Source: Byssovorax sp. (lineage in GTDB: Bacteria > Myxococcota_A > Polyangia > Polyangiales > Polyangiaceae). Taken from it: a stretch of 64,000 nt of DNA. The position numbers and the translations under genes are program-made. Positions 1 through 64,000 of this stretch are shown here, piece after piece. The stretch spans positions 62,001 through 126,000 of the forward strand of contig JANYGI010000113.1 in the NCBI GenBank assembly GCA_025362495.1, given 5' to 3'. The notes below the pieces were generated by a model. That model was not told the origin of the DNA. It ran no database searches and saw only the letters and a program-made list of their open reading frames with translations. Numbering within the stretch: the first letter of the stretch is position 1; each line of letters opens with the position of its first letter.

Positions 1-1843
1 GCGCGCGCGGCTCGACGCTGCGCACCTCGCGCTCGACGGGCTCGACCACGGGATCAGGCCCGTACGCGACGTTCTCGACGCGACGCGCCCACGCTTCGAT
101 CTCTTCCGCGCTGCCGCGCGCGGCGACGCGGCGCACGTGACCAGGCGTCGGCTCGGGCGTGCCGTCGTACGGCGCACCCTGTCGGCGAGCCCAGCGCACC
201 AGGCGATCGAGCAGCGCGCGTCGGCGCGTCACGAGCGCGACGCCGAGCGCGCTCGGCGGCGGCAGCGCTTGCTCGTAGGCGCTGTGAAGGGGCGACTCCA
301 CGACGAGGCGCGCGTCGCTGCGGTGCGCGGCGTCGAGCGCGAACATGCCGCGCTCATCGGTGAGGACCTCGGCGATGACGCCGTCGCCCTGGAAGCTCGG
401 CGCGATGATCGCGAGGCGCGCGCCCACGATCGGCGTGCCCTCGTGCGCGTCGCTCACGACCCCGCTCCACCCGTTGCCCACGCGCGGCGGCCCGAGCACC
501 TGCACGCCCGCCTTGCCCGAAGGCAGCGCGGGGAGGATCTCTTCGCCCGGCGCGACCGGCGCCTTCGGCGCGCGCCGCCATCCGCCGACGACCCACGCGC
601 CCGCGGCGAGCACGACGAGCGCGACGAGGATCTCCTTCAAAATGCCCGGTCCCGCGAGGCTCACCTCGGTCTGCAACGCGGGGCCCGCGCGGTACCACGG
701 AGCCGACGACACGTAGCGCAGGAGGATCGGCACCGTGCTCGCGCCGCCCGACGCGAAGCTCACGACGACGTGCGCGTGGCCGTGCGTGACCTCGCCCGCG
801 CCGACGCTCTCGCCCGCTGTCGGTGCAGCCGTCCGGCCTGCCGCGAGCGATCGGATCACCTCGATCACGCCGCCGTCGACGGCGCCGCGGCCGGTGGTGA
901 CGTCGACGTCGATCGCGAACCCGTCGTCGGCGTCGGCGCGCTCGATCGGATGCGTGAGCGCGAGGTGAACGTCGGCGCGGCGCACGATCGGCTGGGCGAT
1001 GGAAGCCTTCGCGATCCCTGGTTTTCCATCGAATCGCGCGATCACCTCGCCCGCGCCCGGGCCCGCGAGCGTCGCCGTCTTCACCTCGAAGCGCGCGCGC
1101 CCGTCGCCGCCGGTCGCGGCCTCGGCGAGGCGCTGCGCGTGCTCGTCCTCGAGCGTGAGCGCCACGCCCTCGCGCCGCGCGGGTGGAGGCGATCCGGGGC
1201 GGCTCGCGTCGGTGCGATCGATGCGCAGCGACGCGGTGATCGTCACGCTGTCCTTGTCGAGATCGATGGTCTCGGGCGGCGGCTCGAAGCGCACGAGCGT
1301 GCGGAGCAGGTGGTCTTGATCGGGCTCGACGCTGAGCTGGGTTTCGAACGCGTCGTGGATCTTGCTGCCGCCGTAGCGGACCTTGAACACGACCTTGGGG
1401 ATCGAGGCTTTCCCGACGACGCAGAACGTTCCGCGCTCGTCGGTGTCGATCGCGCCCTCGGCCGCCGTGCCGCCGAGTCGACGCTGCGACGGGCCCTCGC
1501 ACGGCTCGAGTGACGTTAGGTGAATCGGAGTGCGCAGATCGTCCGGTGCAAACGCCTGGAGGGTGATGGGCGCGTGCGGGACCGGGCTGCCTGCGTCGTC
1601 GATCAGCGCGCCGCGGATCGAGAAGCCGTCGGGCTCCGACGACGCGGCGATCTGGAGCTCTGCGGTGCCGCGTACATGCACGTGGAGGCCCGAGCCGGAC
1701 GGCGGCGATCCCGACGTGGCCGGGGCCGTCTGCGCGCGCGCGTCGGAGGTGGTCGGACCGAGGCCGATGGCTGCAACGAGGAACGCGAACCCGAGGACGA
1801 TCCCTCGCGCTGCAGCGCCGCCCCGCGTTTCACGCGCGATCAT
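1..1843 (-). CDS. Secreted, membrane-anchored protein with carboxypeptidase-regulatory-like domain (3' end outside window)
   Basis: An open frame of about 614 codons starts at the ATG at 1843 and continues past the left edge, so the C-terminus is missing. Residues 1-38 look like a signal peptide: a hydrophobic core (IVLGFAFLVAAIGLG) ending in a DARAQ-type cleavage site. A long beta-rich extracytoplasmic region follows. A second hydrophobic segment near residues 400-425 (EILVALVVLAAGAWVVGG) is a probable transmembrane helix. After it comes a stretch with the pattern of carboxypeptidase regulatory-like/CNA-B folds (GWSGVVSDAHEGTPIVGARL). No enzyme signature is visible. Function unknown; a role in envelope structure or adhesion is only a guess. 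The arginine-rich frames on both strands here are shadows of this gene. Confidence 0.72.
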   Translation of the reverse strand, partial: MIARETRGGAAARGIVLGFAFLVAAIGLGPTTSDARAQTAPATSGSPPSGSGLHVHVRGTAELQIAASSEPDGFSIRGALIDDAGSPVPHAPITLQAFAPDDLRTPIHLTSLEPCEGPSQRRLGGTAAEGAIDTDERGTFCVVGKASIPKVVFKVRYGGSKIHDAFETQLSVEPDQDHLLRTLVRFEPPPETIDLDKDSVTITASLRIDRTDASRPGSPPPARREGVALTLEDEHAQRLAEAATGGDGRARFEVKTATLAGPGAGEVIARFDGKPGIAKASIAQPIVRRADVHLALTHPIERADADDGFAIDVDVTTGRGAVDGGVIEVIRSLAAGRTAAPTAGESVGAGEVTHGHAHVVVSFASGGASTVPILLRYVSSAPWYRAGPALQTEVSLAGPGILKEILVALVVLAAGAWVVGGWRRAPKAPVAPGEEILPALPSGKAGVQVLGPPRVGNGWSGVVSDAHEGTPIVGARLAIIAPSFQGDGVIAEVLTDERGMFALDAAHRSDARLVVESPLHSAYEQALPPPSALGVALVTRRRALLDRLVRWARRQGAPYDGTPEPTPGHVRRVAARGSAEEIEAWARRVENVAYGPDPVVEPVEREVRSVEPRA

Positions 1844-2172
1844 CGCGGCGATATTCGGCCATCCCGGCCCGTGCGGGAAGGGGCGCACGCGCTCTCCACG
1901 TCGAATCGAGTGAAGAGGCGGGCGATCGTGCGCGTCCAATCGCCCCGGCAGCGCCGCCCGTCGGGGCAGGACGGCGCGGGGCCCGGGGCGCCGCCCGGGA
2001 ACTTCGAGCGACGCAAGAGATCCGAATGGCGGAAGGGTGGCCGATGGGCAGACGATCGATGTGCAAGGGTTTGGCGGCGCACCTTCACGCCTACTCACTC
2101 CCTTCAGCTCCACGACATCCCGCCGATGGACCTCCCCGGACGATGCTGGCGTCGTGTATTCTTCGCAATCGA
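1844..2172. other. Intergenic region between divergent genes
   Basis: This 329-bp stretch separates the leftward secreted protein from the rightward HEAT-repeat gene, so it should hold both promoters. I see no convincing -35/-10 pair, repeat or RNA gene. Short open frames on both strands are arginine-rich and have no ribosome binding site. Confidence 0.5.
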
Positions 2173-3000
2173 ATGATCCGCATCGCTCGCGTCACCGTGC
2201 TCGTCGGCCTCGCGATCGCCATCACGCTGATTCCGCGTGCTGTGCAGGCCGATCCGCGTACGAGCTACCTCGCCGATCAGCTGAAGACGAACGACGACTA
2301 CCGCGTCCGCACGCAGGCCGCGCTCGCGCTGGGCGCGTCGGGCGACGACGCCGCGGTGCAGCCGCTCTGCGACGCGCTCGGCGACAGCAACCAGTCGGTG
2401 AAGATCGCCGCCGCCGCCGCGCTCGGCAAGCTGGCGAAGCCGGCCGGCGTGCCGTGCTTGCAGAGCGCGTCGAAGCGCGAGTCCGCGTCGTCGGTCAAGT
2501 CGCAGATCGACAAGTCGATAGCGTCGCTGCAGAGCGGCGGATCGAGCGCAGGCGGGGCCGCGACGCCGCCCCCGCCCGACGCGAAGACGAAGGTGTACGT
2601 CGCGATCCAGGTGACGAACAAAACGACCCGCGGTGCCAGCGACGTCGACGCGCTGATCCGCGCGGCGATGCAGGAGAAGCTCCTGACGAAGGCCGGCTAC
2701 GCGGTCGCGCCGAAGGCGGAAACGCCGGCGCAAGGCGGGCCGATCGTGAAGTCGAAGAAGCTGAAGGGCTTCTTCTTGATCGCGACCGTCGAGGCCCCCG
2801 TGTACGACGGCGGCAATCTCTCGCAGACCGTCCGCATCTCCATGTGGTCGTACCCGGAAAAAGCGCTGCAGGGAGAGTTCGCGCCCAAGCTCACGCAGAG
2901 CGGGACCCCGAAGAAAGACGTCGAGAGCGAGGACGCGCTGATGAAGTTGTGCGTCGAGAACGCGATCGAGAGCTTCCAGAAGGTCGTCGCCTCGCTATGA
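2173..3000 (+). CDS. Exported HEAT-repeat protein
   Basis: About 275 residues from the ATG at 2173; an in-frame ATG at 2143 is an alternative. I chose 2173 because it puts a clean signal peptide at the N-terminus (MIRIARVTVLVGLAIAITLI, then AVQADP). Residues 35-100 form two to three HEAT/PBS-lyase-like helical repeats (RTQAALALGASGDDAAVQPL, then VKIAAAAALGKLAKPAG). A Ser/Gly/Pro linker follows, then a C-terminal alpha/beta domain with no motif I recognise. HEAT repeats are protein-binding scaffolds, so a periplasmic scaffold role is the reasonable inference. It lies 93 bp upstream of the HAMP-like gene on the same strand and may share its transcript. Confidence 0.78.
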   Translation: MIRIARVTVLVGLAIAITLIPRAVQADPRTSYLADQLKTNDDYRVRTQAALALGASGDDAAVQPLCDALGDSNQSVKIAAAAALGKLAKPAGVPCLQSASKRESASSVKSQIDKSIASLQSGGSSAGGAATPPPPDAKTKVYVAIQVTNKTTRGASDVDALIRAAMQEKLLTKAGYAVAPKAETPAQGGPIVKSKKLKGFFLIATVEAPVYDGGNLSQTVRISMWSYPEKALQGEFAPKLTQSGTPKKDVESEDALMKLCVENAIESFQKVVASL

Positions 3001-3093
3001 TGCCGGCCTCCTGATCGACGCGCCGTTCGCGGCGTCGCTCCCCACCGCGCCCGACCAGCGGGCGCCCGCAATCATCGACCGTCGAGGAACCCC

Positions 3094-3942
3094 ATGAGCG
3101 ATGCGCAGAGCCCCGCGGCGTCCGGCCGCCACAACCGCAGCGCCAAGAACTACCTCATCGATCGCAATTTTCAGCTCAAATACACGGCGTTTCTCGTCGG
3201 TGTCGCGCTCGCGCTGTCGGTGGTCCTCGGGCTCATCCTGTGGCGCACGAGCTCGAAGGTGATCGAGCAGAGCCAGCGCACGGTCGAGCAGGGGCGCGAG
3301 ACGGTGAAGCAGGGGCAGGAGACGATCGATCGCGGCAAGCAGGTGCTCGTGCAGAGCCGGCGCGTCAGTCAGGTCGTCGCGATGAACATCGCCAAGGAAT
3401 ACAGAGAAGATCCCGAGCTCGCGAAGACGTTCAACGAGTCCGCCGCGAAGGACGAGGCCAAGCTCAAGGAAGAGCAGGATCGGCTCGAGCGCGACGCGGC
3501 GTTCCTCACGGCGCGCGCGGTTGAGCTCGAGGCGCAGGCGCAGGGCGTCGCCGCGCAGCAGAGGCTCTTGCTGGTGCTGATCATCGCGGGCCTCGGCGTG
3601 CTCGTGGTCTGCGTCGGCATCGCGGGGATCGTGTTCACGCACAAGGTCGCGGGGCCGATCTTCAAGATGAAGCGGCTCATCCGTCAGGTCGGCGAAGGCA
3701 AGCTCGTGCTGCGCGAGAAGCTCCGCAAAGGCGACGAGCTCCAGCACTTCTTCGAGGCGTTCGAGAACATGGTCAACGATCTGCGCGCGCGGCAGTCCGC
3801 GGAGATCAGCAGGGTCGACAAGATCCTGGAGCGCCTCGCCGACGCGCCCGTCTCGCAGCGCGGGATGCGCGAGTTCGACGACGACGGCGTCGAGATGTTG
3901 AAGCAGCTCCGCCGCGAGATGCAGGACCAGCTGGAAGCGTAG
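3094..3942 (+). CDS. Two-TM HAMP-like membrane protein with coiled coil
   Basis: 282 residues, with a GAGG ribosome binding site just before the ATG. Transmembrane helix 1 is at about residues 28-50 and helix 2 at about 150-175. Between them lies a long heptad-type coiled coil rich in Gln/Glu/Arg. A HAMP-like segment follows helix 2 (HKVAGPIFKMKRLIRQVGEG ... FFEAFENMVNDLR). This is the front half of a methyl-accepting or sensor protein, but there is no MCP signalling hairpin, kinase or cyclase domain. It may be a signalling adaptor or an envelope scaffold; the partner is unknown. The upstream HEAT-repeat gene is co-directional. Confidence 0.75.
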   Translation: MSDAQSPAASGRHNRSAKNYLIDRNFQLKYTAFLVGVALALSVVLGLILWRTSSKVIEQSQRTVEQGRETVKQGQETIDRGKQVLVQSRRVSQVVAMNIAKEYREDPELAKTFNESAAKDEAKLKEEQDRLERDAAFLTARAVELEAQAQGVAAQQRLLLVLIIAGLGVLVVCVGIAGIVFTHKVAGPIFKMKRLIRQVGEGKLVLREKLRKGDELQHFFEAFENMVNDLRARQSAEISRVDKILERLADAPVSQRGMREFDDDGVEMLKQLRREMQDQLEA

Positions 3943-3979
3943 CGATCCGCGCGTAGGCGCCACGAGCGCGTCGCGATGA

Positions 3980-4387
3980 TCAGAACGCCGCCCTGATGTG
4001 CTCGACCTCGGCGCTTCCGTCGGGCAAGAAGCGCACCGCGGCGACGTCGAAGCGGACCCGATCGATCGTGGCGTCGTGCGCGAATCGCTCGTGCCAGAGC
4101 AGCTCGCCGGCGCGGCGGAGGCGAGCGCGCTTCTTCGCATCGACGCTCGCGAGCGCGCCAGTCCACGCTCCAGGCCCGCGGGTGCGCACCTCGACGAAGA
4201 CGATCACCGCGCCTTCGCGGAGCACGAGATCAATCTCGAGTCGCCCGACGCGTACGTTGGACGCGAGCAAATCGAGACCGCGGGCCGCGAGCCACGCGGC
4301 GGCAGCGCGTTCGGCGCGATCACCGAGCGCTTTTCGTGTGGAGGGGGACGGGGAGGTGGGAGGCGTCGACGTCGATGCTCTCTTTAT
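3980..4387 (-). CDS. YraN/UPF0102-family protein (start codon unclear)
   Basis: The C-terminal 120 residues match the UPF0102 (YraN) pattern, an endonuclease-like fold: GDRAERAAAAWLAARGLDLL, then GRLEIDLVLREG and VIVFVEVRTRG, in the usual order and with a normal family length. The stop is at 3980-3982. No ATG, GTG or TTG lies in frame between the terminator hairpins of the upstream gene (4392-4440) and this conserved core. The coordinate given uses an in-frame ATA after a purine-rich stretch. A TTG inside the core would remove the conserved N-terminus. A rare start codon, a base error in the C-rich run near 4340-4360, or read-through from upstream are all possible. Function in the family is not established. 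Confidence 0.6.
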   Translation of the reverse strand: MKRASTSTPPTSPSPSTRKALGDRAERAAAAWLAARGLDLLASNVRVGRLEIDLVLREGAVIVFVEVRTRGPGAWTGALASVDAKKRARLRRAGELLWHERFAHDATIDRVRFDVAAVRFLPDGSAEVEHIRAAF

Positions 4388-4391
4388 CTCG

Positions 4392-4440
4392 GTGCTGACA
4401 GCACGACGCCCCGCGCGAGATGGTCGCGACGGGGCGTCGT
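4392..4440 (-). terminator. Tandem hairpins after the Cys-rich lipoprotein gene
   Basis: Perfect 11-bp arms at 4403-4413 and 4430-4440 (acgacgccccg/cggggcgtcgt) enclose a 16-nt loop that can itself pair. A second small palindrome (gtgctg-a-cagcac) spans 4392-4404. There is no clear T-tract. The pair lies 31 bp after the stop of the leftward gene that ends at 4471. Confidence 0.6.
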
Positions 4441-4470
4441 GGACGGGGTCGGCGTCGACCCTCTGGTCGA

Positions 4471-5373
4471 CTAGTTCGAACCCTGGCACGTCTTGTCGAC
4501 GTAGCCGTCGACGTGCTCGCAGGCCGAGACGTCGTCGCCCGCCTTGAACGCGGTGCCCGCTTTGATGCAGTACTTGCCGGTGAGCAAGTGATCGCCGAGG
4601 CCGACGTCGGGGCGCACCTGCGAACATTCGAAGCCCGTCGGGCACTCGCAGAAGTTGAAGCCCGGCTCGAGGTCCTTCGCGCCGTCGGCGACGCCGCAGC
4701 GGCACGAGCAGTAGACCGACTCGTCGGCGCTGCGAGCGGACTTCTTGTTCGCGGTGCCCACGCACTGGCCGCACACCGACGACGTGGTCGGGGTATCGGT
4801 GCCGGGCACGCAGCAGCTCTTGTCCAGGTCCGTCTTCGGATTGGCGCCGGCCTGCTGGCAGTTGCCTTCCTTGTGGCAGACGAAGGACTTGAAGATCGAG
4901 ATGCTGTTGCTATCGCCCTCGATCGAATGAACGCAGTGGAATCCGTCCGGGGGAATCGTGCCCGACGTGCAGGTGCAGACCTTCCTGTTAGGGTCGCACT
5001 TCGTCCCGTTCGGGCAGTCGTCCGCTTCCGGCTTGCAGTCGTTGGCGAGCGTCGCGGCCTCGACGCACTTACCGAGGTTGGCGGCTTCGCAGGTCGTGGT
5101 GTCGTGGTAGTTGCAGAACGTCGGGGCGGCCTGGCCCAAGGGGCACGTGACGCGGCCCTGAAAGTGGTTCACGAGGCAGATGCGGGTCGAGCACTGGAAA
5201 GAGCGCGACTCGATGTTCTCGGCCGTCACCTTGAAGCCGGTGAAGTCAGCGTTGTACTCGTCTTCGGGGATGCACGGATCACCGATGCCCCCGCTCTGGC
5301 AGGCGAGAGGCAAAGCGCCGACGGCGCCGATGCTGAGGAGACCAAGGAGGCCAGCGAGGATGGAACGGGTCAT
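4471..5373 (-). CDS. Cysteine-rich lipoprotein
   Basis: 300 residues with a strong AAGGAG ribosome binding site. The N-terminus is a lipoprotein signal (LLGLLSIGAVGALPLACQSG) with the lipobox cysteine at about residue 25. The mature protein has more than twenty cysteines in short spaced clusters, such as CTCTSGTIPPDGFHC, CSCRCG and CECPTGFEC. The spacing recalls EGF-like or myxobacterial disulfide-rich surface repeats, but I cannot assign a defined fold. It is probably an outer-membrane-anchored, disulfide-stabilised surface protein. The gene is transcribed away from the motility locus and ends at tandem hairpins. Confidence 0.75.
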   Translation of the reverse strand: MTRSILAGLLGLLSIGAVGALPLACQSGGIGDPCIPEDEYNADFTGFKVTAENIESRSFQCSTRICLVNHFQGRVTCPLGQAAPTFCNYHDTTTCEAANLGKCVEAATLANDCKPEADDCPNGTKCDPNRKVCTCTSGTIPPDGFHCVHSIEGDSNSISIFKSFVCHKEGNCQQAGANPKTDLDKSCCVPGTDTPTTSSVCGQCVGTANKKSARSADESVYCSCRCGVADGAKDLEPGFNFCECPTGFECSQVRPDVGLGDHLLTGKYCIKAGTAFKAGDDVSACEHVDGYVDKTCQGSN

Positions 5374-5655
5374 CAGAACGTGCTCCTTCGGCGCGTGCTT
5401 ATGAAGCGGTGGTACGTACGGCGCGAAGACTTCTTGGGCGGTGCCGCCTGCGGGGGGACGCTAATCGATTGAGCGTCGAAGCGTCAACAGCGGAAGCGCG
5501 CATGACCGCGTTTTGCTCCAGGTTTCCTTCGACTGCCCGGGACGCGTCGCGGGCTCTCTTCTCGCGGGCGTGGCGACGACGGCTTGCCCAAGGTGCGCGT
5601 CGGGTCAGGTGTCGGAGCGCGGGTGGTTCGCCGTCGGGCCGCCGAAAAGCGCTGC

Positions 5656-5682
5656 TTGACAATGCGCGCTTGGCCTTATTAC
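5656..5682 (+). promoter_or_regulatory. Candidate sigma-70-type promoter of the glt locus
   Basis: A perfect TTGACA at 5656-5661 is followed after 15 bp by TATTAC at 5677-5682. The spacing is short, but the sequence stands out in this GC-rich region. It would give a leader of roughly 235 nt before the ATG at 5926. The rest of 5374-5925 holds the folded leader described next and the divergent promoter of the Cys-rich lipoprotein. Confidence 0.45.
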
Positions 5683-5737
5683 CATCCCCGCCCACGCGTT
5701 AGTATCCGTCGATTCTCATTGAAGTTTTTGGTCTGCA

Positions 5738-5785
5738 GCTCGTTTTCGAGAGCCCGTCGCGGTGACCGCGACGGCGAGAACGAGC
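5738..5785 (+). promoter_or_regulatory. Long stem-loop in the leader of the glt locus
   Basis: The outer stem is 11 bp (5738-5748 with 5775-5785, one G-U pair). After a 5-nt bulge comes a perfect 9-bp inner stem (5754-5762 with 5766-5774) closed by a TGA triloop. No T-tract follows, so it does not look like a simple terminator. It lies between the candidate promoter and the first motility gene, where a regulatory or stabilising leader RNA would sit. The function is inference. Confidence 0.5.
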
Positions 5786-5925
5786 CGCTCCAGAGGCCAA
5801 GCCGGGTAACAGCGAAGCTCTTTTTTCGAGCATCGCAAGCGGCACAAGAGGATGCGACTCGACGGGGCACGGTGCTCGACACTCAGCGCTCGCCCTCAAC
5901 CCTCCAGATTGCGAGGACACGATCC

Positions 5926-7656
5926 ATGCGGACCCGGCTGGCCACCATCTGCCTTCTAGCTTCCAGTTTGATCCTCGCGCCCGCGGCGGCAGAGGCGCAG
6001 GGCAAGAAACCCGCTGCTGCAGCAGCGAAGAAGGGCGCGAAGGACGACAAAAAGGTCGCCACCAAGCCCGGCGAGAAGCCCAAGGAGATCCAGCTCGAGG
6101 AAGAGCAGGAAGGCCCCGTCACCGCCGGGCAGATGACGGAGGAGGCCGCCCAGGGCAAGCGTCTGTTCGACGCCGAGCGCTGGAGCGAGGCCGCGCTCGT
6201 CCTCAAGCGTGTCGTCGACAACGAGACGGGCGACGACGAAGGCAACAAGCAGATCGCCCAGTACCACCTCGCGATCGCGCTCTACCGCCTCCAGTTCTAC
6301 CAGGCCAGCTACGGCATCTTCTCCTCGATCGCCGACAAGGCGAACCACCTGAAGTTCAACGAGACGCTCCTCTGGCTCTCGAAGCTCGCGACGCAGCTCC
6401 CCGAGCCCGCCGACATCATCGAGCGCGTCGGCAAGTACAAGACCGATCAGGTCGCGCGGTTCAACAACCCGCAGCAGCGCGATCTGTACTGGCAGCTCAA
6501 CTACCTCCTCGGCCGGTACAAGTACCGCAACCGCAACTACGAGGAGGCGATCAGCCTCTTCGAGAAGGTGGACAAGAAGAGCAAGTACTTCGTCCAGGGC
6601 CAGTTCTTCTCGGGCATCTCGTACGTGCAGCTCCGCAAGTCGGTCCCCGCGGTGAAGTCGTTCCAGCGCATCGTGCAGTCGATCGACGAGGGCACCGAAG
6701 GCGTCGAGGACGAGGCGCGCATGCGCGACCTCGCGTTCCTCTCGATGGCGCGCACGTACTACTCGGCCTCGGTTCGCCTCGACGACAACAACGTCCCGAC
6801 GATCGACTCGTCGAAGCTCTCCGCCGCCGTCAAGTACTGGAACCGCGTCGACGTCGCGAGCGAGTACTGGCTCGACGGCCTGTTCGAGCAGTCGTGGGCC
6901 TACTTCATGGCCGGCGATTACCCGCACGCCCTCGGCAACATCCACACGATCGAGGCGCCGTACTTCCCGAACTCGTTCTACCCGGAGGCCGACATCCTGA
7001 AGGCCGTCATCTCCTTCACGATCTGCCAGTACGAGGACGCGACCACGATCGTGGCGCGCATGAAGCGCAAGTACGAGCCGATCAAGAAGGAGCTCGAGGC
7101 CGTGCTCAACCGCTTCAAGGGCGAGGGCAGCGAGCAGCAGTTCTTCACCTTCCTGAAGGACGTGCGCGCCGGCAAGGCCAACCTCTCCCCGACGATCCGT
7201 CCCGTCGTCGAGAGCGCCCTCGCCGATCGTCAGCTCCTCCGCAACCTCGAGTACGTGCGCGTGCTCGACGAGGAGGACGCGCGCTTCAAGAAGGCGCCCG
7301 CGAGCTTCCGCAACTCGCCCCTCGGCGGCGACGTCACCGACGCGCTCAACCTCGCCCGCGAGCTCGCGACGCGCAACGCCGGCACGCTCGCCCGCGAGCG
7401 CTACCAGCGCAACCTCGACGAGCTCAACGAGCACCTCCGCGACGCATCGAAGATCCTGATCGACATCACGGCGGCCGAGCGCAACAAGCTCGACAACACC
7501 ATCGTCACCGGGCAGCTCTCGACGGCCGACTCGCTCACGTACGGCGTCGTCAAGCCCGACGACGAGCACGTCCTCTGGCCGTTCAACGGCGAATACTGGC
7601 GCGACGAGCTGGGCTTCTACCGCCAGGTCGTCGTGTCCAAGTGCGCGAACAAGTGA
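5926..7656 (+). CDS. Exported TPR protein, first gene of the Glt locus (GltC-like)
   Basis: 576 residues from the ATG at 5926, preceded by GAGGA; the frame is open further upstream but without a ribosome binding site. Signal peptide at residues 1-24 (LATICLLASSLILAPAAAEA), then an Ala/Lys/Glu-rich linker. TPR-like helical repeats fill the rest (EEAISLFEKVDKKSKYFVQG; SAAVKYWNRVDVASEYWLDG). It lies 44 bp before the gltD-like gene. In M. xanthus, GltC is a periplasmic TPR protein of similar size, so a GltC role is likely. TPR similarity alone cannot prove orthology. It would act as a periplasmic scaffold of the gliding apparatus. Confidence 0.72.
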   Translation: MRTRLATICLLASSLILAPAAAEAQGKKPAAAAAKKGAKDDKKVATKPGEKPKEIQLEEEQEGPVTAGQMTEEAAQGKRLFDAERWSEAALVLKRVVDNETGDDEGNKQIAQYHLAIALYRLQFYQASYGIFSSIADKANHLKFNETLLWLSKLATQLPEPADIIERVGKYKTDQVARFNNPQQRDLYWQLNYLLGRYKYRNRNYEEAISLFEKVDKKSKYFVQGQFFSGISYVQLRKSVPAVKSFQRIVQSIDEGTEGVEDEARMRDLAFLSMARTYYSASVRLDDNNVPTIDSSKLSAAVKYWNRVDVASEYWLDGLFEQSWAYFMAGDYPHALGNIHTIEAPYFPNSFYPEADILKAVISFTICQYEDATTIVARMKRKYEPIKKELEAVLNRFKGEGSEQQFFTFLKDVRAGKANLSPTIRPVVESALADRQLLRNLEYVRVLDEEDARFKKAPASFRNSPLGGDVTDALNLARELATRNAGTLARERYQRNLDELNEHLRDASKILIDITAAERNKLDNTIVTGQLSTADSLTYGVVKPDDEHVLWPFNGEYWRDELGFYRQVVVSKCANK

Positions 7657-7700
7657 CTCCGTAGGTCCGCTCTCTCGGTCTTTAGCGTGAAGGGTTGGGT

Positions 7701-10700
7701 ATGAAGACGAAGCATCGGAACTCGGTCTTGCTGAGCGCACTGCGCAGGGCCGCGGGCGCCCTGGCGGTGACCGCCGGCGCCGTGGTGGCAGCGGGGCCGG
7801 CATCGGCAGCCGACGTGTGCATCTCGCAGTCCGCGAAGGACGCGCTCGCGGCCTGTCCGGGAGGCAAGCTCGAGGCGTCGGCCGGCAAGAAGCCGCAGGT
7901 CAGCTTCAAGTCGGCGCCGTCGGCGATCAACCTGAAGAAGGGGGAGCAGCAGCTGAAGCCGAGCAACCCCTCGGCGTCCATGAACGCGGCGCAGCGCGAC
8001 GAGCGGCGCAACCGCCTCGCGGCGCGCTCGCGGCAGCTGCTCGTGACGGAGATCCAGGGCCTCGAGAGCCTGTACACCTCCACGCCGAAGAACGCGCCGG
8101 ATCGGCCGAAGCTGATGCGGCGCCTCGCGGAGGGCTACGTCGAGCTCGAGTCCGCGGCCTTCCGCGACAAGACCGAGAACGGCATGAAGGCCGACGAGGC
8201 CAAGAAGAAGGATCCGGGCAAGGCCGCGGGCTTCGCCGCCGAGGCCGGCAAGGCCGACAAGATCCTCGGCGCCGCGCGGCAGGCGGCGATCAAGAACTAC
8301 ACGAACCTCAAAGATCAATACCCGAAGTGGTGCCAGAACAACAACGCGTCGAACCCGGCGCAGAGCACCGGCTGCACCGACGAGGTTTTGTACTACCTCG
8401 CGTACGAGTACGAGCAGGCGCTCAACCTCGACCAGGCGCGCAAGGTGTACCTCGAGCTCATCCAGAGCTGGCCCAACTCCAAGTTCATCCCCAACGCGTA
8501 CCTCGCGTTCGGTGAGCTCTTCTTCAACGAAGCGCAGGGTGATCCGACGAAGTGGGCCCTCGCCGAGCAGTCGTACTCCGAGGTCATCAAGTACCCGGCG
8601 CCCGAGAACAAGGTCTGGGGCTACGCCCACTACAAGCTCGGCTACGTCTACTGGAACAAGGGCGACTTCGCCCGCGCCATGAGCGAGCTGAAGAAGACGA
8701 TCGACTACGGCACCCAGTACTCGTCACTGCCGAACGCCGAGCAGCTCGCCACCTCGGCGCGCCGCGACATCATCCCGATCTACGCTCTCGCCGGCGATCC
8801 GAAGCGCGCCTACGACTTCATCAAGCCGCTCTCGGGCGACTCGGGCGTCAACAGTGAGAAGACGTTCAAGCTGATGGACGATCTCGGGCAGAGCTACCTC
8901 GACACCGGCCACTACGCCGAGGGTATCGTCCTCTACACCGACCTGAAGAACCGCGATCGCGGCCCCAAGGCGTGCGTGTACCAGGGCCACATCGCCGAGG
9001 CGACGCTGGCGATGAAGTCCGGCAACAAGGACCTCATCATCGGCGAGCTGAACAGCCAGCTCGATACCCACAACAAGTTCGTCGCCGACCAGCAGCCCGC
9101 CGACGCGAAATTGAAGTGCGCGAACATCACCGCCGATCTGCTCGCAGAGACGGCGATGGCGTGGCACCTCGAGGCCGTCGGTTCCGGCGGCGTCCGCGGC
9201 ACCGGCGACAAGAAGACGATGGCGCTCGCCGCGCAGATCTACGCCAACCTGGTCAAGACCTTCAAGCAGGACGACTTCGCGAAGTTCGAGTTCCCCCGCA
9301 TCGTGAAGGAGGACTGGCCGAACATCTTCAAGATCAAGTACCAGATGGCCGATCTGCTGTACTTCCAGAAGGATTGGGCCAAGTGCGGTCCGGCGTTCGA
9401 CGCCGTCGTCGCCGAGGATCCTTCCGGTCCGACCGCGCCCGAGGCGGCGTACGCGGCGGTGCTCTGTTACCAGAACATCTACACCGAGACGCACAAGGAC
9501 GGCTCCGACAAGAAGGGCGGAGGCAACCTCCCCGGCGGCAAGGGCAAGAAGGGCGATACGAAGGCGTCGGAGAAGGCGAAGTTCGCTCCGAAGGACTTCA
9601 CCGACAACCAGAAGGGGATGCTCACCGCCTTCAACCGCTACGTCTGTTACATCAAGCCGCCCGCGGGCGACAAAGAGGCCAACGACAACTACGTCGAGGT
9701 CAAGTACGCCCGCGCCCGCACCTACTTCGAGGCGCAGCACTGGGAAGAGGCCGCTCTCGCGTTCCGCGATGTCGCGCTGAACTACGCCGACAAGGACGTC
9801 GGGGTCTACGCGTCGCAGCTCTACCTCGAGTCGCTCAACGTGCTCGCCAACAACGTCGAGCCGGGTCACCCCTCGTGCCTCGACGACATGGCGGACGACG
9901 TCCCGAAGTTCGTCGATCTCTACTGCAAGGGCGGCAAAGAGAAGGAAAACGCCGAGCAGTGCGGGACGCTCCTCGGCATCCAGCGCGACATCGAGCGTCT
10001 CAAGGCCGAGGCCCTCGTGAAGGCGGCCGACGCCGGTGGCGCCGAAGCTTCGAAGCAGTACGAGAAGGGCGCGCAGGCCTACCTCGAGCTCTGGAAGAAG
10101 TATGGCGAAGGCCCGTGCGAGGCCAAGCAGCCCTCGTGCGCGCGCAACGACGAGGTCCTGTACAACGCGGCCCGCGCCTTCCAGGCGGCGCGCCTCATCG
10201 CCAAGTCGATCGCGGTTCGCAAGATCCTGATCGACCCGAAGTACAACCTCAACACGACCGAGCTCGCGAAGAAGGCCGTTTACGAAATCGGCGGTAACTA
10301 CCAGGCGATCGCGGTCTACGACGAAGCCGCCAACTGGTACGAGAAGTTCGCGGCGACGAACGCCAGCGCCGAGAAGGCCCCCGAGGCTCTCTCCGATGCC
10401 ACGGTCCTTCGCCTCGGTCTCGGTCAGGAAGACCAGGCGATCAAGGACGCCGACCTCTTCAACAAGAACTTCGGTTCGAAGAAGCCGGCGCAGACGGCCG
10501 CGATCGCCTTCGCCATCGGCGCTCACTACATCGATCGCGAGGACTGGGGCGAGGCGCGCAAGCGGCTCACCAGCGCGATGAGCCAGATCGACAAGAACGC
10601 GACGCTCGATGTTCAGATCCAGGCGCACGCCATGCTCGGCCTCGTGTTCACGAAGCTCAACAGCGCGTCGAACGCGGTCACCGAGTACAACAAGGTTCGC

Positions 10701-11555
10701 GGCCTGTTCAAGGATCCGACGGCCTCGGTCAAGAAGATCACCGACGGCGGCGGCGACGAGCGCAAGGTCGCGAAGGCGCTCACCGCGGTCGGCGAGGCGA
10801 TGTTCTTCTTCGCCGAGCAGCGCCGCAAAGAGGTCGATAAGATCAAGTTCCCCGAATACAAGGGATCGGGGACGCGCGAGGACGTGCTCAAGCACGTCAA
10901 CACCAAGGTCACCGATTGGGTGAAGAAGAAGCGCCCGGCGATCGAAGAGGCTGCCGGCGAGTACAAGAAGATCGTCGACATGCAGCCCGCGCCCCCGCCG
11001 AAGTGGGTCATCGCGGCCGGTTCGCGCGTCGGTCAGATGTGGGGCAAGTTCGTCGCCGAGTTCCGCGCCGCTCCGATTCCGAAGGAGTGGAAGGGTCACG
11101 GCGTCGTCCCGGGCACCGATGGCCTGACGTACGACGAAATCCGAGGCGAGTACTACGCGAAGCTGGACGAGGCGAGCGAGCCTCAGAAGCAGACCGCAAA
11201 GGGCGCGTACCAGACCTGCCTCAAGTACTCGGTCCAGTTCCAGTACTTCGACGAGTACTCGCGCCGCTGTGAGGAGTGGCTCTCGAAGAACTTCGGAGCC
11301 GAGTACCACCTCATCGACGAGTTCCGTGGCTCGCCGTCGCGCGTGAACTCGGGTCTCAGCGACGCGCCCGCGCCGCTGAATCTCGACGGGACGACGTACC
11401 ACGTCGACGCGCCGGCTCCGGCTGACGCGCCGAAGGACGACAAGGGCGCGCCGGCGGCCGACAAGGGCGATGCGGCAGGCGACAAGCCCGCCGACAAGGC
11501 CGGCGTCTCGAAGGAAAAGTCGGCGCTCGACAAGGCCAAGATCAAGAAGAAGTGA
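7701..11555 (+). CDS. gltD: Large exported TPR protein, GltD/AgmU-like
   Basis: 1,284 residues. The start is the ATG at 7701 with GAAGGG six bases upstream; a TTG two codons earlier is less likely. Signal peptide at residues 1-36, ending near GPASAAD. The rest is a solenoid of degenerate TPR-like units (EALNLDQARKVYLELIQSWP; AALAFRDVALNYADKDVGVY) with a Lys/Gly-rich insertion near residue 615 and a disordered Asp/Lys/Ala tail. Length and position match M. xanthus AgmU (GltD), a periplasmic component of the gliding complex, and the next gene matches GltE. The stop lies 14 bp before the next ATG, indicating one operon. Confidence 0.8.
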   Translation: MKTKHRNSVLLSALRRAAGALAVTAGAVVAAGPASAADVCISQSAKDALAACPGGKLEASAGKKPQVSFKSAPSAINLKKGEQQLKPSNPSASMNAAQRDERRNRLAARSRQLLVTEIQGLESLYTSTPKNAPDRPKLMRRLAEGYVELESAAFRDKTENGMKADEAKKKDPGKAAGFAAEAGKADKILGAARQAAIKNYTNLKDQYPKWCQNNNASNPAQSTGCTDEVLYYLAYEYEQALNLDQARKVYLELIQSWPNSKFIPNAYLAFGELFFNEAQGDPTKWALAEQSYSEVIKYPAPENKVWGYAHYKLGYVYWNKGDFARAMSELKKTIDYGTQYSSLPNAEQLATSARRDIIPIYALAGDPKRAYDFIKPLSGDSGVNSEKTFKLMDDLGQSYLDTGHYAEGIVLYTDLKNRDRGPKACVYQGHIAEATLAMKSGNKDLIIGELNSQLDTHNKFVADQQPADAKLKCANITADLLAETAMAWHLEAVGSGGVRGTGDKKTMALAAQIYANLVKTFKQDDFAKFEFPRIVKEDWPNIFKIKYQMADLLYFQKDWAKCGPAFDAVVAEDPSGPTAPEAAYAAVLCYQNIYTETHKDGSDKKGGGNLPGGKGKKGDTKASEKAKFAPKDFTDNQKGMLTAFNRYVCYIKPPAGDKEANDNYVEVKYARARTYFEAQHWEEAALAFRDVALNYADKDVGVYASQLYLESLNVLANNVEPGHPSCLDDMADDVPKFVDLYCKGGKEKENAEQCGTLLGIQRDIERLKAEALVKAADAGGAEASKQYEKGAQAYLELWKKYGEGPCEAKQPSCARNDEVLYNAARAFQAARLIAKSIAVRKILIDPKYNLNTTELAKKAVYEIGGNYQAIAVYDEAANWYEKFAATNASAEKAPEALSDATVLRLGLGQEDQAIKDADLFNKNFGSKKPAQTAAIAFAIGAHYIDREDWGEARKRLTSAMSQIDKNATLDVQIQAHAMLGLVFTKLNSASNAVTEYNKVRGLFKDPTASVKKITDGGGDERKVAKALTAVGEAMFFFAEQRRKEVDKIKFPEYKGSGTREDVLKHVNTKVTDWVKKKRPAIEEAAGEYKKIVDMQPAPPPKWVIAAGSRVGQMWGKFVAEFRAAPIPKEWKGHGVVPGTDGLTYDEIRGEYYAKLDEASEPQKQTAKGAYQTCLKYSVQFQYFDEYSRRCEEWLSKNFGAEYHLIDEFRGSPSRVNSGLSDAPAPLNLDGTTYHVDAPAPADAPKDDKGAPAADKGDAAGDKPADKAGVSKEKSALDKAKIKKK

Positions 11556-11569
11556 GGAGGGTGAGAGCC

Positions 11570-13060
11570 ATGAAGAAGAGCATGTTGGTGGCGGCCGCCC
11601 TCCTCGTCTGGGCGACCGGTTGCAGTGGTCCGGCGGGCGAAGGTCCCGGCGGCAAGGTCCCGGGGAAACCCACGGGTCCGACGGACAGCAAAGGGAACGA
11701 GGTGTCCGCCGCGGCGGTCAACAAGTTCAACGCGGCGCTGGACATGATGACGGCCCACGACAAGGCCGGCGACTGGAACGACGCCGCGTGCACGGCGAAC
11801 GCGGCAGCGTTCGTCGAGGCGGCGAAGGAGCAGGGCGACAAGACGTTCGGCGAGGCGCTCTACAACGCCGGCTTGGCGAGCCAGCGCTGCAAGAAGGACG
11901 CGGAGGCGAAGGCCTTCTTCAAGCAGGTCCTCGACAAGGATCCGAAGTTCCACCGCGCGCGGTCGCAGCTCGCCCTCTACGCATTCGCGGAGTCGGGCGA
12001 GAAGAACTTCGACCAGGCCATCTCCGAGATGCGCCAGGCTGCGATCACCGATGCGCAGTTCAAGAACGTGGAGGCCCTGGTGAACCTGGGGATGCTCTAC
12101 ATCAAGCGGAACAACCAGACGGCCGACAGCGAAGGCCCGACGGATCTCGCGCGCGCCAAGAAGTACATTCAAAGCGCGCTCGCGGTCGACGACGGGTTCA
12201 TGCCCGCCTTCAACCAGCTCGCCATTCTCTACATGGAGACGGCGAACCAGAAGGCGGGTCGCGACGCCAAGCAGAAGACGGCCACCAGCGGCAGCAAACA
12301 GAAGAAGGTCGACTCTCAGGCGCTCGAGCTCGCTGCGCTCGTGTGCTCGCAGGCCGTACGCAAGAACCCCAAGTACGCGCCGGTTCACAACACCGCCGGG
12401 ATGATCCAGGTCGAGCTCGGGAACTTGAACTCCGCCGTCGGTGAGTTCAACAACGCGCGCACGATCGATCCGACCTTCTACGAAGCGCAGATGAACTACG
12501 CCGCCGTGAACCTCCAGTTCCGCGGCTTCGGGCAGGCTGAAGAGGCCTACCGCGCTGCGCTCAAGATGCGTCCCGCGGACTACGACGCTCACCTCGGCCT
12601 CGCGCTCGCGCTGCGCGGCCAGATCGACGACTCGAACTTCGACAAGAAGGTCGCTGAAGCAGCTGCCGAGATCGATGCGGCGAAGAAGGCGGCGCCGGAT
12701 CGCGCCGAGACCTACTACAACGAAGCGATCCTCACGCAGGAGTACAAGGCGAAGGCCGGCGGCAAGGGCGGCGAGGGCGAGCTGGTCAACGCCAAGGGGC
12801 TCTTCGGTCAGTTCGTCCAGAAGGCTGGCAGCGCCGCGGAGTTCGCCGACGCCGTGAAGCGCTCGAAGGACCGGATCGCCGAAATCGATCAGATCATCGA
12901 CTTCAACAAGCAATCCGACGCGCAGCGCAAGGCGGCCGAGGCCGATCTCAAGCAGAAGGCCGCCGAGGCCGAAGCCAAGGACGGCGCCGAGGGCGAGGCC
13001 GGCGACAAGGGCGACAAGGGCGCCGGGGCCGGCGACAAGAAAGACGCTCCGAAGCAGTAG
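11570..13060 (+). CDS. gltE: TPR lipoprotein, GltE/AglT-like
   Basis: 496 residues. The ATG at 11570 follows a GGAGGGTGAG ribosome binding site that overlaps the end of the previous gene. The signal is a lipoprotein type (MLVAAALLVWATGCSG) with the lipidated cysteine at about residue 19. TPR units follow (ALYNAGLASQRCKKDAEAKA; GRDAKQKTATSGSKQKKVDS is a loop between repeats). The C-terminus is a Lys/Ala/Asp/Gly-rich tail. In M. xanthus, AglT (GltE) is a TPR protein needed for A-motility and encoded next to AgmU, as here. The likely location is periplasmic, lipid-anchored. A strong hairpin follows the stop. Confidence 0.78.
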   Translation: MKKSMLVAAALLVWATGCSGPAGEGPGGKVPGKPTGPTDSKGNEVSAAAVNKFNAALDMMTAHDKAGDWNDAACTANAAAFVEAAKEQGDKTFGEALYNAGLASQRCKKDAEAKAFFKQVLDKDPKFHRARSQLALYAFAESGEKNFDQAISEMRQAAITDAQFKNVEALVNLGMLYIKRNNQTADSEGPTDLARAKKYIQSALAVDDGFMPAFNQLAILYMETANQKAGRDAKQKTATSGSKQKKVDSQALELAALVCSQAVRKNPKYAPVHNTAGMIQVELGNLNSAVGEFNNARTIDPTFYEAQMNYAAVNLQFRGFGQAEEAYRAALKMRPADYDAHLGLALALRGQIDDSNFDKKVAEAAAEIDAAKKAAPDRAETYYNEAILTQEYKAKAGGKGGEGELVNAKGLFGQFVQKAGSAAEFADAVKRSKDRIAEIDQIIDFNKQSDAQRKAAEADLKQKAAEAEAKDGAEGEAGDKGDKGAGAGDKKDAPKQ

Positions 13061-13092
13061 TGAACGAGCCCCGCGACCACGCTGGGCAGGAG

Positions 13093-13134
13093 CCCCTCTT
13101 CCCGCTCGGACGGGAAGGGGGGTTCCCTGTTTTC
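13093..13134 (+). terminator. Terminator-like hairpin after the gltE-like gene
   Basis: A 12-bp stem (13093-13104 with 13111-13122, one G-T wobble) closed by the 6-nt loop ctcgga, then a T-richer run (ttccctgtttt). It lies 32 bp after the stop and would separate the TPR genes from the downstream part of the locus. The remaining 340-bp gap to 13400 holds the promoter at 13331 and a small gctccc/gggagc hairpin near 13270-13290. Confidence 0.65.
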
Positions 13135-13330
13135 GAGGTACGGATCGGGCGCGATGGAAACGCGACGTGGCGGGAACCTTGGGTTTACCGGGCTGTCATT
13201 CCCGGCAGGCATGAGGTTCTTGATCTCCTCGAGCCCCCGGAAAGGGGATCGAACGCGGGCCCAATCATGAAGGGCTCCCTCCGGGGAGCTTCGCGTGACG
13301 GGGGATCGCGAATGATCCCTCGGATGACTG

Positions 13331-13360
13331 TTGACCCGGTCCCCTCGCTGGTTGTACACT
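13331..13360 (+). promoter_or_regulatory. Candidate promoter for the second part of the glt locus
   Basis: TTGACC at 13331-13336 and TACACT at 13355-13360 are separated by 18 bp, 40 bp before the ATG of the small exported protein. Together with the hairpin at 13093 this suggests that the small-protein/gltG/TPR-lipoprotein/gltI genes have their own start of transcription. Confidence 0.5.
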
Positions 13361-13399
13361 GTTACTGTAATAGCAGCGCAAGATTTCGAGGAGACTGAA

Positions 13400-13666
13400 A
13401 TGCAAAGGTCAACCCGTTGGGGCATGGCGGTGGTCGCCGCGGTGAGCGTGTTCGCGATTACGTCAGAGGCTCTGGCGCAGGGCGCGGACAAGAAGAAGAA
13501 GGACGACGGCTACGGCTACGAGTTCTCGGACGATCCGCTGAACGCAGGCGGCTTCGGTCCGAACGACGCGACGATTCGCGTCCGCCCGGGCCCGGTCCGT
13601 ACGACTCTGATTCGCCCCCGCACGTCGTTCGTGCCGGAGATGCTCAAGTCGGTCGAGAACCTCTAA
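13400..13666 (+). CDS. Small exported protein in the Glt locus
   Basis: 88 residues with a GAGGAG ribosome binding site. Signal peptide at residues 1-28 (WGMAVVAAVSVFAITSEALA, cleaved before QGADKK). The mature part is about 60 residues: a Lys-rich start, an Asp/Tyr/Gly stretch (GYGYEFSDDPLNAGGF) and an ordered C-terminus (RPRTSFVPEMLKSVENL). It lies between the gltE- and gltG-like genes, the slot of gltF in M. xanthus, but I cannot show homology. Probably a small periplasmic accessory of the gliding machine; the role is inferred from position only. Confidence 0.65.
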   Translation: MQRSTRWGMAVVAAVSVFAITSEALAQGADKKKKDDGYGYEFSDDPLNAGGFGPNDATIRVRPGPVRTTLIRPRTSFVPEMLKSVENL

Positions 13667-13786
13667 ACGGGGCGATGGTCGTACGGTCGAGAGGCCGGGC
13701 GGCGCGCCTGATTATTCTCCTCACTCGCTGAGGGGGCGCGTCGCCGATTTTCCGGTTGCGCAGGTCGAAGGGAAGGCTGGGTCCAG

Positions 13787-15844
13787 ATGGAAGGCAAGCA
13801 AAAGGTCGCTCTCACATTTGCGCTCTACCAGAACGAGGCGCTCGTCCGTCGCGAGACGGTTACGCAAGACATCGTCAAGGTGGGCAAGGACGCGAAGAGC
13901 CATCTGCGCGTCGACGACGAGCTTGCCTCGCGCATGCACGCCGTCATCGAGGTCGCGTCGCCGGAGGACATCACGCTCATCGATCTCGGCAACGAGCCGG
14001 GGACGATGGTGAACGGCGCCCGCGTCAACAAGTGCAAGATCAACCCCGGCGATCAGCTGCAGATCGGTGGGACGAAGATCGTGCTCGAGCGCGCTGAGCC
14101 GGTAGCGGTCGCCGCCGCTGCGGCGGCCAAGGCGCCGGGCGCTGGCCCGTTCGCCGCGCCGTCGGCTCCCACGTCGAACCCGTTCGGAGCGCCGGCCTCG
14201 AACCCGTTCGCCGCGGCCGCGCCCTCGAACCCGTTCGCTGCTGCTCCGGCGAATCCGTTCGGTGCCGCTGCGGATCCCTTCGCGTTCAACAACCCCTTCG
14301 CGCAGAAGGTGGCGGACGTCGACGAGGTTCCCCACGACGCTCCGGAAGGCTCGTACACGTACACGCTCGTCAAGAGCGCGCCCGACGTGCCGAACGAAGA
14401 GGTCGAGAGCCCCGCGCAGTCCGTCGAGGTCATGATCCTCTGGGATACGTCGGTGCTTCATGTTTCGCACCTCACCCCGCCGCGCTCCTACTACGTGGGC
14501 GAGGAAGAGGGGAAGAACTTCACTTGCGACTACTTCATCCCTTCGGAGAAGCTCGGGACTACGCGCGCGCCCATCGTCCTCGCCGATCGTGGTGGCTCGA
14601 TCAGCGTCGTGTTCCCGCCCCGCGCGACGGGTACTGTCGAGATCCCCGGCCAGCCGAAGATCACGGTCCAGCAGGCGATCGAGACCGGCCGCACGCAGCC
14701 TTGCTCCGAGCTCTCCGGTGCGCATCAGATGGCGTTGCCGAATGGCTCCAAGGTAAAGATCGAGCTCGGTGGGCTCACCTTCCAGGTCTCGACCGTCAAC
14801 GCCGGCCGCGTCGTCGCCGGTCACTTCCAGGTCGACACGCAGGGGCTGCTCTACACGGGCCTCTCGCTGGCGGTTCACGCGGGTCTGCTCGCGGCGATGG
14901 CGTTCTTCATGCCCGCCATGAACGGCACCGACGAGGACGGGATCTCGTCCGATCAGCAGTACCTGATCCAGCAGTATCTCCAGGCCGCAGCCGAGAAGGA
15001 GATCGAGGAGAAGGAAACGGAGCAGGTCGCCGACAACGCCGCCGACAATAAGGAGGGCGGTACCGGCACGCGCGCCAAGGGTGAAGAGGGTTCGATGGGT
15101 AACCCCAACACCAAGTCGACGGGCAACCGTTACGGCGTGCAGGGTCCGGCCGACAACCCCGATCCGCACATCGCGCGCGCCTCGGCGCTCCGCGACGCTG
15201 CCGAGTTCGGCATGATCGGTCTGCTCAACTCGGGCGCTGGTGGCGATCCCAACGCGCCGACGGCGCCGTGGGGTCGCGACGAGTCGCTCGGCAACGATCC
15301 GCTCAGCGCCCGCGGCAACATGTGGGGCAACGACATCGGTGATTCGTTTGGCGCCGGCGGCCTCGGCCTCTCCGGCATCGGCGAAGGTGGCGGCGGTCGC
15401 GGCGAAGGCATCGGCCTCGGCTCGATCGGCACCATCGGTCACGGCGCCGGCACCGGATCGGGGCAGGGCTTCGGCTCCGGCCACGGTCGCCTCGGTGGCT
15501 CGCACCGGACCAAGCCGCCGCAGGTTCGCATGGGCGCGACGCAGGTCAGCGGGCGTCTCCCGCCCGAGGTCATCCAGCGTATCGTCCGCCAGAACTTCGG
15601 TCGCTTCCGCCTCTGTTACGAAAACGGTCTGCGCAACAACCCGAACCTCCAGGGACGCGTCCAGGTGCGCTTCGTCATCGGTCACGACGGCGCGGTCTCG
15701 CAGGTGGCGAACGGCGGCTCGGACATGCCGGACAGCGGCGTCGTTTCGTGCACGGTCCGTGCGTTCTACGGGCTCTCGTTCCCGCAGCCCGAAGGCGGCA
15801 TCGTCACGGTCACGTACCCGATCATGTTCGCCCCCGGCGGCTGA
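13787..15844 (+). CDS. gltG: FHA-TM-AgmX/PglI C-terminal domain protein, GltG/PglI-like
   Basis: 685 residues from the ATG at 13787, with a GAAGGGAAGG ribosome binding site. Residues 25-105 form an FHA phosphopeptide-binding domain (SHLRVDDELASRMHAVIEV; GTMVNGARV), with Lys where the first conserved Arg usually sits. A region of repeated NPF-type motifs follows (SNPFGAP, SNPFAAA, ANPFGAA), then a beta-rich domain. One transmembrane helix is at about 356-378. A Gly-rich periplasmic linker leads to the AgmX/PglI C-terminal domain (about 581-685; GRFRLCYENGLRNNPNLQGR, with two conserved Cys). In M. xanthus, PglI (GltG) is the inner-membrane protein linking cytoplasm to periplasm. The architecture is diagnostic. 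Confidence 0.88.
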   Translation: MEGKQKVALTFALYQNEALVRRETVTQDIVKVGKDAKSHLRVDDELASRMHAVIEVASPEDITLIDLGNEPGTMVNGARVNKCKINPGDQLQIGGTKIVLERAEPVAVAAAAAAKAPGAGPFAAPSAPTSNPFGAPASNPFAAAAPSNPFAAAPANPFGAAADPFAFNNPFAQKVADVDEVPHDAPEGSYTYTLVKSAPDVPNEEVESPAQSVEVMILWDTSVLHVSHLTPPRSYYVGEEEGKNFTCDYFIPSEKLGTTRAPIVLADRGGSISVVFPPRATGTVEIPGQPKITVQQAIETGRTQPCSELSGAHQMALPNGSKVKIELGGLTFQVSTVNAGRVVAGHFQVDTQGLLYTGLSLAVHAGLLAAMAFFMPAMNGTDEDGISSDQQYLIQQYLQAAAEKEIEEKETEQVADNAADNKEGGTGTRAKGEEGSMGNPNTKSTGNRYGVQGPADNPDPHIARASALRDAAEFGMIGLLNSGAGGDPNAPTAPWGRDESLGNDPLSARGNMWGNDIGDSFGAGGLGLSGIGEGGGGRGEGIGLGSIGTIGHGAGTGSGQGFGSGHGRLGGSHRTKPPQVRMGATQVSGRLPPEVIQRIVRQNFGRFRLCYENGLRNNPNLQGRVQVRFVIGHDGAVSQVANGGSDMPDSGVVSCTVRAFYGLSFPQPEGGIVTVTYPIMFAPGG

Positions 15845-15853
15845 TGGTCCTCG

Positions 15854-15946
15854 CGATGGAGTCGACGGCGGCTCCATCGTCTTCGTGGCGTCGGTCACCC
15901 GACGCCGTTCAGGCGCGCCCCGTGTGAGCACAGTCTCCACGGGGCG
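15854..15946 (+). terminator. Two hairpins after gltG
   Basis: First hairpin: perfect 8-bp arms cgatggag (15854-15861) and ctccatcg (15872-15879). Second: 9-bp arms at 15916-15924 and 15938-15946 (cgccccgtg/cacggggcg) with a 13-nt loop. Neither has a long T-tract, so they may attenuate rather than stop transcription. The rest of the 334-bp gap to 16179 shows no promoter I would defend. Confidence 0.45.
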
Positions 15947-16178
15947 TCGTCGTTCCATCCCCGCTATTTCTGCGCACAACGGCGGATCTGACCCCTGGAC
16001 TTCCTGGGTTCGGTCCGCCTATCCTCGCGACGCCGCGATCGTCTGTTCGCGCGCCGATTTCGTGGAGTTTTTCGCCTCGGGTATCGACGCTGGTGGGGGC
16101 GCGGCCGGGAGTCGCGCGCTGATGAAACACCACGCTCCCGAGGCACCCGCTCAATCATCTAGAAAGGTGAGCCCTCGC

Positions 16179-17099
16179 ATGAAGCTTGGCAACGTCGCCC
16201 TGGTGGCCTCTCTCTTCATCACGAGCTTCCTCGGAGCCGGCTGCAGCCGGAACCGGCAAGAGGCCGTCATTCTCGCCAACCAGGCGGATTCCGAGGTGAA
16301 GCTCAGCCCCGAGAGCGCCATCAACAAATACGAGCAAGCGACCCGGATGGACCCGACCAACCACCGGATCTTCCAGAAGCTCGGCATGGCCTACAAGAAG
16401 CGCGAGGACTGGGACAAGGTCGCGTCGACCATGGCCCGCGCCGCGTCGCTCGCGCCGAAGTTTGCGAACTACTGGCTCGAGCGTGGGTACGCGCTCGAGA
16501 TGCAAGCGAAGAAGAAGACCGGTGTGTCGTGGGAGGAGGCGAAAGAGCCGCTCCAGAAGTGCATCGAGAACGATCCGAACTACGCCGATTGCTACGAAGA
16601 GCTCGGCGGCGTGTTCCTTCAGACGGACGACGAGCAGAAAGCGCTCGACAACTTCACGAAGGCGATCGAGCACGACCCGAACGAGGTCCGCTACTACAAC
16701 GCGCTCGCCGATCTCTACATCCGCCTCGGCTACGTCAAGGAAGCCGAGCAGGTGTTGAAGGAAGGCAAGTCGTTCGCGAAGCCGGGCGATAAATCGCTCT
16801 TCGGCCTGCACGAGCTGCTCGCGCAGGTCTACCAGGATCGAGGTTCGCTGCCTGAAATGGCGACGGAGCTCGAGGCCGCGAAGGCCGTCGCCGGCACCGA
16901 GGGGCCCGAGTCGGTGCAGGTCCTGTGGGACCTCGGGAGCACGTACGCGAAGCTGACCCCGCCGCGCACGGCGGAGGCCATTCAGATGCTGAAGGGCTTC
17001 AGCACACGGGCCTGCAAGGGCGCGAAGGCGGCGAGCTACAAGAGCCAGTGCGAGGGCGCGCAATCGCTCGTGACCCAGCTCGGCGGGAGCATGCAGTAA
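16179..17099 (+). CDS. TPR lipoprotein between gltG and gltI
   Basis: 306 residues. The ATG at 16179 follows AAAGGTGAG; the long upstream open frame is a shadow. Lipoprotein signal VASLFITSFLGAGCSRN with the cysteine at about residue 22. At least four clear TPRs follow (ALDNFTKAIEHDPNEVRYYN; KEPLQKCIENDPNYADCYEE), plus Cys residues near the C-terminus. Probably a periplasm-facing lipid-anchored scaffold of the gliding machine. In M. xanthus this interval contains gltH, a barrel protein; this gene is not a barrel, so the slot is filled differently here. Confidence 0.75.
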   Translation: MKLGNVALVASLFITSFLGAGCSRNRQEAVILANQADSEVKLSPESAINKYEQATRMDPTNHRIFQKLGMAYKKREDWDKVASTMARAASLAPKFANYWLERGYALEMQAKKKTGVSWEEAKEPLQKCIENDPNYADCYEELGGVFLQTDDEQKALDNFTKAIEHDPNEVRYYNALADLYIRLGYVKEAEQVLKEGKSFAKPGDKSLFGLHELLAQVYQDRGSLPEMATELEAAKAVAGTEGPESVQVLWDLGSTYAKLTPPRTAEAIQMLKGFSTRACKGAKAASYKSQCEGAQSLVTQLGGSMQ

Positions 17100-17192
17100 G
17101 CCCGGCGACTCCCGCGCGCGACCGCGCGGGAGCACATCGCCGGAGGGACGTCCGCAAGGGCCGCAACTTGGGGCCGAGGGCCGAAGAAGACC

Positions 17193-20100
17193 ATGGATCT
17201 AGCGCAGCGTCTGAATCATCTCGAGTCGGTTCGTGATTGGCAGGGACTCGCCGACGAGCTCGAGCGAGCCATCCCCGCGGAGACTTCCGCGGCGGTCAAA
17301 GCCTCGTACCACCTGAAGCTCGGGCGCGTGCTCGAGGACAAGTTCCTCCTCGCCGTCAAGGCGCTGAAGCACTTCCAGGACGCGTTCAAGCTGAATCCGG
17401 CGCTGATCGAGGCGCTGCAGCAAGCGCGCGCGATCTACTGGGCTCTCGGCAAGACGAACATGGTGCAGAAGCTCCTCGAGCTGGAGCTGAAGAGCGCGGC
17501 GGAAGGCCCCGCGCAGACCGCGCTCCTGCTCGAGCTGGGCGACGTGCTCACCGATCTCGGCGATCACGAGAAGGCGGCGTCGACGTACGCGCGCGCGCTC
17601 GCGTCGTCGGGCGGCGCGAGCGACGCGGCCCGCGACGGGCTCGCCGACACTCAGGTCGACGAGGGCTCGGCTCCCGGGCACCTCGAGGCGCTGGTCGAGA
17701 TCGCCGGCGCCGAGCACGACCCGGCCGCGCGGTCGCGGCTCTATCTGCGCGCGTCGCGGATCGCGAAGCGCTTCTCGCCCACCGAGGTCGAGGGGCTCCT
17801 CACCCGCGCCTACGAAGCCGATCCGAGCGACAAGCAGGCTGCGACGACGTTCGAGCAGCTGATGATGGAAGAGGATCGCGCGCAGGCGATCGCCGAGACG
17901 CAGCGGCGCGTCCTCTCCGCGAGCAACGGCGCCGATCGCGCGGCGAACGCCTTCCGCTTCGGCGTGCGCTGGGCGACGCGCCACCAGAACCACGAGCTCG
18001 GCGCGCAGCTGATCCAGAGCGCCTTCGAGGCCGACCCCGACAACGAAGCGGCGTTCTCTTACCTGCGCGAGCTGTGGGGCACGAAGCAGGGCGAGTGGGA
18101 TCGCGTGATCAAGCTGATCGAGGCCGCGGCCGACGCGAACCCGACGTCGCCCTTCCTCGTTGCGCAGGCCGGCACGATCGTCTGGCGTCAGGGCGGCAAT
18201 TTGATGCGCGCGCGCGGCTGGTTCGAGCGCCTCGCGGCGATCGCGCCGGAGCACGCGACGCTCCGCGCCTTCGAAGCGCAGATCGGCGAGCCCGTCGGGG
18301 CAGTCGAGGCGGGCGCCGCGCTCCCCGCGGCCGAAGAGGCACCGATCGACGTCGTCGTCGCGTCCGAGCCGCCGCCGCCCGTCGCCATGCTCGAGTCGGA
18401 GCCGCCGCCCGCCCCGGCGAAGGCTGCCTCCGAGCCGCCGCCCGCCCGCCTGCACAAGCCCGAGCCCGTCGTCGCCGAGGTCGCGCCGGTCTCGGCGTCC
18501 GTGGCGGTGAGCGAGCCCGCGCCGGTCAGCGTGGCGCCTCCTGCGGCCGTCGCGGCGCCGGTCAGCGTGCCGCCGCCTGCGCCTGCGGCTGCCGCCCCTG
18601 CGGCGGAGCCCGTCGCTGCTGCCAAGCCCGCCGTCAACGTCGACGAGCTCATCGCCAAGGGCCAGAAGCAAGAGCAGGCCAAGCGCTACAACGAGTACGT
18701 CAAGACGCTGATCGAGATCGCCGAGGCCGTCGACTCGCCGGCCGAGAAGATCGAGTATTACGCGAAGGCCGCCGACCTCTACACGACGAAGTTCTCCAAC
18801 GCGGCCGAGGCCGTGAAGTGCTTCGAATCGATCCTCGCGCTCGACGGCGAGCACGCGGCGGCGATCGACTTCCTGCGCCAGAGCTACGAGAAGCGGCGCG
18901 ACTGGGAGAAGCTCATCGGCCTGATGAAGCGCGAGGCCGGGGCGATGCCCGAGGGCGCGGCGCGCGGCGCGAAGTTCCTCGAGGTCGCGAAGCTCGCCAC
19001 CGAGCGCGTGAAGAAGCCCGAGGTCTGCATCGATCTCTGGAACGAGGTCATCGCCAACGATCCGGAGAACGCCGAGGCGCTCAACGCTCTCGCGGGTCTG
19101 CACGAGCGCGCGAAGGACTGGCCCGCGCTCGCGGCCGTGCTGCAGAAGCAGGTCGACTCGACCTACGACAGCGCGGTGAAGCAGGTGCTGCTCGGCAAGC
19201 TCGGCGCGCTCTACGGCGAGCGCCTCAACGACGACGAGGCCGCGGTAGAGGCCTGGCGTCAGCTCCTCGCGCTCAACCCGCAGGATCGCAAGGCGCAAGA
19301 GGCGCTGAAGAAGAAGTACCTCACGCTCGGCCGCTGGGACGATCTCGAGGTGTTCTACGCCGAGAGCGGCAAGTGGGACGAGTTCATCCGCGTCCTCGAG
19401 ACGCAGGAGGCGAAGGAGACGATCGACCAGGCGAAGATCGGCCTGCTCGTCAAGATCGCCCAGCTGTGGATGGTGCAGAAGGGCAAGCCCGATCGCGCGG
19501 CCAAGGCCTACGAGAAGGTGCTGAGCATCGACGCGCAGCACCTCGAGGCAGCCGAGGCGCTGATCCCGCTTTACGAGCAGGCGAACAACCCCAAGGGCCT
19601 CGCCGGCGCGATCGAAGTGAAGCTGCTTCATCCGCAGGACGACGGCGCGAAGCTCGAGCTCTACCGCCAGGTCGCCGGCCTCTACGAGACGAAGCTCAAG
19701 GAGCCGCAGCGCGCCTTCGAGCGCTACCTGTCCGCCTTCGAGATCGCGCCCGGCGACGAGCGCTGCATCGACGACGTCGAGCGCGCCGCACGCGCCACCG
19801 CGGGCTGGGACGCGCTCATCACCGCGTACTCCGCGGCGATCACCAGGGCCGAAGGCGAGGCCGAGCACGAGCTCGCGATCGCCCTTCGCTTGCGCCTCGG
19901 CCGCGTGCTCCGCGACGAGGTCAAGCGCGTCGACGACGCGCTCGCGCAGTTCCGCGCCGTCTACGACGCCGACGGCGAGAACGACGCGGCGATCAGCGCC
20001 CTCGAGCAGCTCTACCGCGACACCGCGCGCTTCGGCGAGCTCCTCGGGATCTACGAGAAGAAGCGCGAGCTCGTGACCGAGGTCGAGGCCAAGAAGCAGA

Positions 20101-23100
20101 TCCAGTACGCGATCGCCGATCTCTACGAGAAGGAGATCAAGGATCCGAAGAGCGCGATCGCCACGTACATCCAGGTGCTCGACGACGAGCCGATGGATGC
20201 GCAGGCGCTCGCCGCGCTCGACAAGCTCTACCTCGAGCAGCAGGAGTGGGAGCCGTACGTCGAGGTCCTGCGCAAGCGGATCGAGCTCGACGTCAGCGAG
20301 GGCGTGCTCATCGATCTCAAGCTCCGCCTCGGCGGCGCGCTCGAGAGTCACCTCGGCGATCCGGCCGGCGCGCTCGACAACTACCGCGAGATTCTCCTGA
20401 TCGATCCGGGCAACGACGCCGCCCGCGCGGCGCTCGAGGCCATGCTCGGCCGCGAGGATCTGCGCGCCGACGCCGCCGGCATCCTCGAGGAAATCTACGA
20501 AGGCCGCGGCGACTGGGAGAAGCTCATCCAGGCGCTCGAGATCCTCGCGGCCTCCGAGAGCGACGTCGCGGGGCGCGTCGGCCTCCTGCGCAAGGTCGCG
20601 CGCACGGCGGCCGAGAACCTCGCGGATCTCGGCCGCGCCTTCGACGCGCAGGCCCGCGCGCTCAAGGACGATCCCTCGAACGCCGACACCCGCGCCGAGC
20701 TCGAAGCGCTCGCCGAGAAGTCGGGCGCGTGGGATCGGCTCGACGCGATCTTCAGCGAGATCGCGCAGGGCATCAGCGACGCTCGCCTGGCGCGCGAATA
20801 CTGGATGCGGCTCGCCGGCATCCACGAGCGCCTCGGCAAGATCGAGGAGGCCGCGAGCGGTTACAACCGCGTGCTGTCCATCGATCCGGCCGACCACGAG
20901 GCCCTCGCCGCGATGGACGCGCTCTACCGCCGCACCGAGCGCTTCGCCGATCTCGTCGGCGTCTTCCGGCGGCGGATCGAGCTCGCCGGCGAGGGGCCGG
21001 AGCGCGAGACGCTCTACGCCCAGATGGCCGAGGTCTACGAGCAGAAGCTCGGCAAGCCCGAGGACGCGATCGCCGCCTACCGCGAGGTGCTCAGCCTCGA
21101 CGAGACGAGCCATGTCGCGCTCACGGCGCTCGACGGCCTCTTCACGCGCCAGGCGATGTGGAACGAGCTCGCCGAGAACCTCGAGTCGCAGCTCCGCCTC
21201 GCGATCGAAGACGACGATCAGATCCGCCTCATGCTCCGCCTCGCCGCGCTGCGCGAGTCGCGCATGAGCCTCGTCGAGTCGGCCATCGACATCTACAGCC
21301 AGGTCCTCGAGCGCGAGCCCGGCAACGTCGAGGCCCTCGCGGCGCTCGAGCGCCTCGGCCTCCTGCCCGAGCACGAGATCCCGATCGCCGAGATCCTCGA
21401 GCCGCTCTACCGCCAGTCCGGCGACTTCGCCAAGCTCGTGGGCGTGCACGAGGTGCAGGTCCGAAGGAGCGAAGATCCGGGCCGCCGCGTCGAGCTCTTG
21501 CATCAGATCGCCACGCTGCACGAGGACGCAGGCGGCGATCTCAGCGCGGCGTTCGACACCTTCGCTCGCGCGCTGTCGGAGGACCCCGCGTCCGAGACGA
21601 CGCAGGACGGCCTCGACCGCCTCGCGCGCGCCACGGGTCGCTTCGCCGACCTCGCGCGCGTCTTCGAAACGCTGGCGGCGCGCCAGGCCGAGCCCGAGCT
21701 CGCGAGCACGCTCTTCACCATGAGCGCGCGCGTCTACGAGAACGATCTCGCCGACCTCGACAGCGCCGTTCGCCACTACCGCAAGGTGCTGGAGATCGAC
21801 GCCAAGAACCTCCCGGCCGCCGAGTCGCTCGACCGCATCTTCCGCGGCGCGGAGCGCTACCAGGAGCTGTCGCAGATCCTCCAGCAGAAGGCGGAGATCC
21901 TCGACGAGATCAACGACAAGAAGTCGGCGCTCTTCCAGGCCGCGTCGATCGAGGAAGAGATCCTCGAGCGTCACGATCAGTCGATCGCCGTCTACGGCAA
22001 GGTCCTCGAGCTCGACTCGGAAGACCTCCGCGCCATCGACGCGCTGATCAAGCTCTACCTCGGGCTCTCGCGCTGGACCGACCTCCTCGCCGTGTACGCG
22101 AAGAAGGCCGATCTCGTCACGGACGCCGAGGAAAAGAAGCTGATCTACTACCAGATCGGCGCGGTCTACGAGCGCGAGCTCGGCGACGTGGCGCGCTCGA
22201 TCGACACCTATCAGCGAGTGCTCGAGATCGATCCCGACGATCTCCAGGCGCTGGGGCGCCTCGACGTTCTCTACCAGACCGCGCAGAACTGGCAGGAGCT
22301 GCTCAGCGTCCTCCAGCACGAGGCCGAGCTGGCGCAGGATCCGGCCGAGGGGATCAGCTACCAGTACCGGATCGCCGAGCTCTACGAGAAGCACCTCGAC
22401 GACACCACGCGGGCGATCGAGCTCTACCGTGATCTCCTGCAGCAGATGCCGGATCACGCGCCGACGCTCGAGGCCCTGGAAGGCATCAAGAGCGGCGTCA
22501 AGGATCCCCTCGGCGCGGCGCTCGTCCTCGAGCCGATCTACGACGGCGTCGGCGAGTGGCAGAAGCTCATCAGCGTGCTCGAGGTCCAGGTCAAGTCGGC
22601 GGAGGATCCCTTCGCGCGCGTCGATCTGCTCCACCGGATCGCGCGGCTCCACGAGGAGATGCTCACCGACCACCGCTCGGCCTTCGAGACGTACGCGCGC
22701 GCGGTCGCGTTCGACATCACCAACGAAGACTCGCTCCATAACCTGGAGCGGCTCGCCATGGCCGTCGGCCGCTGGCCCGACGTCGCCGCGCTCTACGACG
22801 CCGAGCTCGACAAGCTCTCGGAGGATCCGGGTCGCTTCGTCGAGCTCGGGCTCCGGCTCGCGCAGATCTTCGAGACGCAGCTGGAAGACGTCGAGAACGC
22901 CGTCATCCGGTACCGGCGCGTCATCGCGGCGGACCCGGAGAACCACGCGGCGATCTCCTCGCTCGATCGGCTCTTCACGATGACGGAGCGCTGGCCCGAG
23001 CTCGTGCAGATCCTCGCCCGTGAGGCCGAGATCGGGCAGAGCCCCGACGAGATCCTCGAGTTCAAGTACCGGCTCGGCCTCGTCCACCAGAGCCGGCTCA

Positions 23101-26100
23101 GCGATCTCTCGTCGGCGATCGCGGCCTACCGCGACGTGCTCACGGCGGCGCCGGAGCACCACCAGACGCGCGAGGCCCTCGAAGGCCTCTTCGCTGCTGG
23201 GGTGCAGCAGATGGTAATCGGCGAGATCCTCGAGCCGCTCTATCAGGCCTCAGGCGACTGGGAGAAGCTCGCGGGCGTGCTCGAAGCGCTGCTCGCGCAC
23301 CTCACCGACGCGGCGTCGCGCCTCGCGATGTACTACCGCCTCGGCGAGCTCCAGGAAGAGCGGCTGATCGCGCTCGACGGCGCGCTCGACGTGTTCGTGC
23401 GCGCCGTGAAGGAGTACCCGACCGACGAGAAGACGCTCGAAGAGGTCGAGCGGCTCGCCGGCAGCACCGACGGCGGCTGGGAGAACCTGGCGAACGCCTA
23501 CGCCGACGTGCTCGGTCTCCACGCCGAGAAGGCGGTGCAAGCGGCGATCGGCAAGCGCCTCGCGCGCGTCTTCGAGGAAGACCTCGGCGACGTGCAGAAG
23601 GCCGAAGAGACCTACCGCTACGTGCTCAGCGTCGAGGCACTCGACGTCGAGGCGCTGACGAACCTCGACCGGATCTACTCGTCGATCGAGCAGTACCCGG
23701 AGCTCGCGCAGACGCTCGAGCAGCGCATCAAGGCGACGACCGAGCCCTATGAGCTCGTCGATCTCCACAACCGGCTCGGCCAGATCTACGAGGAGCGCTT
23801 GAACGAGCCGGATCACGCGATCCGCATCTTCCGCCGCGTCTTCGACGATCTCGACAAGGCCAACGAGCTGGCCATCTTCGCGCTCGAGCGCATCTACGGC
23901 GCCAAGGGCGCGTGGACCGACCTCAAGGTCGTGCTCGATCGCGAGCTCGAGAACGCCGGCGGCGACACGCAGGAGGCCGACATCCGCGCCAAGATGGCGC
24001 ACCTCCTGTCGGGTCACCTCAATGACATCCCCGGCGCGGTCGAGACGTGGAAGCGCGTCCTCGAGCTGCGCGGCGAGGACCACGAGGCCCTCGGGGCGCT
24101 CGCCGATCTCTACGAGCGCGTCGAGCAGTGGGCCGAGCTCTGCGACGTGCTCGAGCGCCACTACGACATCGCGAGCGACGACGTCGCGCGCGTCGAGGTC
24201 CTCCTCCGCCGGGCCAAGCTCTTCAGCGAGCGGCTCGGTCGCGACGACTCGGCGCTCGACGACTACAACCGCGTGCTCGACATCGACTACGCCAACTCGC
24301 ACGCGCTCTACGCGATCTCGGAGATCTGGCGTCGCCGCAACGATCCGCAGGAGATCGTGACCTCGCTCCACCAGACGGTGGATCGCGCCGCGGCCGCTCT
24401 GCCCGCCGAGAACCTCGTGGCGATCTTCCGCGAGCTCGGCACGATCTACCAGTCGACGCTCGCGCAACCGTACGACGCGATCGACGCGTGGCGCCGCCTG
24501 CTCGGCGTCGATCCGCGCGACTTCGAGGCCATGGCCGCGCTCGAGAACCTGCTCCGCGCCGAGGAGCGCTGGGTCGAGGTGATCGACGTGAAGATGGGCC
24601 GCGCCCAGGCCTACGAGGACCCGCAGGAGAAGATCCGCGAGTACCTCGAGGTCGCGGCGATCTGGGAGCACCAGGTCGGCGAGAAGGACAAGGGCACGCC
24701 GGCCTACGAGAAGATCCTCGAGCTCGACGGCACGCACGATCAAGCGTTCTTCGCGCTCGAGCTGCTCCACGGCGCGGCGCGCCGGAGCGAGCCGCTGATA
24801 GAGCTCTACCTCGCCCGCCTCGACACGCGCGAAGAGGTCAAGGACAAGACGACCATCCTCCGCAAGGTGGCCAAGGTCTTCGAGGAGCAGCTCGAGGATC
24901 GCGCGCAGGCGTTCGACGCGCTGCTCACCGCCTTCGAGCTCGACTTCTCCGACATGGAAGTGGTGCGCTACCTCGAGCGGATGTCGCAGGCCACGAACCG
25001 CTGGCCCGAGCTCGTGCAGACCGTCAACGCCTGGCTCGGCCAGCAGACGGATCCGCTCCAGAAGATCACGCTGAGCCTGCGCCTCGCCAAGTGGTACGCC
25101 GAGGATCTCGGGCACCCCGAGTACGCGCAGGGCTACTACCAGCAGGTCCTCACGCTCGATCCGAACAACGTCGCCGTGCTCCGTCAGATGGCCAGCTTCT
25201 TCAAGAAGACGGGCCGCTGGCAGGAGCAAGGGCAGACGCTCACGAGCGCGCTCAACGTCGCCGTCACCGACTTCGATCGCAAAGAGATCCTCACCGACCT
25301 CGGCGAGGTGCTCGAGCGTCACATGGGCGAGGTCGATCAGGGCCTCGGCTTCTACAAGCGCGCCCTCGATGTCGACCAGCTCCACCTGCCGGCGCTCGAA
25401 GCCCTCGAGCGCATCTACGCCGAGCGCAACCTCTCGGCCGAGCTCGTCGAGATCCTCACGCGCAAGGCCAGGGCCCTCACCGAGCCCGAGCTCATCGGCA
25501 ACACCAAGCTGCGCACCGGCGGCCTCTACGAGACCGCCCTGCACCAGCCCGAGAAGGCCGGTCAGGTCTACCGCGAGGTGCTCGAGCTCGACGCGTCGAG
25601 CCTCCTCGCCATGCGCGGCCTCGAGCGCGTGTACACCGCCAGCGCGCAGTGGCCCGACCTCGTCAAGGTGCTGGAAATGCAGCTCGACGTCGTCACCACC
25701 GAGCGCGAGCGCATCGACGTGCTCCTGAAGATCGCCCAGATCCAGGAGGAGCAGTTCCTCAAGCCGGATCTGGCCGCGGCTCGCCTCGAGCAGGTCGTGG
25801 AGATCGACGGGACGCACGAGCTCGCGCTCGAGTCCCTGGAGCGCTGCTACCGCCGCCTGCGGCAGTGGCTCGATCTCATCAACACCTTCGATCGGCACAT
25901 CAACGCCACGCACGATCGCCAGAAGAAGATCGATCTCTGGAGCGCCACGGCCAAGGTCTACGCGGAGGAGGTCCAGGACCTCGACCACGCGATCGACTCG
26001 TGGCTCAACATCATCGAGCTCGAAGACACCAACATCCCGGCCCTCGACGCCCTCGCCAAGCTCTACGAGAAGCAGGACGATGCGGCCAAGGCCATCGAGT

Positions 26101-28649
26101 ACATGACGCGCGTCGCCGACCTCACGGCCGACGGCAAGCAGCGCGTCGAGATGTATTTCCGCATCGGCAAGCAGCTCGACGAGAAGCTCGGCGATCGTCT
26201 CCAGGCGCAAGAGCGCTTCGAGATGGCGCTCGATCTCGATCCCGCTCACCTGCCGACGCTCGCGGCGCTCCGGATCATCGCCATCGACGGCGCCGACTGG
26301 GATCGCGCCGCGCGCTACCTCGATCAGGAGCAGATGAACACCGAGGCGCCGCGCGGGCGCGCCAAGCTCCTCGTCGAGCTCGGCAAGCTCCGCGACGAGA
26401 TGCTCGGCGAGCACGACCTCGCGGTGCAAGCCTACGAGCTCGCCCTCCAGAGCGACGGCGACAACGAGGACGCCGCGCTCCCGCTCCTCAACGAGTACGT
26501 GGCCACCACGCAGTGGTCGAAGGCCGAGCCCCTCGCCGAGATGCTCGCGAAGAAGAGCGGCAAGCGCGAGCGCCCGGAGCAGCACCGCCTCCAGAACCTG
26601 CTCGGCAAAGTCGAGGCGGCCCTCGGCAAGAACGAGCAAGCCCTCAAGGCATACCTCGCGGCGAACCACCTCGATCTCACCGATCAGGAGACCATCCGCG
26701 GGCTCGCCGACGTGAGCTTCAAGCTCGGCGACTGGGCGGGCTCGCTCACGAACTACCAGAAGGTGCTGACGGCGCTGGGCGAGGAAGAGACCGAGGCGCG
26801 CGCCGAGGTCTACTTCAAGCTCGGCCTCGTCAAGCAGAACCAGGGCCAGGCCAAGCAGGCGATCAACAACTTCGAGAAGGCCCTCGCGCTCGAGCCGTCG
26901 CACCGCTCGACGCTCGACGCGATGGTCGCCGTCTACGAGAGCCTGAAGGACTGGAAGCAGGTCTGCGCGTACCGCCGCCAGATCCTCGACAACGTCGTCG
27001 AGGGCGGCGAGCGCTTCCGGATGTTGAACCAGATCGGCGACATCTGGGTCGACAAGGAGAACAACGTCGATAAGGGCATCGAGGCCCTCGAAGAGGCGCT
27101 GGATCTCGAGCCGCAGGACCACGTCCTCCTGCACAAGCTGCTGCAGCTCTACCAGAAGGCCAACCAGTGGGACCGGATGGTGGACTGCCTCCAGCGCATC
27201 GCCGATCTCGAGATGCAGCCCGAGCGCAAGAGCCGCTACCTCTACACGATGGCGCAGCTCTATCGCGACAAGCTCGACGATCAGCTCCGCGCCGTCGACC
27301 TCTTCAACGAGGCGCTCGATCTCAACCCGAACTTCCTCGAGGCCTTCGAGCGCATCAACAAGATCCTCACGGCGCTCAAGGAGTGGAAGCAGCTCGAGCG
27401 CGCCTACCGGAAGATGCTCCACCGCGTCGCCGGCAAGGGCAACAACGACCTCGAGTACAGCCTGTGGCACGCGCTCGGCCTCATCTACCGCGACCGCCTC
27501 GGCGACAAGAACGCCGCGGTGGAGACGTTCCGGATGGCCTCGCGCCTCAAGCCCGACAACCTCGACGAGCACTTGATCCTCGCCGAGCTCCACGAGCAGC
27601 TCGAGCAGCCCGACGACGCCATCGTCGAGTTCCAGGCGATGCTCAAGCTCGACCCGATGAAGGTCGATCCCTACCGCCGGCTCTACCGCCTCTACCTCGA
27701 CAAGAAGGCCTACGATCCGGCGTGGTGCCTCGCCGCGGCGCTCGCCTTCCTGCGCAAGGCCGACGAAGAAGAGCAGCGCTTCTTCGAGGATTACCGCCCG
27801 CAGGGGATGATCCAGGTCAAGAGCCGGCTCGACAACGAGCAGTGGATCAGGAACCTCTTCCACGAGGACGAGAACCTCTACGTCGGCAAGATCTTCGAGA
27901 TGATCGCCTCCGCCGCGCTCAAGGCGAAGATCGAGCAGCTCAAGGTGAAGAAGGAAGTGCCCGTCCTCGATCCGCGGTTCCGTCAGGATCCCGCGACGTC
28001 GACGGTCACCTTCGCGCGCACCTTCGGCTGGGCCGCGCAGGTCCTCGCGGTGCCCGCGCCGCTCCTGTACGTGCGCAGCGACGTCCCGGGCTCGCTCGTG
28101 GCCGTGGCCAACGAGCAGCCTGCGTCCGTCGCCGGGCAGACGGTCCTCACCGGCTTCACGCCGCAGGACCTGACGTTCATCGTCGGCAAGCACCTCGCGA
28201 TGTACCGCGGCGAGCACTACATCAAGACGCTCTTCCCGACGGTGACCGAGCTGACCGTGATGCTCTTCGCGGGCATCAAGCTCGTCGCTCCCGAGACGCC
28301 GGCGCCCGCCGACATCGAGAAGCACATCATGGCGACGGCGGCGACGCTCCGGCAGTACATCCAGCCGATGCAGCTCGAAGGGCTGCGGATGGTGGTGAAG
28401 AAGTTCCTCGCCGAGGGCGCCAAGGCCAACATCAAGCGGTGGATCCAGTGCGTGGAGATCACCGCGGCCCGCACCGGCCTGCTCCTCTGCGGCGATCTCG
28501 AGATCGCCAAGAAGATCATCGCCGCCGAGCCGCAGCAGCCCGGTGATCTCACGGCCCAGGAGAAGCTGAAGGAGCTGATCCTGTTCTCGATCTCCGACCA
28601 GTACTTCGCGCTCCGTCAGTCCCTCGGGATCAACATCGGCGCAGAGTAG
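17193..28649 (+). CDS. gltI: Giant TPR protein, GltI/AgmK-like
   Basis: 3,818 residues, close to my recollection of M. xanthus AgmK (GltI), a cytoplasmic giant TPR protein of the gliding complex. There is no signal peptide or TM helix. Residues 1-380 are TPR-like, and about 382-483 is a Pro/Ala/Val/Glu linker. From there to about 3,500 the chain is dozens of 34-residue TPR units with a recurring WxxL/Y and ALxxLDP pattern, e.g. ALEALERIYAERNLSAELVE. The last 225 residues (about 3595-3818) are a distinct, non-TPR domain (see findings). The ribosome binding site is weak (GAAGAAGA). The long open frames on the opposite strand are shadows of the biased codon use. A terminator follows at 28704. 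Confidence 0.9.
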   Translation: MDLAQRLNHLESVRDWQGLADELERAIPAETSAAVKASYHLKLGRVLEDKFLLAVKALKHFQDAFKLNPALIEALQQARAIYWALGKTNMVQKLLELELKSAAEGPAQTALLLELGDVLTDLGDHEKAASTYARALASSGGASDAARDGLADTQVDEGSAPGHLEALVEIAGAEHDPAARSRLYLRASRIAKRFSPTEVEGLLTRAYEADPSDKQAATTFEQLMMEEDRAQAIAETQRRVLSASNGADRAANAFRFGVRWATRHQNHELGAQLIQSAFEADPDNEAAFSYLRELWGTKQGEWDRVIKLIEAAADANPTSPFLVAQAGTIVWRQGGNLMRARGWFERLAAIAPEHATLRAFEAQIGEPVGAVEAGAALPAAEEAPIDVVVASEPPPPVAMLESEPPPAPAKAASEPPPARLHKPEPVVAEVAPVSASVAVSEPAPVSVAPPAAVAAPVSVPPPAPAAAAPAAEPVAAAKPAVNVDELIAKGQKQEQAKRYNEYVKTLIEIAEAVDSPAEKIEYYAKAADLYTTKFSNAAEAVKCFESILALDGEHAAAIDFLRQSYEKRRDWEKLIGLMKREAGAMPEGAARGAKFLEVAKLATERVKKPEVCIDLWNEVIANDPENAEALNALAGLHERAKDWPALAAVLQKQVDSTYDSAVKQVLLGKLGALYGERLNDDEAAVEAWRQLLALNPQDRKAQEALKKKYLTLGRWDDLEVFYAESGKWDEFIRVLETQEAKETIDQAKIGLLVKIAQLWMVQKGKPDRAAKAYEKVLSIDAQHLEAAEALIPLYEQANNPKGLAGAIEVKLLHPQDDGAKLELYRQVAGLYETKLKEPQRAFERYLSAFEIAPGDERCIDDVERAARATAGWDALITAYSAAITRAEGEAEHELAIALRLRLGRVLRDEVKRVDDALAQFRAVYDADGENDAAISALEQLYRDTARFGELLGIYEKKRELVTEVEAKKQIQYAIADLYEKEIKDPKSAIATYIQVLDDEPMDAQALAALDKLYLEQQEWEPYVEVLRKRIELDVSEGVLIDLKLRLGGALESHLGDPAGALDNYREILLIDPGNDAARAALEAMLGREDLRADAAGILEEIYEGRGDWEKLIQALEILAASESDVAGRVGLLRKVARTAAENLADLGRAFDAQARALKDDPSNADTRAELEALAEKSGAWDRLDAIFSEIAQGISDARLAREYWMRLAGIHERLGKIEEAASGYNRVLSIDPADHEALAAMDALYRRTERFADLVGVFRRRIELAGEGPERETLYAQMAEVYEQKLGKPEDAIAAYREVLSLDETSHVALTALDGLFTRQAMWNELAENLESQLRLAIEDDDQIRLMLRLAALRESRMSLVESAIDIYSQVLEREPGNVEALAALERLGLLPEHEIPIAEILEPLYRQSGDFAKLVGVHEVQVRRSEDPGRRVELLHQIATLHEDAGGDLSAAFDTFARALSEDPASETTQDGLDRLARATGRFADLARVFETLAARQAEPELASTLFTMSARVYENDLADLDSAVRHYRKVLEIDAKNLPAAESLDRIFRGAERYQELSQILQQKAEILDEINDKKSALFQAASIEEEILERHDQSIAVYGKVLELDSEDLRAIDALIKLYLGLSRWTDLLAVYAKKADLVTDAEEKKLIYYQIGAVYERELGDVARSIDTYQRVLEIDPDDLQALGRLDVLYQTAQNWQELLSVLQHEAELAQDPAEGISYQYRIAELYEKHLDDTTRAIELYRDLLQQMPDHAPTLEALEGIKSGVKDPLGAALVLEPIYDGVGEWQKLISVLEVQVKSAEDPFARVDLLHRIARLHEEMLTDHRSAFETYARAVAFDITNEDSLHNLERLAMAVGRWPDVAALYDAELDKLSEDPGRFVELGLRLAQIFETQLEDVENAVIRYRRVIAADPENHAAISSLDRLFTMTERWPELVQILAREAEIGQSPDEILEFKYRLGLVHQSRLSDLSSAIAAYRDVLTAAPEHHQTREALEGLFAAGVQQMVIGEILEPLYQASGDWEKLAGVLEALLAHLTDAASRLAMYYRLGELQEERLIALDGALDVFVRAVKEYPTDEKTLEEVERLAGSTDGGWENLANAYADVLGLHAEKAVQAAIGKRLARVFEEDLGDVQKAEETYRYVLSVEALDVEALTNLDRIYSSIEQYPELAQTLEQRIKATTEPYELVDLHNRLGQIYEERLNEPDHAIRIFRRVFDDLDKANELAIFALERIYGAKGAWTDLKVVLDRELENAGGDTQEADIRAKMAHLLSGHLNDIPGAVETWKRVLELRGEDHEALGALADLYERVEQWAELCDVLERHYDIASDDVARVEVLLRRAKLFSERLGRDDSALDDYNRVLDIDYANSHALYAISEIWRRRNDPQEIVTSLHQTVDRAAAALPAENLVAIFRELGTIYQSTLAQPYDAIDAWRRLLGVDPRDFEAMAALENLLRAEERWVEVIDVKMGRAQAYEDPQEKIREYLEVAAIWEHQVGEKDKGTPAYEKILELDGTHDQAFFALELLHGAARRSEPLIELYLARLDTREEVKDKTTILRKVAKVFEEQLEDRAQAFDALLTAFELDFSDMEVVRYLERMSQATNRWPELVQTVNAWLGQQTDPLQKITLSLRLAKWYAEDLGHPEYAQGYYQQVLTLDPNNVAVLRQMASFFKKTGRWQEQGQTLTSALNVAVTDFDRKEILTDLGEVLERHMGEVDQGLGFYKRALDVDQLHLPALEALERIYAERNLSAELVEILTRKARALTEPELIGNTKLRTGGLYETALHQPEKAGQVYREVLELDASSLLAMRGLERVYTASAQWPDLVKVLEMQLDVVTTERERIDVLLKIAQIQEEQFLKPDLAAARLEQVVEIDGTHELALESLERCYRRLRQWLDLINTFDRHINATHDRQKKIDLWSATAKVYAEEVQDLDHAIDSWLNIIELEDTNIPALDALAKLYEKQDDAAKAIEYMTRVADLTADGKQRVEMYFRIGKQLDEKLGDRLQAQERFEMALDLDPAHLPTLAALRIIAIDGADWDRAARYLDQEQMNTEAPRGRAKLLVELGKLRDEMLGEHDLAVQAYELALQSDGDNEDAALPLLNEYVATTQWSKAEPLAEMLAKKSGKRERPEQHRLQNLLGKVEAALGKNEQALKAYLAANHLDLTDQETIRGLADVSFKLGDWAGSLTNYQKVLTALGEEETEARAEVYFKLGLVKQNQGQAKQAINNFEKALALEPSHRSTLDAMVAVYESLKDWKQVCAYRRQILDNVVEGGERFRMLNQIGDIWVDKENNVDKGIEALEEALDLEPQDHVLLHKLLQLYQKANQWDRMVDCLQRIADLEMQPERKSRYLYTMAQLYRDKLDDQLRAVDLFNEALDLNPNFLEAFERINKILTALKEWKQLERAYRKMLHRVAGKGNNDLEYSLWHALGLIYRDRLGDKNAAVETFRMASRLKPDNLDEHLILAELHEQLEQPDDAIVEFQAMLKLDPMKVDPYRRLYRLYLDKKAYDPAWCLAAALAFLRKADEEEQRFFEDYRPQGMIQVKSRLDNEQWIRNLFHEDENLYVGKIFEMIASAALKAKIEQLKVKKEVPVLDPRFRQDPATSTVTFARTFGWAAQVLAVPAPLLYVRSDVPGSLVAVANEQPASVAGQTVLTGFTPQDLTFIVGKHLAMYRGEHYIKTLFPTVTELTVMLFAGIKLVAPETPAPADIEKHIMATAATLRQYIQPMQLEGLRMVVKKFLAEGAKANIKRWIQCVEITAARTGLLLCGDLEIAKKIIAAEPQQPGDLTAQEKLKELILFSISDQYFALRQSLGINIGAE

Positions 28650-28703
28650 TCAGCGTTTACTCCGGCGCAGCGCGCGTCCGGGTGGCCCCTGAATCGACGT
28701 GAA

Positions 28704-28735
28704 GCCCTCTCTCCCGCAACGGGGGAGGGGGTTTC
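28704..28735 (+). terminator. Terminator after gltI
   Basis: A 13-bp stem (28704-28716 with 28720-28732, including three G-T pairs) with the loop caa, followed by ttctgcgttt. It lies 55 bp after the stop of the giant TPR gene and closes the glt locus. Confidence 0.72.
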
Positions 28736-28784
28736 TGCGTTTGTCGGCCCGCGTCGGAAAGTGCTTGATCCGAAGCCCAGAAAA

Positions 28785-28800
28785 TAGAATCATCATTCTA
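28785..28800. promoter_or_regulatory. Palindromic operator-like site before the PhyH gene
   Basis: TAGAAT-CATC-ATTCTA is a perfect 6-bp inverted repeat in an AT-rich island of otherwise GC-rich DNA, 24 bp upstream of the ATG at 28824. The left arm also reads as a -10 hexamer. The following gene pair includes a TetR repressor, so this is the obvious site for autoregulation; that link is inference. Confidence 0.55.
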
Positions 28801-28823
28801 GTTCTGGTTCCAAGGAGCTCCCG

Positions 28824-29717
28824 ATGCAGATCGATCCGGTCGTCGCTTCCGCCAAGCCTGGCTCTGCCGCTTCTCGCTCGAACGCGGCGGAACTCCCGCG
28901 CGCGAACCGCGTGATCCACATCCCCGACTTCACGCTCGACGGCGATCTCACCGCCGAGCAGAGCGACTTCTTCGAGACCTTCGGCTTCATCCGCTTCAAG
29001 CGGTTCGTCTCGCGCGAGCGCGCGCAATCGCTCTACCAATCGGTGCTCGAGATCGACGCCAAGCTCGTCGCTGACGGCCGCGAGAAGGTCAACGGCGTGC
29101 CGCTCATCTTCGGCAAGCGCGCCGATGGGACGCGCTACGTGCAGCGCATCCCCTTCGGGTCGCTCCAGTCCGACGCGTTCCACACCTTCCTCCAGGATCC
29201 GCGCTTCCAGGGCATCACGCGGACGGCGGGGCAGGGGTATCGCATCGCCGAAGACGAGCGCGACGGCCTCGTGATCAACCGCTTCCGCAACGAGCCGGGC
29301 GCGAAGTACAAGCGCCTCGGCTGGCACACCGACAGCCTCCGCGACCTCTTCTATTTCGAGAAGCCGCGCCGCTACCTCAACGTCGGCTTCTACCTCACCG
29401 ACTCGCCCGCCGAGGTCGGCGGCCTGCGCGTGCTCCCGTGCACGCACAACCAGCCCATCAGCTCGATGCTCACGCGCAAGATGCACTTCGTCAACGACGT
29501 CCCCGATGTTGACGAGCTGGCGATCACGGCCGAGGCCGGCGATCTCACCATCCACGACGGGCGCATCTGGCACCGCACCGCGCTCTCGACGCTCACCGGC
29601 GACGCGAGCGAGCGCTGCGTCTCGTACCTGCCGCTCATGGATGGGCCGCTGAAGCGGAAGACCGAGAGCAGCAAGATGCCCTTCTATTTCCGGCTCAAGG
29701 GCCTGGTCGGGTACTGA
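28824..29717 (+). CDS. Phytanoyl-CoA dioxygenase (PhyH)-family oxygenase
   Basis: 297 residues with AAGGAG seven bases before the ATG. A Fe(II)/2-oxoglutarate-dependent oxygenase fold is suggested by the PhyH pattern: N-terminal FFETFGFIRFKRFVS, the HxD iron ligands in LGWHTDS (about H168, D170), the distal histidine in DGRIWHRTA (about H250), and GGLRVLPCTHNQ between them. The likely reaction is hydroxylation of a lipid-like or acyl substrate; the substrate is unknown. The stop overlaps the start of the TetR gene by one base (TGATG), so the two are translationally coupled. Confidence 0.83.
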   Translation: MQIDPVVASAKPGSAASRSNAAELPRANRVIHIPDFTLDGDLTAEQSDFFETFGFIRFKRFVSRERAQSLYQSVLEIDAKLVADGREKVNGVPLIFGKRADGTRYVQRIPFGSLQSDAFHTFLQDPRFQGITRTAGQGYRIAEDERDGLVINRFRNEPGAKYKRLGWHTDSLRDLFYFEKPRRYLNVGFYLTDSPAEVGGLRVLPCTHNQPISSMLTRKMHFVNDVPDVDELAITAEAGDLTIHDGRIWHRTALSTLTGDASERCVSYLPLMDGPLKRKTESSKMPFYFRLKGLVGY

Positions 29718-30394
29718 TGCGCGCCGAGGCTCGCGCGCTGCCTCACGCCGCGGAGGGCGCGCCGCCGCTCACGTGGATCCATCGCCCGCAGCAGGATCGC
29801 AGCCGGAAGACGCTGGAGCGGCTCCTCGACGCGACCGAGGAGATCATCCGCGCGAAGGGGATCGACGGCGTGACGATCCCCGCCGTGGTGCAGGCGGCGC
29901 AGTCGTCCGTGGGCAGCTTCTACGCGCGCTTTCCCACCAAGGCGGCGCTGCTCTCCATGCTGCACGAGCGCGCCTGCGAGCAGTCGGTGGCGACGGCCGA
30001 GGCGGCGCTCGATCCGGCGCGCTGGCAGGGCGTCGCGACGGCCGAGGTGGTGCGCACGTTCGTCGGCTTCGTGGTTCATCTGTTCCGCGAGCGGCGATCG
30101 ATGATGCTGGCGTTCACCACCACGCTGGCGCTCGAGCCGGGCTTCGCCGAGCGGCGCGCGCGCACGGCCACGGTGATCGGCCGGCTCTTCCGCACGCTGC
30201 TGCTCGCGCGCCGCGGATCGATCGGCCACCCGTTCCCCGAGCGCGCCATCGACCTCAGCCTGCGCGCCGTGACGGCGACGCTCGAGCAGCGCAACGCGTT
30301 CGACGCCAGCGGGGTCGCCGACGTCGCGGTCGACGACGCGACGCTCATCGACGAGCTCTCGCGCCTCGTCCTCAGCTACCTCGACGTGCGTTAG
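29717..30394 (+). CDS. TetR-family transcriptional regulator
   Basis: 225 residues. The N-terminal HTH (about residues 25-75) fits TetR: RKTLERLLDATEEIIRAKG, then GVTIPAVVQAAQSSVGSFYA and RFPTKAAL. The C-terminal ligand-binding region is alpha-helical and unassigned. It starts at the last base of the PhyH gene, so it probably represses its own operon through the palindrome at 28785-28800 in response to a substrate of the oxygenase. That regulatory link is inference. Confidence 0.85.
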   Translation: MRAEARALPHAAEGAPPLTWIHRPQQDRSRKTLERLLDATEEIIRAKGIDGVTIPAVVQAAQSSVGSFYARFPTKAALLSMLHERACEQSVATAEAALDPARWQGVATAEVVRTFVGFVVHLFRERRSMMLAFTTTLALEPGFAERRARTATVIGRLFRTLLLARRGSIGHPFPERAIDLSLRAVTATLEQRNAFDASGVADVAVDDATLIDELSRLVLSYLDVR

Positions 30395-30408
30395 TGTACT
30401 TCGTACAC
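30394..30408. terminator. Small palindrome between convergent genes
   Basis: GTGTAC-TTC-GTACAC is a perfect 6-bp inverted repeat starting at the last base of the TetR stop codon, 18 bp before the end of the convergent kinase gene. It may end transcription on both strands. A protein-binding site is the alternative. Confidence 0.4.
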
Positions 30409-30425
30409 GGAGGTGCGAGCCGCCG

Positions 30426-33400
30426 TCAAACGGGGGGGACGGCGAGGATCCGCTCGATCTCGGGCGGCACGCAGCCGTAGGCCTCGGCGGCGGCGAGCAG
30501 CGCCGCGTTGTGCGGCAGGCCGAGCAGGAACGATCGCGCGTACGGCGTGCCCTCGAGGCCCTTGAGCCGACGCAGCAGCGGCGAGATCCCGCGCTCCATC
30601 GCGTTGCGCGCGCCCGCGAGATCGCCGACGTCGACGTAGGCGTCGTGGAGCGCGAGGTAGATCACCGCCTCGTTGAGCAAGCTGGGAGCGCCCGCCTCGA
30701 CGAGGGCGCCGGCCTCGCGCGCGATCTCCACGGCCTCCTCGGCGTTGCCCGAGCGTCGCTCGGCTTCGGCCCAGAAGCCCAGCGCGACCGGGAGCACGTC
30801 GCGGTTCTCGGTGGAGCGGTAGGCTTCAGCCGCCGTCTTCAAGAGGGCCCGCGCGCGCGGCAGCGTCGCCGACTCGCCGCGGAGCAGCTCGCAGCCGCGG
30901 TAGAACAGGATGCCCAGCGTGACGCGATCGCGGACCATCCAGAGCCCGCTGGCGGCCTCGTCGGCGCCGGCGCGGGGCTCGGCGAGGATGGCGTCGAGCT
31001 TGGCGTTGGCGCCGTACGTGGCGGCCCAGCAGAGCAGGATCATCTGCCCGTGGCGCACGGCGCCGGGGCTGCCGATCGACTGCGCTTTGGCGAGGCCCGT
31101 CTCCACTTCGAACAGCGCTTCCTCCCACGCGCCGATCGTCGTGAGCGCGAAGCCGACGTTCATCGTCAGCATGGCCTCGCGCTCTTGCAGCCCGGCGGCG
31201 CTCGCGGCGCGGGCGGCGGCGCGGCGCGCGTCGAGCGCGGCGGCGAGCTCCCCGCGCGTCTGGTGCACGACGGCGAGGACCTGCCACGCGTCGACCGCGG
31301 CCCAGACGATCCCGCGGCGCTCCGCGAGATCGATGAGGTGCGCGGCCTCGCGCTCGGCCATCGCGAGCTGCCCGGCGAACGCGTAGCGCGACGCCAGCGT
31401 GCCGGAGCAGCGCGCCTCTTCGTCGACGAGATCGATCCCCCGCGCGCGCTCGCGCACCTGGGTGAGCCGCTCCTCGATCTCGCTCCCCGAGGCGCACGCG
31501 TCGTCGTAGCGCGCGCGCGCGCCGGCGGTCTTGAGCTCGCTCGGCTCGTCGAAGACGTTCTCGCTCATCGCGCGGATGGCCGAGTCGCGATCGCTCGCGC
31601 GCGGATCGAGGCGGCTGTACGCGTCCTCGAGCAGCACGGCGCGCGCGAACGCCGTCGTCTTGTCGGGCGCGAACGTCAGCGCGCGATCGGCCATCGTCAC
31701 GGCCTCGCGCAGCGAGTTGGTGGCGAGCGCGCGCCGGGCCGCGGCCTCCCAGTGCACCGCGGCCTCCTCGTGGCGCTTGCCGAGGTCGAAGTGCTGCGCG
31801 ACGTTGGCCGCGTCCTCGCCCATCGACGCGAGCCAGCGCGCCGCCGAGGCGTGGAGATCCTTCTTCAGGTCCTCGCCGGCCGACGCGTACGCCACCTCGC
31901 GCACCAGCGCGTGCTTGAACAGGAACTCGCGCGTGCCGGCGAAGCGCGAGCGCGCGCTCTCGACGAGCAGCTCGGCGCTGACCAGGCGGCGCAGCGCGGC
32001 CTCGGGCTCGAGCACGCCGAGCGCCGCGACGCCCGCGTCCCACACCGAGAGCCCGAAGACGCTCGCGCGCAGCACGGCGTCGCGGCTCTGATCGTCGAGC
32101 GCGTCGAGGCTGACCTGGATCGCGGCCTCGATCGTCGGCGCTTTCGCGACATCCTTGCCTGACGCGATCACCCGCGAGAGCTCTTCGGCGAACATCGGCG
32201 AGCCCGCCGCCTGCTGCGCGACCTGATCGAGCATGGCCTCGGTGGCGCCGGCCCCGAGCACCGCGCGCGCGATCTCTCGCGTCGCCTTGCGGGCGATCGG
32301 CCGGAGCTCCACGCGCACGTGATCCCGCCCCGCGAAGCGCTGCCCCTGGTTGCGCCAGAACGACGGCCGCATCATCAGCATCGCGAAGAGCGAGCGCCCC
32401 GAGGCGCGGCCGAGGAGGTGGTCCACCCACGCCGTCGACTCGGGATCGGCCCACTGCGCGTCCTCGATCAGCAGCACGCACGGCTCGGTCGCGGCGGCGC
32501 CGAGCACCAGCTCCGTCATCGAGACGTAGAGCGAGTCGCGCGCGCCGCGGGGCTCGATCCCCTGGGGAAACGGCTGGTTCGCGAGCAGGCGCGCGAGCAG
32601 GCCGCTGTCGTCGCGGTGGAGCTCGGACCGATCGACGGCCTCGCTGGCCTCGTCGAGCGACGCGCCCTTCGGCAGCCCGACGAGCGATCGCAGCGCGTCG
32701 GCCGCGACGCCGAGCGCCTGCGCCTTGCCGAACGACTCGCAGCGCACGAGCAGCAGGCGCTGCGGCATCGGCTGCTCGGAGACGCGCCGCACGAACTCGC
32801 GCGCGAGGCGGCTCTTGCCGATCCCCGGCGGGCCCGAGACGCTGACGATCACCGGCGTGTGATCCTCGACGCAGCGATCGTAGCCGGACAGCGTGGCGAT
32901 GAACTCGGCCTCGCGCCCGACGAACGGCGCCATCATCCCGGCGTCGCGTCGCCCTTTCGCGGCACCCACGACTGCCGCGGCGCCGCGCGGGAGCATCTCG
33001 AACTGGAACCGCCCGCGCGCCAGCTCCATCGTCGTGGGGTCGGTGAGCAGGCGGCCCGAGCCCGCTTCACGCGCGAGCGCCGACGCCCGATCGACGACCT
33101 GCCCGGCGGAGCGCATCCCCTCGACGCGCGTGCGGCCGGTGGCGACGCCGACGTGCGCGCCGCGATCGGTCAGCATGCGCCCCATCCCGAGCGCGCGCGC
33201 CGCCTCGTCGCCGTACGCACGCTGGGCGCCCAGGTGGGCGACGATCGAGTCGCCGCCGAGCGGCAGCGCGTCGGCGCCTTGCTGGCGCAGCTGCTCGATC
33301 TCGCGCGTGCGGTCCTCGCCGGTCGCCACGTGGAGCGCGACCAGCGTCGTCACGAGGCGCGTCCCCGCGGAGAAGCCGTCGGTCTTCGGCGCGGCGCGCG

Positions 33401-34343
33401 AGAGCCCGGGCAGCGCGTTCTTTCCGAGGACCTCCAGCGCCGCCGCGACCTCGAGGGCCGACGAGGGGCGCTCGTCCTGGTTCGACGACAGCATGCGCTG
33501 GATGAGCTCGTCGAGCGCGGGCGGCACATCCATCAGGAGCTCGGAGAGCCGCGGCGCGGGCGTCGTCACGAGGCGGGCGAGGGTGGCGATCGACGTCGGC
33601 CCGATGTGCGGAGGGCGCCCGGCGATCAGCTCGAACAGCGTCGCTCCGAGCGAGTAGATGTCGCTGCGCACGTTGGCGCCGCCGTCGCCGCGCGCCTGCT
33701 CCGGCGCCATGTACGCGGGCGTTCCCACCACCGCGCCGGTGTGCGTGAGCTTGACGTCGTTCGACGCGGCCACGCCGAAGTCGACGAGCTTGATCCGCAG
33801 CGGCTGCGGGCCGGATCCCGGCGCGGCGCTCCCGGCGTCGAACACGCCCGAGGTCGGCGATCCGGCCGCGGGATCGAGCAGGAAGATGTTCGACGGCTTG
33901 ATGTCGCGGTGGACGATCCCGGCCTCGTGCGCGGCCGAGAGCGCGGTCGCGACCTGCCGTCCCACCTCGAGCGCGGACCGCAGATCGAGCGGCGCGCGCT
34001 TCTGGCGGGCCTGGAGATCTTCGCCGTCGAGCCACTCCATCGCGATGAACGGCGAGCCCTCTTCGAGGCGGCGGCCCTGGCCGTCGACGCAGCTCAGCTC
34101 GAGCGCGCCGAAGGCCACGACGCGGACGATCCCCGGGTCGTTCAGCTCCGAGAGCATCTGCCCTTCGCGGGTGAAGCGAGCTTGCTCGACCAGGTCCGCC
34201 CCGGTCGAGGCGATCACCTTCAGCGCGACGTCGACGCCCGAGACCGCGTCGATCGCTTTGTACACGATACCGGCCGCGCCCCGGCCCACCTCGCGGACGA
34301 TCTGGAAGCGGTTCGCGACGAGCGCAGGCGGCGTCGCGTCCAT
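30426..34343 (-). CDS. Ser/Thr protein kinase fused to degenerate cyclase-like, STAND-type NTPase and TPR regions
   Basis: 1,305 residues from the ATG at 34343 (TTG one codon earlier is possible). Residues 12-300 are a Hanks-type kinase with intact motifs: Gly loop GRGAAGIV, catalytic loop HRDIKPSN (D about 147), DFG in LVDFGVA, and YMAPEQAR. Residues about 330-450 resemble a class III cyclase fold without the metal-binding Asp, probably non-catalytic. A P-loop NTPase follows: Walker A GPPGIGKSRLA near 503 and Walker B CVLLIEDAQW. The C-terminal half is helical TPR-like repeats. This is a known myxobacterial architecture for cytoplasmic signalling hubs. Partner and signal are unknown. Confidence 0.88.
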   Translation of the reverse strand: MDATPPALVANRFQIVREVGRGAAGIVYKAIDAVSGVDVALKVIASTGADLVEQARFTREGQMLSELNDPGIVRVVAFGALELSCVDGQGRRLEEGSPFIAMEWLDGEDLQARQKRAPLDLRSALEVGRQVATALSAAHEAGIVHRDIKPSNIFLLDPAAGSPTSGVFDAGSAAPGSGPQPLRIKLVDFGVAASNDVKLTHTGAVVGTPAYMAPEQARGDGGANVRSDIYSLGATLFELIAGRPPHIGPTSIATLARLVTTPAPRLSELLMDVPPALDELIQRMLSSNQDERPSSALEVAAALEVLGKNALPGLSRAAPKTDGFSAGTRLVTTLVALHVATGEDRTREIEQLRQQGADALPLGGDSIVAHLGAQRAYGDEAARALGMGRMLTDRGAHVGVATGRTRVEGMRSAGQVVDRASALAREAGSGRLLTDPTTMELARGRFQFEMLPRGAAAVVGAAKGRRDAGMMAPFVGREAEFIATLSGYDRCVEDHTPVIVSVSGPPGIGKSRLAREFVRRVSEQPMPQRLLLVRCESFGKAQALGVAADALRSLVGLPKGASLDEASEAVDRSELHRDDSGLLARLLANQPFPQGIEPRGARDSLYVSMTELVLGAAATEPCVLLIEDAQWADPESTAWVDHLLGRASGRSLFAMLMMRPSFWRNQGQRFAGRDHVRVELRPIARKATREIARAVLGAGATEAMLDQVAQQAAGSPMFAEELSRVIASGKDVAKAPTIEAAIQVSLDALDDQSRDAVLRASVFGLSVWDAGVAALGVLEPEAALRRLVSAELLVESARSRFAGTREFLFKHALVREVAYASAGEDLKKDLHASAARWLASMGEDAANVAQHFDLGKRHEEAAVHWEAAARRALATNSLREAVTMADRALTFAPDKTTAFARAVLLEDAYSRLDPRASDRDSAIRAMSENVFDEPSELKTAGARARYDDACASGSEIEERLTQVRERARGIDLVDEEARCSGTLASRYAFAGQLAMAEREAAHLIDLAERRGIVWAAVDAWQVLAVVHQTRGELAAALDARRAAARAASAAGLQEREAMLTMNVGFALTTIGAWEEALFEVETGLAKAQSIGSPGAVRHGQMILLCWAATYGANAKLDAILAEPRAGADEAASGLWMVRDRVTLGILFYRGCELLRGESATLPRARALLKTAAEAYRSTENRDVLPVALGFWAEAERRSGNAEEAVEIAREAGALVEAGAPSLLNEAVIYLALHDAYVDVGDLAGARNAMERGISPLLRRLKGLEGTPYARSFLLGLPHNAALLAAAEAYGCVPPEIERILAVPPV

Positions 34344-34686
34344 CAACGCGCCCCGGCTCGGCGGCGGTAGCGCGCGCTGGGCGCGGTGGCTCCGGGGGCG
34401 CTCGCCCTCTCCGCGACGACGACACGGTGAGGGATCGCAGGCATCGCCATCGCGATCGGGAGCGGCGGCCCGGGCAGAAAAATCATTGCGGGCGAGCGTA
34501 CGCCGACCCCGAACGCGCTACCAGACGTGAGGCGAGGTTCGTCGACGTCGATGCCGGCGCAAGCGCGCTCACGTGACGGACGGTGGCGCCGAGCACGGGC
34601 GCGCGGCGGCACGAAGACGCGGGCAAGCTGCCGTGGTAAAAGCGAATCGTGAACGGTACTGCTTCGCGACGCATGATCCCCAGCGC
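34344..34686. other. Intergenic region between divergent regulators
   Basis: About 343 bp between the kinase start and the chosen start of the GGDEF-EAL gene. The frame of the latter is open back to a GTG at 34573, so part of this could be coding, but the extra residues are Arg/Ala-rich and unlike a receiver domain. I see no clear promoter, repeat or RNA gene. Confidence 0.45.
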
Positions 34687-36495
34687 ATGACCGACGACGG
34701 AGCGTTACGTAGCGTGCCCGACGTCGAGCGAATCCTCGTCGTCGACGACTCGCCCGCCACCATCGAGCTGCTGACGATCGCCCTCGCGGCCGAGGGGTGG
34801 GCCGTGCTCACGGCGTCCACCGGCGAAGAGGCCCTCGTCGTCGCCGCCGAGCGCGGTCCGCACGTGATCGTGTGCGATCTCCACCTGCCGCGGCTCGACG
34901 GCCTGGAGATCATGCGCCGCGTCCACGCGGTCGACGACGCGATCCCGTTCGTGATGCTGACGGGCGACGGCGATCTCGAGGCCGTGCTCTACGCCGTCCA
35001 CGCCGGCGTCTTCGACTTCGTGCGCAAGAGCGGCGACCACGAGGCCCTGATCGGCGCCGTCGCGCGGGCCCTGGCGCGCGTGCGCATCGTCCGCGACAAC
35101 CGGCGCCTGAGCCGCGAGCTCCAGGCCGCCAACGAGGCGCTCGAGCTCCGCGTGCGCGCCCGCACCGCCGAGCTCGGCGAGGCCAACCGCCGCCTCGAGA
35201 CGAGCCTGCTCTCGATCGAGCACCGCGCCCTCCACGATCCGCTCACCGATCTCGGCAACCGGTTCCTCTTCCGCGAGCGCCTCGAGCAGGGGCTCGCGCG
35301 CGCTTCGAGCGGCGACGCGCCCGTCGCGGTCCTCTTCCTCGATCTCGACGGGTTCAAGCCGATCAACGACAGCCTCGGCCATGCCGCGGGTGATCGCGTG
35401 CTCTGCGGCGTCGCCCGCCGCCTCGACGCGGCGGTCGGCGCCTCGGGTCTGACGGCCCGCCTCGGCGGCGACGAGTTCGGCGTGCTGATCGACGGCGGCG
35501 CCGCCGAGGCGGCCGTCGTCGCGGCGCGTATCGCCGAGGCGCTGAGCGCGCCGCACAGCGTCGCGGGCGTCGAGGTCTTCGCGTCGGCCAGCGTCGGCAT
35601 CGCGGTGAGCCTCGTCGGCGAAGAGACGACCGACGAGCTGCTGCGCAACGCCGATCTGGCGATGTACTCGGCCAAGGCCCGCCAGAGCGGCGGCCCCGAG
35701 CTTTTCCAGCACCGCATGCACGCCTCGGCGATCGAGCGCATGTCGCTGCTCCTCGATCTGCGACGCGCCCTCGATCGTCACGAGTTCTTCCTGCACTACC
35801 AGCCCATCGTCTCCATTGCGACGGGCGCGATCGTGGGCACCGAGGCCCTGGTGCGCTGGCGTCACCCCGAGCGCGGCGTGATCCCGCCGGTGGTGTTCAT
35901 CCCGCTTGCCGAGGAGACGGGGCTCATCGTCCCGCTCGGCCGCTGGGTGCTCCGCGAAGCGTGCGCCGCCGCGCGACGCTTCCAGGCGGCCTCGCCGGGC
36001 CCCTTGAAGATGAGCGTGAACGTCTCGCCTCGACAGCTCCAGCACGGCGGCATCACCGCCGACGTCGAGCGCGCGCTCGTCGACTTTCAGCTCGATCCGC
36101 GCTCGCTCATCCTCGAAATCACCGAGAGCATCGCCCTCGAAGAGCGCGAGCCGGTTCTCGTCGCGTTGAAGGCGCACGGCGTGAAGCTGGCGATCGACGA
36201 CTTCGGAACCGGCTACTCGTCGCTCGCGTATCTGCGCCGGCTCCACGTCGACATCGTCAAGATCCACAAGTCGTTCATCGACGGCATCGTGGGGGAGGGC
36301 GGCGACGCCGAGCTCAGCCGCGCCATCGTTCGCTTCGGCGGGTCGATGGGCCTTCGCACCACGGCCGAAGGCATCGAGTCGCCCGACCAGTGGGACGAGC
36401 TGCGCTCGCTCGGCTGCGATTTCGGCCAGGGCTACCACTTCTCGCGCCCGATCGATCCCGAAGCGCTGATTACCCTGCTAGGCACCCGCCGGTAG
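34687..36495 (+). CDS. Response regulator with GGDEF and EAL domains (c-di-GMP turnover)
   Basis: About 602 residues from the ATG at 34687. Residues 15-135 are a receiver domain (ILVVDDSP; phospho-acceptor D64 in VIVCDLHLP; LTG; RKS). A short coiled coil leads to a GGDEF domain with intact RLGGDEFG (about 260-264), so diguanylate cyclase activity is plausible. The EAL domain keeps EAL (386-388), NVSP, EITES, DDFGTGYSS, AEGIES and GQGYHFS. The usual KID triplet reads KIH (VKIHKSF). Both c-di-GMP synthesis and hydrolysis are therefore possible; which dominates cannot be read from sequence. It lies divergent to the kinase gene. In myxobacteria c-di-GMP influences motility. Confidence 0.9.
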   Translation: MTDDGALRSVPDVERILVVDDSPATIELLTIALAAEGWAVLTASTGEEALVVAAERGPHVIVCDLHLPRLDGLEIMRRVHAVDDAIPFVMLTGDGDLEAVLYAVHAGVFDFVRKSGDHEALIGAVARALARVRIVRDNRRLSRELQAANEALELRVRARTAELGEANRRLETSLLSIEHRALHDPLTDLGNRFLFRERLEQGLARASSGDAPVAVLFLDLDGFKPINDSLGHAAGDRVLCGVARRLDAAVGASGLTARLGGDEFGVLIDGGAAEAAVVAARIAEALSAPHSVAGVEVFASASVGIAVSLVGEETTDELLRNADLAMYSAKARQSGGPELFQHRMHASAIERMSLLLDLRRALDRHEFFLHYQPIVSIATGAIVGTEALVRWRHPERGVIPPVVFIPLAEETGLIVPLGRWVLREACAAARRFQAASPGPLKMSVNVSPRQLQHGGITADVERALVDFQLDPRSLILEITESIALEEREPVLVALKAHGVKLAIDDFGTGYSSLAYLRRLHVDIVKIHKSFIDGIVGEGGDAELSRAIVRFGGSMGLRTTAEGIESPDQWDELRSLGCDFGQGYHFSRPIDPEALITLLGTRR

Positions 36496-36546
36496 CTCAT
36501 CGCCTCTTCGGCTCCAGATCTTCCTCCAGTCTGACCTGATCTCGCG

Positions 36547-36627
36547 TGGGGCGGGCCTCCGTGCCCGCCCCATATCAGAGGGAATGGAATGCAAAAAGGC
36601 GCAGTGGGGCTTCCCACTGCGCCTTTT
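36547..36627. terminator. Two hairpins, one a bidirectional terminator
   Basis: First: perfect 10-bp arms tggggcgggc/gcccgcccca (36547-36556, 36563-36572). Second: a perfect 15-bp stem (36594-36608 with 36613-36627) with A-runs on the left and T-runs on the right, so it reads as an intrinsic terminator on both strands. They lie between the convergent GGDEF-EAL and DUF1501 genes. Confidence 0.85.
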
Positions 36628-36649
36628 GCGCGCCATCGCGCTCCGGAGA

Positions 36650-38005
36650 TCAGCCGAAGAGCGGAAGCGCCTCGCCCGTGAGCGGGAACTGCGTGTCGAG
36701 ATCCGTCCCCGTGAGGCCGGCGAGCTTGCGCAGACCCATGTGAACATGGCGCGGCTCGATGCGGACGCCGGTGCCGTCGGTCGCGAGCGTCTTGGTGTTG
36801 ACCGTCTCGGCCTTGAAGGCTTCGTCGCTCGCACCGATGACGGTGTTGCCCTGAATCTTCGGGCCCGAGAGGAGCATGCTGGTGATGTTCCAGTGATCCT
36901 TCCCGTCGGCGTCGTTGTAGTAGGGCGTCCGGCCGAAGTCCGAACCGACCATCACGTACGTCTTGTCAGCGAGGCCCATCACGTCGAGCTGCGTGTACAG
37001 GTAGTCGAGCGCGACGAGGATCTGCATCTGCTGCGAGGTCTGCTGGTCGTCGTTGTTGCTGTGGGTGTCGAAGCCACCGATGTCGAGATTTGCACTCACT
37101 GCGACGCCGGTCTTGAAGGCGTAGAGCGCGATCTGCGCTTGCTGCATGAGCCGCTCGGCGTCGTTGAGCTCGTTCTGGTTATCCTTCGGGATCTTTGCCA
37201 GCTTGGGGACGTCGCCGATCTGCACGAGCTGCTTGCCCTTGAGCGCTTCGCCGAGAGCGGCGAGGCCGCCGTTCGACGCGCGCGCCAGGAAGAGCGAGCC
37301 CATCGCGCTGCGGTTCGAGGTGAGGCTCTGTCGCGCCTGCATCGTCTGCAGTCGCGAAGCCTGCGCCGCCGCGATGCGCGAGGCCGTCGCCTGCGAGTGG
37401 TAGAGATCCGACTTCGCGTCGTTGGGGTCGCGGATGTTCGGGTACGCGAGCCGCTGAATCGCGTCGGTGCCGCTGACGCGGGTGAGCGGGAGGAGCCCGC
37501 CCGTCGAGTCGTAGCCGCCGTTGCTCAGATAGGCCATCGGCAGGTCCATCTTCTCGAGGGCTTGCGCGGCGACGAGCGCGGCGAACGAGGGATACCCCTC
37601 GGCGAGCTGGCCGCTCCAGATGGTGCGCGAGCCGGCGTCGTGGTTGTTCGTCGTCGTGTCGAGGCCGTTGATGACCATGATCCGGTCGTGGTAGGCGTCG
37701 AGGAACGATCCGCAGCTCGCGGCCAGCACGCCGCCAGGGCTGAGCGCCGTGGGAGCGTGCGGGATGTTGCCCGAGCTCTTGATCTCTCCGGCCGTGTACG
37801 ACTGGTTGACGGTGGTGCGATCCTTCGCGATCCCGCCCTTGGGATCGAACGACATGGTCGGGTCCCAACCGCCGCCGGCGTTGACCATGATCCAGAACGG
37901 ACCAGGGTACTTGGCTTGCGACGCGCTGCCCTCCCGCAGCCCCAGAGGGGCCATGACGGAGAGGCCTGCGAGCCCAGCGACTTTCAAGAAGCGGCGACGA
38001 TCCAT
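36650..38005 (-). CDS. DUF1501-family protein with Tat signal
   Basis: 451 residues with AAGGAG upstream of the ATG. The N-terminus has a twin-arginine signal (MDRRRFLKVAGLAGLSVMAP), so it should be exported folded. The rest follows the DUF1501 pattern, distantly related to sulfatase/alkaline-phosphatase folds: DRIMVINGLDTTTNNHDAGS, GGFDTHSNN and SDFGRTPYYNDADGKDHW. The function of the family is not established. It is the second gene of an operon behind the di-haem lipoprotein (44-bp gap). Such DUF1501 proteins are commonly encoded with cytochrome-type partners in Planctomycetes and Myxococcota, which implies a joint role. Confidence 0.82.
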   Translation of the reverse strand: MDRRRFLKVAGLAGLSVMAPLGLREGSASQAKYPGPFWIMVNAGGGWDPTMSFDPKGGIAKDRTTVNQSYTAGEIKSSGNIPHAPTALSPGGVLAASCGSFLDAYHDRIMVINGLDTTTNNHDAGSRTIWSGQLAEGYPSFAALVAAQALEKMDLPMAYLSNGGYDSTGGLLPLTRVSGTDAIQRLAYPNIRDPNDAKSDLYHSQATASRIAAAQASRLQTMQARQSLTSNRSAMGSLFLARASNGGLAALGEALKGKQLVQIGDVPKLAKIPKDNQNELNDAERLMQQAQIALYAFKTGVAVSANLDIGGFDTHSNNDDQQTSQQMQILVALDYLYTQLDVMGLADKTYVMVGSDFGRTPYYNDADGKDHWNITSMLLSGPKIQGNTVIGASDEAFKAETVNTKTLATDGTGVRIEPRHVHMGLRKLAGLTGTDLDTQFPLTGEALPLFG

Positions 38006-38049
38006 GGCATGTGCTCCTTCGCGATGACTACGCTGCTCGTGAATCCGCG

Positions 38050-40323
38050 CTACTCGTACAGGAACTTGTAATCCGACAGCATGTACGTCATGACCGCCAT
38101 CCAGGAGCGGACTGCGTACGTTTTGTCGTCGGTGATCTGGACGCCCTGGTCAAGGTCTTTCCCGGTGACCTTGTCCCAGCGGCCGGAGCACTCGTTCGAG
38201 AGCCCCGTGTCGCCGCTCTCGCTGAGCTCGTGCCAGGTGTCCAGGAAGAGCTGGTACGTCCGCTCGATTTCCGGGTCGCCGACCTCGAGCTTCTCGCCCA
38301 GCACGAGCTGGTGCAAGTACTGGATGTTCTTCTTGATGTCCGTGACCGAGCCGTCGACCACGTTGCCGGCCGACTCGGGGACCTCGGTGAGATCGACCAT
38401 CGGGAAGAGGTGCCGATCCGCCTTGGCCTTGGTGAAGTCGTAGGCCGTCACGTGACAGGCAAGCTCGTTCGACATGCGCACGCCGATGCTGGCGACGATG
38501 CCATTGGGCGAGGTGAGACGGCTCGTGACCGAGTCGGAGTTGATGCCGCCGTAGAGCAGCGGGTAGTCCTCGGCCAGATAGTCGTGCTGGTTGCCCCAGT
38601 CGTACTGCTTGCGCCAGTGGATCCCGAGCACCGCGGGGATCTTGCGGTTGAGCATCTCCGGCGTGAGGAGCCGCGCAGTGCCGATGTCCTTCGTCTCGAT
38701 CATCTTCGAGAAGTCGGCGCTGACGCCGCGGAAGTACGGGCTCTTGAGCACCGCCTTGACGATGATCTTGAGGTTGAAGTTGCCCGCCGTGAAGGCCGCA
38801 GCCGTCTCGCGGAAGAAGGCGTCTTGCGCTTCCCACGCCGTGAGCGACTCGGAGAAGGTGCCGAGTGTCGCGTCACGAGGGTAGGCCAGCGGATCGTGCC
38901 CGGTGAAACCCTTGTAGACGTTGTAGACCGCGGACAGCGCGAACCGCGGGTCGGCCGCGATCTCGCCGCCGAGCCAGGCGACACCCTTCGTGTACGCCGT
39001 GGGAGGCAGGGTGTCCGTCGAGAAGCCAGGCGCGAACATCTCGTCGTGCCACTTCGCGGTGGGGTCGAAGTGCTCGTAGTCCTGCTCGTCCCAGCCGCGG
39101 AACGCGCCGGCCGGCGGATCGATGACCTGGTGGCAAACCGTGCAGAGCTCCGAGTTGTGCGTCGGGTTCTCTTCGCCGGTCACCTTGGTGGCGTCGACCG
39201 GGCGCTCGGCGATCTTCAGGACGTCGGTCGCGAGGAAGAACTGGTAGACGCGGCGCGCGCGGGCGCGGTTGCGGTTGGTCGCGGTCGTTTGCCAGCGATT
39301 CAGGAACGCGGGAGTCGAGATCATGCCCGCGTGCGGGATGGCAATCCCGGGCGCCGTCTTGACGTGGGCCTCGTGAAACTCGGTCTCGTCGGTGGGATCG
39401 GCGAACTTCACGTCGGTCACGTTGTAGACCTTGGCGGAGAACGGATTGACCACCGTGTAGTCGGCCTTCACGATCTCGGTGAAGGGCTTGTCGTTCTTGA
39501 CGATGTAACCGAGCAGATCGAGCGGCTCGCGCGCGATGGCCGCGTTGGCGGCGTAACGATCCGGGTCCTTGTCGTCGTAGTTGACGTTCGGATAGTCCGT
39601 GTCGTTCATGAAGTTGAGGGCCGCGCCGCCGTACTCCAGGCCGCGATCCGTGAGCAGGAAGTCGTTCCAGATCTCCTTGAGGCGGACGAGGAAGACCGGA
39701 TCCTTCATCAGCGCGTCGATCGCCGGATCGAGGGCCGCCTCGCCACCCTTGGTGACCGCGGCGTCCTCGTCGGACGTGGGAAGACGCGAGGCCAGCGCGA
39801 GGCTCGCCTTGCGGAGCGTCGCCGACGGGTCGAGGAGCTGCAGGCTGGCAATCGAGGCCTTCACCGGCTCAGTGCAGCTGTCTTCGGTGCCGAGGCGGCT
39901 GACCAGCTCGACGAGAGCCTTGTAGTCGTCGCTCGACTCTTCCAGGACAGCTCCGCCGCCGTGCTGCATCTGGCCGAGGGGCTTCAACAGAAGCTCGCTC
40001 TTGCCCTCGTACTGGATCTTCGAGACCTCTTTGAGCGTGCCGAGGTTCGTGTCGATGAAGCCCGGGTAGCTCGCCGGTTGAATCACGAACTTTGCGTGAC
40101 TCGTGACCACGGCCGGTCCGTCGGGCGTGTGGCACTTGGCGCACTTCGTCCCCATGAACGGGCTCCACACGCTCTGCTCGAAATACGTGCGAGTCGCGGT
40201 GCAGTCGGCGCTGGAGCTGGAGCTGTTGCAGCCCGCTCCACTCAACGCGGCAACCGCGGCGATCAGCGTTCCCCCGATTGCAGACCGAGAGATAATCCGT
40301 CTAGCGCTCGAACCCTTGAGCAT
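38050..40323 (-). CDS. Di-haem c-type lipoprotein, DUF1592/DUF1588-like
   Basis: 757 residues with AGGAGG before the ATG. Lipoprotein signal with lipobox LSGAGCNSS. Two CXXCH haem-attachment motifs: KCAKCHTPDG near residue 62, in a Planctomycete-type cytochrome segment, and LCTVCHQVIDPPAG near residue 400, which fits the DUF1588 pattern. Between them is a helical region like DUF1592/DUF1549, and the C-terminal part fits DUF1585-type sequence. The haem motifs suggest electron transfer at the envelope; the substrate is unknown. A sigma-70-like promoter lies 49 bp upstream of the start, and the DUF1501 gene follows. Confidence 0.8.
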   Translation of the reverse strand: MLKGSSARRIISRSAIGGTLIAAVAALSGAGCNSSSSSADCTATRTYFEQSVWSPFMGTKCAKCHTPDGPAVVTSHAKFVIQPASYPGFIDTNLGTLKEVSKIQYEGKSELLLKPLGQMQHGGGAVLEESSDDYKALVELVSRLGTEDSCTEPVKASIASLQLLDPSATLRKASLALASRLPTSDEDAAVTKGGEAALDPAIDALMKDPVFLVRLKEIWNDFLLTDRGLEYGGAALNFMNDTDYPNVNYDDKDPDRYAANAAIAREPLDLLGYIVKNDKPFTEIVKADYTVVNPFSAKVYNVTDVKFADPTDETEFHEAHVKTAPGIAIPHAGMISTPAFLNRWQTTATNRNRARARRVYQFFLATDVLKIAERPVDATKVTGEENPTHNSELCTVCHQVIDPPAGAFRGWDEQDYEHFDPTAKWHDEMFAPGFSTDTLPPTAYTKGVAWLGGEIAADPRFALSAVYNVYKGFTGHDPLAYPRDATLGTFSESLTAWEAQDAFFRETAAAFTAGNFNLKIIVKAVLKSPYFRGVSADFSKMIETKDIGTARLLTPEMLNRKIPAVLGIHWRKQYDWGNQHDYLAEDYPLLYGGINSDSVTSRLTSPNGIVASIGVRMSNELACHVTAYDFTKAKADRHLFPMVDLTEVPESAGNVVDGSVTDIKKNIQYLHQLVLGEKLEVGDPEIERTYQLFLDTWHELSESGDTGLSNECSGRWDKVTGKDLDQGVQITDDKTYAVRSWMAVMTYMLSDYKFLYE

Positions 40324-40672
40324 GGGGCCTCCTGACGAGTCCGGAGAAGGAAATCCCGGCCTGAAGCAAGGGTTATCACGGCGCCAGATCGACTGTCAAT
40401 CACGCAACGACATGGCTTGATGAATTATTTGCCTACATTCACTCATGAAGATATCGTCTCGTGAGAATTTTCCACCAGCACACCAGTCCTCGTTCGACAT
40501 CATGCGCGCGTGGGGAGTGGTAAGTGGGTCGGCGTCTCCTCGATCGCGGCATGGCGCCCGGGGTGCGCGGACCGAGCCACGGTGCGGCGCGAGGGGTGGC
40601 GGCGCCACGAGGAGCGCGACGAGCGAAACGTCGTGGTTGACTCGCGGGGCGTCGGCTTCTAGGGTGCCCGCC
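40324..40672. other. Intergenic region between divergent genes
   Basis: This 349-bp stretch holds the minus-strand promoter above and an AT-richer island at about 40400-40500. The remainder (40500-40660) is GC-rich with no clear feature. The plus-strand promoter of the small membrane protein must be here, but I cannot place it. Confidence 0.5.
40372..40399 (-). promoter_or_regulatory. Promoter of the di-haem/DUF1501 operon
   Basis: On the minus strand a perfect TTGACA (40399-40394) is followed after 16 bp by GATAAC (40377-40372). Transcription would begin about 40 nt upstream of the ATG at 40323. Confidence 0.6.
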
Positions 40673-40930
40673 ATGCAGCGCCATCGAGGCCTCTTCGTCG
40701 TGATCGCTCTCCTCGCCGTGGCCGGGTTCGGCTCCTGGTACGCCACGAAGACCTGGGAGGGCTGGGAGTACATCCTCGACATCGTCGGCAAGGGCGACAA
40801 CATGCCCATCGCCGGCCTGATCCCGATCATCGCCTTCTTCACCTATCTGTCGATGGATGAAGCCTTCCGGCACGATCGCCTGATCAAGCAGGGCCGCGAG
40901 GACGAGATCCTCGACGAGATGTACAAGTAA
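40673..40930 (+). CDS. Small membrane protein of unknown function
   Basis: 85 residues with AGGGTG upstream of the ATG. Two hydrophobic segments: residues 6-22 (GLFVVIALLAVAGFGSWYA) and about 46-62 (MPIAGLIPIIAFFTYLSM). Between them is a Trp-rich loop (TWEGWEYILDIVGKGDN), and the C-terminus is charged (RHDRLIKQGREDEILDEMYK). The composition looks like a small membrane subunit, but I recognise no family. The next gene starts 28 bp downstream on the same strand. Confidence 0.7.
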   Translation: MQRHRGLFVVIALLAVAGFGSWYATKTWEGWEYILDIVGKGDNMPIAGLIPIIAFFTYLSMDEAFRHDRLIKQGREDEILDEMYK

Positions 40931-40957
40931 CACCGCGAACGCAGCACACAGGCGCCG

Positions 40958-42475
40958 ATGCTCGACCGGGTCGCAGTACATCAGACGCGCCTGCGCACCC
41001 CGGGGCTGGGCCTCGACGCCAAGGGCGTGGCCCTCGGCGCGAAGGGGCTGGTGCTGCTGCCGTCGATCGATCGTCTCGTCGCGTTCCTGGCGCTCTACAC
41101 GCGGCAAAACTCGCTCGCCGACTTCCTTCGCACCCTCGTCGTCGAGGTCGTCCGCTCCAAGCTGGGCGCTCGCGAGGTCACCGTCACGTTCGCGGGCGAG
41201 AGCAGCGATCGGATGGATCGCGTGGCCGAGGTCGCGCGCCTCGCCGGCGGCTACACCTTCACGGGCACCAGCCGACACTTCGTGCAGTACCGCGACGCCG
41301 CGGCGCCCTTTGGTTACGACATCGGGCAGATCACGCCGAGCGACAGCGCGCTCGCGCTCTATCACAACGCCTTCTCGCAGACCTACGACTCGGAGCGGAA
41401 GATCGAGATCCGATCGCTGCTGCTGCGCCTCGAGCCGCACCTGGATCCCTCGACGGCGCGCGAGCCCGGGCCGCGGTGGATCTGCGCGGAGGCCGGCCTC
41501 GGCGCCGCGCTGATTCACTACTTCGTGCGCTCCAGCGTCGAGGCCGAGGTCGGCGTCGCGGAGTGGCCGCCCGAGTCGAGCTTCGATGACGGGCCCGTGG
41601 TTCGCTACATTTTCCGCGTCCCGGCGATCCCCGATCGCATGGTGCCGCTGCTCGCGAGCACGCCGGGGCTCGGCGTCTATCTGCCGATCGCGCCCGGCGC
41701 CGCGGTCGAGGTGGGGTATCGCCACCCGGTCAACCTCCGCGCGTGCCCGGTGTTCAGCGAGGCTGGCCTGGTGCTGTTTCGCGGCGCGGGCCGCGACGTC
41801 CTCGAGCTGACGAAGCTGCCCGCGCTCGGCGACGTCGGCGCGTTCGCGCGGGTCGAGCTGCGTCGCGAGGTGGCCGCCTCGCGCGTGCCCGAAGCGCAGG
41901 CGCGCCCCGCGGCGGTGTCGATCGCGCTGCGTCTCATGCCCTCGACCGAGCCCTGGCGCGCCGTCACGGCGAGCTGGATCAAGCCCGAGGAGATGCCGTT
42001 GCTCCGTCAGGTGGCCTATGCGCTCGGGCCCGAGACGCTGCGCAAGGCGCGCATCGCGCTGACGAAGGAGGGGGCCTATCTGCGCCAGCCCTCGGGGATC
42101 GAAGGGATCCCGGTGGGCGAGTTCTTCCGCGAGATCCGCGCTGGCCTCTACATCCCCGCCGGCTACGACGCCGTGCCGAACGTCGCTCCCGACGTGCTCT
42201 ATCGCGCCCTCGGCTCGCCGTCGGGGCAGATCATCTTCATCAACCGCGACGGGCGCACCGTCGGCGTCCCGGGGGATGCGTTCGTGTCGCTGGAGACGGC
42301 GCTCCTCGAAGCGCAGGACTGGGCGCCGCTCACCGGCCTCTCGAGCGGCCTCACGGCGGCGCTCGCGACCGAGCTGCCCGAGATTTTCCTGGGCGGGACG
42401 GGCATCCGCCCGCTCCGCGACGTGCCCGCCCTGGCCGAGCTCGACAAGCCCGCTGCGATCGAAAAAGCCCAGTAA
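40958..42475 (+). CDS. Unrecognised soluble protein, first of an overlapping pair
   Basis: 505 residues, no signal peptide or TM helix. Codon use and composition are those of a real gene, and the opposite-strand frame is arginine-rich. The chain looks alpha/beta with regular Leu/Val strands. Notable segments are WICAEAGLGAALIHYFVR, GVYLPIAPGAAVEVGYRHPV, and a C-terminal GSPSGQIIFINRDGRTVG. I know no catalytic motif for these. The last base of its TAA is the first base of the next ATG, so the two genes are coupled and probably act together. Confidence 0.68.
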   Translation: MLDRVAVHQTRLRTPGLGLDAKGVALGAKGLVLLPSIDRLVAFLALYTRQNSLADFLRTLVVEVVRSKLGAREVTVTFAGESSDRMDRVAEVARLAGGYTFTGTSRHFVQYRDAAAPFGYDIGQITPSDSALALYHNAFSQTYDSERKIEIRSLLLRLEPHLDPSTAREPGPRWICAEAGLGAALIHYFVRSSVEAEVGVAEWPPESSFDDGPVVRYIFRVPAIPDRMVPLLASTPGLGVYLPIAPGAAVEVGYRHPVNLRACPVFSEAGLVLFRGAGRDVLELTKLPALGDVGAFARVELRREVAASRVPEAQARPAAVSIALRLMPSTEPWRAVTASWIKPEEMPLLRQVAYALGPETLRKARIALTKEGAYLRQPSGIEGIPVGEFFREIRAGLYIPAGYDAVPNVAPDVLYRALGSPSGQIIFINRDGRTVGVPGDAFVSLETALLEAQDWAPLTGLSSGLTAALATELPEIFLGGTGIRPLRDVPALAELDKPAAIEKAQ

Positions 42476-43410
42476 TGGCCGAGGATCTCGGCGAACGCTG
42501 CGAGGAGCTCGCCCACGAGGTGCTGGCGCCGCTGGTGCTCGGCGGGCCGATGCACCCGGTACGACCGTTCGGCGGGCGGCTCGGTCTCAGCCTGGGGATC
42601 CAGCGCGAGATCGTCGATCTCGATCTGCGCTCGCGGCTCGACGTCGCCCGCGTCCGCCGCGCTCGCTTGCTCGCGCCCGTCGACGCGCTGCCGCCGCTCG
42701 ACGAGAGCGACTGGGCGGTGCTCGCCGCCTTCAACGATCTCGTCCAGCTCACGAACCAGCACCTCGTCACGGTGTTCACGCGGCGGAGCTACGCGCGCCT
42801 GCTCGGCAACGTGCGCTGGCTCTGCGAGCGCATCCCCGCGCCGCGCGACGTGCTCGGGGTGATCTCGCGGCACGCCACGTTCTGCCGCGCGCTCGAGCTC
42901 GTGCGCACCGACTCGTCGGTGAAGTGGTGGACGGGCTCGGCGCGCTTCCGCGGCGAGACGCCGCCGACGCGGCTCACCGCCTGGAAAGACCTGCGGCGCG
43001 TGGAGATCGACGCCACGCGCGTCCCGCTCACCGAGATGACGCTCGGCCTCAAGGGCATCGCGTCGGACGACTTCAACGACGCGCTCGCGCTCTGGCTCAC
43101 GCGCTCGCCGCTGACCGATCTCGCCGAGGCCACGCGCAAGGCACCGGCGTTCTCGTGGTCGGCGTCCACGCTCTCGCTCATCGCGACGACGCCGGGCCGA
43201 TCGCTCGCGTTTCGCGCGCTCTCGCGGCACCCGGCCGATCGCGTCGCGGCCGCGCTCTCCAGGGCCAACGCGCAGATCCCGTCGAGCCTCGACGAGGCGC
43301 GCGAGCTCGCCATCGGCTTCACGAGCGAGGTCGCCGCCGGGCGCGCGCAGCTCGTCGAGCAGGGCAAAGGCAGCGAGGGCGAGCCGAAGAGCCGGGCCTC
43401 GCGCGGCTGA
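42475..43410 (+). CDS. Unrecognised soluble protein, second of an overlapping pair
   Basis: 311 residues, starting at the ATG that overlaps the upstream stop by one base (TAATG). Mostly helical, no signal peptide or TM helix. Conserved-looking stretches include AFNDLVQLTNQHLVTVFTRR and SSVKWWTGSARFRGETPP. The C-terminus is charged and probably disordered. No family recognised. It ends 15 bp from a convergent membrane-protein gene. Confidence 0.66.
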   Translation: MAEDLGERCEELAHEVLAPLVLGGPMHPVRPFGGRLGLSLGIQREIVDLDLRSRLDVARVRRARLLAPVDALPPLDESDWAVLAAFNDLVQLTNQHLVTVFTRRSYARLLGNVRWLCERIPAPRDVLGVISRHATFCRALELVRTDSSVKWWTGSARFRGETPPTRLTAWKDLRRVEIDATRVPLTEMTLGLKGIASDDFNDALALWLTRSPLTDLAEATRKAPAFSWSASTLSLIATTPGRSLAFRALSRHPADRVAAALSRANAQIPSSLDEARELAIGFTSEVAAGRAQLVEQGKGSEGEPKSRASRG

Positions 43411-43425
43411 TCCGGCCCGCGGGGG

Positions 43426-43899
43426 TCAGTCGTCGACGACCTCGACTTCCATGATCTCCCGGCCTCGCGTCGCGGTGCTGGCGGGCGCGACGTCGCGGTA
43501 GCGCACGCGGATCGTCTGCCCTTCGCGGAGGATCTCGGGGCGGATCGGGAGGAACCAGTCGCTCGTGCCGCTCCGGAGCCGGCAGCGGGTCTCGTCGTTG
43601 GGATCGCTCCGCAGCGCGCCGACGGTGCACTCGGCGAGGCCGGCGAAGCTCGTCATCCAGTGCAGCACGACGACGGTGCCGCCGGTGACGAACACCATCG
43701 CGGCGAACGAGGCGGCGCCGATCATCGTGCCTCCGTCGGCGTCGCCGAGCGCGGCGAGCAGGCACACGGCGAGCAAAGCGCTCATCGCGAGGACGCCAAA
43801 CCCACCGAGGACGGCGCCGCGTCCCACTCGCTCGAGGAAGGGGACCCGGTAGATTGTCCGCCATCGAGGGGGAGGAGGCTTGTTGCGGTAAGCCGACAT
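43426..43899 (-). CDS. Small inner-membrane protein, two TM helices
   Basis: 157 residues. The N-terminus is basic and Pro-rich (KPPPPRWRTIYRVPFLERVG). Two hydrophobic helices follow (about 33-53 and 60-80). The C-terminal 70 residues look like a small beta-rich soluble domain (CRLRSGTSDWFLPIRPEIL; GREIMEVEVVDD). No family recognised. Convergent with the overlapping pair on the other strand. Confidence 0.65.
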   Translation of the reverse strand: MSAYRNKPPPPRWRTIYRVPFLERVGRGAVLGGFGVLAMSALLAVCLLAALGDADGGTMIGAASFAAMVFVTGGTVVVLHWMTSFAGLAECTVGALRSDPNDETRCRLRSGTSDWFLPIRPEILREGQTIRVRYRDVAPASTATRGREIMEVEVVDD

Positions 43900-43974
43900 G
43901 ACGAGGAGAAACCTACGGTGATCCGGGGCGATCGCAAGCCGGGCGCGCCGAGAAACACAGCCGATCGCGCGCGA

Positions 43975-45129
43975 TCAGAGGATCGATGTGTCGGCCTCGA
44001 GCCCCGCCAGGACCTTGCCGCACAGCTCCTGGATCACCGGTCCGATCATCACGTGCTGGGTCGCGACGTGGACATCGCGGAATGCGCGTTGAAGCGGGCT
44101 GGACGCATAAATCGAGGATCCGCCCGCCGCGGTGTACGCGAGATCGACGGCGCGCGCCGCGCTCGTGGTGGCGTGGCAGGCGGCGAGGCGCATCTCGGCG
44201 CGCTGCTCGATCGAGACGGCGACGCCGCTCCGGGCGACCTCGAAGGCGCTATCGCTCGCGACGTGGAGGAAGGCGCGCGCGGCCCGGATCTGCGCCTCGA
44301 TCTCGGCGACGGCGGTTTGAATCGCCGGGCGCGCGGCGAGAGTGCGCTTTCCGCCAAACGGCATCTTGTCGGTCGCGAGGCGGCGAAAATCGTCGGAGGC
44401 GCTCTGCGCGATGCCGAGCGCGACGGCCGAGACGCTCAGCGCGAGGAAGCTGAACACGGGGAACTCGTGGAGCGCGCCCGTGCGGGTGCGAGGATCGGTG
44501 AAGAACGAGACCGAGCGCGCGGTGGGGACGAACGCGTCGTTGATCTCGATATCGTGGCTGCCGGTGCCCGAGAGTCCCATCACGTTCCAGGTGTCGTGGA
44601 TCGTCACCGCGGCAGCGGGGAAGATCATCATTCTCGTCTCGGGGACGTTGCCGGTCGTCATCCGCGGGGCGCCCCCTTCGACGATCACCGCGCCGCCGAG
44701 CAGCCACGTCGCGTGCTGGCAGCCGCTCGCGAAGGGCCATCGGCCGGTGACGCGGTAGCCGCCCTCGACGACGCGCGCCATGGCGCGAGGGGCGAAGACG
44801 CCGGAGACGATCGCGCCTGGATCGCCGAAGATTTCGCGCCCCGTGGCGTCGTCGAGGTACCCGGCGACGAGCGAGCTGGTGATGGCGACCATCAGGCACC
44901 ACCCGGCCGCGCCGTCGGCCTTGGCGACCTCTTCGAGCACCTCGATCGCCAGGCGCGGCGAGGCCTCGAAGCCGCCGAGATCGCGGGGCACGCAGAGGCG
45001 AAACAGGCCGGCTTCGGCCATCTTCGCCGCCAGCGGCGGCGGCAAGCGGCGGCCGCGCTCGGTCTCGACGGCCGAAGCGCGGATCTCTGCGGCGAGCGAG
45101 CGGGCGGCCTGGATCGGTGACGAGATCAT
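43975..45129 (-). CDS. Acyl-CoA dehydrogenase-type flavoprotein (flavin-dependent monooxygenase-like)
   Basis: 384 residues with the full acyl-CoA dehydrogenase fold order: an N-terminal helical domain (LAAKMAEAGLFRLCVPRDLG, GGFEASP), the beta-barrel with WNVMGLSGTGSHDIEI, and a C-terminal four-helix domain (AYTAAGGSSIYASSPLQRAF, DVHVATQH). The TWNVMGLSGTGSHD form and the absence of the usual catalytic Glu region point to the HsaA/FMN-monooxygenase branch, which hydroxylates aromatic or other substrates with reduced flavin from a reductase. No reductase gene is nearby. The substrate cannot be inferred. Confidence 0.82.
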   Translation of the reverse strand: MISSPIQAARSLAAEIRASAVETERGRRLPPPLAAKMAEAGLFRLCVPRDLGGFEASPRLAIEVLEEVAKADGAAGWCLMVAITSSLVAGYLDDATGREIFGDPGAIVSGVFAPRAMARVVEGGYRVTGRWPFASGCQHATWLLGGAVIVEGGAPRMTTGNVPETRMMIFPAAAVTIHDTWNVMGLSGTGSHDIEINDAFVPTARSVSFFTDPRTRTGALHEFPVFSFLALSVSAVALGIAQSASDDFRRLATDKMPFGGKRTLAARPAIQTAVAEIEAQIRAARAFLHVASDSAFEVARSGVAVSIEQRAEMRLAACHATTSAARAVDLAYTAAGGSSIYASSPLQRAFRDVHVATQHVMIGPVIQELCGKVLAGLEADTSIL

Positions 45130-45175
45130 CGCGTCACGGTAGCGGAGCCGAGCGCGCTGGAGGAGGCCTGTATCC

Positions 45176-47524
45176 TCAATTTCCTGATCGGCGCTTGCGG
45201 CCGGGTGTCGCGGCGGTGGGCGTCGCGGGGCGGCGCTGCTCGCGGGGGATGGGGAAGCCTACCCGATCGAGCTCGCGCACGCCGATGACCTCGCCCTCGG
45301 TGATCAGCGAGGCTCGCAGCAGCGTCGCCTGGAGCTCGGCCTCGTTGCCTGGCCAGGTGTGCTCCAGCAGCGCGGCGAGCGCGTGGCTGTCGAGCCCGAG
45401 CGGGCGGCTCTGCAGGCGCACCCCGATGCGCCCGAGGTGCTCCAGCGCGAGGGCGCGGATGTCCTCGGCGCGATCGGCGAGCGTGGGCAGCGCGACCGCG
45501 CGATCGCCGAGGCGATCGGCGAGGCGCTCGCTCATCCGGCCCGTGGCCACCAGGGTGTCGACCGTCGCGGGGAGCGTGACGATGATGCCGACGTCGTCGG
45601 TGAGCGCGGCGCCGAGGAAGCTCTGCACGTCCTCGGGGAGCGCGTGCGCGTCGAGGATCACCAGCGATCCGCCGTGGGCCGCGCGCAGCGGGGAAGCCTC
45701 GGGATCGCGCCAGCGCGCGAGATCGTGCTCGACGCGGCTCGGGCCGTCGAGGACCGTGATCGGACCGCGGCGCTTCGGCGACGCGAGGTGCGCGAGGGCG
45801 GCCCACGCCACGCCGTCGACCCCGGGCGCCGACAGGAGCGCGACGGGGTGCCCGGCCCCGGCGAGGCGCTCGATCTGATCGATCGCCGCGCGCGCCGCGG
45901 GGCTGTACGCGGCGAGTCGCGCGGGGCGTTCGAGCATCTTCGCGATGGCGATGAGCCGGCCCTCATCGCGCTCCAGCACCGCCGTCACGCGCGTGGTCTC
46001 GGCGCCGAGGCGCTCCATTTCGATCCGCGCGGCGATCTCGCGCTGGCGCGATCGCGCGAGCGCGGCCGACGAGCTGATCACCGCGCCGAGGCGATCGGCG
46101 ACGGCGCGGAGCGAGCGCGCTTCTTCGAGCGTCATCGGGCCGCGGCGATCGGCGCGCGGCATCGCGAGGAGGGCGACGGCCTCGGTCTCGTCGCGCACCT
46201 CGGCCATCGCCGCGATCCCTTTTTCGTCGAGCCACGCGACCATCGGGCGGATGTCGGCGCGTCGCACCTCGACGGCGCGCGCGGCGTCGACGCGGAGGAT
46301 CCGCTCCGGCTCCGAGCCCGCGAGCTCGACGAGGCCCGCGGGCAGCACGGCGCGCTCGGTGTGCACGTACCCCGCGCGATCCACGGTGACGACCTCGGCC
46401 GGCGCGATCCGGTAGAGCGCCGACGCCGCGCCCGAGGCGCCGCCGCCGCCCGGGGCCGCGCGCAATGCCATCAGCGCGGACTCCAGCGCCTCGTCGGGAT
46501 CGGGGCGGAGCGCGGCGCGGCCCGCGGCGTCGAGGGCGTCGAGCCAGCGCGAGCCATCGGGGGCGAGGCGGCGCGCGAGTCCCGGGGCCGCGATGCCGGC
46601 CGCCGCGCAGAGCGCGCACGCCGCGAGCACGGCGGCGCCCGCGCGCGCCGGAGCCGCGTGCGTGAGGTACGCCGCGAGCAGCGCCGGCGGCGCGGCGAAG
46701 ATCGTCACGGCGAGGATCAACCGCAGCGCGCGGGCGAGCGCCGTCGCCTCCTGCGTCACGGCGCTCGCGGCGATCGCGCCCGCCGCGGCCGTGGTGGCGA
46801 CGGGGAGGATCCGCTCGGGCGGCGCGACCTCGAGCACGGCGGCGAGCACGCCGATCAGCAGCGCCGTCAGCGCGAGCAGCACCGCGGCCGTGGCGCGCTC
46901 GGCGACGCCGAGCTCGAGCCGCCGCGTCGCGCGCACGCGCAGCGCCGACGCGATCCCGAGGCCGAGCGAGCCGAGCGAAGCGGCCACCGTGGCGTAGTCG
47001 ATGAGGATCGGATCGAGCTCCCCGAAGCGGCTCGGCGCGAGCACGCGCGCCGCGGGGAGCGCCACGGCCACGGTCCACAGGAGCGATCCCATCGCCGCGG
47101 CCTCGAGCCGGCGGGCCGACGCGGGCGGCTCGACCAGACCGCCGAGCGAGGCGATGCGCGACAGGCCGACGAGCGAGGCCATCGACGCCGTCGCCGCGCC
47201 GACGTTGGCCATCGCGGTGAACCCCGCGCTCACCGGCCCGGTGCGCGCCGCGAGCAGCACCGCGGCGCCGCCCATCGCCGCGCGCGCCGCCGATCGCGCC
47301 GTGGCCTCGACGCGGTCTTCACCGCGCGCGGGCGGCTCGGTCGCGCGCCACCCCGCCGCCAGCAGCAGCGGCAGGGCGATCAGCGCGGCGAGCGCGAGGC
47401 CCGCGCTCCCGGCGAACGGCGACAGCGAGGGGATGCCGCCCGTCCACGCGACCTCGAGCGAGGCGAACGCGACGTAGGCCACCGCGCCGGCGGCGAGCCA
47501 GAAAGAGCGCGTGCGCCACACCAT
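45176..47524 (-). CDS. Membrane-anchored sigma-54-activator-like protein without Walker A or GAFTGA
   Basis: 782 residues. About residues 1-290 hold several TM helices (LALAALIALPLLLAAGW; AAVLLALTALLIGVLAAVLE). Residues 345-480 are GAF-like, followed by a short coiled coil. About 540-720 align in order with the AAA+ domain of NtrC-type activators: GGSLVILDAHALPEDVQSFL stands where the Walker B GTLFLDEIG would be, and HTWPGNEAELQATLLRA matches the conserved WPGN region. The Walker A site is lost (LLSAPGVDGVAWAALAHLAS, no GxxGxGK), the GAFTGA loop is missing, and there is no HTH. It is probably a non-catalytic sensor or regulator. Confidence 0.72.
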   Translation of the reverse strand: MVWRTRSFWLAAGAVAYVAFASLEVAWTGGIPSLSPFAGSAGLALAALIALPLLLAAGWRATEPPARGEDRVEATARSAARAAMGGAAVLLAARTGPVSAGFTAMANVGAATASMASLVGLSRIASLGGLVEPPASARRLEAAAMGSLLWTVAVALPAARVLAPSRFGELDPILIDYATVAASLGSLGLGIASALRVRATRRLELGVAERATAAVLLALTALLIGVLAAVLEVAPPERILPVATTAAAGAIAASAVTQEATALARALRLILAVTIFAAPPALLAAYLTHAAPARAGAAVLAACALCAAAGIAAPGLARRLAPDGSRWLDALDAAGRAALRPDPDEALESALMALRAAPGGGGASGAASALYRIAPAEVVTVDRAGYVHTERAVLPAGLVELAGSEPERILRVDAARAVEVRRADIRPMVAWLDEKGIAAMAEVRDETEAVALLAMPRADRRGPMTLEEARSLRAVADRLGAVISSSAALARSRQREIAARIEMERLGAETTRVTAVLERDEGRLIAIAKMLERPARLAAYSPAARAAIDQIERLAGAGHPVALLSAPGVDGVAWAALAHLASPKRRGPITVLDGPSRVEHDLARWRDPEASPLRAAHGGSLVILDAHALPEDVQSFLGAALTDDVGIIVTLPATVDTLVATGRMSERLADRLGDRAVALPTLADRAEDIRALALEHLGRIGVRLQSRPLGLDSHALAALLEHTWPGNEAELQATLLRASLITEGEVIGVRELDRVGFPIPREQRRPATPTAATPGRKRRSGN

Positions 47525-47577
47525 GCGGCGCCGACCTTAGTGGATCCTCCGGGCCACCGCGACCCGGAGGCGTCGGC

Positions 47578-48213
47578 TCACGGTCCGGTGCTCGCGCTGC
47601 TCGAGCTCGCGCCGCCCGCGCCCGAGCCCGACGACGCGGCGGCCGTGCTCGACGCGGCCGTGCTCGACGCCGCCGTCGCGCCCGACGTCGAGCCCGCGCT
47701 GGTGCCCGCCATGCCGCCCGCTCCGCCGCCGCCGCTGCTCGCGCTCGACGTCGCGGGATCGCCGCTGGTCGTCGCGGGATCGCCGCTCGTCGTCATGGTG
47801 GTCGCGAAGAAATCGAGCGTCACCGCCGTCTTCCCGGGCTTCGGCGCCACGGTCGTGTCGGTGCGCGTGATGGTCATGCCCTTGCCGTCGATGACGGTGC
47901 CCTCGAGGAACGGCGTCCCGAGGCTCGCCGTGTCGAGGCCCGCGAACGTCACGGTGCCCTTGTCGCAGTCCACGGTCGTGTTCTGGTGGAGCGTCACGTC
48001 GCTGGTCGCGCTGAGTGTGATCACCACGGACGCGATGCCGCGGCTCACGCACTCCATCCCGCTCGCATGCTTGCCGTCGAAGGTCCACGTCACGACGAGG
48101 TCGGTCGGGCCGAGCCCCGACGTCCCGCTCGTGTCGGTCCCCTTCCCGCAATGCGTGGTCGCGGCGACGGTCGCAGCCGCCAGCAGAAGCACTTGAAGTG
48201 TTCGGTTCTTCAT
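47578..48213 (-). CDS. Lipoprotein with Ser/Gly/Ala-rich C-terminal tail
   Basis: 211 residues from the ATG at 48213. Lipoprotein signal VLLLAAATVAATTHCGKG with the cysteine at about residue 22. The middle is beta-rich (GPTDLVVTWTFDGKHASGM; DVTLHQNTTVDCDKGTVTFA). The C-terminal 70 residues are low complexity (SASSGGGGAGGMAGTSAGST) and end in STGP, preceded by a short TTSGDPA repeat. The tail resembles that of the lipoprotein at 62178. No function recognised; likely an outer-membrane-anchored surface protein. Confidence 0.75.
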   Translation of the reverse strand: MKNRTLQVLLLAAATVAATTHCGKGTDTSGTSGLGPTDLVVTWTFDGKHASGMECVSRGIASVVITLSATSDVTLHQNTTVDCDKGTVTFAGLDTASLGTPFLEGTVIDGKGMTITRTDTTVAPKPGKTAVTLDFFATTMTTSGDPATTSGDPATSSASSGGGGAGGMAGTSAGSTSGATAASSTAASSTAAASSGSGAGGASSSSASTGP

Positions 48214-48337
48214 AAGCTTTCCCACGTTACGCGAGGTCGGGGGCGGAAGGGAACGGGGGAGGACGCCCCGGCGAAGACCGCAGGGAACAAAGCCCTCCCG
48301 TTCCGCCTGTGGCACTGTGATCCGCGGAGGAAACGCG

Positions 48338-49884
<1,547 letters not shown>

Positions 49885-49888
<4 letters not shown>

Positions 49889-49911
49889 TCGGCCGCTCCG
49901 GCCCCGATCAG
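49885..49911. terminator. Hairpin overlapping both stop codons of convergent genes
   Basis: Perfect 8-bp arms ctgatcgg (49885-49892) and ccgatcag (49904-49911) with an inner 3-bp stem. The left arm contains the Hsp70 stop and the right arm the stop of the leftward toxin remnant, so it can act on both strands. No clear T-tract. Confidence 0.6.
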
Positions 49912-50250
49912 TGATCGAGCCGGTTGACCCGGAGCATTTGCCCGATCATCGAAGCGACGCTCTGCGGCGCGACATCGATGCGCGCAGCCTGCCGCGCGAA
50001 GTCCGGATCGAACGTGCAGACCACCACGCCTGCGTGCTCCGGCCGCTGTCGGTGAAGGCGCATGAAGTGCTTTCGGTTCAACGTGAGCAACGGCGCGGCC
50101 ATCCGCGGTCGCTCGCGCCAGCACAACGTCGTCGGCGAGCGAAACGCCGGCCTCCCCGGTCTCCTGGATCGTGATCACGTCGTGGCCGGCCGCCCGGAGC
50201 CCGTCCACCACGGGTCGCGGAAAGTTCTCGTCGGCGAAGAGGCGCGCCAT
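49908..50250 (-). pseudogene. Frameshifted DUF5615 PIN-like toxin
   Basis: Start ATG at 50250, two bases after the antitoxin stop. The first frame reads MARLFADENFPRPVVDGL ... VSLADDVVLARATADGR, the N-terminal half of the DUF5615 PIN-like family. The second half (APLLTLNRKHFMRLH, HAGVVVCTFDPDFARQAARI) is in another frame and ends at 49908. Adding one base near 50095-50105, in a GC-rich run, restores the family sequence. DUF5615 proteins are the toxins of DUF433-type modules. It is either a real inactivating frameshift or a sequencing error. Confidence 0.72.
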
Positions 50251-50252
50251 GA

Positions 50253-50591
50253 TCACGCCGCGTCGTCCGCGTCGTTGCCGAGGATCTGCTCCTCGATCTC
50301 TGCGCGGTGAGCTCGAACATACGCCCAGGCGTTGGCGAGATCCTCCGCGCGCAGGCTCGGGTACGCGCCCAGAATTTCTGCCTCGCGAAGACCCTCTCGG
50401 CGCGCTTTTTCGAGCAACCAAACAGGGATGCGCGTTCGCACGACGACGGCGTCGCCGCCGCACACGCCGGGCACGCCCTCGATGCCCGGGAACGCGTCGC
50501 CCAGATCGCGCGCGATCCACTGGAGGAGCTGCGCTTTTTCCGCGCGACTCAGATGCTGGAGAAGCTTCTCGGCGTCGATGAGTCCGCTCAT
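50253..50591 (-). CDS. DUF433 antitoxin
   Basis: 112 residues from the ATG at 50591 with an AAGGTGG ribosome binding site; an in-frame ATG at 50627 is less likely. The C-terminal 70 residues are the DUF433 helix-turn-helix pattern: VVRTRIPVWLLEKARREGL, then EAEILGAYPSLRAEDLANAW. DUF433 proteins are the antitoxins of PIN-like DUF5615 modules. The stop lies two bases before the toxin start, the usual operon order. The antitoxin frame is intact while the toxin is broken. Confidence 0.8.
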   Translation of the reverse strand: MSGLIDAEKLLQHLSRAEKAQLLQWIARDLGDAFPGIEGVPGVCGGDAVVVRTRIPVWLLEKARREGLREAEILGAYPSLRAEDLANAWAYVRAHRAEIEEQILGNDADDAA

Positions 50592-50782
50592 GGTCACCAC
50601 CTTATCTTCGTCGAGCACTTCAGGCACGCGCGGCGTCGTCGGCCAGGCAGACGCAACCGCGACCAGGGCGGGACGGGCGGATCGCCGTGGGTGCGTGCGC
50701 AGGCGGCGGCGTCGTTCCTCGCCTATCTTTCATTCTCCACGCTGCGATCTGCGCCGCGCTGAGGCATGGGTGTCCGGCGCGC

Positions 50783-52408
50783 TCAGCGCAGCAGCGTGAG
50801 CAGGAGCTGGGCGATCACGATCTTGGCGATGGTCGCGAGCGGGAACACCGTCGAGTAACCGAGGTTGGGCTGGTCGCTCTCGGTCTGCTCCACGGCGAAC
50901 GCCAGCGCCGCAGGCTGGGTGTGCACTCCGGCGATGACGCCCACCAGCACGTCTCTCGGGATGTGGAGGAAGCGGTGGCCGATCCAGAGGCCGCCGAGCG
51001 CGGTGGAGCAGGTGATCGCGGCGCCCGCGGCGAAGATGGCGAGCCCGCCGCCCTGCGCGAACGTGGTCGCGAAGGCGTAGCCCGAGCGCGTCCCGACGCT
51101 CGCGAGGAAGAGCACCAGTCCGAGCTGGCGCAGGGTCAAGTTGGCGCTGAAGGGCAGAGTCCAGACCAGGGGGCCCGTGCGCCCGACGCGGCCGAGCAAG
51201 AGGCCAACGATCAGCGGCCCTCCAGCGGCGCCGAGCTTGAACGACGCGCCCGCCGGGAGCGGGATTGGCACCATGCCGAGGGCGAGCCCGAGGGCGATAC
51301 CGAGGCTGAAGGTGACCACGTCGACCTCGGCGAGGGCCTTGTACGAGTCGCCGAAGAAGCGGCTCACTTCATCCATGCGCGCCCGCGGGCCGACCACGCG
51401 GATGCGGTCGCCGAGCTCGAGCACGGTGTCGTCGTCGGGCAGGAGATCGACGTCGCCGCGGCGGATCCGCGTCACGGTGGCCCCGAAGCGCGCGGGTAAC
51501 GCGAGCTCCCGCAGCAGCCCCCCCGCGAGGCTCGGCTTCGAGACGAAGATCCGGCGGAAATCGAGCATGCGGCGATCGAGATCCAGGTGCTCTTCGCAGG
51601 CCTCGCCGAGCAGCAGAGTGGCAGCGCGGACGCTGGCCTCGTCGCCGACGACCACCACGAAATCGCCCGCCTCGAAGTGGGTCGCTCCGGTGACGACCGA
51701 CACCACGTCGCCGCGCTTCATCCGGCCGAACAGCGCGCGCAGGCCGTGCGCGTGGCAGAGCGCGAGCGCCGGTGTGGCCATGGCCGCAGCGCAGGTGACG
51801 CGCACCGTCTGATTGACCAGCTCTCCTGCCGTGGCGCCCGCGCTCTTCGAGGGCGGCACGCTGCCGCGCGTCCAGAACCGTCGCATCAACCAGATCGCGA
51901 CGAGGACGCCGACCACGCCCGCAGGGTAGGTGACGGAATAGGCCACCACCGGTCGCGCCAGCAGCGCTTCTTGCCCCGGCGCGGTCTCGCGCAGCGTCTG
52001 GACCACGCCGGCGAGGGCAGGCGTGTTGGTGAGCGAGCCGGCGAAGGTGCCGGCCACGAGGGGCCCGTCGAGGTGGAGCGCCCAGTGGAGCGAGGCGGAG
52101 AGGGCGGCGGCGACCAGGACCAGGCCGAGCGCCAGGCCATTCTCGGTGAGCCCGCGCCGACGAAACGAGGCGAAGAAGCCCGGCCCCCCGGCGATCCCGA
52201 TTGTGTAGACGAAGAGCACGAGACCGAACGAGCCGACGAGCTCCGGGAGCTTTAGATCGGGATCGCGCGAGCTCACGGCGAGGCCGACGAAGAGGACGGC
52301 GGCGACGCCGAGGCCGAACCCCGCGACGCGGATCCTGCCGATCAAGTAGCCGAGAGCGGCGACGAGAAAAAGCAGGAGGAGGGGGTTTTCTTTGAGAAGT
52401 GCAATCAT
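50783..52408 (-). CDS. AspT/YidE-type antiporter with two TrkA-C domains
   Basis: 541 residues from the ATG at 52408 (TTG at 52423 is an alternative). An N-terminal block of TM helices (LLLLFLVAALGYLIGRIRVA; GPLVAGTFAGSLTNTPALAG), then two RCK-C/TrkA-C domains (about 215-370; GDVVSVVTGATHFEAGDFVV; GDRIRVVGPRARMDEVSRFF), then a second TM block (GAAGGPLIVGLLLGRVGRTG). This is the aspartate-alanine exchanger (AAE/AspT) architecture. The substrate cannot be read from sequence; an anion or dicarboxylate exchanger is most likely. Confidence 0.87.
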   Translation of the reverse strand: MIALLKENPLLLLFLVAALGYLIGRIRVAGFGLGVAAVLFVGLAVSSRDPDLKLPELVGSFGLVLFVYTIGIAGGPGFFASFRRRGLTENGLALGLVLVAAALSASLHWALHLDGPLVAGTFAGSLTNTPALAGVVQTLRETAPGQEALLARPVVAYSVTYPAGVVGVLVAIWLMRRFWTRGSVPPSKSAGATAGELVNQTVRVTCAAAMATPALALCHAHGLRALFGRMKRGDVVSVVTGATHFEAGDFVVVVGDEASVRAATLLLGEACEEHLDLDRRMLDFRRIFVSKPSLAGGLLRELALPARFGATVTRIRRGDVDLLPDDDTVLELGDRIRVVGPRARMDEVSRFFGDSYKALAEVDVVTFSLGIALGLALGMVPIPLPAGASFKLGAAGGPLIVGLLLGRVGRTGPLVWTLPFSANLTLRQLGLVLFLASVGTRSGYAFATTFAQGGGLAIFAAGAAITCSTALGGLWIGHRFLHIPRDVLVGVIAGVHTQPAALAFAVEQTESDQPNLGYSTVFPLATIAKIVIAQLLLTLLR

Positions 52409-52422
52409 CGGGGCTGTGTGCA

Positions 52423-52612
52423 ATGACCCTCTGCGTGGGCGGGCTCTTCGCGGCGTCGGGCGCGGCGATCTTCGGCTTGGGCGCGTGGCTCGCTCTTAAC
52501 AGAAAGATCAGCGCGGGCGCGCTCACCATCTTCCTGGCCTACCTCGGCATGCTCTACGAGCCGCTGTGCAGGCTCAGCGGGGCCTCGTCGAGCGTGCAGT
52601 CCGGCGCGACGC
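52423..52612 (+). pseudogene. Remnant of an ABC exporter transmembrane domain
   Basis: The frame from 52423 gives about 63 residues of a typical type-I ABC exporter TM region (FGLGAWLALNRKISAGALTI, then FLAYLGMLYEPLCRLS and a SSSVQSGA end). Sequence on both sides is unrelated: the AspT-type gene start on the left, and the stop of a small lipoprotein on the right. No ATPase domain is nearby. It is a truncated fossil of a transporter gene. Confidence 0.7.
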
Positions 52613-52924
52613 TCACTTCTTCGGCAAGCAGGCATCCATCTCGGCGCCGGTCTTCGCGTCCATCCCGCACTTCACCTGCGCCACCGTCATCTTGCCGGTG
52701 CAGGCCTCGATCTCTTTGTCGCGGAGCTTGTCCATGATCGGCTTCATCAGCGCGGCGCTCGACGGATCCTGGTTGCGGTTCACCACCGCGATCATGTGAT
52801 CGCCGAGCTTCTCGCACTCGTCCTTCCCGGCCTTGGGCGCGCAGGCGACGAGCGAGGCGCCGAGGGCGATCCCGACGAGAGCGAGAGCGAGCGGCAGACG
52901 ACGAGCGGTGGTGGCAGCGAACAT
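52613..52924 (-). CDS. Small lipoprotein
   Basis: 103 residues from the ATG at 52924. Lipoprotein signal ALALVGIALGASLVACAPK with the cysteine at about residue 27. The mature part has four spaced Cys (DECEKLGDHM, IEACTGKMTVAQVKCGMD, MDACLPKK), suggesting two disulfides. No family recognised. It abuts the ABC remnant; the stop is at 52613. Confidence 0.7.
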   Translation of the reverse strand: MFAATTARRLPLALALVGIALGASLVACAPKAGKDECEKLGDHMIAVVNRNQDPSSAALMKPIMDKLRDKEIEACTGKMTVAQVKCGMDAKTGAEMDACLPKK

Positions 52925-53122
52925 GGGTGTCCTCGAGCGTTCGTGGTGGGATCGTGGCGCGCGGCTCCGGGCCGCGCGGCGGGAACCTACCCCGGACGCC
53001 GCGCGAGCCGGTCGACAAATCGCAGCTCGGGGCGAGCGCCCCGCGCGCCGTTGCGTCGATCGCCGATCGCAGGCATTCTCGCGCGCGATCACCGCGGCGT
53101 ACGGTGTTCAGGGGGTCGCACG

Positions 53123-53641
53123 ATGAAGGTCCTGTTTCTCGACTTCGACGGCGTGCTCAACAGCGACGCGCTGTTCCGGGCCAACGGCAATCGCTACCTC
53201 GCCGACATGCTCGACGTCGCCGCCGTCGCCCGCGTCAACGCGATCCTCGCGCGCACCGGCGCTCGGGTCGTGGTGTCGTCGACGTGGCGCCTCGGCCACT
53301 CGCTCGAGCAGCTCCGCGAGGTCCTCGCGCGCCACGGCTTCGCGGGGGAGATCTTGGGCGTGACGCCGGTGCTTCGCGACGTCGACGAGGACGGGATCGC
53401 CGTGACGCGCGACGCGCCGCGAGGCCTGGAAATCCAAGCCTGGATCGACGACCAGCCCGAGGCACCGGAGTCGTTCGTGATCCTCGACGACGACGCCGAC
53501 ATGGTGCACCTCGCGCCGCGGCTGGTGCGCACGCGGTTCGCCGTCGGCCTCGACGACGACGGCGTCGAGGCCGCGGTCGCGCTGCTCGGCGCGCATGACG
53601 TTGACCCGACCAGGGATGCCTCCCGCGCGCAGCCGGGCTAG
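53123..53641 (+). CDS. HAD-family protein resembling RNA-repair HAD domains
   Basis: 172 residues. HAD motif I MKVLFLDFDGVLNSD (D7, D9), a short helical cap, motif II-like VVVSSTWRLGHSLEQL, and an acidic motif IV VILDDDADM. The VSSTWR and FDGVLNSD forms match HAD domains of Swiss-Army-knife RNA-repair proteins, which act as phosphatases on nucleic-acid ends. No ligase or kinase partner is adjacent. The C-terminal tail is disordered. Confidence 0.75.
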   Translation: MKVLFLDFDGVLNSDALFRANGNRYLADMLDVAAVARVNAILARTGARVVVSSTWRLGHSLEQLREVLARHGFAGEILGVTPVLRDVDEDGIAVTRDAPRGLEIQAWIDDQPEAPESFVILDDDADMVHLAPRLVRTRFAVGLDDDGVEAAVALLGAHDVDPTRDASRAQPG

Positions 53642-54026
53642 TCCGGCCGGATGGCGGACTACCTGGTGGGCGCGCGCCGCGTCTGCGTCTCCGGCCGCGA
53701 GACGTCGGCGCCGTGAAGCTCTCGCTCGAGCTCGGCGCGCGCGTGCGAACCCCGGGCGAGGCCGCGACGTGGCTCACGCCGCCGCCGCGGGGGAATCGCT
53801 TTCAACGCATCCTGCCGGCGGGGACGCGCGCGCGATTGTCGGGCGGCGATCCCGGCGAGGCGCTGCGCGGCACGCCGCGCTCGCCGCTGATTGCCGTGTT
53901 TGGAGAGGGGAAGTGAAGCGACGCGAGGTCATCAATCCTCGCGCTCGGGTGATGCGCGCGTGAGCAGAGACGAGACCGCCTCGCCGCTGGATGGCCCTCG
54001 CGCGCCGGATCGACTAGCGTGAAGGG
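53642..54026 (+). other. Low-support region with a possible short gene
   Basis: 385 bp between the HAD gene and the nucleotidyltransferase pair. A short frame at 53651-53716 ends in GTGA and overlaps another frame (53713-53916, 67 residues, LSLELGARVRTPGEAATWLT). Both have plausible composition but no clear ribosome binding site or family. They may be a tiny gene pair or a decayed gene. Nothing else is visible here. Confidence 0.3.
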
Positions 54027-54251
54027 ATGGATTCAGGGCGCCACCAGCGTATCGCCGAGCGCTTTCAGCTCGCGCTGGCACTCGACGACTTCAGCGAGCG
54101 GATGCTCCGCCAGAAGCTGCGCCGGAAGCACCCCGAGGCACCCGCGGCCGAGATCGACGCCATGATCGGAGCGTGGCGTCTCAGGCGTCCCGGCGCCGAG
54201 CAGGGTGACGGCGAGGGAACGCCCATTGCCTGGCCTCCGCGCCGCGGATGA
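54027..54251 (+). CDS. Small protein partnering the nucleotidyltransferase (putative antitoxin)
   Basis: 74 residues with GAAGGG five bases before the ATG. Largely helical and charged (RIAERFQLALALDDFSERML; RQKLRRKHPEAPAAEIDAMI). Its stop overlaps the next ATG (ATGA). Short genes of this composition directly upstream of AbiEii-type nucleotidyltransferases are commonly the antitoxin or partner. The assignment rests on position and size. Confidence 0.68.
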   Translation: MDSGRHQRIAERFQLALALDDFSERMLRQKLRRKHPEAPAAEIDAMIGAWRLRRPGAEQGDGEGTPIAWPPRRG

Positions 54252-54850
54252 ACCCGCTCGAGGCGGCGCTGCGGCGCGTTTCGGACGATCTCACCGACGC
54301 CAATCGACAGTGGGCCGTCATCGGCGGCCTCGCGGTGAGCGCGCGAGCAGAGCCGCGCACGACGCGCGACGTCGATCTCGTCGTCGCGGTCGCGGATGAT
54401 GCCGACGCCGAAGCGGTCGTGTTCGATCTGCAATCACGCGGTTACAGGGTGCTCCTCGCGCTGGAGCAGGTCGCCGTGGGGCGGCTGTCCACGGTCAGAC
54501 TATCCGCGCCGGGAACGGGGCCGCACGGGGTGGTCGTGGATCTCCTGTTTGCGTCGTCAGGCATCGAGGCGGAGATCGTCGCCGCCGCGGAGCTGATCGA
54601 GATCGTCCCCGGTCTCGGTGTACCGATCGCTCGGATCGGGCACCTGCTGGCGCTCAAGATCCTTGCCCGGGACGATCGCCGACGCCCGCAAGACCGGGAC
54701 GACATCCGCGCGCTGCTGGTCGAAGCGAGCCCCGCCGACGTGGACGAGGCGCGCCAGGCGCTCGCGTTGATCGAGCAGCGGGGATATCAGCGCGAGAGGC
54801 GACTCGTGGACCAGCTCGAGCAAATCCTTCGCGACGGCGATTCCGCGTGA
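54248..54850 (+). CDS. AbiEii/MNT-type nucleotidyltransferase (putative toxin)
   Basis: 200 residues overlapping the upstream gene by four bases. The fold follows the minimal nucleotidyltransferase pattern: WAVIGGLAVSARAEPRTTRD with VDLVVAV supplying the GG and DxD metal ligands, then an alpha/beta core and a helical C-terminus (RIGHLLALKILARDDRRRPQ). AbiEii-type toxins modify tRNA or target proteins in abortive-infection or toxin-antitoxin modules. Toxin activity here is inferred from the pair structure, not shown. Confidence 0.75.
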   Translation: MNPLEAALRRVSDDLTDANRQWAVIGGLAVSARAEPRTTRDVDLVVAVADDADAEAVVFDLQSRGYRVLLALEQVAVGRLSTVRLSAPGTGPHGVVVDLLFASSGIEAEIVAAAELIEIVPGLGVPIARIGHLLALKILARDDRRRPQDRDDIRALLVEASPADVDEARQALALIEQRGYQRERRLVDQLEQILRDGDSA

Positions 54851-55010
54851 GGGTGCGGAGACGAGGTGATCGCGGCTCTATCGGGTAACGATTCGAGCAG
54901 CGGCTCGGACCCCGATCCGGGATCGTGCCCGATCCTGTGGCGCAAGCGGGGACGTCACTCCTCGTCGCTCTTTCATGCTCTCCATGCTGCGACTCGCGAA
55001 GGAGCGGACC

Positions 55011-55241
55011 GCCCGCACCCGCATGGGCGAGCACATCGTGGTGGCCCGCACCCGCATGGGCGAGCACGTCGTGGTGGCCCGCACCCGCATGGGCGAGCAC
55101 GTCGTGGTGGCCCGCACCCGCATGGGCGAGCGCCTCGTGGCTGCCTGCACCCGTATGGGCGAGCGCCTCGTGGCCGCCCGCACCCGCATGGGAAACCACC
55201 TCGCGGCCGCCCGCACTTGCATGGGCAATCGCCGCGAGGTG
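55011..55241. repeat. Tandem repeat, 7 units of 33 bp
   Basis: Seven head-to-tail units of exactly 33 bp, consensus beginning gcccgcacccgcatgggcga. Units 2 and 3 are identical, unit 1 differs by one base, and units 4-7 diverge progressively to the right. There are no spacers, so it is not a CRISPR array. The unit length is a multiple of three, so frames on both strands stay open through it (e.g. ARTRMGEHVVV on plus). No ribosome binding site or gene context supports translation. The array lies between the 3' ends of two convergent genes. The rest of 54851-55250 is featureless. Confidence 0.85.
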
Positions 55242-55250
55242 CGCTGTGCG

Positions 55251-56030
55251 TCAGGGACCGGTCTTCTTTGCGGCCGCGTCCGCCTCGGCCTTGGCCTTGG
55301 CCGCTGCCGTGGCCTTCGCCCTGGCCGCCGCGCGCTTGCGCTCCTTTGCCTGGTCAGCGCGGTACTCGGCGAGCTGGCTCTCGTAGCTGCCGAGGAGCGT
55401 CTTCTGCTTCGCCGGATCGGCGCGGTAGGCCGACGACACGTCGATCGCGAGCTGCACATAGAGATCGTGCCACACGTCGCTCGGATCGCGTGGCTCGTCC
55501 CCGGACTCGGCGATCTCCCCGGCGAGGCCCAGCTTCTTCGCATAGAGAGTGGCGTGCGCGACGAAGTGGTCGACGAGCGGCGCGAGGCCGAGCGTCTTCA
55601 TCGCGGCGTTGATCGCGGGGCCCTGATCGGGATCCGTCAGCGTCTTGCGCATCGAGAGCATCGCCGAGCTCTGGACACCCACGGAGTCGTGGATGAAGCC
55701 AATGCCGCTCGGGAACCAGGCGCCGTCGAGCAGCACGGCCGCGTCGAGCATCGCCTGCTGCGCGGGGGCGAGCGGGATGACCGAGGCGACAAGGCCCTTC
55801 TGGACCGCCTGCTCGATACGGTAGATGGCGCTGACGACGCTGTCGGTCGCGACATCGATGGTGAATATCGGGACGTCGTTCGACGCGCCGAGCGCGCGAG
55901 TGGCCTCGATGACGGCGTGGGCGCCGTGAATGACCTCGGAAGTGTACTTGGGCTTCGACTTGAAATGCTCTTCGAGGGCGCTGCCAACGTTGCGCTGGCG
56001 CTCCTCGGGGAGACGAGGAAGAGTGAACAT
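55251..56030 (-). CDS. Unrecognised soluble protein with Ala/Lys coiled-coil tail
   Basis: 259 residues with GAGGT before the ATG. No signal peptide or TM helix. The N-terminal two thirds is helical (LVASVIPLAPAQQAMLDAAV; LLDGAWFPSGIGFIHDSVGV). The last 45 residues are a highly charged Ala/Lys/Arg coiled coil. Codon use is like its neighbours. No family recognised. The tandem repeat begins just beyond its stop. Confidence 0.68.
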   Translation of the reverse strand: MFTLPRLPEERQRNVGSALEEHFKSKPKYTSEVIHGAHAVIEATRALGASNDVPIFTIDVATDSVVSAIYRIEQAVQKGLVASVIPLAPAQQAMLDAAVLLDGAWFPSGIGFIHDSVGVQSSAMLSMRKTLTDPDQGPAINAAMKTLGLAPLVDHFVAHATLYAKKLGLAGEIAESGDEPRDPSDVWHDLYVQLAIDVSSAYRADPAKQKTLLGSYESQLAEYRADQAKERKRAAARAKATAAAKAKAEADAAAKKTGP

Positions 56031-56178
56031 GGATTACCTCCAGCGGTGAATGGAGCGGGTGCTGGGGGCCATGTCAAGAGCCGCGAGGGACTTCGACGCA
56101 CGCCGGGGCGACGATTGGCGCTGGGGCGGCGCGGCGGACACATCGAGCGCGATCCGAGCTGGAGCGGGCGAGGTTCGC

Positions 56179-56639
56179 TCAGCCCATGAGCCGGGCTCCA
56201 GCGTTCCGCGCCACCTCGTCGCGCGGCCGATCCCGGTGCTCCGCGATCGCGCCGAGGATCGGGGCGCCGTCCGCCTCCGCCATCCCGCGCATCCGCTTCA
56301 CGTTCAGACCCACAAAATGCGCCCCGCAGGCGCCGAGTCGCGGCCGGTGCGGGGGAAACGGCGAGCAAATTTCCAGCCGACGCCCTCGGCGAGCGCCTCG
56401 TCGAGGTGCGGTGTCACCACCGGCGCGAGCGATCGAGTGACGTCGAGCAGGCCAGTGCGCTCGGGGATCTCGCCGAGGCGCAGCCGGACGACGTCGAGAG
56501 GTACGGTGTTGGCGCAAACGACGTAGGCGGCGTCGGCGCCGAAGATGCGGAAAGCCCCGAGGATCGAGAGGCGGAGCGCCTCGAACCCGCGATCGCTCAC
56601 GTCTCCGATGGTCCAGCGGACTCCGATGCGACGCTGCAT
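56179..56639 (-). pseudogene. Remnant of a glycosyltransferase-like gene
   Basis: From an ATG at 56639 one frame reads RRIGVRWTIGDVSDRGFEAL, then ILGAFRIFGADAAYVVCANT and LAEGVGWKFA, the N-terminal half of a family I associate with glycosyltransferase-like proteins. It then runs into unrelated residues. A second frame continues with AHFVGLNVKRM and GAIAEHRDRP to a stop at 56179, resembling the C-terminal end of the same family. The middle is missing. The family assignment is tentative; the frame break is visible. Confidence 0.45.
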
Positions 56640-56843
56640 AGCCCCTCTCACGGCGCGCCCGATCGAGGTGAAGGCGCATCGAGGCTCCAGGCTCGGTGCG
56701 CGGCACGTCAATGGCCGAGCCGTCGCGCCCCTGCGCGGGTAAGCGCGCGCCCGCGGCCCGTCGGGTGCTCACCGATGGTCCACCGCCGCGCGCGGCGCCA
56801 CTCTTCACGACGTGCGCGGCGCGAGATCGAGATCCACATCGCG

Positions 56844-57719
56844 ATGATCGACGAGGCTTGCACCGCGATCCTCGCGCGCTGCGCCCGCGCCGAGATCTCC
56901 CCGGAGATCGCCGCGATGGAGCTCTTGATCGCGACCCGCAGCCTCGCCGAGTCGATCGCCGCCGCGCGCGCGCGTGACGCTCTCGGCGCGCAGATCCACG
57001 CGGTCATTCGCCTCCTCGACGATCACGCCGCCGACGCCGCGACCCTCACCGCGTTGCTCGACGGAGATCTCCACGCTCCGCCGCGCGACGCTTCGATCGG
57101 GGAGCGAGTCGCCCTATGCAAGCATCTCTTCGACGAGGCCGTCACTCGCTCCGAGGAGGCCAGCGTCGCGCTCTACTCGCTCGGCGATCCGGTGATCCTC
57201 GAGGCCGCGACGCGCGAGATCGTGGCCCAGCTCGATCGCTTCGGCGTCCTCGATCCCGGGCGCGCCGCGCTCGATCTCGGCTGCGGCATCGGCAGGATGG
57301 AAGTCGCTCTCGCTCCGCGGCTCCGCGTCATCGAGGGCGTCGACGTCTCGCCGAGGATGATCGCCGCCGCAAGGCGGCGCTGCGCCGGGATCCCGAACGC
57401 GCGGCTCTCGATCTCGTCGGGCCTCGATCTCGCGGACTTCGCCGATGAATCGTTCGGTCTCGTGCTCGCGGTCGACAGCTTCCCGTACCTGGTGCAGGCG
57501 GGCGAGGCGCTGGCGCGCGCTCATTTTCGCGAGGCGGCGCGCGTGCTCGATCGCGGAGGCGATCTGGTGATCCTGAGCTACTCGTACGGTCGCGGCGCCG
57601 CCGAGGAGAGCGCCGAGGTCCGCGCGTTCGCGGACGCGAGCGATCTTGCCGTGGTGATCGACGGAGAGGCCCCGTTCACGCTCTGGAACGCGCGCGCGTT
57701 CGTGCTGAAGAAGGTTTGA
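56844..57719 (+). CDS. Class I SAM-dependent methyltransferase
   Basis: 291 residues from the ATG at 56844; an in-frame ATG at 56775 is possible but adds an Arg-rich extension. An N-terminal helical region precedes a Rossmann methyltransferase domain with motif I ALDLGCGIGRMEVAL (about 140-155), the acidic loop at the end of strand 2 (VIEGVDVSPRM), and the post-motif SFGLVLAVDSFPYLVQAGEA. The acceptor cannot be inferred. It lies between the glycosyltransferase-like remnant and a convergent lipoprotein gene. Confidence 0.78.
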   Translation: MIDEACTAILARCARAEISPEIAAMELLIATRSLAESIAAARARDALGAQIHAVIRLLDDHAADAATLTALLDGDLHAPPRDASIGERVALCKHLFDEAVTRSEEASVALYSLGDPVILEAATREIVAQLDRFGVLDPGRAALDLGCGIGRMEVALAPRLRVIEGVDVSPRMIAAARRRCAGIPNARLSISSGLDLADFADESFGLVLAVDSFPYLVQAGEALARAHFREAARVLDRGGDLVILSYSYGRGAAEESAEVRAFADASDLAVVIDGEAPFTLWNARAFVLKKV

Positions 57720-57734
57720 GCTCAGGAGCCAGCT

Positions 57735-59078
57735 TCAGCCGCCGGCGCTCTTCTCGGGCGGCACCAGCTTCGCGGCCTCGGCGGCCCCGGTGCGATCGAA
57801 CGCCGGGTTGAGCTTCAAGGCCTCTCGCACCAGCTTCTCGCCAGCCGCCTTGTCGCCGGCGGCGATGCGGATCGCGCCGGCATGATAGAGCAGCCGCGCG
57901 TCCTTCGTCCCGAGAGCCATGGCCCTGTCGCTCGCCGCGCGCGCCTCCGGGATATCCCCCTTGCGATAGCGAGCCCAGGCCACGGCGTCCTCGGTGTAGA
58001 TGTCGTCGCGGACCTTTCTTTCGGCTTCCGCGAGCGTCACCGCCTCGTCGAGATCGCGATTCTTCGTGGCGAAGAAGAGCGAGAGCGTGCGGCCGTCGAC
58101 CTGGCGACCGTGCTTGACGAGCTCGGCCCGCACGTCGTCTGCGCCCTTGAGATCGCCGGCGCCCTCGCGCGCGTCGCCGAGCAGCCACGCTGTCTCGACG
58201 AGCGGGCTCTCGGCGTAGGCCTTGCGGAGATGCTCGATCGCTCTCGGGAAATCGCCGCTCGCCATCGCCACGCGGCCGCGACCGACGAGGGCAGGGGGGT
58301 AATCGGAGCAGGCCTGGAGCGCCGATTCGAACCCGGCGTCCGCGCCGCCGACGTCGCCTTCGTGCCAGAAGATCATCGCGGCTTGCACCAGCGCCCAGCA
58401 GCGCGGCTCGGGCTCGCGCGGATCGCGGCCCGAGTCGACGGCGAGGCGCGCGCTCTCCTTGGCGGCCTTCACGTCGCCGCGGAGCCACTGCAGGTACGAC
58501 GTGCGGATGTACGACGGCAGGTTGGGCTTGAGCTGCCCCATCTTCTCGGTGGCCTTGATCGCCTCGTCGTAGCGGCCGAGCTCGACGAGCGCGTCGCTCA
58601 GTGTGCCGAGCGCCATGAGATCCTCGGGCGACTTCGACAGGAGCTGCGACGCGAGATCGCGCGCGTCGTCGAATTTGTGATCGTTGAGCAGCACCAGGCC
58701 GAGCAGGTTGGTCGCGGGCCGGTCACCGGGCGCGGCGTCGAGCGCGAGATCCGCGCAGGCCTTGGCGTTGAGATAGAAGCCGGGATCCGAGGCCTCGCGC
58801 GCCTTGCGCACCCAGACGCGACCGAGCTGCACCCACGGATCGGGCTGCGCGGGCTGCTTCTCGGCGAGGGGCTGGAGGCGCCCGAGCTCGCGATCGATGG
58901 CGGTGGTGCCCGTCGGCCTGGCGAGGGCGAGGCGACGCGCGATCGAGAGCGGCGAGCTGCCCTCCGCGGTCGCGCTCGCCGTCGCGGCGGCGCTCGGTCC
59001 GGGCTGCGGCGGAGCGCCCTGGCAGGCCGAGAGCAGGACGCCGACGACGAGGAGCGCAGTTCGTTGAAGGGCAGGCAT
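57735..59078 (-). CDS. TPR lipoprotein
   Basis: 447 residues. Lipoprotein signal LLVVGVLLSACQGAPPQPG with the cysteine at about residue 19, then an Ala/Ser/Pro linker. TPR repeats span about residues 60-430 (ATNLLGLVLLNDHKFDDARD; RAIEHLRKAYAESPLVETAW; ALVGRGRVAMASGDFP). Probably a lipid-anchored protein-interaction scaffold of the envelope. Function unknown. Convergent with the methyltransferase gene, 15 bp apart. Confidence 0.75.
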   Translation of the reverse strand: MPALQRTALLVVGVLLSACQGAPPQPGPSAAATASATAEGSSPLSIARRLALARPTGTTAIDRELGRLQPLAEKQPAQPDPWVQLGRVWVRKAREASDPGFYLNAKACADLALDAAPGDRPATNLLGLVLLNDHKFDDARDLASQLLSKSPEDLMALGTLSDALVELGRYDEAIKATEKMGQLKPNLPSYIRTSYLQWLRGDVKAAKESARLAVDSGRDPREPEPRCWALVQAAMIFWHEGDVGGADAGFESALQACSDYPPALVGRGRVAMASGDFPRAIEHLRKAYAESPLVETAWLLGDAREGAGDLKGADDVRAELVKHGRQVDGRTLSLFFATKNRDLDEAVTLAEAERKVRDDIYTEDAVAWARYRKGDIPEARAASDRAMALGTKDARLLYHAGAIRIAAGDKAAGEKLVREALKLNPAFDRTGAAEAAKLVPPEKSAGG

Positions 59079-59334
59079 CGGAGCCCGCTACGCGCCGGGC
59101 GACGTCGCGGTTGCGCGCGGCGACGCGGGCCGTGAAGTAGACGCCCGTGAAGGCGCGGCGACTCCGCACGTCACGTGCATTCATCCCGGCTGCACAGCAC
59201 CCGAACGCCGATGTCCGCGGACGCTGTGATGCGCCACCCCGACGGCCTTTCCGTGATGATAGAGTCGCCGCCCAACGCGGTCGCGCCGGGGAATCGTCCC
59301 GCTCGCGCGGCCCGCCGCCGGAGGACACACCCGA

Positions 59335-59919
59335 ATGTACCGTCGCAGCTTGCTCGCTCTCACCATGTTCCTGTTCGCGCTCGCGCTCACCGGGTGCGCT
59401 CCTCCGTGGATCGTCGTCACGCAGACGACGCCCAACCCGTTCGTGAACGCGCCGAAGTTCTCCGTGCTCCCGACCGATTACACCGGCCTCAGCATCGGCG
59501 AGAAGCCGGAGTCCGTGTACCTCGCCGGCAAGGACGCCGGTCAGCAGCAGAGCTTCCAGGCCGACAAGGCCGGCATCAACGAGGAGTTCGTCAACGCCCT
59601 GATCAAGCAGGCCCGCGAGGCCGGCATCGAGGTCGTGCTTGGCACCGGTCCCGGCGACGCGCCGTTCCAGATCCACCCCGCGATCCAGTGGGTCGAGCCC
59701 GGCTTCTTCGCCGGCGTCATGGGCGCGCCCAGCCAGACGCGGATGAAGCTCCAGATCACGGCCCCCGACGGCCGCGTGCTCGACGAGATCCAGATGAAGC
59801 ACATCACCGGCGCTTCGTTCATCTACGCGTCGAGCGGAGGCCGCCTCCGCAAGGACGGTCAGGGCCTGGGCGAGTGGGCCGCGAAGTACCTCAACACCCG
59901 CGTCCACCCCGGGAAGTAG
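59335..59919 (+). CDS. Lipoprotein of unknown function
   Basis: 194 residues with GGAGGACA upstream of the ATG. Lipoprotein signal MFLFALALTGCAPPW with the cysteine at about residue 21. The mature domain is alpha/beta (GINEEFVNALIKQAREAGIE; MKLQITAPDGRVLDEIQMKH). The pattern resembles DUF4410-type lipoproteins, but I would not assert that. Probably envelope-located. Confidence 0.7.
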   Translation: MYRRSLLALTMFLFALALTGCAPPWIVVTQTTPNPFVNAPKFSVLPTDYTGLSIGEKPESVYLAGKDAGQQQSFQADKAGINEEFVNALIKQAREAGIEVVLGTGPGDAPFQIHPAIQWVEPGFFAGVMGAPSQTRMKLQITAPDGRVLDEIQMKHITGASFIYASSGGRLRKDGQGLGEWAAKYLNTRVHPGK

Positions 59920-59983
59920 CGCCTCGGCGCTGCTCGCTCCCCGCGATCACCGAGGCCCCGGCGCCGCGCTCCGCAGCGCCGGA

Positions 59984-60290
59984 TCAGCCGCCTTTGATCG
60001 AGAGATCTTCCTTCTTCGTCCGCTCATCGATCGGGGCGAATTTCATCAGAATGGCAATCACCCCGAAGAGGGCGTGCGAGAGCTGATCGATGAGCTTGAC
60101 GAGCTCTGCGCCTTTGTCGCCCAACGAGAGGAGCGCGAGCCCGAACAGCACCGAGAACAGCAGCACCTGGAGGATCTCCCCCTTCGCGAACGCGTCGACG
60201 ACGCTGGTGGGGATGATGTTCATCACGAAATCGACGGTGCCGAGCGGCTTGGCCGTGGTAGCGATGGCCTCGACGTCCTTGGGATCGGCT
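59984..60290 (-). pseudogene. Remnant of a dicarboxylate/amino-acid:cation symporter
   Basis: About 95 residues of a DctA/GltP-type transporter: LGTVDFVMNIIPTSVVDAFA, KGEILQVLLFSVLFGLALLS, LIDQLSHALFGVIAILMKFAP. This is an internal piece of a roughly 420-residue protein. The upstream residues (MPAPFIEK...) are unrelated, and the frame stops soon after MKFAPI, before the conserved second half. Truncated at both ends; a gene fossil. Confidence 0.75.
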
Positions 60291-60520
60291 CTCGACACGG
60301 GTGCTCGACGCGGCGCTCGCCCTCGGGTGATCTGCGACGACGCGGGGTGATCCACGAGATCACCGCGGCGCCGCGCCAGGGTGGCGATCATTCCTGCGCT
60401 CCGGTAACATCGCCCTGCTTTCTCGATGAACGGGGCCGGCATGGTTCGTGTTCTCTTCGGTCGGTGAGGCGCGCGTCACGGCGCCGCCCACCCCCTCTCG
60501 CTCCGAAGGAGACTGCGATC

Positions 60521-61948
60521 ATGTCCCGTCATCTCGCCCTTGGCCTCGTCCCGATGTTCCTCCTGCTCGGGGCCTGCAAGGCCGTCGATACCGAGTCGCT
60601 GGCCGAGCAGGAGCAGGGGACCGAGAGCGCCGTCTCCGGCGCCATCGCCGACGGGGACTACGTGCTCCACATGGTCAACAGCAATCATTGCCTCGACGTA
60701 TCGGGCTCGAGCAAGGCCGACGGCGCCAAGGTGCAGGAGTGGACCTGCAACGGCACCTCGGCGCAGACGTTCCACGTCGTGTCCACCGACAGCGGCTATT
60801 ACAAGATCGTCAACATCAACAGCGACAAGGCCCTCGACATCAAGGACGTGAGCACCGCGGCCAACGCGGCCCTCCAGCAGTGGGGGTACGGCGGCGGGAA
60901 GAATCAGCAGTTCAAGATCGTCGACCGTGGCAATGGCCAGTTCAGCCTCCAGGCGCGGCACACCGACATGGCCCTCGACGTGTTCTGGGGCAACGCCGCC
61001 GACGGGACGCCGATCGTGCAGTATCCGTGGACGGGGACGAGCAACCAGCGCTGGACGTTCACCAAGGTGGGCGGGGGCAACCCGCCTCCGCCTCCTCCCG
61101 GCGGCGGCGGTGGCGGCGATCTTCCGACGCGGCTCCGCGTCACCAACCAGTGTGCCAATCCGATCTGGGTCGCTCACAGCAACAACGTGCCTGACGCGCA
61201 GAACGTCAAGCTCGCCAAGGGGCAGTCGCGCGACTACAACATCCCCGACGGCGGGCTCCCGGCGATCCGCGTCTGGCCCAAGGTGGGCTGCGCCGACGAC
61301 GGGACACACTGCACGATCGGGGAGAGCGTGTCGCCCTGTCCCGCCGGCGGTTGCCAGCCGCCCGTCGACTCGAAGTTCGAGGCCTCGTTTGCGCCCAAGG
61401 GCGCCGCGGCGGCGACCTGGTACAACCTCAGCCAGGTCGACGGCTACACCCTCCCGTTCAAGGTCGTCCCGCGCGGCGCCGGCGCCGGATCGGGGAGCTG
61501 CCAGACGTCGGATTGCTCCGGTCTAGCGCTCGACTCGTGCCCCGGCGACGAGGACATGAGCGGCGGCGGCGCCTTCCCCGCCTTCGCCCACGAGGATCTC
61601 CGCATCCGCGACGGCCAGGGCCACGTGATTGGCTGTCTGTCGCCCTGCAAGAAGTGGAATTACCCGAGCCCCTGGGGCCTCGGTCAGCCCGAGTCCGCCG
61701 ATCCCGGCCTGCACCTCTGCTGCCCGACGCCGATCGATCCGCAGTCCGGCCAGTGCACGCCGCAGAGCTCGTGCATGACGTCCGAGTCGTGCCGCAACGC
61801 GAGCGATCCGAAGAGCGTGGTGCACACCGAGTACGTGAGCGCGATCCACAGCATGTGCCCCACGGCCTACAGCTACTCGTACGACGACGCGGCGGGGCTC
61901 CACAACTGCCCCTCGACGACGGGCTTCGAGGTCGTCTTCTGCCCCTGA
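60521..61948 (+). CDS. Lipoprotein with ricin-type lectin and thaumatin-like domains
   Basis: 475 residues with GAAGGAG before the ATG. Lipoprotein signal LALGLVPMFLLLGACKAVD, cysteine at about residue 17. Residues 45-185 are a ricin-B/CBM13 beta-trefoil (NSNHCLDVSGSSKADGAKVQ; ALDIKDVSTAANAALQQWGY). A Pro/Gly linker (about 187-201) leads to a thaumatin-like domain, residues 203-475, with TNQCANPIWVAHSNN and the end YSYSYDDAAGLHNCPSTTGF then EVVFCP. Many Cys are consistent with the disulfide-rich thaumatin fold. Ricin domains bind glycans, and thaumatin-like domains can act on glucans. It probably binds or degrades a polysaccharide, fungal or bacterial, at the cell surface. Confidence 0.88.
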   Translation: MSRHLALGLVPMFLLLGACKAVDTESLAEQEQGTESAVSGAIADGDYVLHMVNSNHCLDVSGSSKADGAKVQEWTCNGTSAQTFHVVSTDSGYYKIVNINSDKALDIKDVSTAANAALQQWGYGGGKNQQFKIVDRGNGQFSLQARHTDMALDVFWGNAADGTPIVQYPWTGTSNQRWTFTKVGGGNPPPPPPGGGGGGDLPTRLRVTNQCANPIWVAHSNNVPDAQNVKLAKGQSRDYNIPDGGLPAIRVWPKVGCADDGTHCTIGESVSPCPAGGCQPPVDSKFEASFAPKGAAAATWYNLSQVDGYTLPFKVVPRGAGAGSGSCQTSDCSGLALDSCPGDEDMSGGGAFPAFAHEDLRIRDGQGHVIGCLSPCKKWNYPSPWGLGQPESADPGLHLCCPTPIDPQSGQCTPQSSCMTSESCRNASDPKSVVHTEYVSAIHSMCPTAYSYSYDDAAGLHNCPSTTGFEVVFCP

Positions 61949-62177
61949 TCCCATTCGCTCTGGCCGCGTCGAGCGTCCGAGCTGCGTCTCCGTCGGTCCG
62001 GTATCCGCGGCGGCGCGCCGGAGCGCCCTCGCTCGCGGATACCGGCCCTCCTCCGATGCAGCTCGGTCGCTCTCCTGGCCGGGCTGCTTCCTTTTCCCCT
62101 CCGGACAATCGAAGCGTTTGGTCGCAGCTCGCGCCGCACGGAGGATGGGCGGAGCAGCGGTGCGCTCTGGCTGCGAA

Positions 62178-62708
62178 TCACGGGCCGGTGGAGCTCGAGC
62201 TCGCGCTGGCGGTCGAGGTGCCCGCCATGCCGCCTGCGCCCGTGCCGCTGCCGCTGCTCGTGGCGCCGCCCGGGGTCAGGCCGGCGATCCAGGCCTTGAT
62301 ACAGGCCACCTCGCTGTCGCTGAGCGGGGCGCCGGAGGGCATGCGGGTGCCGCAGGTCTCGCTCGAGACCTTGATGTAAATGATGCTGGTGTCGGGCGCC
62401 GCCGGATCCGCCAGAGGCGCCATGCACTCGGCGGACATCTTGCCGACCACGCGCGCTTCGACGCCGGCCGAGACGAGATCGAGGCCTTGCGCGGGCGTCG
62501 CGCCGCTGTGGCAGGTGCTGCCAGCGCACTTCATCGCCAGGATCTCGGTGGGAACGTCGGGGCAGCTGAGTCCGCCGCCCGCGCCGCCCATCCCACCGTC
62601 GGTGATGAAGCGACCCGGATCGCGGAGCTTGCCGGGGCAGCCGAGCAGGGCAATGGACCACGTCACCGCCGCGGCGCCGAGGAAGAGGGCTTTGATCTCA
62701 GTACGCAT
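62178..62708 (-). CDS. Cytochrome-like lipoprotein with CX4CH motif
   Basis: 176 residues. The start is the ATG at 62708 (GGAG upstream), overlapping the end of the upstream gene by 11 bp. Lipoprotein signal FLGAAAVTWSIALLGCPGK, cysteine at about residue 24. A motif KCAGSTCHSGATPAQGLDL has a CX4CH spacing in place of CXXCH; it may bind haem atypically or be a non-haem relative. The C-terminal tail is Ser/Gly/Ala-rich, with GAGGMAGTSTAS and a final STGP, like the lipoprotein at 47578. Other Cys pairs are SAECMAPL and SETCGTR. Confidence 0.72.
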   Translation of the reverse strand: MRTEIKALFLGAAAVTWSIALLGCPGKLRDPGRFITDGGMGGAGGGLSCPDVPTEILAMKCAGSTCHSGATPAQGLDLVSAGVEARVVGKMSAECMAPLADPAAPDTSIIYIKVSSETCGTRMPSGAPLSDSEVACIKAWIAGLTPGGATSSGSGTGAGGMAGTSTASASSSSTGP

Positions 62709-64000
62709 ACGCCACTCCAATCCCGATCCCGAAGAGCTCGTCGAGCGCGCCGCCAGCCACGTATTTGTTGCCGGGCACCGGATCGAACGAATAGAAATAA
62801 CGCGTGTAGTGGCCCGTGAGCCGAGCCTCGAAGCCCGCCGCGAGCAGGATCGCGAGGCCGGCGCCGAAGTCGACGCCGCCGACGGTCGAGCCGTTGAAGC
62901 GATCGTAGACCGGGCCCGCCGAGAGCGGACCGTCGTACCCGGCGTCGAGCAGCAAGGCCATGCGCCAGAAGGGGATCCGCGCGTCGAGGCCGCCGCGGAG
63001 CGCCATGTACTTCACGTCGGGTGTCGAGGTGGCGAGCGTCGCCGAGCCGTCGAAGATGAAGCTCGTGAAGTTGATCCCGCCGTTGACGCCGATGACGGGC
63101 CCGGTGGGGCTGCCGGGCCGGAATCGGGCGCGGAGCCCGCCGCCGAAGCGCATCCACGTCGTGCCGAGCTTGGTGCCGGACTTGGTCGCCGACGAGATGC
63201 CGAACGCCCGCGCGAAGCTGCCAGTCAGGCCGAGATCTTTGATGAAGGGGATCGTCGTCCCGGCGCCCGGGTAGATCTCGACGGCGACCGCCGGCATCGG
63301 CGCGCCGAAGACGTCGTAGTCACGGGTGTTGCTGGTGATGGGATCGCTGTATGTGAAGCGGCGACCGCCGATCTCGACGCCCAGGCTCGCCGCGAAGAGC
63401 GCGGTGCTCATAAGGTTCTTCTCGCGCGTGGACGTCTCGGCGGCCGGGGGCGGCGCGACGGCCGGATCGTTCGTCGGCTTCGGCACGCTGGTCTTCTCCG
63501 CCACCGGCTTCGGCCCCGCGAGCTGCTCGAGGTGCGGATCGAGGAGGCCGTGCAGCGCCGTCTTCTTGGCGTCGCTCCCGCCCGGGAGAGTGACATCCTC
63601 GTCAACCTGCAAATCGCCGGGGATCTGATCGATCCACAGGATCGCGACCACCAGGCCGCCGGGGCTGTTCTTCTTGGATCGCGCGGCGATCACCGCGTCG
63701 GCGCCGACGGCCGCGGCCGCCTTGCGCAGGCGGATCAGCGCCTTCTCGCGCTGCTTCGGCTGGGTGAGCGCCGCCCCGAACGAGCCGCGCTGTCCCTCTT
63801 TTCCGAGAGCGTCAGTGAACGCCCCCGAGTCGATGACGCGGAGCCTCTCTGGAACGACGGCGAGCAGCGCGGTGCGGACGGTGTCCGCGTCGTTGCCCTC
63901 GACGTAAATGGCGATCGCCTTGGCCGATCCGGCGGCCCAGGCGTGCGCCGGGGCCATCGTGATGGCGACGAAGACGGCAATCCATGCCAGGATCGTTCGA
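62698..64000 (-). CDS. Exported protein with barrel-like C-terminal half (5' end outside window)
   Basis: The frame is open to the right edge and no convincing start lies inside, so the N-terminus is incomplete. The visible N-terminus reads like a signal peptide (LAWIAVFVAITMAPAHAWAA). About residues 30-200 are alpha/beta (VPERLRVIDSGAFTDALGKE; AVGADAVIAARSK), then a Pro/Ala linker. The C-terminal half has alternating strands typical of outer-membrane barrels (LRARFRPGSPTGPVIGVNGG; GLAILLAAGFEARLTGHYTR), ending in GIGIGVAYAY with a terminal aromatic. The lipoprotein gene at 62708 starts inside its 3' end, so the two are co-transcribed. Confidence 0.72.
   Translation of the reverse strand, partial: RTILAWIAVFVAITMAPAHAWAAGSAKAIAIYVEGNDADTVRTALLAVVPERLRVIDSGAFTDALGKEGQRGSFGAALTQPKQREKALIRLRKAAAAVGADAVIAARSKKNSPGGLVVAILWIDQIPGDLQVDEDVTLPGGSDAKKTALHGLLDPHLEQLAGPKPVAEKTSVPKPTNDPAVAPPPAAETSTREKNLMSTALFAASLGVEIGGRRFTYSDPITSNTRDYDVFGAPMPAVAVEIYPGAGTTIPFIKDLGLTGSFARAFGISSATKSGTKLGTTWMRFGGGLRARFRPGSPTGPVIGVNGGINFTSFIFDGSATLATSTPDVKYMALRGGLDARIPFWRMALLLDAGYDGPLSAGPVYDRFNGSTVGGVDFGAGLAILLAAGFEARLTGHYTRYFYSFDPVPGNKYVAGGALDELFGIGIGVAYAY

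Follow-up and report, generated by a model that had tools for sequence, protein, structure and literature searches.

The analysed window is a stretch of 64,000 nucleotides from Byssovorax sp.; the assembly around it comprises 10.8 Mb and is 96.6% complete. On the plus strand the window contains a 23-kb run of genes headed by a gltC-like gene, and from their spacing these genes presumably form a single glt operon. The best named NCBIfam matches of three of the genes are GltC (265.4 bits, equivalog cut-off 450), GltE (74 bits, cut-off 225) and GltG (327 bits, cut-off 650), all under their equivalog cut-offs. The genes were assigned from NCBIfam, Pfam (TPR and FHA domains occur among the operon genes) and comparison of gene order and size with M. 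xanthus, as far as described in the available part of PMC3169522. According to the same part of that paper, gltC of M. xanthus belongs to cluster G2, separate from gltD–J in cluster G1, whereas here gltC leads the gltD–I-like run. The nearest relatives of the window's GltC, among the best 80 of 91 matches, come from Minicystis, Sorangium and Polyangium, and many of the related proteins can be aligned from residue 1 of the gltC-like protein. The features of the locus are as follows.

4471–5373, minus strand: divergent cysteine-rich gene, secreted or lipoprotein-like, sharing the intergenic region with gltC
5656–5661, plus strand: −35 element TTGACA
5680–5685, plus strand: −10 element TACCAT
5686–5693, plus strand: C/G-rich discriminator, as read from the sequence
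5694–5925, plus strand: putative 5' leader, whose sequence and length vary past about 5733
5702–5733, plus strand: conserved block rich in T, GTATCCGTCGATTCTCATTGAAGTTTTTGGTC, at roughly +9 to +38/+40 in the predicted transcript
5725–5729, plus strand: run of five T within the block, at an offset of 69 bases from the −35 start
5738–5785, plus strand: stem-loop in two parts, an outer one of 11 bp including one G.U and an inner one of 9 bp with a TGA loop, specific to this genome
5913–5917, plus strand: Shine-Dalgarno sequence GAGGA, with a similar GAGGA in most of the relatives' start regions compared
5926–7656, plus strand: gltC-like gene, 576 aa, TPR, at the head of the presumed glt operon
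7695–28649, plus strand: remainder of the presumed operon, comprising the six genes below
7695–11555, plus strand: probable gltD-like gene, by size and order (PMC3169522, available part)
11552–13060, plus strand: gltE-like gene (NCBIfam GltE, below cut-off)
13331–13666, plus strand: ORF of 111 aa
13787–15844, plus strand: gltG-like gene (NCBIfam GltG, below cut-off)
ending at 17099, plus strand: TPR gene
17193–28649, plus strand: giant gene of 3818 aa, probably gltI-like, by size and order (PMC3169522, available part)

The cysteine-rich gene lies upstream of gltC and divergent to it in 65 of 74 loci, even at about 45% GltC identity. It has no match in Pfam or NCBIfam, and is a candidate for an unnamed partner of the Glt machinery.

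The original prediction described a promoter candidate TTGACA-N15-TATTAC in front of the first motility gene. Its −35 hexamer stands, but the real −10 element, the one kept by the relatives, is TACCAT at a spacer of 18 nt (TAACAT, TATCAT or TAGCAT in other loci). TTGACA-N18-TACCAT matches the consensus at 10 of 12 positions and is the sole promoter-like site within 5380–6000, shuffled sequences yielding 0.0 ± 0.1. From the position of −10, transcription is expected to start at approximately 5692–5694. The C/G-rich discriminator would be compatible with growth-rate control as it occurs in other bacteria.

Relatives were collected by a contig scan that gave 75 distinct GltC loci from the best 80 of 91 matches; the examined set likewise comprises 75 loci, the window having been added and L066, which lacks upstream DNA, dropped. 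The 700 nt upstream of gltC were searched for TTGACA-N17–19-TANNNT. The promoter is present in 63 of the 75 loci, and the spacer is 18 in all 63, although 17–19 was permitted. The controls were close to empty: shuffled stretches gave a mean of 0.1 loci, reversed ones 1, and the 700 nt downstream 0. No promoter was found in the 700 nt upstream of gltC in the other 12 loci. The loci are partly redundant, 58 promoters being reduced to 49 at less than 80% identity. The whole 10.8-Mb genome contains only four TTGACA-N17/18-TANNAT sites, the glt promoter among them, and no comparable T-rich block lies downstream of the other three. In three very distant loci with the promoter (L070, L071, L068) the start region carries CCACG...CGTGTGG repeats, possibly forming a stem.

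The promoter is followed by a T-rich block. In broad terms it reads TnTCnnnGATTnTnnTTGAGTTTTTSG. The consensus derived from 26 loci picked for clear conservation is AGTATCTnTTGATTCTCATTGAGnTTTTTGG; in distant loci looser forms are seen, such as TTCTCGATTTTGTTGAGTTTTTCG in L170, and conservation beyond the family is loose. The T fraction is 0.40 in the block vs 0.17 on each flank, and in 60 of the 63 loci it is higher in the block than downstream. Pairwise identity, calculated over 1935 pairs of diverged loci, reaches 0.467 within the block compared to 0.375 and 0.378 in the flanks; we place no weight on the value of 0.502 between −10 and the block, as this segment is just 14 bases long and C-rich. 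A run of at least four T begins at an offset of 67–72 from −35 in 41 of the 63 promoter loci, while the distance from −35 to the ATG varies: 142 nt in L049, 185 in L003, 219 in L006, 270 in the window and 272 in L002. Hence the block is anchored to the promoter and not to the gene start. No clear dyad is visible in it by eye, and the fold from the predicted start to the block end has a mean z of 0.08 over 31 loci, no better than shuffles. The block is asymmetric, unstructured and held in fixed register to the promoter. A leader peptide was considered and rejected: the Polyangium leaders differ in length by single bases (219, 218, 217), which speaks against translation, and no ATG-led frame common to the leaders is seen by eye.

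Profile R2, describing the promoter and the block by sequence only and trained on 28 loci, was used to search 143 genomes of the class at the threshold E ≤ 0.01. It matched 23 places in 22 genomes, and at 19 of these a GltC match is present in the fetched stretch, the exceptions being L174, L175, L177 and L181. Five of the 19 (L169, L170, L172, L176, L179) represent other families of the order, and their sequences were not in the training set. Under the strict filters 121 of the 143 genomes have no R2 match, a count that mixes absence of gltC with loss of the site. The pattern combining the promoter with the block core is found in 18 of 98 genomes of the family, one copy in each. In all of 14 genomes, selected because they have the glt site, the block-only profile R1 scores 24.2–31.3 bits there, and the next best match anywhere in them is 16.2 bits or less. 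At one mismatch the 13-mer core occurs at up to six places per genome, and the extra places are taken as chance or unrelated words; with the 19-nt core, the window's own genome gives, at up to three mismatches, one match besides the site itself, with three mismatches.

Taken together, the unusually strong conservation of the promoter and of some thirty T-rich bases at the beginning of the transcript in related myxobacteria points to a control site not described before, which would be read at the onset of transcription. How the genes of the gliding machinery are switched on seems to have been little covered in publications. The available part of PMC3169522 reports qRT-PCR of deletion strains, and a term search of it did not find the word "promoter"; no mention of a glt leader element was found in the part of the literature that was searched. 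The suggestion of the original prediction that the leader is regulatory is retained in part: a control feature is probable, consisting of the conserved promoter and about 40 first nucleotides of the transcript, but the stem is not a conserved element of it. Antitermination, taken loosely, may still be involved.

Our preferred reading, held tentatively and at somewhat short of an even chance, is that the promoter-anchored block in the initially transcribed region controls glt initiation or early elongation. The start of the operon is marked by a consensus-like promoter of the sigma70 type, TTGACA-N18-TANNAT. The T-rich block would then be read, in the non-template strand or in the nascent RNA, while RNA polymerase exits the promoter, the reader being either the polymerase itself or a factor bound to it. 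By setting promoter escape or pausing, the block would determine the output of the 23-kb operon, and the large hairpin would be a genome-specific piece of a variable leader. This level of control is favoured because the block is situated near the departing polymerase, is asymmetric, lacks conserved structure and is single. We infer that the block is transcribed, and likewise the level at which it acts and the direction of its effect. The T-rich stretch could also be kept merely for melting or for lack of structure. A conserved start region locked to the promoter offers a precise 30-bp target for mutation and a handle for finding its reader.

A close rival, although in itself rather unlikely, is that the block is a DNA operator just past the start site, bound by a transcription factor that is dedicated to this one target. 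It agrees with the position of the block next to the promoter and with base-level conservation beyond composition; moreover, the minus-strand core AATGAGAATC may resemble a Fur half-site. However, a single strong match per genome makes the block unlike an operator common to a regulon, such as that of Fur, where several sites per genome are expected; one strong match was seen in each of the 14 genomes with the site, and a multi-gene operator finds no support. The operator reading is further weakened by the lack of a clear dyad, and by the fact that a TetR gene at 29717, beyond the operon, is the sole regulator gene recognised among the scanned neighbours.

Ranked third, and less probable than an operator, is a role at the RNA level, with the block serving as a single-stranded U-rich site at the 5' end of the mRNA, recognised by an RNA chaperone, ribosomal protein S1 or a small RNA and affecting stability or translation. 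The predicted 5' end is indeed U-rich and has no conserved structure, but the block keeps its distance to the promoter rather than to the start codon, and its 19-nt core has no complementary copy in the genome at up to three mismatches, although a short seed would escape such a search. Neither does the block co-vary with the Shine-Dalgarno region. The leader had been proposed to control translation, and the RNAalifold output gave the idea that the block masks the Shine-Dalgarno sequence; in 20 chosen loci the pairing of matched blocks and Shine-Dalgarno regions (−13.2) is no better than that of mismatched ones (−13.8; permutation p 0.80), so that translation control by such pairing finds no support and the idea was rejected as a general one. 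Masking may hold in Sorangium and L012, where z is −2.4 to −3.7 relative to shuffled blocks.

More doubtful still is an operon-specific element, kept across the myxobacterial order, that loads or retains a factor on the polymerase and so makes transcription of the 23 kb processive, with neither an RNA structure nor a dedicated NusG paralog. The block has a parallel in ops/RfaH and in further NusG paralogs of specialised function (LoaP, TaA, UpxY), where likewise a short conserved sequence is transcribed close to the promoter of a single very long operon; the difference is that no ops sequence is seen here and only one gene of the NusG family was found. A dedicated NusG paralog was discarded for the window's genome, in which one PF02357 gene was found; one is also found in 11 of the 12 genomes searched. 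The twelfth, G086 (locus L200), encodes a second protein with the NusG domain (70.9 bits).

Several other known systems were compared with the T-rich block of the preferred reading. The sigma70-dependent pause of lambda pR' and lac similarly involves an initially transcribed sequence at a fixed distance from a sigma70 promoter, but the block is further downstream. The criterion for this pause, given in PMC7876045, is a −10-like sequence 11 bp downstream of −10; the window has no −10-like hexamer at that distance, the sequence at 5691–5696 being CCCACG. Pausing by NusG of the Bacillus type shares the T-rich initial transcript, and its signature is TTNTTT in the non-template strand, according to PMC7819879. 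The block of the window (5702–5733) does not contain TTNTTT and differs in having five T between G's; six or more T occur in a few relatives, e.g. L002 and L030. The boxA/nut sites are likewise U-rich linear elements, and in the window a hairpin comes next. However, in an order-mate, G210, the rrn leaders have a boxA-like CTCTGAAAACTGAA that the block does not resemble, and no boxA match is seen in the block by eye against the two rrn leaders of this one genome, 16S having been found in one of seven genomes. The boxA reading was abandoned on this comparison. A riboswitch-like or attenuator leader finds no RNA family, conserved structure or intrinsic terminator here: no Rfam family reaches the gathering score anywhere in the window or comes near it in the leader, and there are no terminator-like sites in 5380–6000.

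Finally, it is very improbable that the leader is regulated through the large hairpin as an RNA structure, as the original prediction suggested, since comparison with relatives gives no general support for a conserved leader RNA structure. The hairpin as such was described correctly. The outer stem is formed by GCTCGTTTTCG (5738–5748) and CGAGAACGAGC (5775–5785), 11 pairs with one G.U, and the inner stem by CCGTCGCGG (5754–5762) and CCGCGACGG (5766–5774), nine perfect pairs closing the loop TGA; no T-tract follows, and 140 nt separate the stem from the ATG at 5926. The 70 nt containing the hairpin have z −4.14, stable for their base composition, and the leader 5694–5925 folds with z −2.63, equalled by one of 200 shuffles; the window is GC-rich, however, and in absolute terms such a fold is common in it, with 285 of its 6393 70-nt stretches reaching −36.6 kcal/mol or better.

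Other stems lie nearby in L010 (z −2.37), L012 (z −2.17) and Polyangium, but the mean z of the 70 nt after the block in 37 loci is −0.14, no better than shuffles. Over 31 loci the mean z is −0.14 at the 5' end, −0.12 after the block and 0.07 in the upstream control, and z below −1.5 is found after the block in four of the 31 loci vs three of 31 in the control. A small 5'-terminal hairpin occurs in some loci (z −2.72 in L012, −1.47 in L038) and was dropped as a general feature given the mean at the 5' end. On nine aligned leaders just 52.5% of the window's stem pairs are formed, vs 33–39% for slid versions, though a structure taken from one aligned sequence tends to beat slid versions anyway, and the RNAalifold consensus energy is only −0.98 kcal/mol. 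On the other side, 12 of the 20 stem pairs have changed on both sides in the nine leaders, compared to a shuffled mean of 7.7 (5 of 500 as high). Thus compensatory changes appear to be largely, but not cleanly, lacking in homologues of the stem, all loci in this comparison being from outside the genus of the window. We conclude that the stem is lineage-specific, in a fast-changing part of the leader, with a slight residual chance that a hairpin at this position matters even though its sequence changes. For GC-rich genomes the lesson is that a striking hairpin can be incidental and a plain T-rich stretch the conserved signal.

The hairpin was also considered as a dispersed repeat and rejected, the 71-nt stretch having one full match in its own genome and otherwise weak partial ones. 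The inner palindrome CCGTCGCGGTGACCGCGACGG (5754–5774), at up to three mismatches, has 28 forward and 20 reverse matches genome-wide, itself on both strands included, and its backward control two forward and two reverse.

Another sequence, CCGAAAGCGA(GGA), is found within the 25 nt directly upstream of the start codon in L003, L005, L010, L011, L012, L013 and L049. It is absent from the window and is near letter-for-letter the same across genera, and in most of these loci the region may fold into a small hairpin upstream of the Shine-Dalgarno sequence.

Follow-up and report, generated by a model that had tools for sequence, protein, structure and literature searches.

A run of seven genes on the plus strand of the window (positions 5926-28649) is very probably the glt operon of a gliding machine of the Agl-Glt type, in its Polyangiaceae form. 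Throughout, the window is the whole stretch of 64,000 nucleotides that was analyzed (C129:62001-126000, from a genome of 10.84 Mb in 240 contigs). The genes follow the order gltC-gltD-gltE-gltF-gltG-TPR lipoprotein-gltI, and the locus is near-complete and ordinary. Its genes, their domains, order and conservation are shown here, as is the presence of motor, GltJ-type and barrel genes in the genome. Its features, in window coordinates, are:

5926..7656, plus strand: gltC, periplasmic TPR protein (NCBIfam NF033756), with a signal peptide in the sequence
7701..11555, plus strand: gltD (agmU), exported TPR protein of 1284 aa, recognized by position, length and conservation
11570..13060, plus strand: gltE (aglT), TPR lipoprotein (NCBIfam NF033758), lipobox WATGC
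13397..13666, plus strand: gltF (CglF), small exported protein of 89 aa (NCBIfam NF033764), conserved between gltE and gltG
13787..15844, plus strand: gltG (pglI), 685 aa, with NF033760, an NF033768 tail and FHA domain PF00498
16179..17099, plus strand: unnamed TPR lipoprotein between gltG and gltI, lipobox GAGC
17193..28649, plus strand: gltI (agmK), cytoplasmic TPR scaffold of 3,818 aa with TPR arrays
4471..5373, minus strand: unnamed Cys-rich lipoprotein, divergent from gltC, a conserved neighbor

The proteins that an earlier note had read from this DNA (TPR envelope proteins, a small exported protein, an FHA-TM-AgmX/PglI protein, a TPR lipoprotein and a 3,818-residue TPR protein) are all there. 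The likely starts of three of the genes are 5926, 11570 and 16179, the longer ORFs from 5584, 11552 and 15240 being start-codon artefacts. An Rfam scan of the window gave no match. Downstream of gltI lie a Ser/Thr kinase with an AAA domain (30426-34346, minus strand) and a response regulator-GGDEF-EAL protein (34573-36495, plus strand).

That the run is a glt locus, as the note had claimed, is supported alike by its top family matches, by the domains of its proteins and by the order of its genes. Searches with profile HMMs gave GltC, GltE, CglF and GltG as best matches in the right order, all below the NCBIfam curated equivalog cut-offs. GltC matched NF033756 over nearly its full length (model positions 68-621; E = 1e-78; 265 bits, cut-off 450), and GltG matched NF033760 from position 3 to 649 of 650 (E = 3e-97; 327 bits, cut-off 650). 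The architecture of GltG comprises a cytoplasmic FHA domain (PF00498; 48 bits, cut-off 20.7), one TM helix and a periplasmic AgmX/PglI C-terminal domain (NF033768; 83.7 bits, cut-off 40). The best NCBIfam match of GltE was the GltE model NF033758 (E = 1e-20; 74 bits, cut-off 225). GltF covered almost the whole of the 88-position CglF model NF033764 (E = 8e-4; 19.5 bits, cut-off 90), which we read as GltF since its size fits the 89-aa product of M. xanthus gltF. GltD and GltI matched none of the NCBIfam Glt models; their assignment rests on position, size, domains and conservation, and the core membership of GltD on position and conservation. M. xanthus GltD measures 1191 aa (PMC3169522). Other Polyangiales have conserved counterparts of these proteins in their own loci; GltD shares 78% identity with its Minicystis rosea counterpart and 74-77% with those from Sorangium (73-78% across Sorangium, Polyangium and Minicystis). 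Judged from these sequence comparisons, chance is excluded as a source of the Glt family matches. Of the genomes sampled from the phylum, none of 113 scored above the GltG cut-off and one of 331 above that for GltC, so the NCBIfam thresholds seem fitted to Myxococcus and its near relatives, which lie outside our sample.

Further parts of the machine are encoded beyond the window. The absence of gltA and gltB, which the earlier note had reported, is an effect of the window's edge: a tandem barrel pair (C129:58136-59059 and 59153-60193) lies 1.8-3.9 kb upstream of window base 1, beyond ftsY, which is also upstream on the same contig. The genome holds exactly two OMP_myx_plus genes, as do those of Sorangium So0157-2 and Minicystis, in tandem beside the glt locus, and a barrel stands beyond ftsY in all 29 Polyangiales loci with sequence extending to that point. 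An orthologue of these proteins (locus L076) is predicted to form an eight-stranded barrel (mean pLDDT 72, barrel part mostly about 80 or above; OmpA match with E = 5e-5). We regard the tandem barrels as candidates for GltA and GltB because the M. xanthus proteins are paralogous OmpA-like barrels (PMC4488436). The note was right that gltJ is outside the window, but a candidate exists in the genome (C112:11086-13188), a protein of 700 aa with a zinc ribbon, a GYF domain and an AgmX tail. The zinc ribbon matched PDB 7zok (E = 5e-8) and the GYF domain 7z3c (E = 7e-5), both from M. xanthus AgmX, and the tail scored 39.8 bits, just short of the cut-off of 40. The note had also made its reading depend on AglRQS-type motor genes elsewhere in the genome, and such a set, aglR-aglQ-aglS, was found at C170:14889-16988, encoding a TolQ-type and two ExbD-type subunits with the membrane Asp in both of the latter. 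Sorangium and Minicystis have AglR proteins of 92-93% identity to this one, and the DNA comes from a Polyangiaceae myxobacterium closely related to both genera. AglR relatives at E <= 1e-6 were present in each of the 13 genomes searched; the best one in G002 and in the family f15 genomes comes from a set in which the AglQ-like subunit carries Asn for Asp.

How these proteins interact, how force passes among them and that they serve gliding we infer from M. xanthus, in which AglRQS proton flow, the GltG/GltJ platform, GltA/GltB and an adhesin form the basis of the mechanism (PMC3169522, PMC4488436, PMC13104615). By this analogy, the AglR-AglQ-AglS proton channel would drive movement in the inner membrane by acting on GltG and the GltJ candidate. 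This inner-membrane platform would travel on a track in the cytoplasm, with GltI, the giant TPR protein, as the scaffold on the cytoplasmic side. Force would cross the periplasm by way of GltC, GltD, GltE, GltF and the additional TPR lipoprotein and reach the putative GltA/GltB barrels, which would be linked with a surface adhesin.

There is a small chance that the locus instead encodes a Glt/Nfs-type envelope transporter with a non-gliding use, for example moving surface polysaccharide in sporulation, as Nfs does. The Agl-Nfs machine is a paralogue whose homologous genes follow one another as they do here (PMC3858216), core-complex paralogues without assigned roles are common (PMC3169522), and the scores of the locus under the gliding equivalog cut-offs would fit such a use. 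We nevertheless favor the gliding over the Nfs version because GltI, within the cluster, and the GltJ candidate are present, and the Nfs sporulation paralogue lacks counterparts of GltI, GltJ and GltK (PMC3858216). Alongside these two, the genome has clustered GltD, GltE and GltG, the GltG architecture, a motor with its Asp and the barrel pair; GltI was recognized by its size, its position after gltG and a C-terminal domain common to nine other genomes. This is, moreover, the only full cluster found in the genome: a second gltD stands alone (C24, L207:9393-13043; 57% identical), and a second GltG-like protein (C151, L043:9553-11250), 50% identical in its middle and tail, has no FHA domain and lies outside glt clusters.

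Solo gltD copies were found in three other genomes as well (L117, L105, L100), and their placement on the tree points to three or more independent duplications. We considered the solo gltD copies as part of an Nfs-like second machine and rejected this, given that no other glt genes adjoin them and that on the tree they arose at least three times separately. Giant TPR proteins also occur elsewhere in the genome, at L042:3881-15184 (C128; 3,767 aa), L049:3238-14940 (C9; 3,900 aa) and L048:8479-13863 (C178; 1,794 aa). The C128 and C9 proteins were discarded as second copies of GltI, both lacking the GltI C-terminal domain.

The gene order, which the earlier note had called distinctive, proved to be the standard one in Polyangiales. 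We compared 57 loci encoding GltD relatives, nearly all from Polyangiales and with no Myxococcaceae genome among those retrieved; a sequence search with GltD returned Polyangiales only, and M. xanthus was compared via published descriptions. gltC-D-E-F-G stood in order at every GltD locus holding the relevant stretch, solo gltD copies aside. The TPR lipoprotein followed gltG in 35 of the 37 Polyangiales loci with more than 2.5 kb beyond gltG, Sorangium and Minicystis included; the two exceptions, a Labilithrix MAG and a close relative (L081 and L087), are rearranged after gltG. The same order was found in families f4 (G067), f6 (G077, where no gltF was called), f10 (G002), f15 (G087, G008, G048) and f25 (G038, G108). 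In G002, a single run comprises barrel-gltC-D-E-F-G-TPR lipoprotein-gltI and then a short zinc-ribbon protein like GltJ. The gltC-like gene is indeed placed first here, as the note had observed, but this is not peculiar, as gltC precedes gltD in every Polyangiales locus with both genes.

Because Polyangiales loci and these families share one order, we take it to be general in the phylum, and gltC-D-E-F-G-(TPR lipoprotein)-I is widespread and probably the ancestral arrangement. The split arrangement of M. xanthus, with gltC in a separate cluster beside gltA, gltB and gltK (PMC3169522), therefore looks derived. That separate cluster would favor a lineage-specific rearrangement with gltC moved to the front, in keeping with the note's distinctive order, but we consider this extremely improbable in view of gltC standing before gltD in Polyangiales and in f4, f6, f10, f15 and f25, of the single nfsA-H cluster in M. 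xanthus (PMC3858216, Wartel et al.) and of the G1 and G2 homologues lying together in Anaeromyxobacter (PMC3169522, Luciano et al.). The linkage of gltC to gltD, gltE and gltG was already known from the nfs cluster and from the core complex, in which these genes and the motor occur together (PMC3169522, Luciano et al.); here it is extended as a phylum-wide order, and GltI-type proteins are found in families outside the window's class.

The analysis also exposes several unnamed parts: the TPR lipoprotein, the Cys-rich lipoprotein, the GltI C-terminal domain, the gene after aglS and the second motor set. The TPR lipoprotein has about 300 aa and a conserved start after the lipobox, C[SN]xxR..A, here GAGC and then SRxxxEAxxLAN. 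It was found in all nine further genomes from six families, in distant loci by position, its TPR repeats also matching gltI; its NCBIfam matches include no glt family name. The site between gltG and gltI holds gltH and MXAN_4864/65 (agmV) in M. xanthus (PMC3169522). Transposon screens for gliding had hit agmV, but that study dropped MXAN_4864/65 from consideration as probable pseudogenes. We infer that the TPR lipoprotein and agmV may be the same gene.

In all six Polyangiales genomes examined (the present one, Sorangium, Minicystis, G103, G067 and G013), aglRQS has a second, divergent R-Q-S set as its neighbor, giving two TolQ/ExbD/ExbD sets side by side (C170:12137-16943, or L051:8138-12989, in the present genome; also L220-L224). 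All four ExbD-type subunits keep the membrane Asp in the present genome, Sorangium and Minicystis. Several core-complex paralogues (L186-L189, L198-L200, L227, L228) have Asn in place of the proton-path Asp in their AglQ-like subunit and, where read, retain Asp in the AglS-like one; in M. xanthus, AglQ D28N abolishes function (PMC3858216). It is a tentative proposition, somewhat less likely than not, that the TPR lipoprotein is a true, overlooked Glt component across Myxococcota and that two divergent AglRQS-type motors operate in parallel in Polyangiales. Separately, a conserved fourth gene follows aglS (L051:13032-14078; L220:9853-10857; L221:4400-5314; L222:4365-5525); it encodes about 300-390 aa with a hydrophobic stretch near the N-terminus and has no family match.

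The GltI C-terminal domain (residues about 3471-3818, ~350 aa) has no Pfam match over most of its length. GltI ends in this domain in each of the nine genomes compared (E = 1e-163 to 4e-40), and the 1,794-aa C178 paralogue also contains it. The Cys-rich lipoprotein faces gltC in all 44 Polyangiales loci with enough upstream sequence, and its invariant cysteines are C25, C34, C61, C66, C77, C222, C224, C226, C242, C244, C250 and C269. It has no match in Pfam or NCBIfam, and its fold, predicted with fair confidence (AF2 pLDDT 82), has none in the PDB. We rejected its identification as the von Willebrand A adhesin CglB, finding neither the domain nor a fold match; it is a candidate, unproven, for a surface component.

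Among known systems, the closest are the M. xanthus clusters G1 (gltD-E-F-G-H-I-J, MXAN_4870-4862) and G2 (gltK-B-A-C, MXAN_2538-2541) and the motor M1, aglRQS. Common to both are proteins of the GltC, D, E, F, G and I types, with the D-E-F-G-I order kept, a GltF of 89 aa, a GltI of about 4,000 aa and, in the genome, GltJ-type, AglRQS-type and two OmpA-like barrel genes. Unlike in M. xanthus, gltC is here joined to gltD, gltG and gltI have a TPR lipoprotein between them, the candidate for gltJ is encoded on a separate contig, the two barrel genes are found upstream, past ftsY and in divergent orientation, and the Polyangiaceae genome has a second, divergent R-Q-S set. M. xanthus also has gltH and gltK (CglC), neither of which was recognized here among the neighbors scanned without a family model or M. 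xanthus sequence. The M. xanthus nfsA-H genes likewise form a single cluster with protein types A to G in common (PMC3858216), but without counterparts of GltI, GltJ and GltK, whereas the window locus has GltI and the genome a GltJ candidate. With the gamma- and deltaproteobacterial core complex, in which gltC, gltD, gltE, gltG and aglRQS occupy one region, the locus shares the gltC-D-E-G linkage; it differs in its unlinked motor and in the presence of Group A genes (gltF, gltI, a gltJ type and the barrels). The glt loci of Sorangium cellulosum, Polyangium and Minicystis have the same order and the same neighbors (ftsY, the OMP pair and the Cys-rich lipoprotein), and nothing essential sets the present locus apart from them.
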